A stretch of DNA of 64,000 nt from Limnomonas spitsbergensis. Its lineage: Eukaryota > Chlorophyta > Chlorophyceae > Chlamydomonadales. Where the stretch lies: contig JAYJMM010000097.1 in assembly GCA_037349105.1 (NCBI GenBank), positions 2,638,001-2,702,000 of the forward strand, in the 5' to 3' direction. The notes under the pieces are model-generated. The model did not search any database. It saw only the letters and a list, made by a program, of their open reading frames with translations, and was not told the DNA's origin. A program made the position numbers and the translations under genes. Positions 1 through 64,000 of this stretch are shown piece by piece (within the stretch, counting starts at the first letter, position 1; each line of letters begins with the position of its first letter).

Positions 1-84
1 CCCTTTTCCTTCATCCCATGCTTCATATCTTAAGGCTTACGTTCCACCATGTTCCACCCTATGATTGCGCACCCCGCAGAGAGT

Positions 85-240
85 GGCACGTAAGGTCTAA
101 CCAGCACATAATTATTGTGTATCATCATCAAAGTGCTGCCTTTGCTGGGGTGCACTATTGCCACCTGCTCCATATGGCCCCTTTTCAACAATGCCCCCCC
201 AACTATACACGCACACACAGAGAGCGGCACCGAAGCTCAG
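85..240 (+). repeat. Degenerate copy of the acceptor edge of the first Rh exon
   Basis: Bases 85-170 (accagcacataattattgtg and onward) resemble 241-300 (accagcgcacaattcctgtg and onward). Both encode a version of CIIxxLxxLGCTxAT. The downstream copy is continuous with the coding exon, so the upstream one is read as an intronic decoy duplicate. Confidence 0.6.
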
Positions 241-3200
241 ACCAGCGCACAATTCCTGTGCATCATCAACACCCTTTTGTCGCTGCTGGGCTGTACTGTC
301 GCGACGTTTGCCACCAGTGCCTTCGTCGGCCGCGGGCGTATGAGTATGATGCATGTCCAGAACTCTACGTTGGCTGGCGGCGTGGCGATGGGGGCGGCCT
401 GCACGCTGAAGCTTACGCCTGGAGGCGCTGTGCTGGTCGGATCCGTGTCAGGCGTGCTGAGGTACAGGACATGGCAGGGCAGGAGATGACAGGGCAGGGC
501 AGGGCAGGGCAGGGCAGGGCAGGACAGGAAAGGGCAGGAAAGGACAGGAAAGGACAGGAAAGGACAGGAAAGGACAGGAAAGGACAGGACAGGACAGGAC
601 AGGACAGGACAGGACAGGACAGGACAGGACAGGACAGGACAGGACAGGGGACAGGGGACAGGGGACAGGGGACAGGGGACAGGGGACAGGGGACAGGGGA
701 CAGGGGACAGGGGACAGGGGACAGGGGACAGGGGACAGGGGACAGGGGACAGGGGACAGGGGACAGGGGACAGGGGACAGGGGACAGGGGACAGGGGACA
801 GGGGACAGGGGACAGGGGACAGGGGACAGGGGACAGGGGACAGGGGACAGGGGACAGGGGACAGGGGACAGGGGACAGGGGACAGGGGACAGGGGACAGG
901 GGACAGGGGACAGGGGACAGGGGACAGGGGACAGGGGACAGGGGACAGGGGACAGGGGACAGGGGACAGGGGACAGGGGACAGGGGACAGGGGACAGGGG
1001 ACAGGGGACAGGGGACAGGGGACAGGGGACAGGGGACAGGGGACAGGGGACAGGGGACAGGGGACAGGGGACAGGGGACAGGACAGGGGACAGGACAGGA
1101 CAGGGGACAGGACAGGACAGGGGACAGGACAGGACAGGGGACGGGACAGGACAGGACAGGACAGGACAGGACAGGACAGGACAGGACAGGACAGGACAGG
1201 ACAGGACAGGACAGGACAGGACAGGACAGGACAGGACAGGACAGGACAGGACAGGACAGGGGACAGGACAGGGGACAGGACAGGGGACAGGACAGGGGAC
1301 AGGACAGGGGACAGGACAGGGGACAGGACAGGGGACAGGACAGGGGACAGGACAGGGGACAGGACAGGGGACAGGACAGGGGACAGGACAGGGGACAGGA
1401 CAGGGGACAGGACAGGGGACAGGACAGGGGACAGGACAGGGGACAGGACAGGGGACAGGGGACAGGACAGGGGACAGGACAGGGGACAGGGGACAGGACA
1501 GGGGACAGGACAGGGGACAGGACAGGGGACAGGACAGGGGACAGGGGACAGGACAGGGGACAGGACAGGACAGGGGACAGGACAGGACAGGGGACAGGAC
1601 AGGACAGGACAGGACAGGACAGGACAGGACAGGGGACAGGACAGGACAGGACAGGGGACAGGACAGGGGACAGGACAGGACAGGACAGGGGACAGGACAG
1701 GACAGGGGACAGGACAGGGGACGGGACAGGACAGGGGACGGGACAGGACAGGGGACAGGACAGGGGACAGGACAGGGGACAGGACAGGGGACAGGACAGG
1801 ACAGGGGACAGGACAGGGGACAGGACAGGACAGGGGACAGGACAGGGGAGAGGACAGGACAGGGGGCAGGACAGGGGACAGGACAGGACAGGGGACAGGA
1901 CAGGGGACAGGACAGGACAGGACAGGACAGGGGACAGGACAGGGGACAGGACAGGACAGGGGACAGGACAGGGGACAGGACAGGACAGGGGACAGGACAG
2001 GGGACAGGACAGGACAGGGGACAGGACAGGGGACAGGACAGGACAGGGGACAGGACCGGACAGGGGACAGGACCGGACAGGGGACAGGACAGGACAGGGG
2101 ACAGGACAGGACAGGACAGGGGACAGGACAGGACAGGGGACAGGACAGGACAGGGGACAGGACAGGACAGGGGACAGGACAGGACAGGGGACAGGACAGG
2201 ACAGGGGACAGGACAGGACAGGGGACAGGACAGGACAGGGGACAGGACAGGACAGGGGACAGGACAGGACAGGGGACAGGACAGGACAGGACAGGGGACA
2301 GGACAGGACAGGACAGGACAGGGGACAGGACAGGGGGGGACAGGACAGGGGGGGACAGGACAGGGGGGGACAGGACAGGGGGGGACAGGACAGGGGGGGA
2401 CAGGACAGGGGGGGACAGGACAGGGGGGGACAGGACAGGGGGGGACAGGACAGGGGGGGACAGGACAGGGGGGGACAGGACAGGGGGGGACAGGACAGGG
2501 GGGGACAGGACAGGGGGGGACAGGACAGGGGGGGACAGGACAGGGGGGGACAGGACGGGGGGGACAGGACAGGGGGGGACAGGACAGGGGGGGACAGGAC
2601 AGGGGGGGACAGGACAGGGGGGGGCAGGACAGGGGGGGACAGGACAGGGGGGGACAGGACAGGGGGGGACAGGACAGGGGGGGACAGGACAGGGGGGGAC
2701 AGGACAGGGGGGGACAGGACAGGGGGGGACAGGACAGGGGGGGACAGGACAGGGGGGGACAGGACAGGGGGGGACAGGACAGGGGGGGACAGGACAGGGG
2801 GGGACAGGACAGGGGGGGACAGGACAGGGGGGGACAGGACAGGGGGGGACAGGATAGGGGGGGACAGGACAGGGGGGGACAGGACAGGGGGGGGCAGGAC
2901 AGGGGGGGGCAGGACAGGGGGGGACAGGACAGGGGGGGACAGGACAGGGGGGGACAGGACAGGGGGGGACAGGACAGGGGGGGACAGGACAGGGGGGGAC
3001 AGGACAGGGGGGGACAGGACAGGGGGGGACAGGACAGGGGGGGACAGGACAGGGGGGGACAGGACAGGGGGGGACAGGACAGGGGGGGACAGGACAGGGG
3101 GGGACAGGACAGGGGGGGACAGGACAGGGGGGGACAGGACAGGGGGGGACAGGACAGGGGGGGACAGGACAGGGGGGGACAGGACAGGGGGGGACAGGAC

Positions 3201-6200
3201 AGGGGGGGACAGGACAGGGGGGGACAGGACAGGGGGGGACAGGACAGGGGGGGACAGGACAGGGGGGGACAGGACAGGGGGGGAAGGGGGGGGCGGAAGG
3301 GGGAGGCGGAAGGGGGGGGCGGAAGGGGGGGGCGGAAGGGGGGGGCGGAAGGGGGGGGCGGAAGGGGGGGGCGGAAGGGGGGGGCGGAAGGGGGGGGCGG
3401 AAGGGGCGGGCGGAAGGGGCGGGCGGAAGGGGCGGGCGGAAGGGGCGGGCGGAAGGGGCGGGCGGAAGGTGCGGCAGCAGGGGGCAGCAGGGGGGCGGAA
3501 GGGGCGGAAGGGGCGGCAGCAGGTAGCAGCAGGGGGCGGAAGGGGCGGCAGCAGGGGGCAGCAGGGGGCGGAAGGGGCGGCAGCAGGGGGCGGAAGGGGC
3601 GGCAGCAGGTAGCAGCAGGGGGCGGAAGGGGCGGCAGCAAGGGGCAGCAGGGGGCGGAAGGGGTGGAAGGGGCGGAAGGGGCGGAAGGGGGGGAAGGGGG
3701 GGGAGGGGGGGAAGGGGGGGAAGGGGAAGGGGGAGGGGAAGGGCAGGACAGGGCTGGGCAGAGGTATGCAGGGTGGCCTTAACCCCCAACCCTGTTCAAA
3801 TTTAAAATGCATGATACAATCCAACATTTGAATCCCCTCTGCCTTGCCTTTTACAGTGTTTGTGGCTACACCTACACAACGCCCTTCCTCGATCGAGTCA
3901 TGGGCCTCGGGGACACCTGCGGCATTCACAACCTGCATGGCATGCCGGCTATCCTCGGTGGCTTCGTTGCCGGCTTTGCGGCGCTCGGCCAGAGCAGGTA
4001 CGGAATGCCAAGCATGGAGCATCCATGCATGGGTGAAACACCATCGCAAACATGGCATGCCTGCAAATCTCAAGCACAAGGTGCTGCCTTGTTTGCCCGG
4101 CTTTGCAACACTTGGCCAGAGCAGGACAAGCAGGTACGTAAATGCCATGCATGCAGCATGAATGTCTGATATACTATCACAAACACGGCATGCCGGCTTT
4201 GCAGGGCTGGTCCAGAGCAGGTACGTAAATGCGTGTGTTTCACACCATCACAAAATGGCATGCCTGCATGCCTCAGGCATGACGTGTTGCCAGCTTTGCA
4301 ACATTTGGCTAGAGCAGGTATGTAAATGCCAAACATGGGGCATGGAGCATGATCTGTGCGGTACAACATCACACAAATAGCATGCCTGACAACCTCTGGC
4401 ATGCCGTGCTGCCTTCTTGCTGGCTCCCGAGCATTTGGTCAGAGCATGTGTGATACTTATACTTGGTTTTGCTAATCTAGCGATCTGATGGGTTCATGGT
4501 TTAGGCAACGCTCCTTCCCAGCACTTCGCTAGATCAGGTGTGTGACATCTGTAGTTCTGTACATGATGTTGCTAGTTTAGATATCTATTGGGTCCGGTTA
4601 TGTGACCACCTGTGCATAGCCCATGGCACTGCTGAGCTGAGTGTCTAGCTGTTAGATAGGTGTGCGGTTCTTGTTTCTCTATGAATAATCCCCGTCCCTC
4701 TGTCATCTATCCTCTGTCTCTGTCCCCGAGCCTCCTCTGTCCCAACTTTCCGTCACACTCCCCCTCTTCTGTCCCTGTCTCTCGACCAGCCTGTGCTCAT
4801 CCCTCTCAAGGTACCAGCCGGTTGCCTGTCTCAGATCATCCATGTAGCAGTCAACATACATGCCTTTGGCCGCCTGCGGCCATCCCTCGCTCGGCGATTC
4901 TCTTCCCTCGGTCATCCCTTTTTCATAATACCCCTTCTGCCCCTGTTCCTTTCTGACCTGATCATCTTTCAGCGCCCAGCTGCCCCTCAAAGGATGGCCG
5001 CCTCTCCTACCTGCGGCCAACCTTCTGTTACCCTATCCCTCCGTCATAATCCATCTTCTAGCATCCCCTCACCTAGCGGAGGATCACCGAATGGTGGGGT
5101 AGCAGGTTTCGGTGAGAGGAACACCTTTGGTGAGAGAGGCAGAAAAAAGAGAACAATACCAAAATTTCGGGGGCTTACCAAACGTGTTCCTCCACTTGGT
5201 GTCCCTCCATCATCATCCATTTTCTGTCCCTTTCTCCCTGATGACGTCTGCAGCGAGTATCTCATGTATGAGACGGGCCGCGAGCAGCTGGGCTGGCAGG
5301 TGGTGGCCATGGTGGTCACGCTCGTCATTGCAATCTCAAGTAAGCCGTCATGCTAACCACACCTTAGGGCCCGTACAAAAAAAAATGCAATCACACTGCT
5401 ATGATGCGCGCTTGTGAGTGGGGCTAGGATGGCCTTCACAGGGCGGTCACACCCGTGATTGCAATCTCAAGTAAGCCCCTTTTCTGGCTGTAAGGTAGCA
5501 GATTAATGCAAATATCGCTACGCTGGCATTATGCGCATTTATAAGTGGGGATAGTATGGCCTAAGGATGGGGTCGCAGTCTAGGACGCACGACCAAGCTA
5601 TGCATAATCGAGAAGTGAACATAATGTCAGGCCCTAGTGAGCGGGGTGTGGTTGGCCACAACACCCTATCTGATTTGGTGTGGACTACTACTGCTTTGGA
5701 AGGGTAGTACCAGGTGAGGTGATGCGGGCCCCGAATCTGCATCAGGGCTTAGCTTTATGACAAGGACCTAGGGTTTGGTAATGTAGCTACTGGAGCGTCT
5801 AGGTCAGAGCCCTCTAGGGTATAGGGTTCAGTTTAGTCTGCTATCCTGCCTTGTGTGTTGTGACACTTGGCAACTGACCACCAGAGTGAGGATTCGAACA
5901 AATGTATCGGAAATAGCTACTAGCTTATTATTCCTTGCTCAGCCAGTCTGGCCAGCAGAAGAGAGATTTTAGGAAAATCTTGTGTGCGTGCCACATCGGT
6001 GATTCTAACTTCACCCACCTCGTTTGACCTCACTTGTCCAGGTGGCCTGATTGTGGGCTTCGTGCTGTCCGTGCCCTCCCCTGCTCCTAGCCTCGTGCCT
6101 GCTGAGATGTTTAGCGACAATGTCTGGTGAGTGGAGGACACTTTTAATTGAAGGCATTGTGTTAAGTATTAAGATATTGTATATTAAAAGAGCCCCCCAC

Positions 6201-7363
6201 CCCTTCCTTTTGGGGGGGACATCGCTCTTGCGCCCCTTTAGGTGACATCAGGTAAGGGCGCATAAAACCTCCACCAGACTGATGGGCCCATGCCGCGTTG
6301 TTTCCTGAACCCTCACCCGCGTTGTTCCCTGAACCCTGCGGGGCGTAGTTTTCTTTCTTTCTTTCTAACAGATGGGATCCAAATTTAACGCGAGCGGCCT
6401 CATGCCGGCTGAGATGTTTGGCGACAATGTCTGGTGACTGGTGACTGGAGGACACTGTTAATATCAGAAACAAGAGGGAAAGCACAATACTATTTCCTTA
6501 GCGGTCATGTGTCAATTGCTGACCCTGCTCATCTGCCATGTGTTGATGCGCCATATTTGTAGTGCTGAAGCTGTTGATCTAAATATCTGCCAAGTGCATA
6601 CTACTAAGTGTCATGTGCTACTGTCAATGGCTGTTTATCTGCCACGTGCCCATATAAAACAAACCCAAGGGGCGTAGCTTTCTTTCTTCTTATCAGCCAT
6701 TGCTTACGGGCCATGTTTCTGTACCTGGCCCTGTCTATCTCCCATGCGTCATGTGCCTGTTGCTGAAGCTGTTGATTTCACGACCTGTCATGTGCTAATG
6801 TCAAAAGAAACACCCCAGTTTGTACAGTTGCAAGAGGGCTAGTGGTTGTCCTGGATAGTGTGGGGGCTCTGTCTCTTCCCGACCTCTTTCCCCCCTGTGG
6901 GATGTGCATTTTTGTCTCTTTCAAGGCTGGAGGACCCACCTCCTGGACAGGTGGAAACCCTGAATACCCCCCCCCCCCAATGCAAATGACCAACCCTATT
7001 TATCTGCCATGTGTTTTTGTCTGTTACTAGTAACCCTATCTATCTGCCATGTGCCCATGTGCCATTTGTCTGTTACTAACCCTATCTATCCGCCATGTGC
7101 CCTTGTGCCATTTGTCTGTTACTAACCCTATCTTACCTATCTATCTGCCATGTGCCATTGTGCCATTTGTCTGTTACTAACCCTATCTATCTGCCATGCG
7201 CCCATGTTCCATTTCATTTGTCTGTTACTAACCCATTTACCTGCCATACGTCTCTAGGTGGAATGGTTCTGCAGAGATTGCAGATATTGGGTTCCCACAT
7301 GCTGGGTTCAACAGTGCTTTTAACAGTGCTGCCCCGGGCGTAAGCAAGGGAAAGAGTGGCTGA
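241..7363 (+). CDS. RHP: Rh-type (Rhesus-like) ammonium/CO2 channel, C-terminal part
   Basis: Integral membrane channel of the Amt/Mep/Rh superfamily, expected to pass NH3/NH4+ or CO2. Five exons join in phase: 241-461, 3857-3997, 5254-5339, 6042-6126 and 7258-7363 (stop TGA), giving 212 residues; N-terminal exons lie left of the window. The first exon reads [16 protein letters not shown] and then a glycine-rich helix, as in Rh proteins. The second carries [17 protein letters not shown], the Rh signature around the second pore histidine. The third and fourth encode a hydrophobic helix ([20 protein letters not shown]). The tail ends [13 protein letters not shown] and a short polar segment. The loop before the last helix pair is shorter than in animal Rh proteins, so a small exon may be missed between 3998 and 5253. 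Introns are huge (3.4 kb for 462-3856) and carry copies of the exon edges. Confidence 0.85.
478..3770 (+). repeat. 3.3-kb G-rich compound minisatellite inside an Rh intron
   Basis: The array fills nearly all of intron 462-3856. It is built from related short units in blocks: pentamer AGGAC/AGGAA (about 484-645), heptamer ACAGGGG (about 645-1080), pentamer ACAGG (about 1080-1260), 12-mer ACAGGACAGGGG and mixtures (about 1260-2330), 15-mer ACAGGACAGGGGGGG (about 2330-3284), then GCGGAAGGGG and GCAGCAGGGG types (about 3284-3740). It has almost no T on the + strand, so all frames stay open; the long open frames there are artefacts, not genes. The donor itself reads gtacaggacatggcagggc, so the ACAGG unit already occurs at the splice edge. 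Confidence 0.95.
3971..4545 (+). repeat. Six copies of the Rh exon 3857-3997 donor edge
   Basis: The true exon end GGCTTTGCGGCGCTCGG...CAGAGCAG|GTACGG (to 3997) is followed by degenerate copies ending near 4124, 4220, 4318, 4447 and 4540. Most retain CAGAGCAG and a GT. They sit in the intron and carry stops or frame breaks. Confidence 0.85.
5320..5475 (+). repeat. Two copies of an Rh donor edge
   Basis: The exon end at 5339 (ATTGCAATCTCAA|GTAAGCC) recurs at 5458-5477 with the same donor (ATTGCAATCTCAA|GTAAGCC), preceded by a similar GGTCAC-x-C stretch. Confidence 0.75.
6085..6465 (+). repeat. Two copies of the Rh donor edge around 6126
   Basis: The exon end with GCTGAGATGTTTAGCGACAA and TGTCTG|GTGAGTGGAGGACACT recurs at about 6395-6460 as GCTGAGATGTTTGGCGACAA with TGTCTGGTGACTGG and GGAGGACACT. 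Confidence 0.85.
6240..6370 (-). repeat. Dispersed element with ACTACGCCCC motif, copy 1
   Basis: On the minus strand this reads GAAAGAAAACTACGCCCCGC, then AGGGTTCAGGGAACAACGCG and later GCATGGGCCCATCAG. The same order of motifs occurs on the plus strand at 51285-51365 and 51475-51560, and a short piece (GGGGCGTAG with a TTTCTTTC tract) at 6668-6695. No coding capacity is seen. Confidence 0.55.
7020..7256 (+). repeat. Tandem repeat at the 3' end of the last Rh intron
   Basis: About four to five copies, near 50 bp each, of TGTCTGTTACTAACCCTATC followed by TATCTGCCATGTGCCC. The last copy runs straight into the acceptor at 7257. Confidence 0.8.
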
Positions 7364-7483
7364 GAAAGAGGGGGTAGGGGGTGGCTGAGGGAGGAGGGAA
7401 GAGTTGATGAAGGACAAGGAAAGCAGGCTTCTTGGTCTCATCCCCCTCCTGTTGGGGTGTGAGACCAAGTTACGGAAGAAATT

Positions 7484-7637
7484 GAGTCGGGACTGAAGTT
7501 GCATCCTTATCTAAGCCTGTCCATGGATCTGAGTGAGTCGGGACTGAAGTTGCATCCTTATCTAAGCATGTCCATGGATCTGAGTGAGTCGGGACTGAAG
7601 TTGCATCCTTATCTAAGCCTGTCCATGGATCTGAGTG
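7484..7637 (+). repeat. Three tandem copies of a 51-bp unit
   Basis: Units start at 7484, 7535 and 7586 with GAGTCGGGACTGAAGTTGCA and end with GTCCATGGATCTGAGT; copies are nearly identical. They lie just downstream of the Rh stop codon, so they may be in its 3' UTR. Confidence 0.9.
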
Positions 7638-10600
7638 ATCAGGCTGTACCGGACCGAAGGTCTGGAGGTTTCTGTGTGGCACGTTACAAAGTTCCTTGAT
7701 TGTTTAGAAAGAGTGTCGCCGTGGGACACGGCATAGATTTCCTTGTTTCGAAAGAGTGTCGTAACTAAGTGCTCAGAGTGGGACACTCTGCACATTCTCA
7801 CTCTGAGCATCCAGACAGTGCAGTCACATGATACATGGCAGTTGTCATATAGGGAATGCTGCCAAAATAAGGATCTGGCTCAAGAGGAGTGCCTCAAGGA
7901 AGGCTCTAGTAAAGCCATGTTGGTGGGGGCCTTAGGACAGTTTGTGGTGACTTTCTTGAGCATTTACAGTTTGTCTAGAAATGAACCATTTATGAATTCC
8001 ACCTCATTTCTAAGGGCAGACTCTCTACCGGATGCATTGGTGGCTAAGTTGATATAGCTATCCACACCGCTTTTTGACAGCTTTCGTGGATCAGCGTTAT
8101 AGGATGTAGTGGGAGAGATCGTTCAGCATTATGGCATCTCATACTCCGATTGCACCTGTTTTTTCGTCCACCTTCGGCCTCATTATGTCGTTTTTCTGTC
8201 CGTTGTACATAAAAGTGCAAGCACTGGCTCTTTGGTGTAGGTAGGGTACTACAGGATCAGTAAATGCGACCTTGAGCCATTGTTGGCCGTCGGAGAGGAG
8301 GATATATCATGTGTGCCAAATGATAATGCCCACTCATTGTCTCGTTGCGTGTTAGCTTTCTCCTGATCCAACAAAACAGTTTGAAAGGCAAGAAGCCTGT
8401 GTCTAGATTAAAATCGCGTCTAGCTGGGTGCAGTTTGTCGAGGTGGCTTTATGTCTTTATTTGGTCTGCTGACTCGAAATTAGGTGACGTGATTGATGCC
8501 TTGATTACCGGTTTCTGTCTCGTGTGGGTTTCCGACGTCATAATTTTTTTACAAGTACCTAAGTAGCCTGAAATTAAAATGCGTGTTCGCCTTCAACTTC
8601 ATAGGCGGTAAGGCTTAGTTTGAAAAATGAAAGTGCTGTGTGCTCCTGGTAGTCAGCAGACAGTAGATCCATAGTGGATCTATGTGCCCGTAGGTCCATA
8701 TCCTGGTAGATCTACCCTACCTACATACGGGCTGGTAGTAGATCGATGTGATGGCGGATCTATGTGGACAACGGACTGGATCCATACTTCATGATGGCAG
8801 GAGGTCACGATTATGATGTTTGTGTAGATCTAAGGCGATCCGTCAGGATCTACCCAGATCTGGCTTGCATGGTTGCAAGCAGCATGTAGCGCTTCTTGCT
8901 TTACATCCTTGTTAGTTGTAGGCCCCTGGTTGTAGGGCTATCGTGACTTGGTTGGATTCAGTACTCCCACAAATCCCTCCAAGCGTGTGGATTTCCGAGG
9001 CAGTGAAAAATATTTTTCTTTCCGTGTGTCTGTTTTGGGGGATGCTGAATTGAAGAATGTCCCAGACTCTATGAGATGGAGGCTGGATGTAAACAGCGAT
9101 TTGGAACTTGGAAGAGGGATGCAGACTCGAATGCCGGGATGGGACAGACGTTTGTTTTGCCATCTGCATGCAGAGGTGCGCAGTCCATGCTTAACCTCCA
9201 TGTGCTTGACGAACAACATAGGACCAGTGCTCTCACGATCGGAATTTTATTTCAAATATTCACTGAGAATGGGACCAATGTCATGCTGAATTAATGCTCC
9301 GTGCGTATTACTAGTATTGCTGGATTATCAGCTCTTGAACTAAGGATTTCTGCTGCTGAACTCTGTGTGCGTAACTGCTGTTGCAGTCACACTTCTGTGC
9401 TTTCTCTGGTTGTCTGTAAGTGCGGTTTTCACACTTTTCTTGCTTTGTAAGTGACTGCATTGTCTCTTGCAGCCACTATTTCTTTCTTACTTGAAGCCCT
9501 GATTTCGTAATCACCCTTTCATCTGAAGTTACATAGTAGTCACCCCTCATCGAGCAAGCACAAACACTGCTCACTTTATTCCAGCAAGCACAAACACAGC
9601 TCGAATATCGATCCATCAAACAGAACAAGAACCAAAACTGTGCGACCTTTCAGTCTAAGCAAGCACAAACACTGCTTAGCCTTGAAGGTCTTCTCTTGAT
9701 ATTTCGGCCTTTATCAGGCATTCTCCAGCCTCCCAGCTGGTTTCATTACCACCACCAACTCCATCAACAGCCAGTCCAGAGGCTCCAAGTCGACTCCCTG
9801 GAAGATCATCAAGCGAGTCTCCCCATCTGAAGATCGCCTACAAGCGACTTCCCACTGAAGATCATCGTACCCTGTCACCAGTGTACTACATCTTCGACTG
9901 CTACTACAGTCACCTTTGGCAGGGTCGACCCATTAGGCAATCCTGTCAACAGTAGAGAATAGTCAGGTAAGTAGTCCAGGGGATACTTATCTTAAATACA
10001 TCGACTGATTCCCAGATTTACAGCTGGGAATTCGAGTCTCAACAGCAGTGATCAGGAATCTGTCATACAGGAATAGTATTCCTGAAGTCACAGCACTTTT
10101 CTAGTGAAAGGGTGACTTTGATACTTGCTTTATTTGTTTCCTGTACTTAAGCAGTCATTTACTAGGCGAAGCGCTTAGCCCCGACAAATCTGTCATATTC
10201 CTGAAGTCACAGCACTTTTCTAAGAAATTAGCCATTAGCCCCGACACCAAGGCAAGGTTGCACACAGGGCTCTACAAGCTACCAGGCCCTCAAGATTGCC
10301 AAGGAGATTCAGCAAGCCTACTGGATGACTGCTACAAGATGCCAGTGAATGACTAATGCAGTACGCCACAAGATTTCCTACGAGTGGAGACAGAGCACCT
10401 GGTATCTAGCAGCTTGGGATCGCCTGTCCTCCTGTACATGAATTCATTAAATCTACCATGAGCTACCCTCACGCATCTTGTGAAAAGGACCAAAGTTCTC
10501 TTTAGTTATCCGTTTGAAAAGTGTCCTTGGTTGATGAAGTATTTTACGGTAGTGTTTCTTCTTTGCTTACCATCAAGGCATGAATGGCCTACATTACGTG

Positions 10601-12006
10601 GAGAGGCGAAGCACATCCACAGTATGGTAGCGAGATGTATGCTGCCGTGCTCACCATGGAGTTCGTGTGCTGATTACATGCTAATGACGTTACACCTCTG
10701 GGCCATGCTGAAATGAAGCTCGGCCACGTCGGCAAACAAAAAGACAGCTACTAGGAAAGTCAAGGGAGGAGGCTTAAGAGGAAAGGAAGGATAGCAAGTT
10801 CACCCACCAAAGTGCTGATTACATGCACTCCCTGCTGGCGATAGGAAGTCGTTGAACAGGAAGTTGCTATGATCCATCGGGCTTCATGCTGAGTAGAAGA
10901 AACATCAGATGTCGAGGGCTATGGGGGGGGGGGGAGATGCAGTGCTCGATGACACCACACCTCTGGGCCATGCTGAAAAGGCTCCGCCGCATGGACACCC
11001 GACTGTCTGTTGCAAAAGAAACTTAAGGCTTGAGGAGTAAGGAAATAACAGATGGAAAAAGGAAAAGAAACAAGACCATCCCCCAAAGTAAGGGAAGTCC
11101 AAAGAAACCCCAGAGGGGAGAGGCCTCCTGAGATGAGCCATGCATGCTCAGGCTTTTGAGCACACAGCACGCACAACATTGCGGCATTAGTGGCCGATGT
11201 TTAACGACTATCTCATGTGATTGATTGGCTGAGAAAACAAGGCGTACAAAACATTATGTTGTTTTTGTGTTGACTTTTAAGCCAGATGTTTGTGGAAGAA
11301 CAAGATCCTAGCCCTCAACAAAAAGAAAAGAAACAAGCATACCAGACAGTAGGTCAGAAAAAACGGAAAGAGTAAACAAAGTAAAGGGACACACAAAGTG
11401 TCAAACTTTGATTTTTCAGTGAAACACATGAATTACATGCACATAATGGGTGAATCCACATTCAGCCATCCATGAGATATCAATGTTGTATACGTCTTTA
11501 AATACATATGTGGTAGAGCGCATGCAGAGCGCATGTTTGATCTGCCCCACCTGCTGTGAGGAAAGGATGACGCGGCGTGGCTTCAAGAGTACGGCAGGTG
11601 GGGAGGCTGGTATGGACAAGTGGTATGAACCGATCTGCCCCTGGATCAGATCTAGCCGAAGCCGTAGCTCGAATTCCTCAGGTCAACCTACGGCACTTTC
11701 GGATGGATGTCATAGGGCGACATCTGGGTCGGAAACAATCAGCGCTTGCGAACTAATGAGATACATACCGATACTACATGATTCATGGAGTCTGAACTAG
11801 TCTCCAGCGCATATTACGAACTGTCCTCCCCATGATGATGCAACAGCAAACACATGCAGCATCGAAAGGGCCAAACATTCGTATTGAACACAACTTGCAT
11901 ATCGGAGCTACGCTTTCAAAGGCGTGATTTTGAACTGTCTGACGGGAATACGACCGAGCAATAGCGTCAAATATTCCAGCTCGGCACCGACTGAATCCAA
12001 CGCAGA
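7638..12006. other. Intergenic region with short repeats, no supported gene
   Basis: Open frames are short and carry no recognisable motifs. Bases 8650-8860 are rich in GATC/AGATCT/GGATCT motifs in inverted pairs. Bases 9550-9680 hold three AAGCACAAACACTGC-type boxes, and 10075-10225 hold two copies of ATTCCTGAAGTCACAGCACT followed by TTTCTA. The latter stretch has the look of a decayed retroelement non-coding region, but no long terminal repeat pair or primer-binding site could be proven. The promoter of the next gene must lie near the right end. Confidence 0.5.
10655..10775 (+). repeat. Dispersed repeat ('TTACACCTCTGGGCCATG' element), copy A
   Basis: ACACCTCTGGGCCATGCTGA, then AATGAAGCTCGGCCACGTCG, GCAAACAAAAAGACAGCTA and AAAGTCAAGGGAGGAGGC. 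The region 39985-40065 read on the minus strand has the same order with few changes. A shorter copy of the ACACCTCTGGGCCATGCTGA core lies at 10948-10978; related cores occur near 33710 and 47235. Confidence 0.75.
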
Positions 12007-15000
12007 ATGCAGCAGCCTTTCAAACCTCCGGATTACTTTGTCAGCATTGTGAATGAGCTGGCGCCCGACCCTGCCACAGCCCATGCCAACATGGACGAGC
12101 TGACACAGTTTCTCGAGGAGTGTATCGGCAATGTGTGCTGTATTTTACCGGCTGCACAAGGTTATAATAATCGTGCGGTAGTGGAGCAAGATGAGGAGGA
12201 GGACGCTGGCACTGCAGGAGCGCAGAGCCCAATGGAATGGGCCTCCTGTATAAGGCACCTCTTCCACATCTGCATGCCGTTCGTTGAGGTTGCCAAGGTG
12301 CGTTGCGGCTACTACTTTTCCCAAGCCTCATCACCATCCGCATCCTTTGGGCAGAGCCCATGCACCCAGTCGCCGTTCAGATGTGTGGCATGTTCAGGGT
12401 GCACAAGGTTGCAACACTTTCAACTGCATGGCCCTTCTGCATGGCAGCAATTGACTCCTCTTGGCTGTTCCTTATGCCGGCCAGGTGAGTATATGACGAT
12501 CCAAATCTTTGAACCTCACCACTTCACAGTGTTGCATGGCATGGCAGGGCGCTGCATGTTGAACCTTGCAGGGCAGGACATTACAAGGCAGCACAAGGTC
12601 ATTCATGAAGTATGCAGGGAAAATCCTGTGACTCATTTTCGATGTCATGTCTTCCATACCATACCATACGACATACAGTGAAACACTGCATCATCCCTTA
12701 ACCCCCTCTCCCCGCGTCCACCCTGCTCGTTCAATGCTGCTCTCTCACCACGCTGCCCTCCTCGTGCCCCCCCTCCGTGCCTCAGACCCTGCTTGACACC
12801 CTCATTGCCGAAATTGCCACCGTCCCAATGGTGGGCATCTGCCTCGCGTCATCCATAGCGGCCTCCGCGGACCGCGAGGGCGGCTGGCAGCAGGGTGCCG
12901 CAAGGCCCCGATCTATTTTCAGGGGCCATCCTGAAGCCAGCAAGTCAGGCCAGGGTCCAGCTGGAATAGGGGGCTGGGAGGGGGTCTGCTACCCCGCTGC
13001 TGGAGGCGTCGGCGGCTCTGACTTCCTCCTCCTTGTGTGCTGCTTCAGCGCCGCTGCAGCATGCCAGCTGCCTGCTCTCACAGCCATCGTCGAAAGTGTC
13101 ATACCATGCAGGTGTGGTATGCATGTGGGTGAGGGGTGTATACGTAATGTAGTGAGAGTGCCATAACCTCTCAGACGTGTGTGGGGGGGGTTCTTTCATT
13201 TTTGATGTTTTCCTGAGAGGTTCCTGCCCTACAGGGGTGGTGTGTGTGGGGAACGAGGCGGTACTCTGTACTTCTGTAGTGCACGCCAACCAACAGTTGT
13301 GAGTATTCCCTGTCCTGTAGAGGTGGTGTTTTGTGTATTTGTGTGTTACTCGGAAATTTTGGGAATGTCATTCCTAGCAGAATGTCAAATCAATCCGTTC
13401 CCCGCTTTTGCGTGGGTGCACAGGTATTGTTTTACCACCACCACCTGCCCCCCTCATCGGATTCAGGCCGCTGCAGTTGACCCAAAGCCTGACGTGCTTG
13501 GCCGCCTCGTTCCCCGAAGCCGCAAGCTGGCTGCTGGAGCTGGCACTGGGTTGGCTGGCTGCAGAGCCTCAAGCATACCTGCTGGAGGAGCGCCCTGTAG
13601 GGCTGCGGCCCTCCCCGGCAGCTGCCATGTTCCAGGGTGTGGGTTTGGATCCGGGCGCGGCTAGGAGGCCTTCAGCTCAGGGGGAAGCTGCCGAGTCCCT
13701 GCTGACATCCCTGGTGTGGAGTGGCGCCGAAATGTGCAAGTGCGTGTGTTTGGAAAGGGAGCAGAGGGTGCCCAGGTCGTGCATGGCTGAGGCTGAGACA
13801 CCGATTTAAAACGCAGCAAAACGTGTCAGCACAAAAGCATTTTGTTCCCGTGTTGTTTTTGTTAGGGGCCACCAGGGTTGGTTGTGCCTGTTGGTTTAAC
13901 CGAGCCAGGCTCAAGTAGTCACCTTTTGGCCGATGCTTCGCAGGACCTGCGTCGCTCAGCTCATTGACCAGGCCAGCAGAGAGCCTGCGGTTGCCGCCCC
14001 GCCTGCGGTCCGGAGGCCGCCTAGCGGTGCGTCCAAGCGGGCTGCAGCCCCTCCGCCACCCCCTGGGCGTGCTTGGGCGGTTCTGGAGGCGGCTTTTCTT
14101 GACTCGGCCGCGGTGCTGGCCTTGCAGCGCCAGGGCATGGTGATGCAGGACGAGCGGCCGGAGGATTGTGGGGAGCGGATGGTGGAGCTGCTGGAGGAGG
14201 CCGGGGTAAGGGCTAGTGTTAGGGGTGATGATGAAGGGTTTAAAGCTCTGAATCCTAATCCAGGATAATGCGCTGTGGATGGCGGAGCTGCTGGAGGGGA
14301 CCGGGGTAAGGGCTGGTGTGAATTGTCACGATCAAGACTTCAAAAACTGGAATCCTTACCTGAAGTTTGATGTGGTGTGGATGGAGAAGCTGCTGGATCG
14401 AGCCGATTGGCAGCACTCTTTCTCTGAAGCACGCCGAGTGGGTGTGCAAGGGTTGGGGGTTTAGGCTGGAGGATGACGTGAAGAGGCAGGAAGAGCTGCT
14501 AGAGCGGGTCAGGGTGAGCCGCTCTGTAGCATTGCATCAGGAAGGGTTGTCATGTGAAGGTTGAGGGTTTACGATTCAAACCGTACACCCTAAACCAGAA
14601 GTTACTAGAGCGGCCAGGATTAGCCGCTCTGTAATATTGTGTCAGAGATGTCAGGTTGAGGTTTTAGGATTCAAAAACCTCACTCTAAACTAGGAGCTGT
14701 TTATTCTCTGCACCCCCTACCAAAGCTGAGCATAACCAAATTTTGTGCTGTGCCGACCCATCCTTATTTTGCCTATGTTTTTTCTTGGCACCCCTGCCGC
14801 AGCTGAACGTAACAGAGTTTGGCGCTGTGCTCAGCGTGGTCCAGGATGGCATGCTCACGTTCCTGCTGTCCTACGTAAGCACCCTGGTGGAGATGCGGGC
14901 GCAAGCACCCGGGGCCATGCATGCACACGCCTTCCGCCACCGGCTTTTCACCGCCCTGGCCCCGCTGCTGCCGCTGTGCCCCATGCTCAGTCTGGAGCTC

Positions 15001-18000
15001 CTGGAGTCCATCCGCTCGCTGCTCAAGCAGGCCGGCGTCGGACGCAGGGCGCAGCAGGGCGGCAGCTGGGGTTCGCGGTGCGGTGCTGAGGACGTACAGG
15101 AGGCGGGTGCCGGGTGCCGCGTCAGCACGCCCTCCGGGTCTCTCATCCGCGGGCCTGCCAACGATGACGCAGCGGCTGCTTGTGGGGGTACGCCAGCCGC
15201 CGCCCTCCGCAGAGTCCCCAGCCAGGGGCCGGCTTCCGATGGCGGAGGTTCTGGAGCGGGCGGGCAGCTGCCAGGCAGCTGCTCCCCATCGCGCTCGTGT
15301 CTCAGCTTGGGGTCTACGTGTCCCAGCGGGATGACTATGGCTAGCCGGGGCACGGGGTGGGGCACGGACAGCTGCTTCTCTGTTGGCAGCGATTGGCGGG
15401 GCGCCTCTTCCATGAGCTGCGGCTGGGCTGGCTGTGACTCCTCTGGCGTTGATGGCCCCTGGGGCAGGAACACGAGCAGCTTGGTAGCCTTTTTTGAAGT
15501 GGATGACCAGGTGAGGTGCAGTATCTAATTATTGTCGGGCGCAGACCACTGCTTTGCGGGGGCAGCACAAGCCAATCATCCATTCGCTAGCTTCCTTGGA
15601 GGTTGACGACCGGGTGAGACAAGGTACACTCTATGGTGCAGGGTCCAGTCCACTTGTTTGGGGCGGCCACGCGGTCCTTTAACGTGCTCCTTGGAGCTTA
15701 ATGACCAGGTGAGATGAGGTCTTTATTTTAGTGTTTCCGGTATCTTACCGGTACCGTAGTCTACCAGTACTTTGGTATTTATTTAGTCTTTTAAGTCTTT
15801 AATACGGTGCGGGATCCAGAATTTCAGACCCTCAACCCTGCTGTCTCGAGGGCCATGTGGTGCCCAGGGCCTTCAGGGAGGCCAAACACTCCTGGAGGGA
15901 TATGTTCCTGCTAGCGGCGGACATTGTTTGAATGTGATCCTCAACTGCTGAATCTGAACCCTCAACCCTTAACCTCCAGGGCCATAAGGCACTCTATGCT
16001 GGTGGGGAGGTCCAACACTCCTACAGGCTACAGGGATACACTCTTTCTCTTGTCTGACGAGTTTTTAATCTCATCATTAACTACTATCCTTTGAACCCTG
16101 CACCTACAAGGCAATGAGGTGCCCGATGCTGGTGGAGAGGTCCAACACTTCAAAAGGGATGCGCTCCTTCATGCAAAAGACACGTTTTTAATCTGACCCC
16201 CAACTGCTAATCCTCATTCCTTGACCCTTCACCAACAGGGCAACACTGAGGTGCCCGATGCTGGTGGGGAGGTCGGACACTCCAAAAGGGACGCGCTCCT
16301 CCTCGCAGCAGACATGCTAGGCCTGCTGCTGAACCGCGGCGGTGCCTCTGCTGGCGGCTGGGAAGCGCAATTGTCTCTATTAGGCTGCAGCAGCAGAGTA
16401 CATCCAGGGCTCTTCCATGAGGACCAGCAGGACAGGCAGGAGGAGGAGGAGGAGGGGGAGGAGGCTGGCCAGCTGTTTGATCTGGCGCAGATGCTTCTGG
16501 AGCTGACCTGCGAAGAGGACAGCTGCCTTCGGCAGAGGGGGCGGAGCAGATTGAAGCCGGGCGGGTTGCTGGTCTCTGTGCTGGAACGGGTGGCGCCCTG
16601 TTTGGACGGAGGCTTAGTGAGAGCCGCCGCCCCGATGTGCCAACCTGGGCTACCAGGTCCGCCGGGGCCCAGGCCCAGCCCGGGGTTCAGTATCGGTATG
16701 AGCCCAGGGTGCAGCCGGGGGAGGGGCAACCTCTCAACTGGCAGGCTGGCTAATGCTCCTGCTTGGAATGCGTTGGACGGAAAGCACGAGGGGGCTGACG
16801 CTGCTGCTTCTGCTGCCGCTGCTGCTGCTTGGTCTGGGTCAGTTTGCAGGTCAGCTGTGGCGCTCCTAGGTGCCTGGCAGGCCGCACTGGCAGCTGCATT
16901 GGTGCAGCGGCCCTTGGCGGTGATGCCATCTGCAGGGTCAGCCTGGCTAGGGGGCAGCGCTACGGGCGAAATGGTCGCGTGGGCGGGCCAGGAAGCGCAT
17001 CTGTTTGCGTTGACGCAAGCGCTAGTGTCCAGCTTCAGGGACGTGAGAGCAGGCAGAGCTGTAATGCGCAGTATGGAGGACAATGCTGAAGGACGGACGT
17101 TTGTCGATTGCCCATTTATTTTGAATTTGAATTCAAATCGCATGCAGCCTGCCAGTGGGCCGGCCGATGCCATGCGGGCGCTTTCGGTGCTGCTTGCGGC
17201 GGCGATCGACGGGTCTTGGCGACAGTGCGAGCAGAGCTTCGCTCAGCTAGCTGGCGCCGAGCCTCCTCTCCCGCAGCCGTCTCACAGCCCTCAGCTGCAG
17301 GCCATTGATGAAGAGCCACAGGCCAGATTGCGCATGTTGCTGCTGTCTGTGTTCATTGACGCCCTGGACACTTGGCCGATCGACCTCGTCGCCTGCCTTT
17401 TGTGCGCGGCAGACAAAGAGTCCCGCCCCTCGGCCGCCGCCAGCGGCTGTGAAGAGGGAGGGTGCGACGACTGGGGCCGAGCGGTGCAGCTGCCAGCTGG
17501 CATGCCGGGAGTGGGATATGCAAGCGCCGCGCCGGCTTTGTCTCCGGGGCTCGGATCCTGCATGGCAGGTGCAGCATCCGCCAGATTGCAGCGTCCGGGC
17601 AGCTACCCGGCACCGGTGCAATCCCCGCGGGACCCCCGCGCTGGCATGTGGTTCTCGGCGGCCTCGTCGCGGCATGAACCGGATCCCTCGACAAGATACA
17701 GAGTAGCAGCCTCTGTCGGGTGTTCGCTGAATCAGGCCCTGCAGCCGGACGGCTCGGCCGCCGCCCGCGGTGCAGCAGCAGCTCTGGCCGCCGCCGCCGC
17801 TGCGGCCCTTTGCTCCCCTTTCCTGGGCGCCCAGAGTGGCGGCTCGAAACGCCGGGGCTCAGCAGACGCTGTCCGCCCTGCTGCGCCATGCCCAAAACAC
17901 AAAGTAAAGGATCACGAACACCAAGACACTTACGCGAGTCACGGGCAAGGCAGCTATACCGGGCCTAGTGACTGCTTCCTTGCCGCCGTGCGCACCCTCT

Positions 18001-21000
18001 CCCTGAAGCTGCTGGAACTGCACCTCGTCTGCCAACTGAAGATCTCTGCGCCTGCGGGCAGCAGCGTGCGGGCGGCTGGCCCTGCTGCGGTCAGGGAGGG
18101 GCAGCTGCCTGCACAGAACAGTGACGGGGAGGACGACGTGCCCAACTCGCGGTTCTGTGTACGCGTCAGCAGGTATGTGTCCGCATCAGCAGGTATGGCT
18201 TGGGCAATAGACAACACTTCCCGGCACATGTACGGTTCTACGATGCAGCGTGTATATCGCCATCAAAATACAATGGTTTCACTTGCCGGCACATGTACGG
18301 TACTAGTACCAGCGATTCAGAAATGACATGCTTGATTTTAGCCGGATACGGTATGCCTGAAATGCCTATGTATGATCAGAGGATGTGGACGGATGTGCAT
18401 CGGTAGATGCTGGGGATGTGTGTGCAGCCGCCTGTGCGGCTGTCGCTTGCTTGCTAAGCACAGCTTGTACCTGGCGGACATGCATGGGTGGTCGGTTTCT
18501 TGAGTATTTTTGTCTCGTTGTGTTCCCAGTGGGGTCTCTGTTTGCTTGACTTAGATTTGATATAGGCTGCTGGGTGGGGCTGTGTTGAGGTTGTACAAGA
18601 AATCACACATCAAGACATCAAACATTATGGTATCACACATCATGCCATACTGACATCACACACAAAACACATCGTCATCACACATTCAGGTATCACACAT
18701 CAAAACACATTGACAGGACACATAATGACATGTTGTCATTAAACATAATGGCATCACACATCATCTTATATTGATATCACACTTCAACACGCATAGTCAT
18801 CACACATTATGTCATCACACATCCTCGCTTGCAGGCCATCCGGACCTGCGCCGATTCCCCCGCTTCAAAAAACACCCGCTTCCCAGACCATGCCGTCAAC
18901 CGTCTCGGCTTGGCAGGCCGGTCTCCCCACTATCATCAGCCTCATGCAGCTGCTCATGGAGGACTTAGAATCGCATCACAACCAGCAGCAGGCGCAACAG
19001 CAGCAACAACAGCAGCTACAGCCTCGGTCGCGAGGGTCGGTGGCTGAGGCATTTGGGGCCAGCTGGGAGGAACGGCAGCAGACGCAGCCGGAACCCAGCA
19101 CCAGGTCTGTAGAAGGAGCAATAGCAGCAAAGACGGGAGCCAGAATAGCAAAAGCAGGAAGAGGAGGAGCAGAAGCAGCAACAGCAGAAGCAGCACCCAC
19201 AACATCAGCAGCAACAGAAACAGGGCATCATGAGTTTCCTTTGCAGGACAGGTGTTATGAAGAGGAACGTACCGCTTGTACTGCCCACCGGGATGATCAT
19301 GGCAGAACCGCCAACCGGGACGATCTCAGCAGAACAGCTTGCTTGCTGTGGTACGCAATTGGCTGCGTGGACGGCTGTTTGCTCAGGGACCGCCGCGCCC
19401 TCATGGACCAACGAGGATGCGTGGAGATGATGCAGGGGCTGGGGCTGGTGGCGGTACGGACCGTGCGGCTTTGTACTTCCATCATGCAGGTGCGAGCTGG
19501 GTGTGGAGAGGCTGCGGGGGCTGGGGCTGGTGGCAGTACGGACCGTGCAACTTTGTACTTCCATCCTTCAGGTGCGATCTGGGTGTGGAGAGGCTCAGGG
19601 GGCTGGGGCTGGTGGCAGTACGGACCGTGCAACTTTGTACTTCCATCCTTCAGGTGCGATCTGGGTGTGGAGAGGCTGCGGGGGCTGGTGCTGGTGGCAG
19701 TACGGACCGTGCAACTTTGTACTTCCATCCTTCAGGTGCGATCTGGGTGTGGAGAGGCTGCGGGGGCTGGTGCTGGTGGCAGTACGGACCGTGCAACTTT
19801 GTACTTCCATCCTTCAGGTGCGATCTGGGTGTGGAGAGGCTCAGGGGGCTGGGGCTGGTGGCAGTACGGACCGTGCAACTTTGTACTTCCATCCTTCAGG
19901 TGCAATCTGGGTGTGGAGAGGCTCAGGGGGCTGAGAGACGTGGCGGTACTGGATGGGTACTGTTGTACTGCATGTGCGATATGGGTGTGGGAAATTCGGA
20001 GAAAGTGAGGGGGATGGGCTGGTGGCATTGCAGACCTCCTCCCTCTCCACAGGCAGCTGTCCAGTCCCTCAGCCTGCCCAGCCCTGACCCCCCCCTCCAC
20101 CCACCCCCACAGGCAGCTGCCCAGGCCCCCAGCTTGCACGCAATGCCAATCTTTGCGGACAGTGGAAGCAACATCATCTGGGAGGGTGCATGTAGGGCAG
20201 AAGCTGCCGCTGTCGGTCCCATGCCTGTTGGATCGACAGCCACGGCCACGGCGTCAGCATCGGCGGTCGGGAGCAAACCGATGGAGGGAGCCCGTCGCAG
20301 GTGCGGGGCTGTTTCGGCCTGTACTTTGCTTAAATGATTGGCCTTGAGGCTCTTGTACACAGGCGGCAGAGGGTGGGTAATAATCTTAGTGGGCTGTTGA
20401 CGGACTGCTCGTTAGAGGTGTTTCCTGGCGGGTAGAAATCCGAGGACGGACAGCCGGGGGCAGCCGAGGGGGTAGGAAATGAAACCCACCCTCAGGTCAC
20501 CGTTGTGTCTCCGCGGCGGCGGCAACTGGCCCGTTGCACAGCCCTCACATCCCCATAAACCCCCTTCCTTCCTCACATAAATCAATTAAGACACCCTGGG
20601 GCATGGATTAAGGATCAATCCTTTTTGCACACAATTGACATTTGCCCTCACATCCCCTCAACCCCCCTTCCTTAACTGAGCCATTTGCCAGCGGCCATCC
20701 CCGCAGGTCCTCTCGTTACGCATCCAGCGCCTTGCCAGGGGGGTCTGTCACGGCGTCTTTGCATGCTGGCCAGCCTCTGCCCCTGTGGCCTACACCTTCC
20801 TTGGATAAGGGACGGGGGTATGCCAGCTGGACACCCCAGCTGCTGCCCGCTGAGCTCATTGTCGCGTCAACGGTTTCACCAATAGTGGGTGCGTACGGCC
20901 AGGGAGTTATGGGTTGGGTTGAGCCAAGGGGGTCTGCCAGTCGCACATCCCAGCTGTTGCACACTGAGCTCAAAGCCGCATCGTCAACCTCTCGGCTATT

Positions 21001-24000
21001 GCGTGTGTATCGTTGGGGCTAGAGGTGCGGTTCGGATAGGGAGGTTGCATTGTTTTGGGGATCAGGTCTTGGGATCAGGTATTGGGATCAGGAATTGGGA
21101 TCAGGTATTGGGATCAGGTATTGGGATCAGGTATTGGGATCAGGCATTGGGATCAGGTATTGGGATCAGGTATTGGGATCAGGTATTGGGATCAGGTATT
21201 GGGATCAGGTATTGGGATCAGGTATTGGGATCAGGTATTGGGATCAGGTATTGGGATCAGGTATTGGGATCAGGTATTGGGATCAGGTATTGGGATCAGG
21301 TATTGGGATCAGGTATTGGGATCAGGTATTGGGATCAGGTATTGGGATCAGGTATTGGGATCAGGTATTGGGATCAGGTATTGGGATCAGGTATTGGGAT
21401 CAGGTATTGGGATCAGGTATTGGGATCAGGGATTGGGATCAGGTATTGGGATCAGGTATTGGGATCAGGTATTGGGATCAGGAATTGGGATCAGGTATTG
21501 GGATCAGGTATTGGGATCAGGTATTGGGATCAGGAATTGGGATCAGGTATTGGGATCATGAATTGGGATCAGGTATTGGGATCAGGAATTGGGATCAGGT
21601 ATTGGGATCAGGTATTGGGATCAGGTATTGGGATTAAGTTGGGGTGGGTGCGTCCTACGAGAGTGCAGTAGTTCAATTACCAGCTGCTTGCCTGCACGGC
21701 TGCACCCCTCCAGCTGCTGCTTGGGCTCTGGGTACAAGCAATCAAAAGTAAAATCAAGACTGCTTCCTTACCCCACCTTGCAGCTGGCGTCCTGGCCGAC
21801 TTGCTCCAGCTGCTGCCCCTCCCCCCCGGCTGCTGCCGGGGTGCCCAGCACAAAAAATGAAAACTCAAAACATGAACACAAAACTGCTGACCCTACCCTC
21901 TTTTGCAGCGGGCGCCCTGGCCGCCTCGCTCAAGCTGCTGGCCTTAGTTCTGCGGATGCTGTCAGGCCACCCCGCATTCCGCTCTCCTGGCCGAGGAGAA
22001 GGTGGCGCGCCTTCAGGGAAACCTAGCCAGGCAAACGACGGCTCCCTTGCTGGAGCCTCCTGCACGCCTTGGGCAGCCGTCCGCACTCTGGCGTCAGAGA
22101 TGGTCCCAGCAGCGTTGAGATCGGCCGGTTGCCAGCAGGGTCTAAGGCTGCTGTACCCCGGGTATGGAGCCGGGACCTGGGCAACGATGGGGAAGCTTGG
22201 CGCTACACAGGTATGGGTGGGGCACTTAGTTTAGGGCCGGGGTAATGGGGCTGAGCTGCACGATGATCGGGCAGCACGGGTAGGTGGGGGGGGGGGGCCC
22301 ACTAGGTGTAGGGACAGGGTGCAGGGACCTGGGTGACGATTGGGAAGCTCGGAGCCACACAGGTATGGGTGACGTGCTAGGTTAAGGGATGTGGGGGTGC
22401 TGGGTGATGATCGGGAAACTCGGAGCGGCAGAGGTATGCGACTATGAGTGAGGCAGTGGGGCGCTTGCTTGTTGGACGGGGTGCGGGGTTGGGCGATGAT
22501 CAGGCGGCTTGGAGGCGCACAGGTCAAGCTGGGGCGGTGGGGCGTTTGGTTGATGGGCGGGTGAGTGGGATGGGGTGCTGATCAAGCACCTCAACCATAC
22601 CTATGGCTCGGAGGCATGCAGGTATGGTTGAGGTGCTTGGTTGATTTGGGGCTGGGGACTGGGGGCTGGGCTGTGCGATCAACGGGCGACTTAGAGCCAC
22701 ATCTGTCTGGTTTGGGTGTCTGGTTTAGGGCTGAGGGTGCAGGGCTGGGAAACAATCGGGAAGCTTGGAGCCTCACATGTATGGGTGGGGTCCTTGGGTT
22801 TAGGGTTAAGGGTAGAGGGAAGGAGGCCTGTGGCCGCCTCGTGCTTGGTTTTGGTGTGAGCTTCATGCTGCATCTGTGTATGGGTCTTTAAAGCGCGATC
22901 AGCATCAAAATGTGGCGTCAGCAAGTCACATCAAAAGTGGCACCAATAAGTGGCATCTATACAACGCGTCCTCGCGCCCTCCTCAGGATGCTGCAGGGGC
23001 CGCTGTGTCGCTGCTGCTCAGCGTCGCTTCGCTTTTGCCTGGTGGCAGCTGTGGCGCTGGACCAGCGGGTCCAGATGCGCGCGAACCCAACGCAGCTCTG
23101 GCCGTGGCCGGGGCGCTCGCTTGCTCAGAGGCCCTATTAGCTTGCACAAGGGCCGCTGCCGCCACTGTCGACGCTTCTGTGACGGCGCGTAATGGTGACG
23201 GCAGCGGAGATCTGTGCCTGCGTGGGGGCTTGCCTGGTGATCTGATCCGGATGGATCTAGATCTGGAGGCGCTGGCATCCCAGGCGCGCTGCCCGCAGCC
23301 GCGGTCGCTGCGCAGCATGTGCTCAGAGCTCGCCAGGTGAGCCACATGTTCAGTTAAAATGGGGCTGGCAGGCCTCTGGAGCTGCTCAGGTGCCTGATGC
23401 AAATTCAGAGAGAGTCCTGGAAGCGCCGTTATGATTTTGCGCATTGTATGTTCTTCATTAACCATTCAGTGGGGCAATGCTACGGCCGGTAAAGTGTGAA
23501 CCGGGGCGCTGTGACCTGTGCAAAGAGTAACCCGGGTGAATAAGGGTAGGGTCAACAGGCAAACATAAGTGTGGGTGGGTGCCCTGTGACCCGTACAAGA
23601 GTAACCCAGACGGTTGTGTGTTGGATAGCCAGGCTCTTCTCCTCGGATCGGTCCTGCCCTTGTCCTCCCGATGTACACGAGTGATAGGCCATGTCGTACC
23701 TACCTTTGGCAGGAGTCTCGATACCTCCCCACCCACATGTGGGTTGGATCCCCAGGCATCTTCTCTTCAGACCGGACCGGCCCTTATCTTCCAGCCAAAG
23801 GGACTGCTGTACTCCAGGCCCTTGTCCTCGAGCCAGGCCCTTATCCTCCAGCCAAAGGTACTGCTGTACTCCTGCTGTATCCCAGCCAACCTAGAAAGTG
23901 GCCATGCCCCGTAGGTCATATGCACCTTTTGGCATGAGTCTCATGGCCTCCTCCTTGACATGCATGTTTCATCCCCAGGCATCTTCTCCTCGGCCCAGTT

Positions 24001-27000
24001 CCAGTCCTCCTTCTCCTCCAAGAGCCCCCCCCGTGGCGGCTGCTGAAATCCATCCTGCACCTCATCACGACAACGGATGACCACTCGCGGGCGCAAGCCG
24101 GCCCGCTCCCCGCAACGGCGAGCGTTTTGACGCCTCCAGCACCCCCCCGCGCCGCTCCGCCCCCCGCGAGGGAGCTGGCGGGGCGGGCAGGCACGTCGGT
24201 AGATGTATGGGCTTGCCACGAGTATGGGGCAAAGATAAGTGTGGACCTGCTGGCGAGCATCTTCATGTCGGGTGCGTTGGACGTCCCGGTGCTGGCGCCC
24301 CGCCTGCTGCTGCTGCACACCCGGTGAGATGCGGGAGGGGAGGGATAGGGGCATACAGATTGGGTATGGGGGATAGAGACGGTGCAGACACAGCCTCGGC
24401 TCATTCTGCACTGTTTCTTTAACCTTAGCTTCGTTACTTTCTTGGGCATGAGGGAGGACCCGATACTGGCGCCCCGTATGCTGCGGCGGCGGCGGCGGCT
24501 CAGCAGGTGAAAAGTGCGTGGGGAAGGGGCATATGGAGTGGGTTTGAGGGAGGTTCCGCTTCTGCCACCCCGCCTGCTGCTGCTGCACAGCAGGTATAAT
24601 CGGGTGGGGAAGGGGCATATGGATGGGTTTTTGGGAGGTTCCGCTTCTGGCATCTTTCCTGCTGCTGCTGCACAACAGGTGATGAGCGCAGGGGGAGCTG
24701 GGACGTGCTGCTCGGTGTTTCTTTTGTATGATTCAGCTACATGTCAGCTTCACTCCGGCTTCGAGCCTGAGGCCCCATATGTAGTGAGCCTTGCTACTTT
24801 GGACATCTGTCGTAGGCCGGTCCAGGTTTGGTCCTAATCTAGCCTTTGGGGCAGCCTACCGAAGTCGGGCTTGTAGCCAAAAAGGAACACTGGTGCTGTT
24901 GCTAGACAAGCGCCTGCTGCTGCGCACGAAGTGGGGAGCGGGTGGGGACGAGGCGGGCGCTGCCGCAAAAGGAGTGAAGAGCTTGGGAGGGGCGGGCAGG
25001 GTGCAGCTGGATCAGGTGTAGGGGGAGGTGCTTATTCTGGCAAATCAAAGGCCACTGCACTAGGTGCAGAGCGGGAGGAGTCGACTGGGCGTATATAAGA
25101 CCTTGGGTGGGATGGGAGGGCGGGGGCGATGTTGAGCACACGGTGGAGAGCAGGGGAGGGGGAGGGGGGGGGTCGCTGATGCGCAACAGGTGAAGAGCTT
25201 GTTAGTGGCAGGAAGGGTGCGGCTGGATCAGGTGTGGGGGAGGTGCTGCTGCTGGCATACCGGCTGCCACTACTGTGCACGGGTTGAAGAGCGCGTTTCT
25301 TCCTATATTGCGAAGCGGACCCCACAAGGTGGCTGGGTGTTGTCCCCGCTTGCCCCCTCCTGCTTTGTCTCCGTAACTTGTCACTCACCTAACGCGTGTC
25401 AAATCTCTCCTGCTGCTGAGCCACAGACGTACCGGTCGGTATCAGCAAAGCCTGCAAGGGACGGGGTCCGCTACTGCTGCGGCGCAAAGCACCAAGAGTG
25501 TGGCGGAGGCCGGGTCGTGGACGGAAGCGATCTCGATGGGAACGGCGCTGCAAGCAGTTAAGGAGCTGACGGAGCCCCTCTGGAGAGCACTGATGGCACA
25601 GGTATGGACGATGAGGGACACAGGTGTGGACGATGAGGGAGATAGGTATGAAAGATGAGGGGTACAGGTATCGACGATGAGGGCCTCTGGACTTGAGATT
25701 CATCACAGGAAAATGCTGGACTGCGTTAAGGGCTTTGCTATAATTCATGAACTATGCTGCCACGTCGCGTTTGAAAACACCACTTTTTGACTCACATGTG
25801 TATTGTGTATCGGTCACGCTTGGCATCTGTTGCAAATACCGGTAAAGGAAATCTAGACATTGACAAAGCTGTAAAACAGGAAATGCGTGCATTACTGGTA
25901 CCAGTTCAGTTTTAAAGTGGAAGAAGCTGTGAAAACGATGCCGGTGTGCGTGTGTGTTGTGTGTAGGCTGACGCCTGCCAGCGGGCTGATGAGGCGGATG
26001 ACGACTGCGACGATGGGGATGCTCCATCTGCCACGTCTGTGGGGCCGACATCAGCTGGGTCGAGCCCGTCTTGGAGCTGCATGGAGACTGGGCTCAAACA
26101 GGAGGTGAGCTCTCATGCAGCTGGCCCCATGCAGCTGGCCTCATGCAGCTGGCCCCATGCAGCTGATCTCATGCAGCTGATCTCATGCAGCTTGCTTCAT
26201 GCACGTGACCTCATGCAGCTGACCCCATGCAGCTGAACTCATGCAGCTTGCTTCATGCACGTGACCTCATGCAGCTGGCCCCATGCAGCTGATCTCATGC
26301 AGCTTGCTTCATGCACGTGACCTCATGCAGCTGACCCCATGCAGCTGATCTCATGCAGCTTGCTTCATGCGCGTGACCTCATCCAGCTGGCCCCATGCAG
26401 CTGACCCCATGCAGCTTATCTCATGCAGCTTGCTTCATGCACGTTACCTCATGCAGCTGGCCCCATGCAAATGGGTGCAGGCTTCACAGCCCCTCTCATC
26501 CCAGACCTCAAGCTGTAATCCTTGAGTGAAACCTGAACCTGTAATCCTTGAGTGAAACCTGAAGCCTGAACCCACTCAAAACTCAAAAGGCCTAAAATGA
26601 AATCTCAATCCATCGATCAACAGTCATCCTAAAGTCAGGCTGAAACCAAACCTCAAACCAGTAGTTCGATCAAAGATCAAAATAAAAAGCCTTAAAGCAA
26701 ACCTCAAATCTGCACCCTGCTGTCACAGACTATGCTGCGATGTGTTGCGGCTTGCCTGAACGCCTCCAAGCTCATGACCGGCCGAGCGCTGGACACATCC
26801 GAGTGCCTGGCGCCTGACTTCGTCGGGGCCGCTGCTCAGAGGGCCGCAAGAAAGATCCTGCTCACACAGGCAATGTGCGCACTGCATTACTCAATTAAGG
26901 TGGGGGCTGGGTCAGGGGGGGGCGTGTGCAGGGATGGGCTTCCTGCAGGTGCTGTTTTATCCAGATTTCCGTCAAATGCATTACTCCATGAAGGTGCAGG

Positions 27001-30000
27001 CCGGGTCAGGGGGGGGGCGGGCGCAGAGGTAGGGATTATGGAGCTGCTGTTTTATGAAGGGAGGATACGTGACTGATTAGTACATGACCGCGTCCTGAGG
27101 CCTGTATTCAGGGGGATCTTAATTTTTGCGAAAGCAGGGGAATGGAAGGGTAGGATGGGACGTTGTGACTGTGAGGTGGAAGTCATTCCCTTGGGACGAA
27201 GCATGGGGAATGGGCATGTGTAGGGTGGGACGATCTGTCAGTGAAGAGCATGCTGACGCAGCCAATGCTGGAGATGCATGACTCTGTTGAGTTGGGAGTT
27301 GGGGTTGCAGCGAGCGCTTGTGGTATTAGAGGATGCCGGCGCGCCTAGACTGCCCTGGATGCGACGCCCAAAGAGAAGCCAATGAGAAATGTGGTGTCCA
27401 ATGAGAAGCCCTTGTGGTACTGCCCTCAGTACTTCTGCACTGTTATCCTTTCCACCCTCAACACTTCTGCACGACTTTCCTTCCACGCCTCTCAAGCCAT
27501 TATGCGTGCTTTCTAAATTCTCCTACCAGGTGTGCGACTACGCGCTCATCTGCATACACCAGTTAGTGCGCTGCCTGGTGGCACCCCCGAGGTGGATCGA
27601 GCGGGGCGGGGGTGCGGCACAGCTCGCATTCGAGGCGCTGCCTCCGAAGCTGCCTCCAGGTCCGTTGCACCTTTTACCCACCCAACCTCCCACCCAACCA
27701 CATAACACACTCTGTGACGGGACCGGTTTACCTCCCCACCAATGAACCCACACCGCAATAGGAGCCTCTGGTTGTACTTTTCTTTCAATCAGTGCTGCCC
27801 GGCCCTTTGGTTGACAACTTTTGATTGGTTGCGCGCTGATGTAGCAGCAACAATCTGGGCCTTGCTGCCAAGCAGTCCATGCCCCTAGCCTTCTTTCTCA
27901 GAAAGAATGAAGGCTACGTGCTGAGGGACGTAAGAATGTGATGGCATTGCTTGAAAGAAGGAATGCTAGGCCCCACCATTGCCCCACTGGGTCCCAAGGG
28001 TTTACATCGTTTGAAATAAAGAAAGTCTCACCCAAGGGGGCCTCAGAGTTGAGGCAATAGTGCAGGATGGGCGCTGTCACCGTTGGAAGGCCAGGCCGTC
28101 CATGTCTTCCGACTCCCATCTCTCCGCCCCAGTGGATGATCCCCCCTCGGGAGGCAGGGTCCAGGATATAATGCCTAAGCCCTAAGCCTAAGCCCTGCAC
28201 AGGTTACCTGTGTTGTATCGACTTTCAATTTCTCCCCATTCTTGTAGCCCCTCTCTTTTCGCACACCTCAGTCACCTGGCCCTGTTGGGCTCCCGATGAG
28301 CCGTTCACATTCAAATTAACAGTGGAAACTCTCCTGGCTCTGACATGAAATCTTGTTCCTCCCCTCGTACACACCGACATAAAATTATATCCCACCCCTC
28401 CTGAGCCGTCATGACATCAAATTTCTCCCCTCATGCATAAATATGAAATCATATCTCTCCCCTCATGCACCGAAATGAAATCATATGTTTACCCTCATGC
28501 ACTGGCATGAAATCATCTCCCCTAATCCCCTTGTGCACCGGCATGAAATCATCTCCCCTAATCCCCTCATGCACCGGCATGAAATCATATCCCCTAATCC
28601 CCTCATGCACCGGCATGAAATCATATCTCTCGCCCCCTGCACCAATGCTAAATAAAACCTCTTCTTATTCTTGCAGCCTACCTCAGTTACCTGGCTCTAC
28701 TGGGCTGCCAATGCTCCGGCCTAGCCCTCGAGGTCATCGCGACTCTCAGCACCGCCGCTGCTTCCGAGGCGCGTGCGGGCGGGGCACACGGCGGCAGTGG
28801 TAGCTACCATCACCATAACCACGACCGTGCTTGCCGTGGCGGGGGGGCAGCAGCCGGGGGCAACGGCGCTGAGCTGCGGCTGCTGCTGCGAGAAAACCGC
28901 CCGCACCTCCGCCTTCTGAAAGGGAGCGCCAAGGCATTCTTCGATTCCCACCAGAGCTTGTCAGCAGACCTGCAGGCCGCGGTGGAGCTGGCAGCGCCGC
29001 AGGCAGGCGGGCAGCCGGATGCCCGCTCTTGCGGAGAGCCGCTAGGGCAGGCCTGCGGGTCGGCGATGCTCGGGGACGGGGATGCATCCAGCAGAGCGGC
29101 CCATCTCACGGCGGCCCGGCGGATGGCTATCGGCGTTCAGAAGCAGCTGCAGGTGGCGGAGGCCAGGGTGCAGGAGGAGTACAGCACGCAGCAGGGGCGC
29201 TTCGGAGCCTCAAACGCGGGCGCAGGCGGCAGCGGCGGTAGCCCGCTCGGAGACTCCCCTCTGGGCTCCCGTGCGCCGCTCAACCCCTACCCACTGTCTC
29301 AAGGCGACATTGACGGGGACCCTCTAGATCTTTTGGAAGACTTTGAGGACAAACTGTTTGGATCTGATCCCGGATCCGAGGACGCGGACGCCGCGGACCT
29401 GGATCGACAAGCAGGTTCGGATCTGGATCCGCTAGAGGACAGGACGGTGGGCGGCTCCTCGAAGCCGCCTGCTGCGGGCAAGAAGCGCTCAGCAACCGAT
29501 TCATCAAAGCCACATGGCTCCTGCATGCGGCAAGCGGCATCGGCTGTGACGGTGACCGGAGCAGCCTCTGTGCACGCCGGCCTGTCTCCCTCGCTAGTGC
29601 CAGGCCCCAGGGCAGGCATCAAGGGATCTACTCCAGCCCAAAAGGCTGCTGCAGCCTCAAATAAGAAGGCAGCAGCGGCTGCGGGCCGTGGCACGGGTAT
29701 TGAGGAAGTGGCGTCCAAGTCAGCAGCTGCCAGGGTGCATACGGCAGGCGCAAACTCTGGAGCGGTCATGCCCAAGGAGAAGAGCAAGAAGATGGGATGC
29801 GCACAGAAGACGGCTGCCGCTCTTGCAGAGACTGCTGCTGCTGCTTTTGTCTCTGTGGCTGTCCCGCTTGCTTGCCCCAAACTGAAGGCCCGGCATATCA
29901 AAAGCAGCGTTGACAGGTCGGCAGGTAGCGGAGGTGTCCCCGCCTCCGGAGCTAAGGCTGCCATCAGTGTAGCTGACGCTGTACCGTCAGGTAGCGGAGG

Positions 30001-32809
30001 TGTCCCCGCCTCCCGAGCTAAGGCTGCCATCAGTGTAGCTGACGCTGTACCGTCAGGCAAGGGTGCGAATGCCACAAAGTTCTCCCAGCCAGGAACGCTC
30101 CCACGGGCGTCGCCGCATGTTGTTGGCAGAGCTGATGCGGCTCCTGTTTCAGTTTCGGCTGCAGCTACCGTCAGGGCAGCTGACTCAGCACTACCAGGTG
30201 GAAGTGTGAATACCGGTTTGGTAACGCGGCGCTTCTTGGCAGTCACGGGCCCTGGACCAACACAGTCAGCTGTTGCGGGCACGGATGTTGCAGGAACGGC
30301 TGTTGCGAGCATGGCTGTTGCCGACGCGATAGTTGCAAGCACAGCTGTTGTAGGTGGAGGTGTGCATTCCCGGAGGGCAACTAGGCAGTCCACGGCAGGT
30401 GCTGCACGTGCGGCCTCACGGCCTGCTGTTGCAGGGGCGGCTGTTGCCGCTGTGGTTCCGGAGTCAGGCGTCTCTGATCCTGCAGGGGCTCGTGCACCGC
30501 CGACAGCTAAGCTGGCTTTTGATGGCAATGGCAAGGCTCCAAGCAGCAAGGGCAGAAAGGGCAAGAAGCCTAGCAGTAAAGTAAGCAAGGGAGGCAAGCA
30601 TTGTCCTGCTGTGGCCGCAGCGACGGAGTTGGACGTGGCGCCAACTGGACTGGAGGAGCTTGCCGCAGCGCCCAGCACGGGCTTGGCTGCGGTGCGGGTT
30701 CCTGAGGCAGCTGTTCGGCACGCTGCATCGGCTGCGGTGACGGGCGCCAAGGGTCGCAGCGGCCGCGCGGCCTCACCAGGAGGCCGGGTGGCCATGAAGG
30801 CAAGTCTGGCCAAAAGTCTGGCACCCTGCGCTGACGGAGTGTCGACGAGCGAAGCGCTGCCGGGACGCTTTGCTGCGGCAGCAGCAGCTGCGTCCGCGCG
30901 ACCCAGCCCCCGCCCAAGCTTCGCCGGCCGGCAGGATGTCCCGGGGATAGCGAAAGCGGGGGCTCCACGCAGGATCTGTCCGGAGCCAATAGGCGAGCGG
31001 GCGCAAGGAGGCAGCCCCTCAGGGGGAGCAGCCTCTACCCGCATCGTTGCAGCGGGCCAGAGGCACCAGGCACTGCGACCCCCAGGTTGCAGATGGGCTG
31101 ACGAGGAGCTGGAGGTGAGGTTGAGCCTCTCTCGGGACCTGTCCTCTGAGCTGCCACCAAGCCTACTCCTGCCAAAACCGACAGAAGCGAGTGAGTATAC
31201 TTGCAACGGGGCGGAGGGGCTGAGCAAGAAGCGGCCCAGGTCTGATACCGCGTCGGCCCCTGGTTTGCACCCAACGTTTGGCCTTCCCGCGCAGCCTGCA
31301 AAGAGACAGAGCTTGAGCAAAGGAGGCAAGGTGGCGGCAGCGGTAAGCTCCGGTCTATGTGATGGTGACAGCAAGAAGGAGAAGGAGGCGCCGGTTCCAG
31401 CGCGGCAGGGAGGCGCCGTATCAGCTGCTTCTGCTGGTGGGGGTGGTGCTGCGGCCAAGCAGGTGGCGCGCGTAACTCCCTCTAGGGCCCGGAAAGCCGC
31501 CGGCGTCCTCCCTGCACGTCCCCCGGCCAGCAGCAGCCACAACCCGTTTGTTGCGGCTTGTGTGCGGGAGCTGGGTGAGGCCATCCCAGGTGCGAGCGCT
31601 GGGAAGGCTTTGTATTTATTCACAAGGGTTTCTTGCAGCAGGAGCACTGAGGAAAAGGGTGCTGTATGAGGCAAGCCCAGGAGCACAAGCTGGAGGGAAA
31701 GTGGGCTTTCAAATTTGTGCTGCCTTTCTTACTGCTTCAGCTGATGAGGCAGGCTAGCGATCATTCTGGCCTGGATGTGTGTTCGCCCTACCCTTTTTTC
31801 CAAAACCCCTGGACAGCCTCTTATGTTGATAGTAGCGGGGGCGCTGATGAGGCAGGCTAGTAATGATATGACCTCTTATCCTGACCTGTCTATGTGTTTG
31901 GCTGGACCCTGCTTATGAGTAAAGGGTTTAGGAACTGTATTTTCACCTGACCCTTGCCCGAATGGACAGCCTCTGACGATGTGGGGCCAGCTAGTCACCA
32001 TATGAGTCATCATCTTGCTCATGATGATGCATCATAAGCTCAAGTAGCCCTGTGAGTAATATGACGCATGAGCCCCGGCCCATGCATGTTCTACATTTTG
32101 CCCTTTCCCCCCTCCCTCTTGGACAGACTCTGACGATGATGACAGCGGAGCCGATGATGAGGAAGGCTGGGCGGAGCTGGACGACTTCATCGTGTGCATG
32201 GTGCGTGTCCAGTGGGGACCTCTGATATCACTGATAATCTGATATCACGTAATCATGCTAGGTTATATTTTGATGACGAAGAAGGCTGGGCGGAGCTGGA
32301 TGAATTCATGGTGTGCATGGTGCGGGTCCAGTGGGGGCCTCTGGCATTCCCAGGGATCGGCACATAACCTTGCATCATTTATGTTAGGGGGAAATAGGAT
32401 TAGCCAGCCAAAGACAGCGCGTGTGTGTGTTTTCTGCTTTTGGCTGTGGTGTTGTCCCGCCCTTCACGTCTTCACAATACCCCTTGGCCTTTATGTTGCC
32501 CGCTAGTTGCAGCATGTAGATCTGTCTCGTGTCCGCTGCCCAGTCCCTCTGTTTGCACCATGCAGCCTGGAAGGGATGACAGCCAGCTTCCCTGTCTTGT
32601 TCTAACTTTGCACTTGAGGCCAGCAGTTTTGGCCCCGCCTTGAGACTTCTGTTGCCCAGAGTTCGACATGCTCACCCCATTTGTGTCCTCCCCCCCTCTT
32701 CTGCATCTTGCAGCCTGGAAGGGACTACAGCCAGCTGTTTGGCAAGCGATTTAGATACAAGGGCGGGAGCAGCAGGGAGCCACTGGCTGGAAGAGATGCG
32801 GGAGGATAG
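12007..32809 (+). CDS. Very large helical, Ala-rich protein, 19 exons (family not recognised)
   Basis: Exons: 12007-12297, 12786-13111, 13467-13739, 13944-14205, 14803-15510, 16239-18172, 18835-19489, 20113-20300, 20707-20888, 21909-22210, 22987-23336, 23979-24323, 25427-25601, 25967-26104, 26729-26899, 27530-27659, 28677-31589, 32127-32200, 32714-32809 (TAG). All junctions are GT-AG and all phases agree, summing to 3170 codons, which supports one gene. Residues 1 to about 2200 are dominated by amphipathic leucine/alanine helices (for example LLLSVFIDALDTWPIDLVACLL and LLKSILHLI), as in HEAT/armadillo-like solenoids. Residues about 2200-3110 are low-complexity Ala/Ser/Lys/Gly. The C-terminus is acidic and then ordered: DDEEGWAELDDFIVC and PGRDYSQLFGKRFRYK. 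A large DNA-repair or chromatin scaffold (FANCI/FANCD2-like or condensin-like) is possible, but I see no decisive motif. The start is uncertain: an in-frame stop lies at 11992, yet GCAG before 12006 could also be an acceptor. Confidence 0.6.
14185..14640 (+). repeat. Donor-edge copies after exon 13944-14205
   Basis: The exon end GGTGGAGCTGCTGGAGGAGG then CCGG|GGTAAGGGCT recurs at 14280-14312 (GGCGGAGCTGCTGGAGGGGA, CCGGGGTAAGGGCT), at about 14380-14405, 14485-14525 and 14598-14630, increasingly diverged. The second and third copies share a GTGAGCCGCTCTGTA-type tail. Confidence 0.85.
14725..14830 (+). repeat. Acceptor-edge pair before exon 14803-15510
   Basis: CACCCCTACCAAAGCTGAGC and the following ATAACCAAATTTTGTGCTGT (14711-14750) mirror the true acceptor CACCCCTGCCGCAG|CTGAAC then GTAACAGAGTTTGGCGCTGT at 14789-14828. 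The upstream copy has lost the acceptor AG context. Confidence 0.75.
15485..15725 (+). repeat. Three copies of a donor edge after exon 14803-15510
   Basis: GAAGTGGATGACCAG|GTGAGG (donor at 15511) is echoed by GAGGTTGACGACCGG|GTGAGA (about 15600-15617) and GAGCTTAATGACCAG|GTGAGA (about 15695-15712). GT is kept in all three. Confidence 0.85.
15835..16290 (+). repeat. Four acceptor-edge copies before exon 16239-18172
   Basis: AG acceptors at 15850, 15979, 16110 and 16238 (spacing 128-131 bp), each followed by a version of GGCAACACTGAGGTGCCCGA and TGCTGGTGGGGAGGTC. Only the last copy is continuous with the long exon. The upstream copies have frame breaks, and intron text such as TAATC...CCTCAACCCTT also repeats. 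Confidence 0.9.
18595..18830 (+). repeat. CACACATCA-rich imperfect tandem repeat
   Basis: About ten imperfect units of roughly 20-25 bp (ATCACACATCAAAACACATT type) fill the end of the intron before the acceptor at 18834. Confidence 0.8.
19425..19985 (+). repeat. 82-bp tandem array of a donor edge (six donors)
   Basis: Donor GTs lie at 19490, 19572, 19654, 19736, 19818 and 19900, an exact 82-bp period. Each unit is exon end (GTACGGACCGTGCAACTTTG, TACTTCCATCCTTCAG) followed by GTGCGATCTGGGTGTGGAGA. The first copy is joined to exon 18835-19489 and differs most from the rest (ATCATGCAG|GTGCGAGC). Because 82 is not a multiple of three, the reading frame rotates, yet most frames stay open. Confidence 0.95.
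20040..20135 (+). repeat. Two acceptor-edge copies before exon 20113-20300
   Basis: CCACAG|GCAGCTGTCCAG (AG at 20051-20052) and CCACAG|GCAGCTGCCCAG (AG at 20111-20112) are 60 bp apart, both followed by a CCCTCAGC/CCCCAGCTTG stretch. Either acceptor keeps the frame. Confidence 0.8.
20815..21005 (+). repeat. Donor-edge duplication after exon 20707-20888
   Basis: Over 60 bp of exon end (GGTATGCCAGCTGGACACCC and on to the CGTCAACGGTTTCACC end) are echoed at 20930-21003 (GGTCTGCCAGTCGCACATCC and on to CGTCAACCTCTCGG). Confidence 0.8.
21052..21640 (+). repeat. 13-bp minisatellite ATTGGGATCAGGT, about 44 copies
   Basis: Near-perfect tandem copies inside the intron 20889-21908, with a few variant units (GAATTGGGATCAG, CATGAATTGGGAT). 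The unit has no stop in any + frame, so the long open frames here are spurious. Confidence 0.97.
21665..21945 (+). repeat. Acceptor-edge copies before exon 21909-22210
   Basis: The true acceptor TTTTGCAG|CGGGCGCCCTGG then CCGCCTCGCTCAAGCTGCTG is preceded by a copy at 21775-21815 (CCTTGCAGCTGGCGTCCTGG, CCGACTTGCTCCAGCTGCTG) and a weaker one at about 21690-21720. Confidence 0.8.
22185..22800 (+). repeat. Seven donor-edge copies after exon 21909-22210
   Basis: GGGAAGCTTGGCGCTACACAG|GTATGGGTG at 22190-22219 recurs, diverged, near 22345-22372, 22415-22437, 22505-22525, 22605-22628, 22684-22707 and 22760-22787. Most copies keep CACAG|GTATGG or a close variant, followed by TTAGGGT-like text. Confidence 0.88.
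23620..24010 (+). repeat. Three acceptor-edge copies before exon 23979-24323
   Basis: ATCCCCAG|GCATCTTCTCCTCGG and CCCAGTTCCAGTCCTCC at the true acceptor (23978) are echoed at 23750-23800 (ATCCCCAGGCATCTTCTCTT, CAGACCGGACCGGCCCTTATC) and 23627-23670 (ATAGCCAGGCTCTTCTCCTC, GGATCGGTCCTGCCCTTGTC). Confidence 0.85.
24285..25260 (+). repeat. Donor-edge copies after exon 23979-24323
   Basis: GCGCCCCGCCTGCTGCTGCT then GCACACCCG|GTGAGAT is followed by copies ending at about 24507 (GTGAAAAG), 24595 (GTATAATC), 24679 (GTGATGAG) and 24932, 25190 and 25282 (more diverged). A nested pair GTGCAGCTGGATCAGGTGTA and GTGCGGCTGGATCAGGTGTG occurs at 25001-25020 and 25218-25237. Confidence 0.85.
25585..25690 (+). 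repeat. Four short donor-edge copies after exon 25427-25601
   Basis: CACAG|GTATGGACGATGAGGG at the true donor is followed by three more units (CACAGGTGTGGACGATGAGG, GATAGGTATGAAAGATGAGG, TACAGGTATCGACGATGAGG), period 24-28 bp. Confidence 0.85.
26110..26470 (+). repeat. CATGCAGCTG tandem array
   Basis: Units of 15 bp (CTCATGCAGCTGGCC, CCCATGCAGCTGATC) are organised in a higher-order block of about 55-60 bp that adds TTGCTTCATGCACGTGACC. It begins directly after the donor at 26105. Confidence 0.9.
26870..27030 (+). repeat. Donor-edge pair after exon 26729-26899
   Basis: GCATTACTCAATTAAG|GTGGGG and GGCTGGGTCAGGGGGGG recur at 26975-27020 as GCATTACTCCATGAAGGTGC with AGGCCGGGTCAGGGGGGG. Confidence 0.85.
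28235..28735 (+). repeat. Acceptor-edge copy and CATGAAATCAT array before exon 28677-31589
   Basis: TTCTTGTAGCCCCTCTC and CACCTCAGTCACCTGGCCCT then GTTGGGCTCCCGATG (28240-28302) mirror the true TTCTTGCAG|CCTACCTCAG then TTACCTGGCTCTACTGGGCT at 28667-28707. Between them (28375-28640) lies a roughly 36-bp array of CTCATGCACCGGCATGAAAT plus CATATCCCC. Confidence 0.85.
32125..32350 (+). repeat. Donor-edge pair after exon 32127-32200
   Basis: GAAGGCTGGGCGGAGCTGGA, CGACTTCATCGTGTGCATG|G and TGCGTGTCCAGTGGGGACCT recur at 32279-32340 with few changes and the same GT. The second copy would encode the same EEGWAELDEFMVCM segment. Confidence 0.92.
32560..32745 (+). repeat. Acceptor-edge pair before the last exon 32714-32809
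   Basis: CATGCAGCCTGGAAGGGATG and ACAGCCAGCTTCCCTGTC (32559-32596) mirror CTTGCAG|CCTGGAAGGGACT and ACAGCCAGCTGTTTGGC (32707-32744). Both carry a usable AG. Confidence 0.88.
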
Positions 32810-35167
32810 CTTTACCCCTCAGATGGCAGGCGGAAGGAGGACAGATAGTTTGCAGTTTTTTGAATCTAGGTGTCCACCTGTTCTTGGGCAGGGACCCACC
32901 CTACCAAGCCCCAGTCATGTTAGAGAAACCTTAAAGTGGAATAGGGGAGATGGATACCAGATACGTGGTACAGGTTGCGATGCATTTGTATTAGGGAGGA
33001 AACCTTGTTTTTTTGCAGAATGGGACCGAGCTTGGGATTGAAAGGTGATGGAGAGGGGCTGGGCGCTGTTTGAATTCGAAGCTTAGGATTTGTGGGGTGG
33101 GGTGAGTGCCGATCTGGGGACGTTTTCGTCAGGTATCATGGAAAGCTGTGAATTATTTGGGTGGGTGGAGCGATGAAGACCTGGGCATTATATATTTGTC
33201 TGGGGCCATGATTCGGGTGACTTCCCTGATGTTTGAATAAGGTGCACTGGATTCTGGGGTGGGAAAAGCGAAAAGTCTGGACGTTATCTGGGCCTATGAT
33301 TCATACGACTTCATAGCATGAGTCTTGGAATTTGGTGTAATCTGTAATTTATTTTTGTTCAGCAGTCACACGTCGAAATATTTTAGACGATGGTGTATCC
33401 TCTTAAGGTCTGATCAGGACTCGGACAGTGTTGAAGGCCGCCTTAAGTAGGGTTATATGGGGTCCGCTTGGCTAAAGGATCAAACCTGGCCGGGTAGACG
33501 ACTGGTGGCCCAACCGGCATCAGGGCTTGCTGAACCCGGCTCCTCTGACCGTTCGCCGTGGAGAGTGTTGCCGTGATGTACCTGAAGTGCAGTTAAAGCA
33601 CACACAAATAAGCAGTGAGCTCCGGAAGGCCTCAGTGCACAGAATTACAAAAAGTTAAACCAATCGTGAATTTAATACCGAATCTCATATACCGCATTGC
33701 AGGGCCCAGAGGTGTAACGTACCCTATTGTATGCTGGGGAGGGTGTTCTCTGCTTCCTGGTCAGGTGAATGTCAGATAGGTCGCCACAGGTCCATTGTTA
33801 TGATGTATGACATTTGTTTATGCTGGACGAATGCACTCTGACGAATCCATAATATACCTATGAAACTGTTCTTGGTGGGAAATGCAGCTTACACCTTGTG
33901 CGACATCTACTGTTCGAAGACCTGATTTTGTGCCATACATCTTGGATCGTGATAATCTGACGTCCTGAACCGTTGTGGCCACTCACTCTATGACCTCTTA
34001 TCACAGGATTTAGCCCTGCACCCTTCCCTGGAGAGATTATAGTTATTATACCCTAGCCGCAACCTGCTCGGTATAGGGTGCAGTAACTGGTGTCAGGATG
34101 GCTGCCCAGGCGCCCAGCCCTGCAAAAATTAAGCTCTAACCTCGGCTCTACCCCCCCACACAAACAACCTGGGTGTGCTTGTGGCCTTCGTTGTCAGCTG
34201 ATAACGGCCGCAACAACTAGTGCATAAATATTTATCTTAAGGTAACTAATGCTACCCCGCCTTGGCACCCCTCAAGCTGAAGCACGCTATACACCCCCCC
34301 TTAAGGCGGCTGCATACGCCTCCACCAAAACTGAAAACAGCATGCAAGCTACAGAAAGAAGCAAAATCCAGACAGGAAGTGACTCACATGGGAGATGGAT
34401 CTGCCTGCATACTAAGAGGGAAAGGGCCTCTGGTTCACCATAGGTGACTGGACATCAGCCACGGCCTGCACTCTCTCACTGTCTAGATTGCCGGGGTCCA
34501 TGTTCCTGCCCCCTCACATGGGAGAGCGGCATGGCTGCACCATGGTCCTGAATGTGCATGGTAGGTGGAATTGATAATGCTCATCCCGCACCAGTCCCGG
34601 TCAAGCGTTCAGCAGGGCCCAGTGGGTATGCACTGTTCTAAACCCGCGGCCTTCACCAACAGATGAAGACATAGCTCGCACACTAGCAGACGTAAGGTCT
34701 GAGCTACCCATGGGCCCTCTCGACATGAAGCAAGGCCAAAACAGGGCAAGCAGAGCCCAAACTAGGGACCTAGTCACAAAGGGGGCACGAAGGTTTGAAT
34801 TCAAAGTTTTCAAGAATTCTAAGCAGATAGAGATGCCTCCCAGGGACCAGCTGATGCCTATTGGCAGGTGATGAATTCAATCTTGGTCGCCATCTTACGG
34901 GTCTACTAGAAGGTAGGCATTAACTCCCAATGGGATGCATGTTCCTCAGCTGGTGCAGACTGCAGACCCTCTACAGGTCTACTGTGTCCACACCACCGCT
35001 CCACACCTACCTAAATACTCCACACAATTTGTAACGCAAATTGAAATCCCCTGTTGAGATAATGACAACTTGAAATAAACCTGGAGCCGTCTGTCGACCT
35101 AGTCGTGCTTACCAAAGAGAGCTGCACGTATTGAACCTGCTTAACTTCTCTTAAGGAGTAGGAGACA
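32810..35167. other. Intergenic, no supported gene
   Basis: Frames are short. A TGTAA-type algal polyadenylation signal candidate (GTGTAATCTGTAATTT, 33341-33356) lies about 540 bp after the large gene's stop. The stretch 34468-34610 resembles 38325-38465 at roughly three quarters identity. The frame at 34624-34870 (LNPRPSPTDEDIARTLADV and on) is open and not low-complexity; it may be a retroelement fragment, but I cannot name it. Confidence 0.4.
34468..34612 (+). repeat. Dispersed repeat, copy 1 (pair with 38325-38465)
   Basis: Shared text includes CTGTCTAGATTGCCGGGGTC / CTGTCTAGATCGCCGGGTTC, GGCTGCACCATGG and GTGCATGG...TGGAATTGA. The second copy sits in an intron of the coiled-coil gene. 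Confidence 0.6.
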
Positions 35168-38100
35168 ATGTTTGCTTGTTTCAAATCTCCACCCCAGTCT
35201 GATGTGAATCGTACCGCCTCTCCCAAAGAAGTGACGTATCGGGCCTCCGAGATCAAGCATTCGTCGCCGAATGAGGTTCTCAAATCGATCGTCGTCGTCG
35301 AACAGGAAAAGCTGTTGTCCGCGGTGAAGGAAGCTGAGGACGCCAAGGCGCTCTGCCAGGCCCTGCAGAAACAGCTGTCAGAAAAAGAAGCCCCCGCCGA
35401 TTCGCATCAGATCGAGGTCCTCCTGTCCGAGATTGCCGCTCTGAAGCTGCAACTGGAATCAGTGAAGGAGCAGCAACCCCTGGCAGACAAGACAGCCACC
35501 ACTGGCGCTGCAGCCTCGTTAGCCACTGACAACAGCAGCAAGGACCAGAGCACAGCAGCCAGGGGGGTCACCCTGCAGGAACAGGAGGAAGCGAGCGCGC
35601 GGCTGGAGGCGATGCAAGCAGAGGTGGACAAGGCGACCCTTCTAAAGGCTGAACTCGAGCAGCAGGTTGCGGCAAAAGAGCAGGTGGGCTAATGAGGGGT
35701 GGGGGGGGCGGTCAGAGCTCCATATAATGCTTGGAATGCCGGATTCTCTTTGTAGCTAAGCTCGCAAAAATCCAGCAAATCCGTCTCCGAAAGGCATAAT
35801 TGCGGCTCTTTTGTAAGCCGGTAAGTCTTCCAGGTATATGCTCAGACGCTGCGGCAACAGCTTGCAGTGGAGATGGACGCAACCATCGCTTGCTGTGCTT
35901 CAGGGATGGGGGTGCAGTGGGGACATTGCAGCGGGTTAGATACGCCCTAGGTTTTGGATTGGTTGCTGGGATGATCACGAGTTGGGTCAGGGAACACAGT
36001 CAAGCTTGTTGCTGGACACAAGTGTGGAATGTCTCTGCAATCACTTGCCTAAGGCTTGCATCCCCTTGGACCACGCCTCTGCTGGGTCTAGCTAGAATCC
36101 TCGAGTAGCCTCATTTCCAAAACTGTTCTGATGCGCACGCCCTGTGTATAGCATGAGGACTTCGGCACTTCGCATAAATTACGAAAAAATAGTAGGTCAA
36201 TGATCCTACGCAATGCCGCATCCAAACAAATCACTGCTGACAAAAACAGTATGAACAGAAATAAGCAGCAGACATTTGAGAATCTTAACATGGTCGCTTA
36301 GAGCTGACACTGGGGGAGCTTTCATGTACGCAAACTACGGTCTGTATCCTATCCTACTGCTATTAACGAAACCTACCATATTTCCCCCTTCCTTATCTTC
36401 CCCTCCCTCCCACATTATCTTGTCTTTCATTTTCCTGCTGCACCCTGCCCTACCTATCCCTACCTTACATTTGCTACCCTACCGTGACTCATCCTATCCA
36501 CACTACCTTTCCTTCCCTTCCGTTGGCCAACTGCAGGAAAACCAGCAGCTCAAAGTGAAGGTGGGCGAGCTGCTGGCCGCCAGCTCAGCGGCGACGCCGT
36601 CCAAAGAACTCCTGGAGCTTCACGGGGCCAACGAGCAGTTGCGCGCCGCGGCCACGCGTGCCGGCGCCGACCGTGACGCCTTGCAGGCTGACCTGGAAGC
36701 TGCCAGGAAGTTGGCCGAGGAGCATGTCTTGAAGGAGGCAAAGATGGCCGAGACGATTGCTGCGGTAAGCAAGGCACTTTGGGCAAATCTTTCAACATGG
36801 CACCATGCGCTGGTCACCATGCACCTTTGCTCCATGCGGATCATCCGGCTACACCATTCATCATGGTCCATGTGATATGCCAGGCATATGTTTTGGTCAA
36901 CCTCACACACCCTGAACGCTCAACTAAAAATCTACAGCCTCCCACCTGCGCACCTTACCTGGCCGTACCCAGCCTGACCTGACCTGGTCTGCCCTGCCCT
37001 ACCCACCCGACCCAAGTACCTGACCTGGCCCAACCCAACTCGACCTGACCTGAGCTGGCCTGCCCTACCCGCCCAACCTGAGAACCTGACCTGGTCCAAC
37101 CCAACTCGACCTGACCTGACCTGGCCTGCCCTACCCGCCTGACCTAAGTAGCTGACCTGGTCCAACCCAACTCGACCTGACCTGGCCTGCCCTGCCCTAC
37201 CCGCCCAACCTGAGAACCTGACCTGGTCCAACCCATCTCGACCTGGCATGCCCTGCCCTGCCCTACCCACCTGACCTAAGTAGCTGACTTGGTCCAACCC
37301 TACTCGACCTGACCTGGCCTGCCCTGCCCTACCCGCCCAACCTGAGAACCTGACCTGGTCCAACCCAACTCGACCTGACCTGACCTGCCCTACCCGCCTG
37401 ACCTGACCTGACCTTCCATGCCCTGCCTGACCAACATAAGTACCTGACCTGCCCCGCCCTGCCTGCCCGACCTGAGTACCTGACCTGTCACTTCCATGCC
37501 TGTGTGTGTAGCTGCGTAAGGAAGTGGACTCTGGAGCCGACATGCATGATGAGGCGGAGCGGATAACAGAGACCCTGCACCTGGTGGGTGTTCCGGGTTT
37601 AGGGTAACAGGGATCCTGCACCTGGTGGGTGTTCCGGGTTTAGGGTAACAGGGACCCTGCACCTGGTGGGTGTTCCGGGTTTAGGGTAACAGACTAACAG
37701 GGATCCTGCACCTGGTGGGTGTTCAGGGTTTAGGGTGACAGGGACCCTGCACCTGGTGGGTGTGAATGGCCTTATCCTTGTTCCACACATTTCACCAACC
37801 TGCCTCCTCAATCCACACTGTTCTACAGCCCCCCTCCTCGTTCCCTTGCACTACACGTTTTCTGTATCGAGTCATCCATGGCCGGTTGCTTGGCCATGAA
37901 TTTGGTCCTGGCCCCTGACCTGGGAGTCGATAAAAAGCGGGTACTTCTCCGCGAGTGTGAATTTGCATCACCTAGGTGCTGTGATGTGTATGACAATGGG
38001 TACCTGATAAACCGATCAGCACTGATGACTGATAACCTGTAAAGCAGCCCACCCTACTCCTCGCTCAGCACCGCTCATGTCCCCTCCACCTCTCTCCACA

Positions 38101-38959
38101 CGCCACCCCACTGTTAATTGAAGGTGATTTAACTACACTGCAGCCACCGGATGACATGGGGCATGCAGCTGGCAGGGCTTGGTGCAGGAAGGCCTGTTGC
38201 CAGGGCCACAGGCCATAGGCCGGGAGAGGCTTGGTCTCCCCTTCGGCCCAGTGCTGTCTTCAGGAAAGTAGTCTGGGTTGAGGAACCTCTTGATTGACGT
38301 CCGGCGGGATGGAACCCGCCAAACGGTCCTCTCTCTCCCCCTGTCTAGATCGCCGGGTTCATGCTCCTGCCCCCCTCTCATAGGAGGATGGACGACGTGG
38401 CTGCACCATGGCCAAGGCTGTGCATGGTTGCTGGAATTGAGCGTAGTCATTCCCTACCAGCCCCATGCGGATTTGACCCCTACAGCCCCAGCTCCTCAAC
38501 TTGTCTCTTTACAAATCTTTGCCCAGAGGTTCTTGCAGTTTAAGCATATCTGCCCCCACTTTTATTGCTCCAGGAGCACACCGAGCTTCGCAAGAAAATG
38601 GGCGTGTTGCAGGGCGAAATGAAGGTCAAGGAGGGTGAGAGCTTGCATGAGTGCAAACAAGGGGGGCTGTCGCTTGTACTAGGTGTGAGGAAACAATGTC
38701 ACTTGCACGGTGTGCCCGATGTACTGATGCGTGATGCACTTGAACTAGGTGTGAGATGTGTGACATTCAGACATGCCAGAGGACAAGTCCACACTTGTAC
38801 TATGTGTGTGATGTATGACCCCCGTGCCTCCATGCAGATATGTTGGAGCTCTTGGAGCAGCAGCTGACACAGCTGTCCGATGTGAACGTGGAGGAGATGA
38901 TGATTGAGGCACAACGCGTGGCCAAGAGCACTCGGAGGCAATCCAAGCCCTCGGGCTGA
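35168..38959 (+). CDS. Coiled-coil protein, six exons
   Basis: Exons 35168-35683, 35834-35866 (least certain), 36537-36764, 37512-37583, 38574-38634 and 38838-38959 (TGA), all GT-AG and in phase, give 343 residues. After a 60-residue head rich in Ser/Lys/Glu, the protein is almost entirely heptad-like: LLSAVKEAEDAKALCQALQK, then EIAALKLQLESVKEQQ, QLKVKVGELLAASS, ADRDALQADLEAARKLAEE, LRKKMGVLQGEMKVK, and LELLEQQLTQLSDVNVEEMM with a basic tail (STRRQSKPSG). No catalytic or membrane segment is visible. A tethering or cytoskeletal scaffold role would be a guess. Bases 35114-35167 form a plausible short leader; an in-frame ATG opens the first exon. Confidence 0.65.
36955..37500 (+). repeat. CCTGACCTGG-rich minisatellite in the coiled-coil gene
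   Basis: Imperfect units of roughly 60-120 bp: CTGACCTGGTCCAACCCAAC, TCGACCTGACCTGGCCTGCC, CTACCCGCCCAACCTGAGAA. It fills the second half of intron 36765-37511. Confidence 0.9.
37560..37765 (+). repeat. Five donor-edge copies after exon 37512-37583
   Basis: ACAGAGACCCTGCACCTG|GTGGGTGTTCC recurs at about 37607, 37648, 37694 and 37738 as ACAGGGATCCTGCACCTGGT or ACAGGGACCCTGCACCTGGT, each followed by GGGTGTTCCGGGTTTAGGGT. Period is about 41 bp; every copy keeps CTG|GTGGGTG. Confidence 0.92.
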
Positions 38960-39984
38960 ACGCAGCGGAAGTGTGACTTGAACTGGTCTGCGGGTGCCAT
39001 CCTGTGCACCCTCTCTGCGTGCCCAACGAAATCTAAAGACCCTTTCCATCTCGATATGAAGCAGCTGTATCACTAGTATTGTGCACCCGACCACCTTTGG
39101 GGTGCAGCCAGGTGGCCACGACCAGGCCAATTGGGACTTAGCCATGACTAGCCGGCGGCCCATAGACTGGGCAACTGGGCATACTGCCCCAGGAACACTG
39201 GGACCGCAGGGTGCGGTGTAGCTGAACTGTAGCGGAAGGGCACTGACAACAGCACTGGAGTGCAGGGGGCAGGTGTCCCACGGTCGACCATCACCACTCA
39301 TGTCTTCCACAAAGACTCTGACGACGTGATCACGATTGTCAATCATTCATTTCTTCTTCTTTTCGGAGCCCTGCCTCAGATCAGGACTGGATTGTGCCTG
39401 GAGGATGGCTGTCTATTAGGTACTATATGTTTGACGTGTGGTAGGAGTGTGAGGGGCTGAGGGTCTTCACTTGCCCGAAGGTGGGTGGATTATCAATGGA
39501 ATCCAGTGGGGGGTAGTGGGGGAATAATCCTTGTGACAGAAGGTTCGAGCCTCTGATCTTAAAGTATTTATTACTACTGACATCTTCCAGTTTCCAGCTT
39601 ACGAAATAATGTTACGTAAATCCGTCTTGACGAGCCATGTACAGAAACCCTCAGAGAAGTAGATGTTGCAGCTGGCGCCCAGGGCAGTCGAAACGGAGAA
39701 ATCACTTGTTGATTGCGTGTTATCTAGTGACCTCGCTTAGCAGAGCAAGGTCACCTCAAGTTGCCAGCCAGACTAGTGGACACCTATGCAACTAAGCCTT
39801 ACAAGCAAGGACCAGAGGTGTTGAGCCATCAATCATCATATGCATACAGCTCGGCACACAGTGCTCAGATTCCGGAGTTTTTAGTAACCATACATTATTT
39901 TAAAGGGCTAGTAAAGTACAGATTGACGTACAACCTTTGGGCCCTCCTCACGAGATCCAGCCGCTGGATCTGTCATTTCTTCCC
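38960..39984. other. Intergenic, nothing supported
   Basis: I see no gene, RNA or clear repeat in this stretch; open frames are short and compositionally ordinary. Confidence 0.4.
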
Positions 39985-40065
39985 TCGTGCCTTCTCCCAT
40001 GACTTTCCTAGCTGACTTTTTGTTTGCCGACTTGGACGAGCTTCATTTGAGCATGGCCCAGAGGT
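39985..40065 (-). repeat. Dispersed repeat ('TTACACCTCTGGGCCATG' element), copy B
   Basis: Read on the minus strand it matches 10687-10767 in order and nearly base for base (ACACCTCTGGGCCATGCTCA, AATGAAGCTCGTCCAAGTCG, GCAAACAAAAAGTCAGCTAG). Confidence 0.75.
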
Positions 40066-40079
40066 GTACCGTCATTAAC

Positions 40080-41170
40080 CTGTCACAGAGTTGCTAGCGT
40101 TTGTTCATGCAACATACGAGCGGGCGCAGCTGGATGCAGCGGGCAGAGGGGACCCCAGAGATCATGCCACTGAACACAGGTCTGCAGCCGCCTACCGCAC
40201 CTGGTTCCAGCCTAGGGCGGGCGCTATCCTAGCACAGGCTAGGGGCCGCACCAGCCGAAGGGAGTGTGCGTGCGTGCGCACGAACTAACGGCTGCGGCTC
40301 GGCGCCGTCAAGACGGTCGACACTACAGAATTGCGCAGCAGTCAGCAGCGTGACCGACGGTGCTGCCACCGTGTTGGGCTAGCGGTGACGGTGAGCATGT
40401 GGTGGACGCGTTGCATGCATGCTTACAATGCCCCTGCGTGCAGAATCAATTTGGGGAGCGGGGATGGGCAGGTCCTCCGAATGGTGCTAGAAATTTCTTC
40501 GACTTGTACCGGGGCAGTCTTGGGTGGGATGCCCTGGCTTTAATGGAAGATGTTGTAGATATCGTAGAGACATGGACGTTCTCAGAGGCTGGAACTTCCT
40601 TTGTCTTTCTTTTCCAGCCTTTTGTCTGTTCCCTAACTTTATTTCCCCCTTATACTTTTTTTCCCCTGCCCCTATTTGTTAAGCGCCCACACGGTCGAGA
40701 TTTTTTGAGCTGGGCTTACAGGTGTAATGTCATTGACATGCCATCAGGCTTGTTACGTGCTCATGCGCTCTATGAAGGTGCAGTATTGCAGTCTACACAC
40801 TCAGTGACCACAAAACACTGGACCGGTGCCTCACACCAGAGGCATCAAGCATGGCTGGCCTGTCAGCCTTCTGCTCTCCAGCCTCTACATCAGCGACCTG
40901 CCGGGTGTTGCAGGCAAGTGCCTGGCAGAGGGCGTTGTGCTACTAGGGACAGGGCATCGGCTGCGTTGCCTCCTCTGAGCAGATGTCCTCTTGTCCTCTC
41001 CCTCCAAGCCTGCAGCCCGCCAGGACTACAACACATGCTACATGCACCTCATAACGTAGCAGCGGGTAAACAGCTTAAGATCAAAATTAGCAATATAGAG
41101 ATGCCATGCCACTTAATCATTCAGGATCTCGTCACACACGCCACATCTCGACTGCGTCAATAATTCGGTT
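40080..41170 (+). pseudogene. Decayed LINE-type reverse transcriptase fragment (family 2)
   Basis: Around 40840-40990 the + strand reads RGIKHGWPVSLLLSSLYISD then LPGVAGKCLAEGVVL, GTGHRLRCLL, a stop, and ADVLL. That is a worn version of the QGCPLSPLLFSLYISDLP and LYADD core of non-LTR reverse transcriptases. It shares LYISDLP, GKCxAExVVL and GxRLRC with the minus-strand fragment at 47480-48460, so both come from one element family. Upstream 40360-40800 holds a possible continuation (SWAYRCNVIDMPSGLLRAHA), but the junctions are unclear. It is not functional: the catalytic YADD is lost. Confidence 0.65.
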
Positions 41171-41547
41171 TGAACTTCTTGCCCTCGTTCAAGAATGGGG
41201 TAGGGTTCGTCCCGAAGACAATTGCCCATTCACCCGTCAGGCTCACCCAGACAACGAAATCGGAATTCTACAGTGCGGATGCAAGCACCGCTTATGTTTG
41301 AGGCAACAACAACCACACATTGAGGATAGCGAACACTCGGTTGCAAACGACATAGATCCACAAGGGGAATTCCACGTCGGCCGCATGTGGTCTCAGAGCA
41401 GCGGGTCCCCACAGCCACGCACGTGCAGACCCTAGAACCCTAAAATCGCGTCCACGGCCCTACAAGATGATCGGAACCGTGCAGTGTCAACATCAACTCA
41501 ACATCTCCCGTCGTCCACTTTCCTCTCTCCAATCTCAACTCTCTATC

Positions 41548-42502
41548 ATGTCTTTCGCCGTGTCCCGCCGTGCCACTGTCTCTTGCCGCCAGGCATCTAA
41601 GACATCACCCATCTCGCGCTCGCCCAGGCGCGTCGTATCTGTCAGGGCAGAGACACCAAGCACCCCTCCCAACGTGAGTGACGACGAACGTCACACTATT
41701 TCGTGACTTAACATTCATAATTGGTGATTAACCCCCCTTCCCCTCCGCGTTGTCTGCAATTGCTGTTGAACCATTGGATGTAGCTCGGACCTCACTCTGG
41801 GCCATCCGGACACACCTCTGATGCGCATATTAAGTTTCTCACACATCCATCTCACACTGTCGACCGCAGGATGTGAAGCCCGCTGCCACACCTGTGACTG
41901 CGTCTACTCCTTCGCCAGCTGCACCCCCTCCCCCTCCCCCAGCTCCTGTCGCACCGGCGGCCCCTTCCCTGCAGAGTGAGTTTGAATCAGTTCGTAACGC
42001 TTCGATCACGCGGCAGCGTACAAAGCGCTTAATACTGGCAGAGTCACGGGTGGAATTTCGCTGAATTCACTATCGAGTTGATGGACATATTGTGATTTCC
42101 TTTACACACACTCAGCCGAGGGCAATACATACCTCTTGGCACTCTCTGACCCTCGTTCTGTCCCGTACCTGCCGCGCAGCTGCCATGGGATTTTCTGGAG
42201 CTGGCCCTGAGACCATTAACGGTCGTCTTGCTATGCTCGGCTTCGTCGCGGCCGTTGGTCGCGAGCTTGCCAGTGGCAGCACCCTCCTGTCTCAGCTTGA
42301 CTCCACTGTGGTCCCTGTCGTCATCACCTTCGCAATCTTCTCTGCAGCCAGCTTGTACACCATTGTCAACGGTGGCAAGGCCCAGCCATCAGACTTCTGG
42401 AAGCCTGAGGCGGAGATGCTCAACGGAAGGGCAGCTATGTTGGGCCTGGTAGCAATGGCTGTGACTGAGGTAGCCACTGGGTCTGCAGTCTTCACGATTT
42501 AA
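41548..42502 (+). CDS. ELIP: Early light-induced protein (ELIP-like), plastid-targeted
   Basis: Three-helix member of the light-harvesting-like family; such proteins sit in thylakoids and protect against excess light by binding chlorophyll and carotenoid. Exons 41548-41673, 41870-41975 and 42180-42502 (TAA) give 184 residues. Residues 1-42 form a transit peptide rich in Ser/Arg/Ala (SFAVSRRATVSCRQASK). Next is a Pro/Ala linker (APPPPPPAPVAPAAP). Helix 1 contains PETINGRLAMLGFVAA and helix 3 contains EMLNGRAAMLGLVAMA, each with the E-x-x-N-x-R chlorophyll-binding motif; the middle helix is VVPVVITFAIFSAASLYTIV. Introns are only about 200 bp and show no exon-edge duplication, unlike the neighbouring genes. 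Light or stress control is known for the family but not visible here. Confidence 0.92.
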
Positions 42503-43222
42503 ACTTCAGAAAATGTTGTGATTGCCTACCTTCTCATTATATAAGTCCTGGATAAACATTTTATTTCATATACTGAGCTAACTTGCACCAAACCGACAGT
42601 GTTTGCCCAATTTTGACCTACTAAGACTAGTACTCAATAGAAACAGAACAAACAGTGTATATATGTACCATTTGTGATGACAGTTTGCAACCGGAATGAT
42701 ACTTCAGATTCGTAACATACAATTAACAATCGTACACACCCTGGATGATATGTGTTGATGATTGTAAAATGGCAAAAATGAAATAGTTTATCTTCGGCAC
42801 AGTTGAAAGTGAAGATGTAAGCCTTGTATTTGTACATTAAAACATTATGTTTAATGCATACTACATATGTGCCCATATACCAGGTGTATGCAATTGTTAC
42901 ATTCAAACAGGAAGCGAACATCAGCGGGCCCTGCGGGCTAGCAATATTATCACGGCCAATAATGGCGTAGGAATCATTCCCTCAAAGCAAAAGATGGGCC
43001 TCAGCCGTACAAAAATAAAATGGGTGCCAAACAGTTTGAATGAGCGTCCCCCATTAATGAAGGGTGTCGGGAGCTTTACCACACTTTTTCCTCATTGTGT
43101 ACTGTAACCAAATCTCTTGCAGCTAGTAAGTGCAGAATCCTCTACATTTAGCTTGCACCACACACCATTTGAGAACCATTTCAAGGCCTCATCCTCGTCT
43201 GCTAGAAAATTTTGGGACAGTA
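42503..43222. other. Intergenic, AT-richer, nothing supported
   Basis: 3' flank of the ELIP gene and approach to the transposase-like pseudogene. No open frame of interest. Base composition is clearly more AT-rich than the flanks. Confidence 0.4.
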
Positions 43223-44575
43223 TTAAAAACTAGGATCTTCATAGAACGGGCAGTACATCTCGTGAAAATCAACCCTCCTACACTCAAGTTTATAACATCT
43301 CACTGCGAGGCAAGAAAGATTTCTCAAAGCGCCCATCTCAACAATCAGCCAATCAGGCACGTTCTGCTTGTCCACGGGGTTGAACATGGCTGATATGGAA
43401 GGCTCCTCATACCCGCTAGCTCTGAACAGAACCATGAGGTTAACACGCCCCACACTGTCTCCCAGAATTGCCATGCTCCTTGACATGCTGATGCAGGGAG
43501 TGCAGAAGCGCTTCCTGATGTGCTTGAGGCCAAAGGCGCCTGTCATGGCATCAGGGCCACACACATCATTGAGGACGGTGCAGCGGCTGGCCTCCACCCA
43601 GATTTTTGCTGCCTCAGTTGTGGGGGCTGCTAGAGAAGCCTTGACTGGCGAGAAGATGCGGTGAAAGGCCTGCCGTCGCTGTGCCTGCCCATCAAAGTCC
43701 ATGTTCAGAAGCGGCCCCAGCAGACCCTTGTCCCGAAATCGATGCCAGACATTCATCATCTGCTGAAGGAAGCGGACCTGCACCTCGGGGGGCATGCTCT
43801 TGCACGAGGCAATCAGCAGCAGTGGGATGGCGGTGTACCCATTGTCGACATAGGGCTGAGCCATGATGACGAGGACCTCCGATGCGATGTGGCACTCCCC
43901 ATTGCACACTTCAGAAAGAAGAGACTGTTTAGCAGGGTGGTGGCATGCTGATGGTGCTCATAGCAGATTCCACTGACCAGGTCAGAGAAAGCATCCCACG
44001 ACAGCCGCTGCTCGACAGCCACCTCATCCATGAGCATGTGCCAGGGCTGAGTGGAGATATTGGCTGACTCGGGGGCAGAGCGAACAAGCATGGTCTCCAG
44101 GTTCTGGGCGAAAATCTCTGGCAGGTCTGGGCCGAAAAATAGCCGCAAGACGGGGAGCTTGCCCTTCAGCTTGGCGTACACACAGTTGACACTGGGTAGG
44201 TAACCAGCCTTCGACAGGCCCGGCGACAGCCGCATGCTCGACAGCGGCAGCAGCAGCAGCAACAGAAGCAAGAACTGAGGGAGTAGCAGGAGTAGAAGAG
44301 GAGTAAAATGATGTGATTGTGCGCTGTCGCTTTGTCGAAGTCTCCCAAGCCAGCTTCTCAGCTCCTCTCTTGCACTCTTTCCCCTGTTGGTGATTCCTCA
44401 GGGCCACTAGGTTGTCTGAGAAATTTAAGACCTTCAAACAATGCTTACAACATGTTGTCATTGCTAAATTCATAGCAACTATCAATGCAGCTACACCGTG
44501 TGAGTCCAGAATGGGTGTACGCACAACGGTGCATGTGGTTCCGGAGCCATGACAACCCCCACGCCATAATTGCAT
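43223..44575 (-). pseudogene. Frameshifted transposase-like gene with zinc-finger-like N-terminus
   Basis: Three overlapping minus-strand frames join into one protein through two frameshifts, near 44190-44230 and near 43935. The N-terminal part shows a BED-like cluster, CCKHCLKVLNFSDN...HQQGKEC. The middle reads LPSVNCVYAKLKGKLPVLRL and later WHMLMDEVAVEQRLSWDAFS then GICYEH. After the second shift come AKQSLLSEVCNGECHIASEV, ALL-helix text and LGPLLNMDFDGQAQRRQAFH. The order DEVxVEQRLxWD then MDFDGxxxRR resembles RNase H-fold transposases of the P/THAP9 type, where the two aspartates are catalytic; this is an inference from pattern only. The frame ends at 43223. Terminal inverted repeats were not found. 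An alternative is a domesticated or simply dead copy. Confidence 0.6.
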
Positions 44576-44849
44576 GCCAAGAGGGGTCTGGTATTCTGTG
44601 TGGAATGTTTATGATGTATATCTGTAGCAAATGACAGTAGGAATGCAACGGTGTAGCTATCGTCTCAATTTGATGTTTAAAAAAAAATATACTAAACTGT
44701 CAAAAAAATATTTTTGTACCCCACTCCCCCCCCTTTGACCCTCCATTTCTCCCAGCCCCCTAGGCCAAAAACAAGTTTAAGAACAGATTTGGAAAGCTCT
44801 TGTCAAGCTCTATAACTTTCGAGGATGGGGTGTTAAACTTTTGTTCCCC

Positions 44850-46640
44850 CCCCCCCTCAGGCCGCACGTGGAATATCCCTGGAAATTCTGGAAAGCCATT
44901 GATCCCTAGCTGAATTCAGAATGGCCTCAATATTCGAAGAGGTATTGACACGAGCAGTCAATGAATCAACACCCTGAGTCGTCAATATCGAAAACAGCCC
45001 TGCAGCAAAGTGAATCACCAGCCTTCGCCAAATAACAACTTTCCTGCGTAGCCATTTCACAAGGTCATCGTCAGGCCTCAGATTGAATATATTCCAGGAA
45101 CTCAGGGTCTGCTGAAAAATACTTAAGATAAGGGGGGTCATGGTGCAGTTCACCTATGAGAGCATATTCTGCCACAGACTTGCGAAGACCCAGACATTGT
45201 TTAAGAAAACCCTTGTGAGTTACCTCAAAATCTCTAGAGAAACCAGTATTTGTCAAGCCGACTCCTTGCGAAAGGAGACCAGGTCTGATCTCCTTGCGAA
45301 AGGAGACCTGGTCTTCTAAAACAGGACAGGCTTGATCAATGAGTAAAAAACATGATAGGCTTAATCAATGAGTAACAAATATGACATTTGTTACTATTGC
45401 GAACAGTGTGTATATCAAGCTCGTGACATCTCCGAACCATGGCATACAAAGCTACCCTCCCCTTGTTGACACAACGTTTACCTGCTCCCTTCATACCCTC
45501 TGCCTCATCAAATAACATACCAAGTAGATGAAAAAGGGCTTAATATCAAGAATGCTTCCGTCTTACGACGGAGATGCCAAACGATGGCAATACTTCTGTT
45601 TGAACACAAATGCTTCAGCCTTTTTTATATTGACTGTCAAGGCATTGTGGCGACAAAAAGACGGAGAGCATCAAGAATTTTTTGCAGATTATCCGACGAT
45701 TCAGCAAATAACACCAGAGCATCAGCATGATTTAAAACTCTGACCAAAGCATGTGAAAGACGGACGCCAATATCAGGGCACTCACAAGGTACAAGTTCCC
45801 ATACACGGATTTTGACATCCTGATACATCTCCTTCACACTTTCTAAATCCGGCCATGCATGTTTATGCTCTGTAAACTCCGCCACAGTAAATCTCAGCCA
45901 ATGCAGTCATAGGCCTTCCTAAAATCAATGAAAGTAGCACACACAAAAAATCAAATGGTATTTATCAATACTGTGGTCACCGTAGACTTAATTTGCCTCC
46001 GCGAACGCCCAGATTTTTTTTTTACTAATCGGAATATGCAGAAAACACGTTGTCATAAGGCGCTCGGGCCGAAATCAACACTTTTCTAAGCCGCGCACCG
46101 CACTGGGCAACTGCCCCTAACCCCACCGAACGGTCCTCAAACTTGGGTTGCGCAGTACCGTTGTTACATCTGGTAAACTGGTCGCGGTGCAGATATTGCG
46201 TGTGCATCGGTGCGGTACCAGTGTGTGGACAAGGTGTGACGCACGTGCGCGCGCGCGCACAAGCAATCGTTTAATATTGCGTGATAAGCCGCAAATGCGT
46301 CTATGAGTTAATTGTTTAAGTATTTATTAAGCCGCGAAGGCAAATTAACATTAATTTCTTGCGGAGGCAAAGCGCGTCTACGGTAACAATTAAAGCATTA
46401 TCAGGAGTTCCCCGTCCATGCCGAAAACCTGCTTAACCAGCGGCTCTAAAACCCTGACTTTCTGCTCAAGAATCAAGACGCTGCAATAACACGAGAGAAT
46501 ATAATTTGGATATAGCAGTTCCAACAGTAATACCCCTATAATCGTCTATGATTGCAGGACTGCCCTTTGGCGTGGGAACCGGAACGAGTGTTCCGATGCC
46601 CCACAAAAGAGATGCAAATGAGTTCATAGTTTGGTATATT
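44850..46640 (-). pseudogene. Decayed LINE (non-LTR) reverse transcriptase, family 1
   Basis: In order along the minus strand: TPKGSPAIIDDYRGITVG (about 46590-46520), a GFRHGRGTPDNALIV block (46430-46380), an interruption by a small inverted-repeat element, FRKAYDCIG (about 45935-45905), ADALVLFAESSDNLQKILDA (45740-45650), and the C-terminal GFLKQCLGLRKSVAEYALIG (45225-45150). These are the usual steps of a LINE reverse transcriptase and its downstream domain. The catalytic YADD reads HADA, and stops or shifts occur throughout, so it is dead. A short tandem duplication (CTTGCGAAAGGAGACC twice, 45267-45310; GATCAATGAGTAA type twice, 45330-45375) lies inside it. Confidence 0.8.
45972..46392. 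mobile_element. Small terminal-inverted-repeat element (MITE-like) inside the LINE
   Basis: The left end GGTCACCGTAGACTTAATTT then GCCTCCGCGAACG and the right end, read on the other strand, GTTACCGTAGACGCGCTTTG then CCTCCGCAAGAA form imperfect inverted repeats of about 30 bp. It lies exactly between the ALIV and FRKAYDCIG blocks of the reverse transcriptase, so it inserted into the LINE. About 420 bp, no coding capacity; an alternating CGCGCGCG run is near 46248. A target-site duplication is not clear. Confidence 0.7.
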
Positions 46641-47479
46641 TGGATAGACTGTTCATACTTCCTGCCACATCACAAGCAATAATACATCCACACTTTTTGC
46701 CATGTGGGCATGTCACTTAGTCTCCTATAGCATAATACTCTGTCGACCAGGCATGAAATCTTGCATTGTTACTGTTATACACTGGTTCAGGTTGAGCCCC
46801 CACATGTCAACCCTTTGATTGTGGGTTCTCCGTAGAAAGATGGATGTGCAGTCGGACATTATTCTGCTGGGTGAGGTAGGGAGGAAAGGTCGGCCAATTG
46901 ACATTGAATTGCTAATGGAGTGCCTACTTAAATACCACACCTGCTCACCAATGCCTCTTTGTGCATGCTTTTGTTAACATTTGGCTCCCTCAAGGCTGCT
47001 GAGAGGGCCTGGTGTCACAAACCCTGCTGCTTGGGCCTCTGTCAAGATTAGGCCTGAATAAGGTCAAAGGACAAACACGGATACTTGGCCCACCCAGTCC
47101 CAAAGCTGACTTTGTCCAGATAATAAACACTGAAGGGGGGTTAGGAGGGAAAGGAAGTCCAAGCTGTTACTGGATGGACCTATAATGCACAGTAGTCCGA
47201 ACTTTAGTTAATGTGCCACATGCAATCCGTCAATGACGTTACACCTCTAGGGCTCTGGGTGCTGCTCAAAAAAAAGGAAGCATAGGATGATACTGGATGG
47301 ACCTACAAGGCGCAGTCTTCTGGGCTTGAATGTGCCACATGCAATACGTGATCAAGGCTGTGCTTAATTTGAGTACCAGACGGTAGCCCGCTTAGGAGAA
47401 TCAGCGGGATTGCTTAGGTGCCCTAGGGGCGTCCGCGTAATCCCGCTGATTCTCTTAAGCGCAGAGGCGTTGCCCAATA
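46641..47479. other. Non-coding spacer with a tandem pair and a hairpin
   Basis: TACTGGATGGACCTATAATG then GTGCCACATGCAATCCGTCA (47168-47232) is duplicated at 47291-47352 with moderate change. One copy is followed by an ACACCTCTAGGGC core of the dispersed repeat seen at 10687. A strong hairpin follows at 47389-47461. No gene is supported. Confidence 0.5.
47389..47461. repeat. Long inverted repeat / hairpin
   Basis: Arms CGCTTAGGAGAATCAGCGGG+ATT and AATCCCGCTGATTCTCTTAA+GCG pair at 22 of 23 positions around a loop of about 27 bases. Read as RNA this is a strong stem. Confidence 0.85.
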
Positions 47480-48460
47480 TTGCTCAGTAGGTCAGCCGCT
47501 GCCTGTCACAGTTTGGGGACAGCTTCTCCCCGCTCCAGCTCCTCCAAGGCACCTAGTACCTCACTGCATCAGTTGAACCCTCGGGTGCTTTGTATGAGCG
47601 CTAGCTGCATAACGGCCGCCATGGCTGCTACCATGAAAGGGCTGTCCTGCTGTGCTGCCAGCGCTACGGCTGCATTGTAGAAGTGGTGCACGTGGAGCCA
47701 CCAACCTCGCTGTAACGGTTAGATCTGTAGCTCCTTCATGACTCCCCAACTAGCGAGTGGACGCAGGTAGCCACACCGCCTGGCGCAGGTGCTAGAGGAT
47801 GCTGGACCGCATCTTGCTGTGGAGATATTACCGCGGTCGATGGTAACCGGTGACCCACACCACATCACCCTATCCTAGTTGGCTGCGGGCACTGCATAGG
47901 TAGCCGCCAGCCTGATGCGTGTAGGCAGATGATGCAGCAGACGCACCCTGGCAGCCATACGGCGGACACGCTGCAGCGCCGCACGGCAGCCATAGGCGCC
48001 TCTCTTGAAAGCATGCCATTTTTCATGCTGCCGCTCGCCTGCTGAACGATGCCCAAAGGCTTGAATTCCTGGACACGTTTCAACACTGTCCTATCTGGGC
48101 CGTCGGTACACGCATGTATGGGCTATTGGGCTGGATGCCGGTGCTGCGCTGTTAAGCGGCTGCCAAACTCCATGATCTCTGCCTTGCTGACATTGACCAA
48201 TAGTCATTGACCTGGAGCTGTTTTACTGCTGCATATTCATGCAAGGTATCTAGGAGTTAAGAGGCGCGCTGCAGCCCTGCCGGCGGGCTGCCGGCTAGCA
48301 GGGTGAGATCATCCGCATATAAGAAGCACCTGAGTCGTCGCCCCGCATCCAGCACAACCTCCTTTGCTGGGCACTTCCCTGCAATCAGAACCGGCAGGTC
48401 GCTGATGTAGAGGCTGAAGAGCAGTGGGCTCAGTGGGCAGCCCCGCTAGATGTCTCTGGT
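47480..48460 (-). pseudogene. Decayed LINE reverse transcriptase fragment (family 2)
   Basis: Minus strand near 48445-48280 reads GCPLSPLLFSLYISDLP, AGKCPAKEVVLDAGRRLRC and FLYADDLTLLAG: the conserved strand preceding the active site and an intact catalytic YADD. Upstream and downstream frames are broken (a stop just before GCPLSP and another about 15 codons after YADD). Downstream text continues with VLKRVQEFKPLGIVQQASG (48085 leftwards), the usual position of the post-RT region. Same family as the + strand fragment at 40840-40990. Confidence 0.8.
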
Positions 48461-48499
48461 GCAAGGCACAGCCAGGGGCCAGGGCCTGAGGGCCAGTGC

Positions 48500-50589
48500 T
48501 TTATGGCTGTCTGTGAGCGTGTAAAAAAGATCCCAAGGCTCCTGGGCCAGGGGGAACAAAGGTATGGAACAATCAGAGAGTGGGAACAGGGAAGAATGCA
48601 TGGTCTGTTTACTCTTTTGACTTTAAATACAATGTCTGTACCGATCTGTCCATGTAGCTGTGCATTGAAGTCTCGATCTTCAAGCATGTGTGGTCAAGAG
48701 TGGGCATCAAGAGAAAACATGAAGAAAGAAGATGATACCTATACATAAAGAATAAACACGACCCCCTTTGCATGAAACGGTAGACCAGGCACAATAGGGC
48801 ACAAGAGGCCTATCTTGCAAGTAATGACGAAGGTAGCACAATACGGCAACACCTGTTTCGTATCCGGATCGCTGCTCCGCTCCGAATACGGCAATACTGC
48901 TCCGGAGCAGTATCGGAAAACCCGGCTCACCATGCAAGCATTTTTTCGCAGCCCTTCCGGGCTGCATGGCACACGTGCTTTGACGCCTTAGGGGGCGGCT
49001 TCAGGAACCACGCGATAGTACGCCTATACAACAGGCGTTGGTAACCTTTGCGATCAACCATTTGGCTGTTATAAGGGACAGCGAACTTCGAAAGCAACGA
49101 ATAACGTCGTGACTACGGTACGGTATCCGAGCCATATTCGAATCGTCCGATCGATCAGCAATTCAGCACTTCACAAGCTAAGAAAGCCCAGCCTTCGTCC
49201 GGGGAACCTGAGCCAAAGGTGCAAAATTCTGCATACCGACGGTAGCAGGCGAGGTTGCAGATTTGAAGGGCAAAGGGGACGCTACGATGGGATCACCGAT
49301 GGGACTGGATTTAGTAGATTTAGGGATTGCGTCCGGAACCAAGTCCGGAACCTGCCGGAATCCTGCGTGAAAATGGGTAAACGAAAGAAAGGGAGCCTCT
49401 AGTCTGAAAGGGAGTGATCAAATCTCTGACAAGTAATCAGCGGTGCTACTGCGCAGCACGAAAAACGGCAGGACAGTCGGGTACGTGGCTTTTCAGAGGG
49501 CAGGCGCAGGTGCGGACGGGGTCACCTGGACCCCATGCAAACCCCCTCGCCAAGTAGCAGGATTTCAAAATATGTGCCTCAACTCTATCGCTGGCTAAGT
49601 GCGTGATGTTAATTATGCGTATCTAATTGCGCATAGAGAAGCGAAGTTGCAGCTGTCGCGTGACACCAGGGGACAGCTTGACACCTTACGTCATCCGCTG
49701 TATGTGAGATCCAGCCTTGGTAGCTGAGTTTCTCATTTCTGCACCTCGGCCTTTGAGGTCTGACAGGAATAACCTAATAATAAATACAGTCGATTGACTT
49801 GCGCTGTAGCGCGTAAAGTTTCCGGGACGTTCCAGAAACATCGGGCTGACGGACGGACAGACTGACAGACTGACAGACTGACTGACTGACGGATACGGGG
49901 TGACTCTGGGGGCTTCGCCCCCGCAACCTTCGGCCGCCCAGGGGGCTCTGCCGGAAGAAAATGAAGAAAGGTAGTTGAATTCCTCATGAAGGTCGAACCA
50001 GTATCGTTCGCTGTCATCTATTTTGATTCTGAAAAATAACATCGATTTATTGCTTCTTACCGAATAACGGTTATCTGAACGCTATCGTCATTCCATGGCT
50101 GTGTTGCCTTGCGGTGGCATCTCATCATGGTGTAATCCGTACCGCAAGTCGGTAAACTAAAAAAACGTAAGCAAATCGTTAGCTTCTCGTCAGACCCCTC
50201 GCACTTCAGGTTGTGTGGTGTGTGTCTATGTTGAGGGTTATCGAGCCCCCCTACGCGCACTGAAACCATCCAACAAGAGCTAAATACAAGTCACTCACGA
50301 AGGAATTCTAGCAGCGAGAGAACAAAATGTGCATACATCTCGCTCCGGCCAGCTACTGATTATACAGTAAGCAACTAATATCGCAGGAAATGCTAGCTGC
50401 GAAGCCTGCCCGGATCTCATCAACCCAACCTCTGCAGCTCTTCGACCTTTAACGCCTCAGCTCTAGTTGCTGACCAGCTGCTACAGTGTCGACGCATCGA
50501 CCCAACAGCCTTTTTAAGAGGGCCAGGCCTTCTGAGCCCCGCCGTCCTCGCTGACACAACGGCAATAACGAATTCCGCGTTTTGAAATC
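48500..50589. other. Intergenic, no supported gene
   Basis: Contains a perfect 20-bp palindrome (48894-48913), a GACTGACAGACTGACAGACT simple repeat (49848-49893) and GC-rich inverted text (GGGGGCTTCGCCCCC, 49910-49924). Open frames are short. The EDR2-like promoter must lie at the right end; I see no clear TATA element. Confidence 0.4.
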
Positions 50590-53500
50590 ATGATGGGTGT
50601 CGGTGTGAAATCCAGCGCCTCATGGCCCCCACAGACCTCCCGCCCTGAAGCAGCCCAGGAGCCTGACCCTGCTGTATCATCATCGGGGGCAACAGAGGCT
50701 GCAATGATATCCGCACCAGAGGAGCCCCTCCAAGCTGCCCCTGCCATGCATGCGGTGCATGAAGGGAGCGAGTCGGAGGGGCGCGACGCTGACACAGACG
50801 TTGAAGACGACCCCCCCAGGCTCAGCCCCTGCGCCCCCATGCAGCGTCAGCATGGCTCTGAAACCGCCGCTGCCGCCGCTGCCGCTGTGCATCCCACTTT
50901 CACTTTCCCCACGACTCCCTCCGAGCCTCTGCCGCAGCTCCATCCCGACCAGCAGGGCAGCGGCAGCCCCAAATCTCCGACGTCGCTCCGCGGCATCGCA
51001 TCAGATAGCCACAGGCAGTTCTCCACCGTCTCCTCCTCCGAGTCCTCAACGAGCCTGCTGGCTATCGCAGCGCAACAGCAGAACCAGCACCAGCAGCAGC
51101 ACCAGCAGCAGCCCCTCAAGTCAGGCTGGATGCTCAAGCTGACGAAGATCTGCTCCAACACGCTGGTGCGGCGCCGGATCGATCTCATGACCGGCGGGAA
51201 GTTCAGCACCTACCATTGCGGCGCTCTGGGCCACAAGAACTCGTGGTACCTGGACCGGTGAGAGATGGGCTGGGCTGGGATGGTCGCAAGAAGAACGAAA
51301 ACTACGCCCCGCGGGAGACAGGGGAAACAGGGTGGCATGGGCCGAGGCCTCGTCCGCACTGTTACCGCTGGGCTAGTCGGAGGTACCTGTCATGTGGCTG
51401 ATCGCGCACTGATGAAGGGTTCAGATACAAGAACTCGTGCTATTTGCACCAATGAGTACCGGGCTCGGATGGGCGCAAGAAAGAAAGAAACTACGCCCCA
51501 CAGGGGTGTGGAGGTTTAGGAAACAGTGCAGCATGGGCCGAGGCAGCTTCCGCACTGTTTCCATTGGGATGCTCACAGATACCTGTCTTGTGGCTGATCG
51601 CGCAAGGTTGACATGTCCAGCCGGGAGACCTTATGGCACTTGGACCGGTCAGTGCTGGGCTGGGATGGTCGCATGGAGAAAGAATTGTGTACGTCATTGC
51701 ACGTGTGAGAACTCAGGACTGGAAGAAGCTCTATGTGGCATTGTTTAGCGGGAGATTAGGGAGCTTCATGCATAAGCTCCATATGTCCGTAGAAGAGGTT
51801 TCATATAAGAGGTTGCTGTCTGAGAACACACCGTGGAAGTTTATCTTTTTCTTTACAGATGTGGGAAACCCAGGACTGGAGTAAGCACTGTGTGGCATTC
51901 TGAAGTGGAGGATTAGGGATCATGGAGTGTGTCACATGCAAATATGAGCACGGAGCAAGGATTAAAGGTGCATGGAATGCATGCACTTATGGCCAGTAAA
52001 AGGTGCATGGAATGCATGCACTTATGGCCAGTAAAAGGTGCATGGAATGCATGCACTTATGGCCAGTAAAAGGTGCATGGAATGCATGCACTTATGGCCA
52101 GTAAAAGGTGCATGGAATGCATGCACTTATGGCCAGTAAAAGGTGCATGGAATGCATGCACTTATGGCCAGTAAAAGGTGCATGGAATGCATGCACTTAT
52201 GGCCAGTAAAAGGTGCATGGAATGCATGCACTTATGGCCAGTAAAAGGTGCATGGAATGCATGCACTTATGGCCAGTAAAAGGTGCATGGAATGCATGCA
52301 CTTATGGCCAGTAAAAGGTGCATGGAATGCATGCACTTATGGCCAGTAAAAGGTGCATGGAATGCATGCACTTATGGCCAGTAAAAGGTGCATGGAATGC
52401 ATGCACTTATGGCCAGTAAAAGGTGCATGGAATGCATGCACTTATGGCCAGTAAAAGGTGCATGGAATGCATGCACTTATGGCCAGTAAAAGGTGCATGG
52501 AATGCATGCACTTATGGCCAGACCGATCGGGCACAACCTCCTGTGTGTGTTCCCCAGTGGCTGGATGCAGAGGCCACTCCGAGCACTGTGTGGGCACATG
52601 ACAAGGTCTGGTCTCCACTGCCGGTTTTGTTGATGTTTTTCCGATGCGAAAGGGATACCCTGATGTCTTTCAAGACATCAAGATTTGATCGATTTTCAAA
52701 GGATGAGTATTTCTGTATTAGTGGTAGGCATCCAAAGTCACCTCTCCACACCCTGTTAACCCCAATTATGAAAGAAGATGCGCTTAATCTCACACTCAAT
52801 ACCCGTTTCCTTTAACCTCCTGCACTGTAGAGACTCGAGAGCAAATGTCCGTGACCCGAAGCTACCTGACTCTCCTGACGCCACCTGATTCTCCTGAACC
52901 CTAAACCCGCAGACCTAAGTGCGGTCACCATTTTTGGGTGCTGGAACCTTTGAAACCAAACAAACAAATAAGGGCCTGCACCCTGGAGTTTGTTGATTGG
53001 CCACTTTTAAGTGCTGAAGAAAACGTACGGCAAAAGTTATATACACTGGAAGCGAGCTAATTGTGCAGCTTTAGATGTACCATGATCAAGAGTAATGTAC
53101 AGTGAACGTCAAAGGTCGGGCGAGTGACAAAGGTTGGACGCGTGATGAAGGCTAGCCCAAACAGAGGATGTAAACGCCCGATCCCTTCTCTAGCCCACCA
53201 AGCGTATTTTAGGTGCACTGCTAATGGTGTTCACTTCCTGGATTTCAGGCGATGTACATTGGAGCCTAAGAGCGAAATGGACATCACAGAAGTTCAGACC
53301 AAGAAGGAGCGCGTCGCATCCGCGGAGCATCAGCAGCGCCAGAAGTGGACGATTGCCAACTTGATGGAGGGCATGGAGGGGGAAAAGAAGGAGCTGTATG
53401 TGGTGAGCAGCCGGGGGGCAGATGTGAAGATTAGAATGAGCGTTTTCTTTGCAGCTTAATTGTCACTGGGAAGCTTCAGGAAGGGATATGGAGGGGGTAG

Positions 53501-56500
53501 AAGAAGGAACTGAGGGTGGTGTGGTCGCGGAGAAGTAGAGGAGGAGTTGTGTTTTGTGTTGAGCCCTGTTGGTCATCAAGTGATGGAGGGCATTGAGGGG
53601 AAGAAGCCGGAGCTGTATGTGGCGAGCCAGGCGGGCGGGCGGCTTGGGAGCGAAGGACAGGCTGGCTAAAGAGTTCAGCCTGCACAAGGATGTAGGGTTC
53701 GCGGTTTCGTCTCATGTTTTGGTTTTGAGTGATCATGGTTGAGGGTTTGGTTATATGTTCTGTTAGGGCTCAGGGTTTGGGGCTGGTGCTAGGGCTCCTG
53801 GTTTGGGGTTGGTTTAAGTTTTAGGTTTGGATATAGAGATCAGGGTTTCACGAGGTGCAGCGCATGACGCCATGTCTTACAAAAAGAGAGTATCTTCGTC
53901 AGTACTTTGCTAACGTCACATCGTCGAAGACTTAACTGCCGTTGCCGCTCCCTCCTAAATGTGCGGATCCCCTCCCCTCCTTCTCCCCCCTCCACTTCCT
54001 CTCAATCCTCCCCGTTTTCCCACATATTGACTCTCCTCGTCCCTCCCGTCTCTTCCCCTCCCTCCCAGTACATGTTTTCCATCAAGTGGCCCAATATCTA
54101 CTGGTCCAAGGGGTACAGCTCCTTCACGTTTGCATCTGGTGAGCGCTGAGGAACAAAGTAAATTGTCAAGGCCTGGTTCAGGGTTTAGTCTACAGGCAGG
54201 GTTACAGGTCTGAAATAGGGTCAACGATTCCCATTGGGCAAGTCAAGGATTCAGCCCCTTCAAGTTTGACCCTGGTAAGCGCCTGGAAAACAAGTTAAGA
54301 CAATTTAGGGTTAAATGCTTGTGGCAATTCTGGGATCCAGATCTGTCACATTTGGCATCTGGTCGGTGTCGGGGACAGAGAAATATACGGAGTAGGGTTT
54401 AGGACTCACGTCTAGAGAGTCAGGGTGAACAGCTCCTTCACGCTCGGATCTGGGAAGCATTGAGGGAAGCATTGGGGAGCATTGGGGGAAGCATTGGGGA
54501 GCATTGAGGGAAGCATTGAGGGAAGCATTGAGGGAAGCATTGAGGGAAGCATTGGGGGAAGCATTGGGGAGCATTGGGGTCTAGGATGTATGGAGCATTG
54601 AGGGAAGCATTGAGGGAAGCATTGAGGGAAGCATTGAGGGAAGCATTGAGGGAAGCATTGGGGAGCATTGGGGTCTAGGATGTATGTTTTTCAGCTTAGG
54701 GCCCAGACCCTTCACGTCCGCATGTTAGGCGTTGAGGAAGGAGGTGTCTGGATGAAGGCGTTAAGGATTGACATTTGGGGCCTGAGGGGTGCAGCTCCTT
54801 TTGCTTGCCTCCGCTAAGCGCTGAGGCAGGGGGGGAAATGTTTGGGGGAAAGGTGTGGGGCTGGCACTTGGCCAGCACTGATAAGGGAAAGTGTCCAGGA
54901 TTCTGCTTAGGGTTAATGGTTAACCCTTAACCCTAATCACGTGACCAGCACTGACAAGGGGAAGTGTTCAGGGTTCTAATTTAAGGTTTAGGGTTAAACG
55001 CTGAACCCTAAACACTTGGCCAGCGCTGACGAGGGGAAGTGTTCAGGGTTCTGGTTCTGCTCGTGATTAGTGAAGCCTGAAAGCGCTTGCCTGGGACCTC
55101 ACTTTATCCGCGCCAACGTATTGACCACTGCCTTGCACTTCGTCAACCTTGCAGCACTGCACTTTAATTCGCCTTCCTGACGCTGATGTTAGAAATGTAT
55201 TTGTTCTTGTTTTATCTCTGTCGATGCTTGACTGATGGACTTGTGGAGGAGATCGGAGCCTGGCATGTGGCCAGAGCAGACTGAATCGGGGAGCTGGCTT
55301 CAACCCCCCCTCGCACTGGATCGAAAAGTTTTCACCAGACTCTTCATTGGACAAAGAGTCCCTGATGGAGACTCGATCCTGGCACATGGCCAGGTTCATT
55401 GACTGGCTCGTTACTCGATTTAGTTGTGCTCACTAGACTCATTGGGACCAACACAACCCCTGGATGCCACTCGAGCCTGGCACATTGCTACACTACAGCA
55501 GATTCAATTGCCAAGCTGACTTGACCACTGCAGCGCAATCAATCTAACTGGGCTCACTTCACTCTTTGTTTGACCCACAGAGTCCCTGGAGGAGACCCGA
55601 GCCTGGCACATCGCCATCGCCGGATCGATCGCTGAGCTGGCGGCGCGCAAGGTGCATCGCAGCATCACAGACGACGGGCAATTCCAATCTTGTATGGCCT
55701 CCAAGCAGTTTGAAAGGTCAAGCCAGGTAATCAACGGGCAAGCACGAGATCGGTGACTACAAGATGAATAGAAGAATAGCAGGGTTAGCGGTGGCTGCTT
55801 TCCAGCTTCGTGTGCACACTATGAGTGGACCAAAACGTTCTAGCGCCACAACCGTCACTGAAATTGAAAACAAATATGGTTATTAGCTGTTGTTTGCCTG
55901 CCTTGTGTGCGATCTGTCAGAGCCAGCAGCAGGATGGAGAGGCCCACTCCTAATAAATATCTTCAAAAACAGACATTTTAAAACATTTTTGAACATGTTG
56001 CGTTGGATCTGCTTTGTAGCCCGCCAGCAGCACGATGGATGTGCCCTCCTGGAGCAACCAAGACTCCGAGACCATATCTGGATCTCCCTCGTCCTTCTTT
56101 GCCGGGCGGCGCTCCTACGTGAGTTTGTCCTCCCTCTGGGCATATGAATGATGTATCCATGTCCCCCCTCAGGGCATAATTGTTTTCTCGAATCATTTCA
56201 TGAATGATGTATTCAAGTCCTCCCTCTGGGCATGAGTCGCATGAAGTACAGCAGCATGGCCTGCATGGAGGAACACTTGGAACGCATGGAGTGCATGGCT
56301 GACTGGATGTGATGCCATGCATGGCCGCATCAAACATGTGGACCGCATAGAATGCATGGTGTCACGCACAGCCTGCAAGGAGGAATACATGGTGTGCATG
56401 GAGCGCATGACTGACTGTTTTTTTTTACACCTATGGCTGCATCCAGCTTGTGGACGGCGTGCAATGCATGGCATGAGGCACGGTATGCATCATGGACCGA

Positions 56501-59500
56501 ATGGAGTGCATAGATTCCATGCATTGCTTGCATGCTGCCATACATGGCATGCATGCAAGCAAGCCATGACATGCATTGCTTGCATGCAAGGCATGCATGG
56601 TTAGCTTCTTCAACTTGATTTGCAACCTTGCAACATGGCAACCTGGTACTAAATGCCTTCACGGTGCTGTCAAGGCCTTTGGGATACCACAGCAGGACGT
56701 ATCGCACCCTGAGTCGGATCCCCATCGCGTCTCTGTGGGAGACCAGCTGGGAGCGGTAAAGCAGGCGGGGAGCGGGGGAGCATGTGCGGAGGGCAGGCGG
56801 GTTGCTGGGCAGCAGGCAGGAGCCAGCGGCTGCCCAGTGGGTGGTACGCCCCCCCCCGCCAAGGGCCGCGGCGATGTGGCAGATGTGGGTTTCCTGGACG
56901 CGGAATCCGAAGCCTTTGATGATGAAGGAGAAGGCTCGGGCGTAAGCAGGTGTGTAACTGCCGGGCAGGTGTGTAACCGCCAGCTTGATGACTGTTACGG
57001 CTGGGAGCAGGTGTGTAACTGCCAGACAGGTGTGTAAGCGCAAGCTTGATGACTGTAATGGCCGGGAGCAGGTGTGTACCCGCTGAATAGGTGTGTCACC
57101 TCCAGTGTGAGGACTGAAACGGCTGGGAGCAGGCATATAACTGCCAGCCTAAGCACTGCAAGTGCTGGGAACTGGTGTGCTCCTATTGGGAGCTGGTGTG
57201 TAACTGCTGGCAGCAAGTGTGTGTTCCATAACTGCCGGGAGCTGGTTTGTAACTGCCAGTTTAGAGGTCTGTCCTTTAGAAAGGGACGAAGTAACTAGTT
57301 TAGGCAATTGCCGGGATACAGGGACCCGGCAGGCCCAATTCAGAGTACCGTAGAATCTGCTAATCCCCTTGCATAAGCGGGTTTCTGGGTTCCAGTTCAA
57401 ATCAGGAGACTCGGCAGAGAAGCTGCGGAGACTCCGTGGCCGCTAACAGCGGCCTAAACGGTTCTGTCGCGTATACGGTAATATACTGTGACACAGCCTT
57501 TATTTGTCCAATCACTTTATTTCCCACTCTTCCACCTTGTTTTTCCTGCCCCCTTGTGTTTGTATCTTTCTTTCCTCCGGGGGGGGGGGGGGGGGGGCAG
57601 GTGGGGGGACAGCAGCAAGGGGGAGGGGGAGCAGGTGGGGGGACAGCAGCAGGGGGGGGGCAGGTGGGGGACAACAGCAAGGGGGGGGGGGGGGCAGGTG
57701 GGGGGACAGCAGCAAGGGGGGGGGGGGGGAGCAGGTGGGGGCACAGCAGCAAGGGGGAGGGGGGGCAGGTGGGGGGACAGCAGCAAGGGGCAGGGGGAGC
57801 AGGTGGGGGGGCAGTAGCCAAAGGGAGGGGGAGCAGGTGGGGGCACAGTAGCCAGGGGGGGGGGCATTACAGTAGTTTAAATTATGTCGGCATAGTGGGG
57901 AGACGGCAAGGGTACTGAAAGGGCTGTTCTGTGATAGTGCGATGTGATTTCCTTCGTGGATTAGGCTTGGCAAGGAGGTTTGTGGTTCATGAGAAACTTA
58001 GGACCTCTGGGACAAAAACGCGGAACACAGAGCACCGTGGTATGGCCCTCTGGTGCAAAAGCCATCGAGGGACTGACACAGTCTCCCTCTCTCATCTACT
58101 CCTCCCCGTCCTCCCCATCCTGCTCTTCCACCCTCTCTTTATTTGGCCCCCCTTCCACCCTCATTCTCCACCACTTCGTCCTCCCCAGCCCTCGCCCATC
58201 CCCACACCCTCTGTGCAACTGCAGCGATGAGTTCGAAGGTTGTGACGGCCTAGAGGATGAGATGGAGCCGCTGTCACGTGATCGCTGGGTGCCGTACAAG
58301 CAGGTGCGTGTTTGAATCTAACTGCTTTACAGTCTGATCCGGAAATGTCTGTTTGACTTGTCCTTGACGACGCTGTCCGTAGGGCCTCATTCCACCAGAG
58401 CCTTTTGTTACGCCTAATGGGATTAGGCGTCACGAGATCGATTCCAGGTGCCAAGCAGTAATCTTTTTGAATATGGAAAGAGTGCAGCGACGCCTACTTT
58501 TTAAATATCAGGGGGCATCGCATGTAGGTGCTGCTAATCGTCCCAGTGCCACGCCTAATGTGCCACGTCAGACACTCCCCCCTCATGCTCACTACCGCAG
58601 ACACGCTCCGATCTCCTTGATCTCGTACTGCGTGATGCATTTCCCGCTGTGGATCGTTGCAACGCATTGCTCATTCGCAGTCATGGACTGGCGGAATCTT
58701 TGCGATTCAAACCTGCCACATGTTTGCTCTTAGATAACATTGAATAAGCACAGTGAGCGTTGAGCGAGCGCACTGTGCAGAGACATTTTAAGCTTAGAGA
58801 AGGGAGTCCGAGTCTAGGGATGAAATATGACGTAAGGATTCAAACGACATTTTGGGTTTTGGTGGAAAAGTTTTTCTGGTGGAATTCGACGCCAAAAATG
58901 AGCGACCTCAAAGGGCGTGTCGTCGCAAAATATTCGAGTCAGATTAGGCGTCGCTTCTCGAGTGGAATGAGGCCCGTTGTTGACGTATTGGGGGATTCGC
59001 TCCATCACACCACTCACCAGCTCACTTACCACGTTTGGGTGACGTCCCTGTCTGCCCAGATGAAACGCTCCTAGGTTGTGTAGTTGTGTACCTTCTTAAT
59101 TGTGGAGTGGTGTCCAACTCCTTTGCACCATGCCGCGTGATTAGGGCTCAACCTCTGCACTATGAGGATCATTCCCACGCCTATCTTCTGTGGTTGTGTG
59201 CCGGTTGCTTGCCCAGCGAAAGGAAACTTTTTTTCTCACTCCCTGCCCTAGTTTATTTTGTGCCCGAGCTGGTTCTTGGGTTTCTGTCCCATGCATCAAA
59301 TGTGATGCCCCGCTAGACTGTGTAACCTTCACTTGAGTCCAACAGTTGGCTGTCTACCGTCTGCATGACAGCTCAGCAGAGTAAAACTGTTACTGTTACA
59401 CTTTCACACTTCTTATTCCCAGACAAATGGAAGATCTGTGTACCATCCGGATGAGAGCTGATACAAATCACACTGCAGCACCCCCACTATATTACACTGT

Positions 59501-62500
59501 CACACTTATTATCATCTTAAATATTAGTGGAATATCTGTGTACCATCTGGATGAGAGCACGTCTGAATCACACTGTCACACTCTCACACCATCACCCTTC
59601 CGCACTGCCACACTGACCACCCGCAGACTAATGGCATAGCTGTCTACCATCTGGATGAGAGTGGGGGCGGGGCGGACAATGGAACAGGCTCTGCTGACTC
59701 AGCATCTGGGCGCGCCAGGGGGGACAACGCCACCGGCAGGTGAACAGACGGTCGAGGGTGCTGGCTCGTGCATAAGTGTTAGGGTGAAGGCGGCTATGGG
59801 GTAGGGGTGTGGCAGCTTTGGGGAGCGCAAGACATGGTTTGGGGCTACAGTTTAGGCCCGCTGACTCATCATGTGGGCGCTCCAGGGGGCCAAGGCCGCT
59901 GGCAGGTGCAGTGCGGAAAAGGGCTCAGGGCTTAGGCTGGTTGGCAGAGGATGATGGTTAAGGCCCGCTGACTCATCGTCTGTATGCTCGAGAGGGGGCA
60001 GCGCTGCTGGCAGATGAAATTTGGTGAAGGGCTAAGGGCTTAGGCTGGTTGGCAGGGGTTGGTGATTTAGGCTGCTGACTCATCATCTGTATGCACGAGA
60101 GGGGGCAGTGCTGCTAGTCAGGGAGAGGGCGCTGTGGGGTAAAGGGTTGATGCTTGTGCAAAAGGGGTAGGGTTAAGGCTTGTGCACATGGGGTAGGGGT
60201 TGAGGGTTAAGGCTTGCGCACAATGGGTAGGGGTTAAGGGTTAAGGCTTGTGCACAGGGGTAGGGGTAGGGGTTTAGGCTTGTGCACAAGGGGTAGGGGT
60301 TTAGACTTGGCTCTGGGGCGCTCCAGCGGGGGCAACACTGCCAGCAGGTGAGAAGATGCCACAAGGTTCAGGGGCCCAGGCTGGATACAAGTTCATCCTC
60401 ATCAAGGCTTTGGGGGGCACCAACAGAGGCGATGTCGCTATCAGCTGGTAGACTAGCTTGCTGCTGAGGGTGGCGGGGACTGCATGATCTCAGCCGGTGC
60501 GCGTACTCATGGTGCAGGGTTCGCGTCTGAAACCTCGTTTGGACCCTGAGCCTTACAGAGGCGATGCTGCCAGCAGCTGGCAGGCTAGCTTGCTGCTGAG
60601 GGTGGCGGGGACTGCATAACCTCAGCTGATGCGCGTGCTTATGGTTCAGGGTTGGCGTCTGAAACCTCGTCTGAGCCCTGAACCTTACAGAGGCGGCCTG
60701 GGTGGGGACCATGTGGTGTCCGCCAATGCGGGTGTTAATGGTTAAGGGTTAACAGCTGTGACCTTTCACAAAGCCTGCATGAGGCAGGTCGGGCGGGGAC
60801 TAGACAATGTCCACTGATGTTGATAGTCTAGGGGTGACAACTGCAACCTCTCTCAAACCCTCAACACTACAGAGGCGGCCTGGGCGGGGATTACATGGTG
60901 TCTGCCGACGTGCGTGGCTCGCCTGCGGCTGTGCTAGCTGTGCTGCTGGACGGCTCGGCCAACACCACCATCCTGGGCCCTGCCTCTACAGTGGAGGTGC
61001 TGGAGAAGGAGCAACAAGGGGATACACACAGGACGGTGAGAAAGCCTGACAGTCAGATAGCCAGGTAGCCAGGTAGCTAGATGGCCAGATGGCTAGATTC
61101 TTGCTGGAAGTGGAGGCAATCGAGCTGGATCAGTGCTGAAGGAGCAACCCACAGGACGCCGTGGAATACAGATTTGTGCTTGAAATCGTGTCAGTCAAGG
61201 CCAGTTTGCGCTTGAAATCGAGGCAGTTAAGGTGCTTTGCGCTTGAAATCGAGCCAATGGAGGTGGGCGGGCCTGCTGTCAGTAGGGCGCGATTGAGGAG
61301 TGGAGGTGCTTGGGAACGAGCAACAAGGGGTTGCCCACGGGACGGTGATAAATATATATTGGTGCTTGAAAGTGAGGCAACGGAGATGGATGGGTGCTTA
61401 GAATCGAGGACGGTCAAGGTGGATTGTTGCTTTACGTCGAGGCAGTGAATGTGGATCAGTGCTTTGAATTGAAGCAATGGAGCTGAATTGGTGCTGAAAG
61501 TGAGGCAATAGTGGTGGATCAGTGCTTTGAATGGAGGCAGGCAAGTTGGATTTTTGATTTCAATTGGAACAATGGAGCTGCAGTGGCGCTTTAAATCAAG
61601 GCAATCAATGTGGGCTGGCCTGCTGCGCGCACCGCGAGCTGGCGATGAAGCGCCTGGTCCTCAAAATGTTCCGTTCCTTTGTTTTTTTGATTCAGATTTT
61701 ACTTCCTCGGGTTCCTTGCAGGGTTCTGGAGGCACCTGGGTGGGTGGGTCTGCGGTGGGTCTGCTGTGTGGGCTGGTGGTGCTGCGCCTAGCGCTCGAAA
61801 AATGTTTGAAATCTTGTGTATCCTCTTTTAGCCAACAACGCCGCCCCTTGTACTGTTGGGCCGTGGCTGGGCCGTCCTGCTGTGTGCAGTGCGCGAGCTG
61901 ATGGTGGAGCCACTGCTTCCCGCAACTTGTTAACAGCTTGTATATGCTTTTCTTCCAATTGCTGCAGGTGCTGCGCCTTGTCCTTGAGGCCCCTGGCTGT
62001 GCTGGCCTTCTGTGCACACAGTGCAAGCTCGCTTTGCTGCACCTGCGTCCTAGAAGTCATTTAATTTTCTTCCAATTCCTGCAGGTGCTGCGCCTTGTCC
62101 TTGAGGCCCCTGGCTGTGCTGGCCTTCTGTGTGCACAGTGCAAGCTCGCTTTGCTGCACCTGCGTCCTAGAAGTCATTTAATTTTCTTTCAATTCCTGCA
62201 GGTGCTGCGCTTTGTCCTTGAGGCCCCTGGCTGTGCTGGCCTTCTGTGTGCACAGTGCAAGCTCGCTTTGCTGCACCTGCGTCCTAGAAGTCATTTAATT
62301 TTCTTTCAATTCCTGCAGGTGCTGCGCTTTGTCCTTGAGGCCCCTGGATGGGCTGGCCTTCTGTGTGCACCACGTGAGCTGGTGGTGGAGCGCCTGCTGA
62401 AGACCGAAGATAACGTGCATGTGGTGCTTTTCAACAGTGTGGAGGTGCCGCCAGGCCAGATGGTGAGGGATTAGGGTTTGGAGTATGTGGCGAGGGTATG

Positions 62501-64000
62501 AGATATGTTGTGAGGGTGGAGGGTGCATGGTTTGGTTTTGTTCAGTAGCTTGGCAGACCTCCAGGCCAGCCGGTGAGGGTAAAGGGTTGGTGATTACTGG
62601 TGAGGGTGCAGGGTATGTGGTGTGAGGGTTTGCGGTATTTGGTTAGCGTGTAGGTTATGTTGTGAGTGTGGAGGGTGCATGGTGCTGTGCCCAGAGGACA
62701 GCGTGTACGTGATGCTGTATAACAGCAAAGGAGGGTGGCCTGCTGACGCAGCGTCTAGTGCGATGCGGATTTTGTTTTGTCGCCCGAAGCCTTCGGCCAA
62801 AGGGCCAGGCAGGTGTTTCAGTAGCTGTGTTATTTCAGACGTTACAAGGTACGGTATGACTTGTACGGTATAAGTGTATGGCGGTGACAAGATGTACAAT
62901 CATTTCTGACTAAGCGCAGCAAAACGGAGAGAGAATTAATGCCGCGGCTATCCTGATTGTTGGGCCTCTACATGATTTCAATGCCAGGAAAATAATCCTG
63001 AAGAAGTGAAAGATGATTGGTATGAATCGGCCACACTTCTCTCAGATCATGCCTTTGCTGCTCATGTACTGCCTGCTTGTACCGCAGGCTTGTTCTAAGG
63101 ATCTGAAGGGCAGGCGCAGGCTCCGGAGCCTGTACCGCACCCCAGTGCGCGGCAAGGTGCTGGGCACTTATTCGATCGCGCCCATGAGGGGGGAAACGCT
63201 GGAGAGCTCGGAGCGGGCCCTCATCTCGTGCATTATCAAGGTACATGGGATATCTTGGGAAATAGCTCTCTTGGTTGTAGGGTTAAGGGTCAAGGGTTGA
63301 GAATACATACTTTTTGGTTTCAAATAACTGTCGTTGCATTCTGTTCAGCTAGGCTAGCAAGCTTTGAGGGTGAGTTTGTTCGGGGTTGACTCTTTGGAGG
63401 TTTCAGCACCACTTGCAGGATGTGGGGGGTCGGTTGGTTAGAAACCCAGTCCTTGGACCAGGCACTGATCTTCTGTATCAACATGAAGGAGCGCATCTAG
63501 TGGCCAGCTAACAAGCTGGGAGGTTTAGTCTGCTGAAGTACCATCACCTGCGTTGGTATGGGGTTGCAACACCACTTGCAAGACCTGTTCTGCCTGTTGC
63601 TGCCTGCTGTTGCAGTACAGGCGGACCTGCAGGACAGCTGCTGGCTAGGGCCGTTTGCAACATGCCCTGCAACACCCCTTGCAACAACACCAATATCTGT
63701 TGCTGTCTGTTGCAGGTGGATCTGCGAGGGGCCTGCGGAGTCAGCAGCTGGCTGCGGCTGCTCGCAACATGCCCTGCAACATCCCTTGCAACACCACCAA
63801 TATCTGTTGATGTTTGTTGCTGTCTGTTGTAGGTGGATCTGCGAGGGGCCTGTGGAGACAGCAGCTGGCTGCGGCCGTTCGCAACAAGCCCTGCAACACC
63901 CCTTGCAACACCACCAATATCTGTTGCAGGTGGATCTGCGAGGGGCCTGTGGAGACAACAGCTGGCTGCGGCCGTTCTCAGATCTGCTAGGCTGGACCGA
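50590..64000 (+). CDS. EDR2: EDR2-like protein (PH + START lipid-binding), C-terminus cut by window
   Basis: Exons 50590-51257, 53249-53402, 54069-54138, 55581-55726, 56020-56118, 56693-56949, 58225-58303, 59627-59739, 60873-61035, 62319-62462, 63088-63240 and 63930->64000 are GT-AG and in phase, about 705 residues so far. Residues 1-175 are low-complexity. A PH domain starts at about 176 (KSGWMLKL...NSWYLDRRCTLEP) and ends with the invariant Trp in ETRAWHIAIAGSIAEL near 305. A START domain begins near 491 with TNGIAVYHLDES, then GGDYMVSADVRGSPAAVLAV, CAPRELVVERLLKTED plus VHVVLFNSVE, LGTYSIAPMRGE, and ALISCIIKVDLRG. This order is that of plant EDR2 (ENHANCED DISEASE RESISTANCE 2), which adds a DUF1336 domain that would lie to the right. 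The family binds phosphoinositide and lipid at membranes. The PH domain looks short, so one exon may be missing in 51258-53248. Confidence 0.8.
51235..51900 (+). repeat. Donor-edge copies after exon 50590-51257 and ACTACGCCCC elements
   Basis: AAGAACTCGTGGTACCTGGA then CCG|GTGAG and GGGCTGGGATGGTCGCA is echoed at 51430-51480 and 51630-51678 (CTTGGACCGGTCAGTGCTGG, GCTGGGATGGTCGCA). Two ACTACGCCCC elements (51285-51365, 51475-51560) are carried along. A further pair, CCAGGACTGGA / TCAGGACTGGA with GTGTGGCATT and GGATTAGGGA, lies at 51712-51760 and 51870-51925. Confidence 0.75.
51967..52520 (+). repeat. 35-bp minisatellite, about 16 near-identical copies
   Basis: Unit GGTGCATGGAATGCATGCAC + TTATGGCCAGTAAAA, essentially perfect from copy to copy, in the first EDR2-like intron. 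The core GTGCATGGAATGCATGCAC is nearly palindromic. Any open frame through it is spurious. Confidence 0.97.
53335..53640 (+). repeat. Donor-edge copies after exon 53249-53402
   Basis: TGATGGAGGGCATGGAGGGG, AAAAGAAGGAGCTGTATGTG|G and TGAGCAGCCGG recur at 53581-53632 (TGATGGAGGGCATTGAGGGG, AAGAAGCCGGAGCTGTATGT, GGCGAGCCAGG), with a weaker copy at about 53485-53525. Confidence 0.88.
54105..54830 (+). repeat. Six donor-edge copies after exon 54069-54138, with a GGGAAGCATT array
   Basis: ACAGCTCCTTCACGTTTGCA then TCTG|GTGAGCGCTGAGG is echoed near 54250-54293, 54340-54372, 54428-54466, 54705-54740 and 54785-54825. Copies keep CTTCACG/CCTTT, GCATCTG-like text and GxGxTGAGG. Between copies the tail has expanded to a GAGGGAAGCATT minisatellite (54455-54665). 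Confidence 0.88.
55040..55620 (+). repeat. Acceptor-edge copies before exon 55581-55726
   Basis: The true edge CACAG|AGTCCCTGGAGGAGAC then CCGAGCCTGGCACATCGCC is echoed at 55235-55275 (GGAGGAGATCGGAGCCTGGC, ATGTGGCC), 55350-55395 (AAGAGTCCCTGATGGAGACT, CGATCCTGGCACATGGCC) and 55455-55495 (CCCCTGGATGCCACTCGAGC, CTGGCACATTGC). Each is preceded by TCACTAGACTC- or TCACCAGACTC-like intron text. The open frames keep RAWH/HxxA sense only in the last copy. Confidence 0.88.
56940..57265 (+). repeat. Donor-edge CAGGTGTGTAAC array after exon 56693-56949
   Basis: AGCAG|GTGTGTAACTGCC recurs about eight times (GGGCAGGTGTGTAACCGCC, GGAGCAGGTGTGTAACTGCC, CTGGTGTGTAACTGCTGG) with a GACTGTTACGGCTGGGAGCA tail. 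Confidence 0.85.
57575..57870 (+). repeat. G-run minisatellite (GGGGCAGGTGGGGGGACAGC)
   Basis: Units of about 30-40 bp with runs of 6-16 G and AGCAGCAAGGGGG, in the intron 56950-58224. No coding sense. Confidence 0.93.
58384..58972. mobile_element. MITE-like element with GGGCCTCATTCCAC termini
   Basis: Perfect 14-bp terminal inverted repeats (GGGCCTCATTCCAC at the left, GTGGAATGAGGCCC at the right, about 590 bp apart). Subterminal ACGCCTAAT/ATTAGGCGT boxes occur at about 58411, 58426, 58548 and 58944 in both orientations, as expected for transposase-binding sites. No transposase frame inside. It lies in the EDR2-like intron 58304-59626. A target-site duplication is not obvious (flanks GTA and GTT). 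Confidence 0.82.
59335..59665 (+). repeat. Four acceptor-edge copies before exon 59627-59739
   Basis: True edge CGCAG|ACTAATGGCATAGCTG then TCTACCATCTGGATGAGAG at 59622-59661. Copies at about 59337 (ACAGTTGGCTGTCTACCGTC), 59420 (CCAGACAAATGGAAGATCTG, TGTACCATCCGGATGAGAG) and 59525 (TTAGTGGAATATCTGTGTAC, CATCTGGATGAGAG). Each is followed by AATCACACTG-like text. Confidence 0.92.
59690..60355 (+). repeat. Five donor-edge copies after exon 59627-59739
   Basis: GCTGACTCAGCATCTGGGCG, CGCCAGGGGGGACAACGCCA, CCGGCAG|GTGAAC is followed by copies ending at about 59904 (GGCAG|GTGCAG), 60013 (GGCAG|ATGAAA, donor lost), 60116 and 60347 (AGCAG|GTGAGA). The tail of the third and fourth has expanded to a GCTTGTGCACAAGGGGTAGG array (60145-60305). 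Confidence 0.9.
60425..60905 (+). repeat. Acceptor-edge copies before exon 60873-61035
   Basis: TACAG|AGGCGGCCTGGGCGGGGA is preceded by copies near 60688 (TTACAGAGGCGGCCTGGGTG, GGGACCATGTGGTGTCCGCC), 60555 (TTACAGAGGCGATGCTGCC), 60425 (CAACAGAGGCGATGTCGC) and a remnant near 60785. Two copies carry an inserted CTGGCAGGCTAGCTTGCTGC unit (60439-60470 and 60575-60600). Confidence 0.88.
61000..61345 (+). repeat. Donor-edge copies after exon 60873-61035
   Basis: GGAGGTGCTGGAGAAGGAGC, AACAAGGGGATACACACAGG, ACG|GTGAGA recurs at 61302-61350 (GGAGGTGCTTGGGAACGAGC, AACAAGGGGTTGCCCACGGG, ACGGTGATA) and in part at 61130-61160. Confidence 0.87.
61935..62400 (+). repeat. 117-bp tandem array of an acceptor edge (four acceptors)
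   Basis: AG acceptors at 61967, 62084, 62201 and 62318: exact 117-bp period. Each unit is intron end (TTTAATTTTCTTCCAATTCC, TGCAG) plus exon start (GTGCTGCGCCTTGTCCTTGA, GGCCCCTGGCTGTGCTGGCC, TTCTGTGTGCAC). Only the fourth continues into coding sequence (exon 62319-62462). More diverged relatives lie at 61625-61665 and 61720-61800. Confidence 0.97.
62440..62740 (+). repeat. Donor-edge copies after exon 62319-62462
   Basis: GCCGCCAGGCCAGATG|GTGA and GGATTAGGGTTTGGAGTATG are followed by GACCTCCAGGCCAGCCGGTG + AGGGTAAAGGGTTGG at 62557-62590, and by a partial exon copy (GCGTGTACGTGATGCTGTAT, AACAGCAAAGGAGG) at 62700-62738. Confidence 0.75.
63590..63970 (+). repeat. Four acceptor-edge copies before the last exon in the window
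   Basis: CACCAATATCTGTTGCAG|GT and GGATCTGCGAGGGGCCTGTG, GAGACAACAGCTGGCTGCGG (from 63930) is preceded by copies at about 63832, 63714 and 63616, each with its own AG and each encoding VDLRGACG...SWLR or a worn form of it. The GCAACATGCCCTGCAACACC linker also repeats. Confidence 0.95.

Follow-up and report, generated by a model that had tools for sequence, protein, structure and literature searches.

In the green algae Chlamydomonas reinhardtii and Volvox carteri, the density of tandem repeats is highest in introns and increases near intron-exon junctions (G3 2013, PMC3887541); the available part of that study covers units of 1-50 bp within introns and proposes a role for them in splicing. 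One case in the potato RdRp gene involves a tandem duplication across an intron-exon boundary, with an extra intron arising via a cryptic donor (PMC4974935). In human duplicated genes, internal tandem repeats at exon-intron boundaries are either kept or spliced out, and the accessible portion of that work discusses 27 intron modifications in segmental duplications as novel intron formation (PMC2812944). The gain of new introns through tandem duplication of AGGT is the subject of Hellsten et al. 2011 (as cited in PMC3443670), while human UBC is described as having dual-specific splice sites in tandem arrays, the coding units of which are used in variable numbers (PMC10809524).

The Limnomonas introns analyzed here resemble the Chlamydomonas and Volvox cases in coming from a green alga with repeat-rich introns and repeats at junctions. 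They differ from the part of PMC3887541 available to us in that the first copy is usually about 60-250 bp off (median about 110 bp), in that the copies include the exon edge and the splice site, and in that a matched test reveals no junction bias. As in the potato gene, the duplications include the intron end, the splice site and the exon start; unlike in that single described case (PMC4974935), they occur frequently and within already existing introns. With the human segmental duplications they share repeat arrays at exon-intron borders, to which an intron-wide duplication field and a test against random intron points are added relative to the excerpted account (PMC2812944). As in the model of Hellsten et al., at least as summarized in PMC3443670, tandem duplication supplies intron DNA, but the donor and acceptor windows are not mutual copies. 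The UBC arrays likewise have units with AGGT-type splice sites and are partly spliced out; in contrast to their coding units, as outlined in PMC10809524, the exon-derived parts of the Limnomonas copies decay as non-coding DNA. The original prediction that such copying of junctions had not been named was therefore too strong, since tandem repeats near intron-exon junctions are on record, especially for Chlamydomonas and Volvox (PMC3887541, as far as available). Among the matches listed from the open-licence literature, which leaves most subscription journals outside, none treats junction-spanning duplication as a general way in which introns lengthen. To our knowledge, intron lengthening by means other than transposon insertion is poorly quantified.

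Within the window (the whole 64-kb stretch of DNA analyzed), self-comparison with blastn and TRF confirmed same-strand tandem copies where the original prediction had placed them, as in 3970-4064 versus 4097-4197 (71% identity), 19421-19867 versus 19503-19949 (95%) and 61948-62253 versus 62065-62370 (98%). At least one junction-spanning copy occurs at each of the refined candidate sites (9/9 on the 5' side and 8/8 on the 3' side), with best local scores of 23 to 96 across these 17 named sites in a scan that has no false-positive control of its own; 16 of the 17 pass the stricter cut-off of 24, the exception being 15511 with a score of 23. Apart from the Rh/ammonium transporter, which is recognized by Pfam PF00909, exons in the window were called from codon bias and splice-site weight matrices. 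The coding-to-intron contrast is clear (>0.7 bits per codon) at 9/17 chosen junctions, weak (0.3-0.45 bits per codon) at four (15511, 20113, 22211 and 62319) and absent or reversed at another four (19490, 59627, 59740 and 63930). Candidate splice sites were ranked, and at two 3' sites, 16239 and 63930, the second-ranked one was used because it was the outermost copy or agreed with the AG originally proposed; the top-ranked alternatives, 16309 and 63833, are also copied.

All the junctions that follow lie on the forward strand. The best-defined gene context is that of the Rh/ammonium transporter (Pfam PF00909, blastn and junction scan), whose exon ends at 3997 and whose donor at 3998 is followed by GT copies at 4134, 4221 and 4318 (3998-4545). 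The donor that follows likely belongs to this gene as well; additional to those originally listed, it has its GT at 5340 and a spanning copy at 5471 (5308-5477). Judging from the Rh reading frame, the region 464-3750 is likely an upstream intron of this gene; TRF finds in it a minisatellite, ACAGG-type and later GGGGGGGACAGGACA-type, that starts beside the donor-like sequence GAGGTACAGG. Elsewhere, the junction scan places candidate donors at 14206 (14185-14640; spanning copies at 14306 and 14514), 15511 (15485-15725; copies at 15614 and 15709), 22211 (22185-22800; copies at 22363, 22523, 22622 and 22779), 24324 (24285-25260; copies at 24499, 24594 and 24679, with others weak) and 37584 (37560-37765; copies at 37625 and 37715). 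Further candidate donors are 54139 (54105-54830), with copies at 54275, 54362, 54453, 54725 and 54814 scoring 21-26, and 59740 (59690-60355), with copies at 59906, 60127 and 60348. An 82-bp tandem array at 19421-20036 has units with a CAG|GTGCGA-type motif, its exon-intron call being uncertain. On the acceptor side, the junction scan yields candidate exon starts at 16239 (15835-16290; also by blastn; upstream copies at 15980 and others), 20113 (20040-20135; copy at 20053), 23979 (23620-24010; copies at 23756 and 23633), 55581 (55040-55620; copies at 55455 and 55239) and 60873 (60425-60905; copy at 60691). Three more candidate exon starts are 59627 (59335-59665), with copies at 59523 and 59423; 62319 (61935-62400), with a 117-bp unit and copies at 62202, 62085 and 61968 (93-98%); and 63930 (63590-63970), with copies at 63833 (97%), 63716 (93%) and 63604 (75%). 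Arrays are also found away from any listed junction (21058-21634, 26112-26469 and 51964-52521, by TRF), and in 6 of the 32 2-kb bins of the window a nearby copy exists for at most 1% of 30-mers. The proposal that copies diverge inward is only faintly borne out: the rank correlation between identity and distance, computed at a loose cut-off, is negative in 10 of the 11 arrays with at least three copies and mostly weak.

Beyond the window, we sampled a single gene family of the same genome, the introns of 16 dynein heavy chain genes, by spliced protein alignment. This gave 263 introns, of which 195 passed a quality filter on flanking alignment score, exon length and intron length (<5 kb), and 190 of these measure at least 150 bp. 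An earlier identity-based filter for the inner-arm genes, which retained 41 introns, was replaced because the translated exons are stop-free (10 loci). With a 100-nt query and a cut-off of 24, a junction-spanning copy is present in the intron's own sequence in 55/190 cases, compared with 0/190 for the reverse complement and 10/950 for length-matched foreign introns (10/185 in the long ones); the residual foreign matches may stem from homologous introns in paralogs. The statement that most long introns are so affected holds in this sample, with 23 of 37 introns of at least 600 bp. A looser setting (180-nt query, cut-off 18) gave 66/190 own introns, with 12/190 for the reverse complement, 58/950 for foreign length-matched introns and 35/185 for foreign introns of at least 600 bp; these control matches led us to adopt the stricter setting. 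Another loose-cut-off count stands at 70/190. In the high-confidence outer-arm subset taken by itself (97 introns, unfiltered), tests on whole distributions are weak, with p 0.013 for the 40-nt donor edge against other introns, p 0.11 against exon interior, and p 0.30 and 0.56 for the acceptor; the signal lies in the tail, at 7/96 and 5/97 for a score of at least 16, against 0/92 and 0/93 in exon interior. As had been predicted, junction-including tandem duplications are shared by unrelated genes (the Rh transporter and the dyneins); they occur on many contigs.

Copies are dense in introns and missing from deep exon sequence. Exon-edge 30-mers of the dynein introns are copied in 31/190 cases on the 5' side and 25/187 on the 3' side, those lying 150 nt into the exon in 0/116 and 0/119, and those of the intron interior in 1017/2636 (46/2636 for the interior reverse complement); exon-derived copies dwindle across the terminal 60-90 nt of an exon and have reached zero by 150 nt. 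Across 22 loci, with all aligned parts and no filter, a copy within 300 bp exists for 43.1% of 4291 intron windows versus 0/625 deep exon windows, and for 32.4% of 961 windows outside the aligned gene part. The orientation is head-to-tail (direct 43.1% versus inverted 0.7% of the intron windows, inverted copies amounting to at most 1.1% anywhere), and shuffled DNA gives 0/297. Intron length correlates with the repeated fraction in the dynein introns (rho 0.61), and the unique part levels off near 400 bp, its median being 381-408 bp in the three length classes beyond 400 bp.

When junctions are set against random intron points in 158 dynein introns, the donor is duplicated at 0.209 versus 0.194 (ratio 1.07, 95% CI 0.74-1.54) and the acceptor at 0.146 versus 0.210 (ratio 0.69, 0.45-0.99). 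This pseudo-junction test takes only sufficiently long introns (158 in the main run, 81-181 in another and 103-158 across 12 settings). Over the 12 settings the donor ratio ranges from 0.44 to 1.26 and the acceptor ratio from 0.66 to 1.02. The 50-nt settings give donor ratios of 1.22-1.26 with intervals that include 1, and donors may be favored by as much as about 1.9-fold. Under the strictest 30-nt setting, donors have fewer near-identical copies than random intron points do (0.44, 0.14-0.81), and there may be selection against young donor copies. Pooling windows instead of averaging per intron makes random intron points appear copied more often still (0.33-0.56), as long repeat-rich introns supply more windows. 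Junction copying follows the interior repeat density of the same intron, with rho 0.17 (p 0.03) for donors and rho 0.27 (p 0.0005) for acceptors.

Since junctions are not measurably copied above other intron points, introns likely grow by position-blind duplication. We therefore favor, with a probability of roughly 0.8, an explanation in which introns are lengthened by local head-to-tail duplication that is blind to exon borders, the junction-spanning copies likely surviving through splicing at the outermost site. The junction comparison behind this explanation is confined to the dynein genes tested, and the use of the outermost site is read from protein alignment. The mutation itself would be ordinary tandem duplication, through slippage or microhomology-mediated repair; the 14 pairs of young simple duplications, six of which have extra breakpoint matching of 4-13 bp, are too few to identify the mutational mechanism. 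Duplications within exons would be purged by selection, whereas one straddling the border could be close to neutral, as it leaves the spare exon edge within the intron. As long as the outermost site is used, the original mRNA would still be made, which is the likely reason for the survival of such copies. The original prediction had made it a rule that the copy continuous with the exon is the outermost; this does not stand as a separate rule and is retained as an expected leftover of selection, survivorship being its best reading.

A stronger role for the junction would have a process tied to the splice site, such as transcription-coupled breaks or an RNA intermediate, copy it repeatedly. The frequency of junction-spanning copies (55/190), the repetition of the same junction at least eight times in some arrays and the higher tandem-repeat density reported near the intron ends of Chlamydomonas and Volvox (PMC3887541, in the part available) are what such anchoring would lead one to expect, yet none of the 12 settings gives a junction excess with an interval above 1, the exon overhang of the copies is scattered over 6-100 nt with no favored length, and repeats are denser in the intron interior than at junctions and reach 32% of windows outside the aligned gene part. 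The comparison of junctions with random intron positions, which the original prediction had itself put forward as a means of refutation, hence goes against the junction as a duplication anchor; the present ratios already speak against the strong form of this idea, and we consider it improbable overall. Still less probable is that the spare splice sites are decoys maintained to buffer or regulate splicing. Although 46/79 donor copies and 55/84 acceptor copies still resemble good sites at the loose cut-off, GT is kept at 0.853 versus 0.82-0.89 around it and AG at 0.892 versus 0.80-0.90, which is about the retention of neighboring bases and leaves the suggested decoy buffering without backing. 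Moreover, copy spacing in the dynein introns shows no frame rule, and close paralogs differ in junction-copy number where intron positions are conserved (27/34 paralogous intron comparisons, unfiltered, from overlapping and hence non-independent locus pairs and scored with no false-positive control).

The possibility that the inner copies represent exons, alternative or duplicated ones, which would suit units that are multiples of three such as the 84-bp array in L039, appears very slim. Each copy holds only 6-100 nt of exon edge, 83/88 indels in the exon-derived parts are not multiples of three and thus break the frame, and the mismatches there (0.118, 0.101 and 0.204 at codon positions 1-3) stand at about 1:1:2, against 24:10:117 in true paralogous exons. 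The former ratio would be expected from an exon that is altered mostly at third positions and a copy that is altered at all three; positions 1 and 2 therefore change as in a neutral copy, and the exon-derived parts decay as non-coding DNA. No greater credit can be given to the Rogers model, wherein whole introns are born by tandem duplication of exonic AGGT and the repeats are its remnants. The donor consensus CAG|GTGAG does resemble the acceptor CAG|GT, but comparing the donor window with the acceptor window of each intron finds them alike in 0/190 cases at a score of at least 16 (control 1/1900) and in 1/190 at a score of at least 14 (control 4/1900). The single presence/absence difference between close paralogs that was followed up, an intron of L036 absent in L025 and considered as a recent gain, is a loss, as six other paralogs have an intron at the identical position. 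Finally, the genome is a PacBio CLR assembly (PMC11228838), and arrays could in principle be a long-read artefact in repeats. We attach next to no weight to this, for stutter would be expected to yield near-identical copies and not to spare exons, whereas the identity of most copies is around 70-90%, their spacings differ, and deep exon windows give 0/625.

A more far-reaching proposition, which we hold to be doubtful, is that exon-intron borders pose no obstacle to duplication, that local copying accounts for most of the DNA in long introns, and that the spliceosome commits by rule to the outermost of many near-perfect, competing sites, which would be the 5'-most donor and the 3'-most acceptor. 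If true, introns could absorb copies of exon edges at no cost and lengthen by copying any DNA in their vicinity, the edge of the exon among it. Border-blind local duplication, our preferred explanation, would give a simple account of a long intron as a unique core, whose median stays close to 400 bp, extended by DNA copied from nearby, the exon edges being copied as bystanders. Because many copies still look like good sites, with at least eight near-identical candidate donors or acceptors in some introns at the loose cut-off, the arrays may be viewed as natural experiments in splice-site competition; IsoSeq and RNA-seq data have been published for Limnomonas (PMC11228838). The arrays also serve as a warning to annotators that exon-like and splice-like sequence within introns can be dead copies.

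As regards other contents of the window, an Rfam search gave no match and ARAGORN, run with the bacterial code, no tRNA. With respect to introner elements, whose near-identical intron sequence is scattered over many genes, a whole-genome search with the single array 19421-19985, in which simple repeats are skipped, returned one match, the array itself. Among 20 ORFs of the window, two have Pfam matches at or above the cut-off, one to the ammonium transporter and the other to a chlorophyll a/b-binding protein.

Comparison of the window with itself recovers the same-strand tandem copies of the original prediction, and at all 17 of the sites it named a candidate junction has at least one spanning copy, that is, a same-strand copy, inside the intron, of the DNA across the exon-intron border (best scores 23-96). 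These junctions were chosen with weight matrices for splice sites and with codon-bias statistics, both trained on dynein genes from this genome, with the second-ranked candidate taken at two sites, 16239 and 63930; the coding contrast is clear at 9, weak at 4 and absent or reversed at 4 (19490, 59627, 59740 and 63930). The gene that carries the first listed array encodes a Rh/ammonium transporter (PF00909, E 3.7e-7), and a copy also occurs at a further donor (5340/5471), absent from the original list; donor 5340 likely belongs to the same gene. A 3.3-kb minisatellite block of the ACAGG / GGGGACAGG / GGGGGGGACAGGACA type (464-3750) is likely a single intron of this transporter, starting at the donor-like GAGGTACAGG, and its strand asymmetry is extreme (GC skew 0.55, AT skew 0.77, measured over 2001-4000). 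The window also holds tandem arrays touching none of the listed junctions, and local repeats are nearly missing (1% or less) in 6 of its 32 2-kb bins.

The genome analysed (260,226,709 bases in 124 contigs) contains the window as C97:2638001-2702000. For the published assembly of Limnomonas spitsbergensis, the source gives 124 contigs, 260.248 Mb, 54.15% GC, a mean intron of 788 bp and unclassified repeats amounting to 22.8% of the genome, and reports IsoSeq and RNA-seq (PMC11228838). A Pfam AAA_6 search of the genome yielded 89 matches, grouped into 16 dynein heavy chain genes, and 22 genome stretches of 10 kb were compared with 120 dynein proteins by a purpose-written spliced protein-to-DNA aligner. 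This located 263 introns. The outer-arm genes (alpha, beta and gamma; relatives 65-94% identical) contribute 97 and the other loci (38-52%) 166; 195 passed a quality filter, and 190 of these have a length of 150 bp or more. In the outer-arm set, the last 40 exon nucleotides match their own intron at a score of at least 16 in 7/96 cases and the first 40 in 5/97, versus 0/92 and 0/93 for exon-interior 40-mers and about 0.1% of 1920 and 0.0% of 1940 for other introns; the medians are alike, the excess being confined to the tail of the score distribution. In the full set, 55 of the 190 introns have a junction-spanning copy at a score of at least 24 (donor 32, acceptor 34): 1/55 below 300 bp, 31/98 at 300-600 bp and 23/37 from 600 bp upwards. 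The reverse-complement control at this score gives 0/190 introns, and length-matched introns of other loci give 10/950, every one in the longest class (10/185). With the cut-off lowered to 22, one or more such introns occur in 19 of the 22 loci.

The original prediction further offered, as one possible reading, that copying is anchored on the junctions; this is not supported in the dynein introns, where no excess at junctions over random intron points was found. Of the 30-mers in the intron interior, 38.6% (1017/2636) have a copy in their own intron; the figure is 20.5% at intron starts, 22.6% at intron ends, 16.3% (31/190) for the last and 13.4% (25/187) for the first 30 exon nucleotides, 6.4% and 4.9% thirty nucleotides deeper into the exons, and 0/116 and 0/119 at 150 nt from the border. 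Edge windows can be copied to one side only; hence, a pseudo-junction, i.e., a random intron point with a one-sided search and values averaged per intron, is a fair control. Against it, donor copying is 0.209 versus 0.194 (ratio 1.07, interval 0.74-1.54) and acceptor copying 0.146 versus 0.210 (0.69, 0.45-0.99), each for 158 introns. Across 12 combinations of window, cut-off and distance, donor ratios range over 0.44-1.26 and acceptor ratios over 0.66-1.02, and in none of the 12 settings does the interval lie above 1 for the dynein introns; these intervals would allow a modest bias towards donors of less than about 1.9-fold. With 30-nt windows and the strictest cut-off, near-identical copies of donors are depleted (ratio 0.44-0.45). 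Given no excess in these tests, the junction arrays look like the margin of a duplication field covering whole introns. Donors and acceptors thus behave asymmetrically: acceptor-spanning copies are rarer than copies at random intron points (0.69), and donor-spanning ones are not. The acceptor deficit, which is mild and loses significance in some settings, would fit a first-come splicing rule, because the inner acceptor is transcribed first.

Within 300 bp, a same-strand copy exists for 43.1% of 4291 windows in introns, 7.9% of 906 at exon edges, 0/625 deep in exons and 32.4% of 961 that fall outside the aligned gene parts; this last class mixes introns with exons and perhaps also with intergenic DNA. 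Copies in inverted orientation within that distance reach at most 1.1%, and mononucleotide-shuffled window DNA gives 0/297. The repeated fraction increases with intron length (rho 0.61, p 3e-21), from a mean of 5% in introns of 100-200 bp to 27% at 400-600 bp and 61% above 1 kb; chance matches also increase with length, but the reverse-complement rate is just 3.2% (40/1232) in introns of at least 600 bp. These repeated fractions are minimum values, since unrecognisably old copies count as unique. In the three bins above 400 bp, the part of the intron that is not repeated measures 381, 408 and 399 bp at the median. From Chlamydomonas and Volvox, tandem repeats with units of 1-50 bp are described close to intron-exon junctions (PMC3887541), tandem duplication is an established origin of introns (PMC3443670), and duplications crossing the exon-intron boundary, as in this genome, are reported from potato (PMC4974935) and human paralogs (PMC2812944). 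The literature searched yielded no counterpart to the quantitative picture of a unique intron core of near-constant size and growth by local copying, with exon borders duplicated as often as any other point of the intron.

Donor and first copy are a median of 109 bp apart, acceptor and first copy 112.5 bp, and the exon overhang of copies ranges from 6 to 100 nt with no favoured length apparent. Identity at the GT (0.853) and AG (0.892) is similar to that of the flanks. In the exon-derived parts of 133 copies, mismatches at codon positions 1, 2 and 3 are 0.118, 0.101 and 0.204, compared with 24, 10 and 117 mismatches between true paralogous exons. A 1:1:2 ratio is expected if changes in the exon are mostly confined to the third codon position and those in the copy fall at all three, and 83 of the 88 indels break the frame; thus, the exon-derived copies behave as non-coding DNA. 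At the loose cut-off, 46/79 donor and 55/84 acceptor copies still look like usable splice sites.

A tandem duplication across a donor would leave the exon edge and intron start present twice. If the outer donor were spliced, the mRNA would be unchanged, with a spare exon edge inside the intron; splicing of the inner donor would insert an extra piece, often out of frame, and acceptor duplications would be the mirror image. Deep-exon duplications would alter the protein, and such copies are missing (0/625). The pattern would therefore need only a high local duplication rate and purifying selection. Protein alignment suggests that the outermost splice sites are the ones used; the gamma gene reference protein (P0010; 91-94% identical, 4426 aa, from a 13,676-base contig) looks transcript-derived. 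Slippage or microhomology-mediated repair are candidates for the duplication itself, and 14 young duplication pairs were found.

Paralogs were compared at a cut-off of 22, with counts to 15 at most, overlapping pairs and no false-positive control, and on this basis junction-copy number is unequal at 27/34 common intron positions in six locus pairs. Two non-outer-arm dynein genes, in the stretches L036 and L025, with 96% identical protein, differ at five of seven common positions; one has 11 acceptor copies in L036 versus 2 in L025, and another has 4 donor copies versus none. A 3.1-kb intron (L035:624-3722) holds at least 15 acceptor-side copies and its paralogous 502-bp intron in L031 none. 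The intron at L036:1914-2167 has been lost in L025; among ten further dynein loci, 6 have an intron at the identical position, 2 have one close to it and 1 has none, and in the remaining locus the motif was not found.

Elsewhere in the window, an array of 15.9 copies of a 35-bp unit (51964-52521), 100% identical to one another, is likely very young. A 13-bp unit, GGGATCAGGTATT, occurs about 44 times at 21058-21634, many units carrying the splice-like motif CAGGTA; the window contains 82 CAGGTA against 28.6 expected by chance, 36 of the 82 within this array. A chlorophyll a/b-binding domain protein is encoded at 42065-42499 (PF00504, E 4.5e-11); by sequence resemblance it is possibly an early light-inducible protein.
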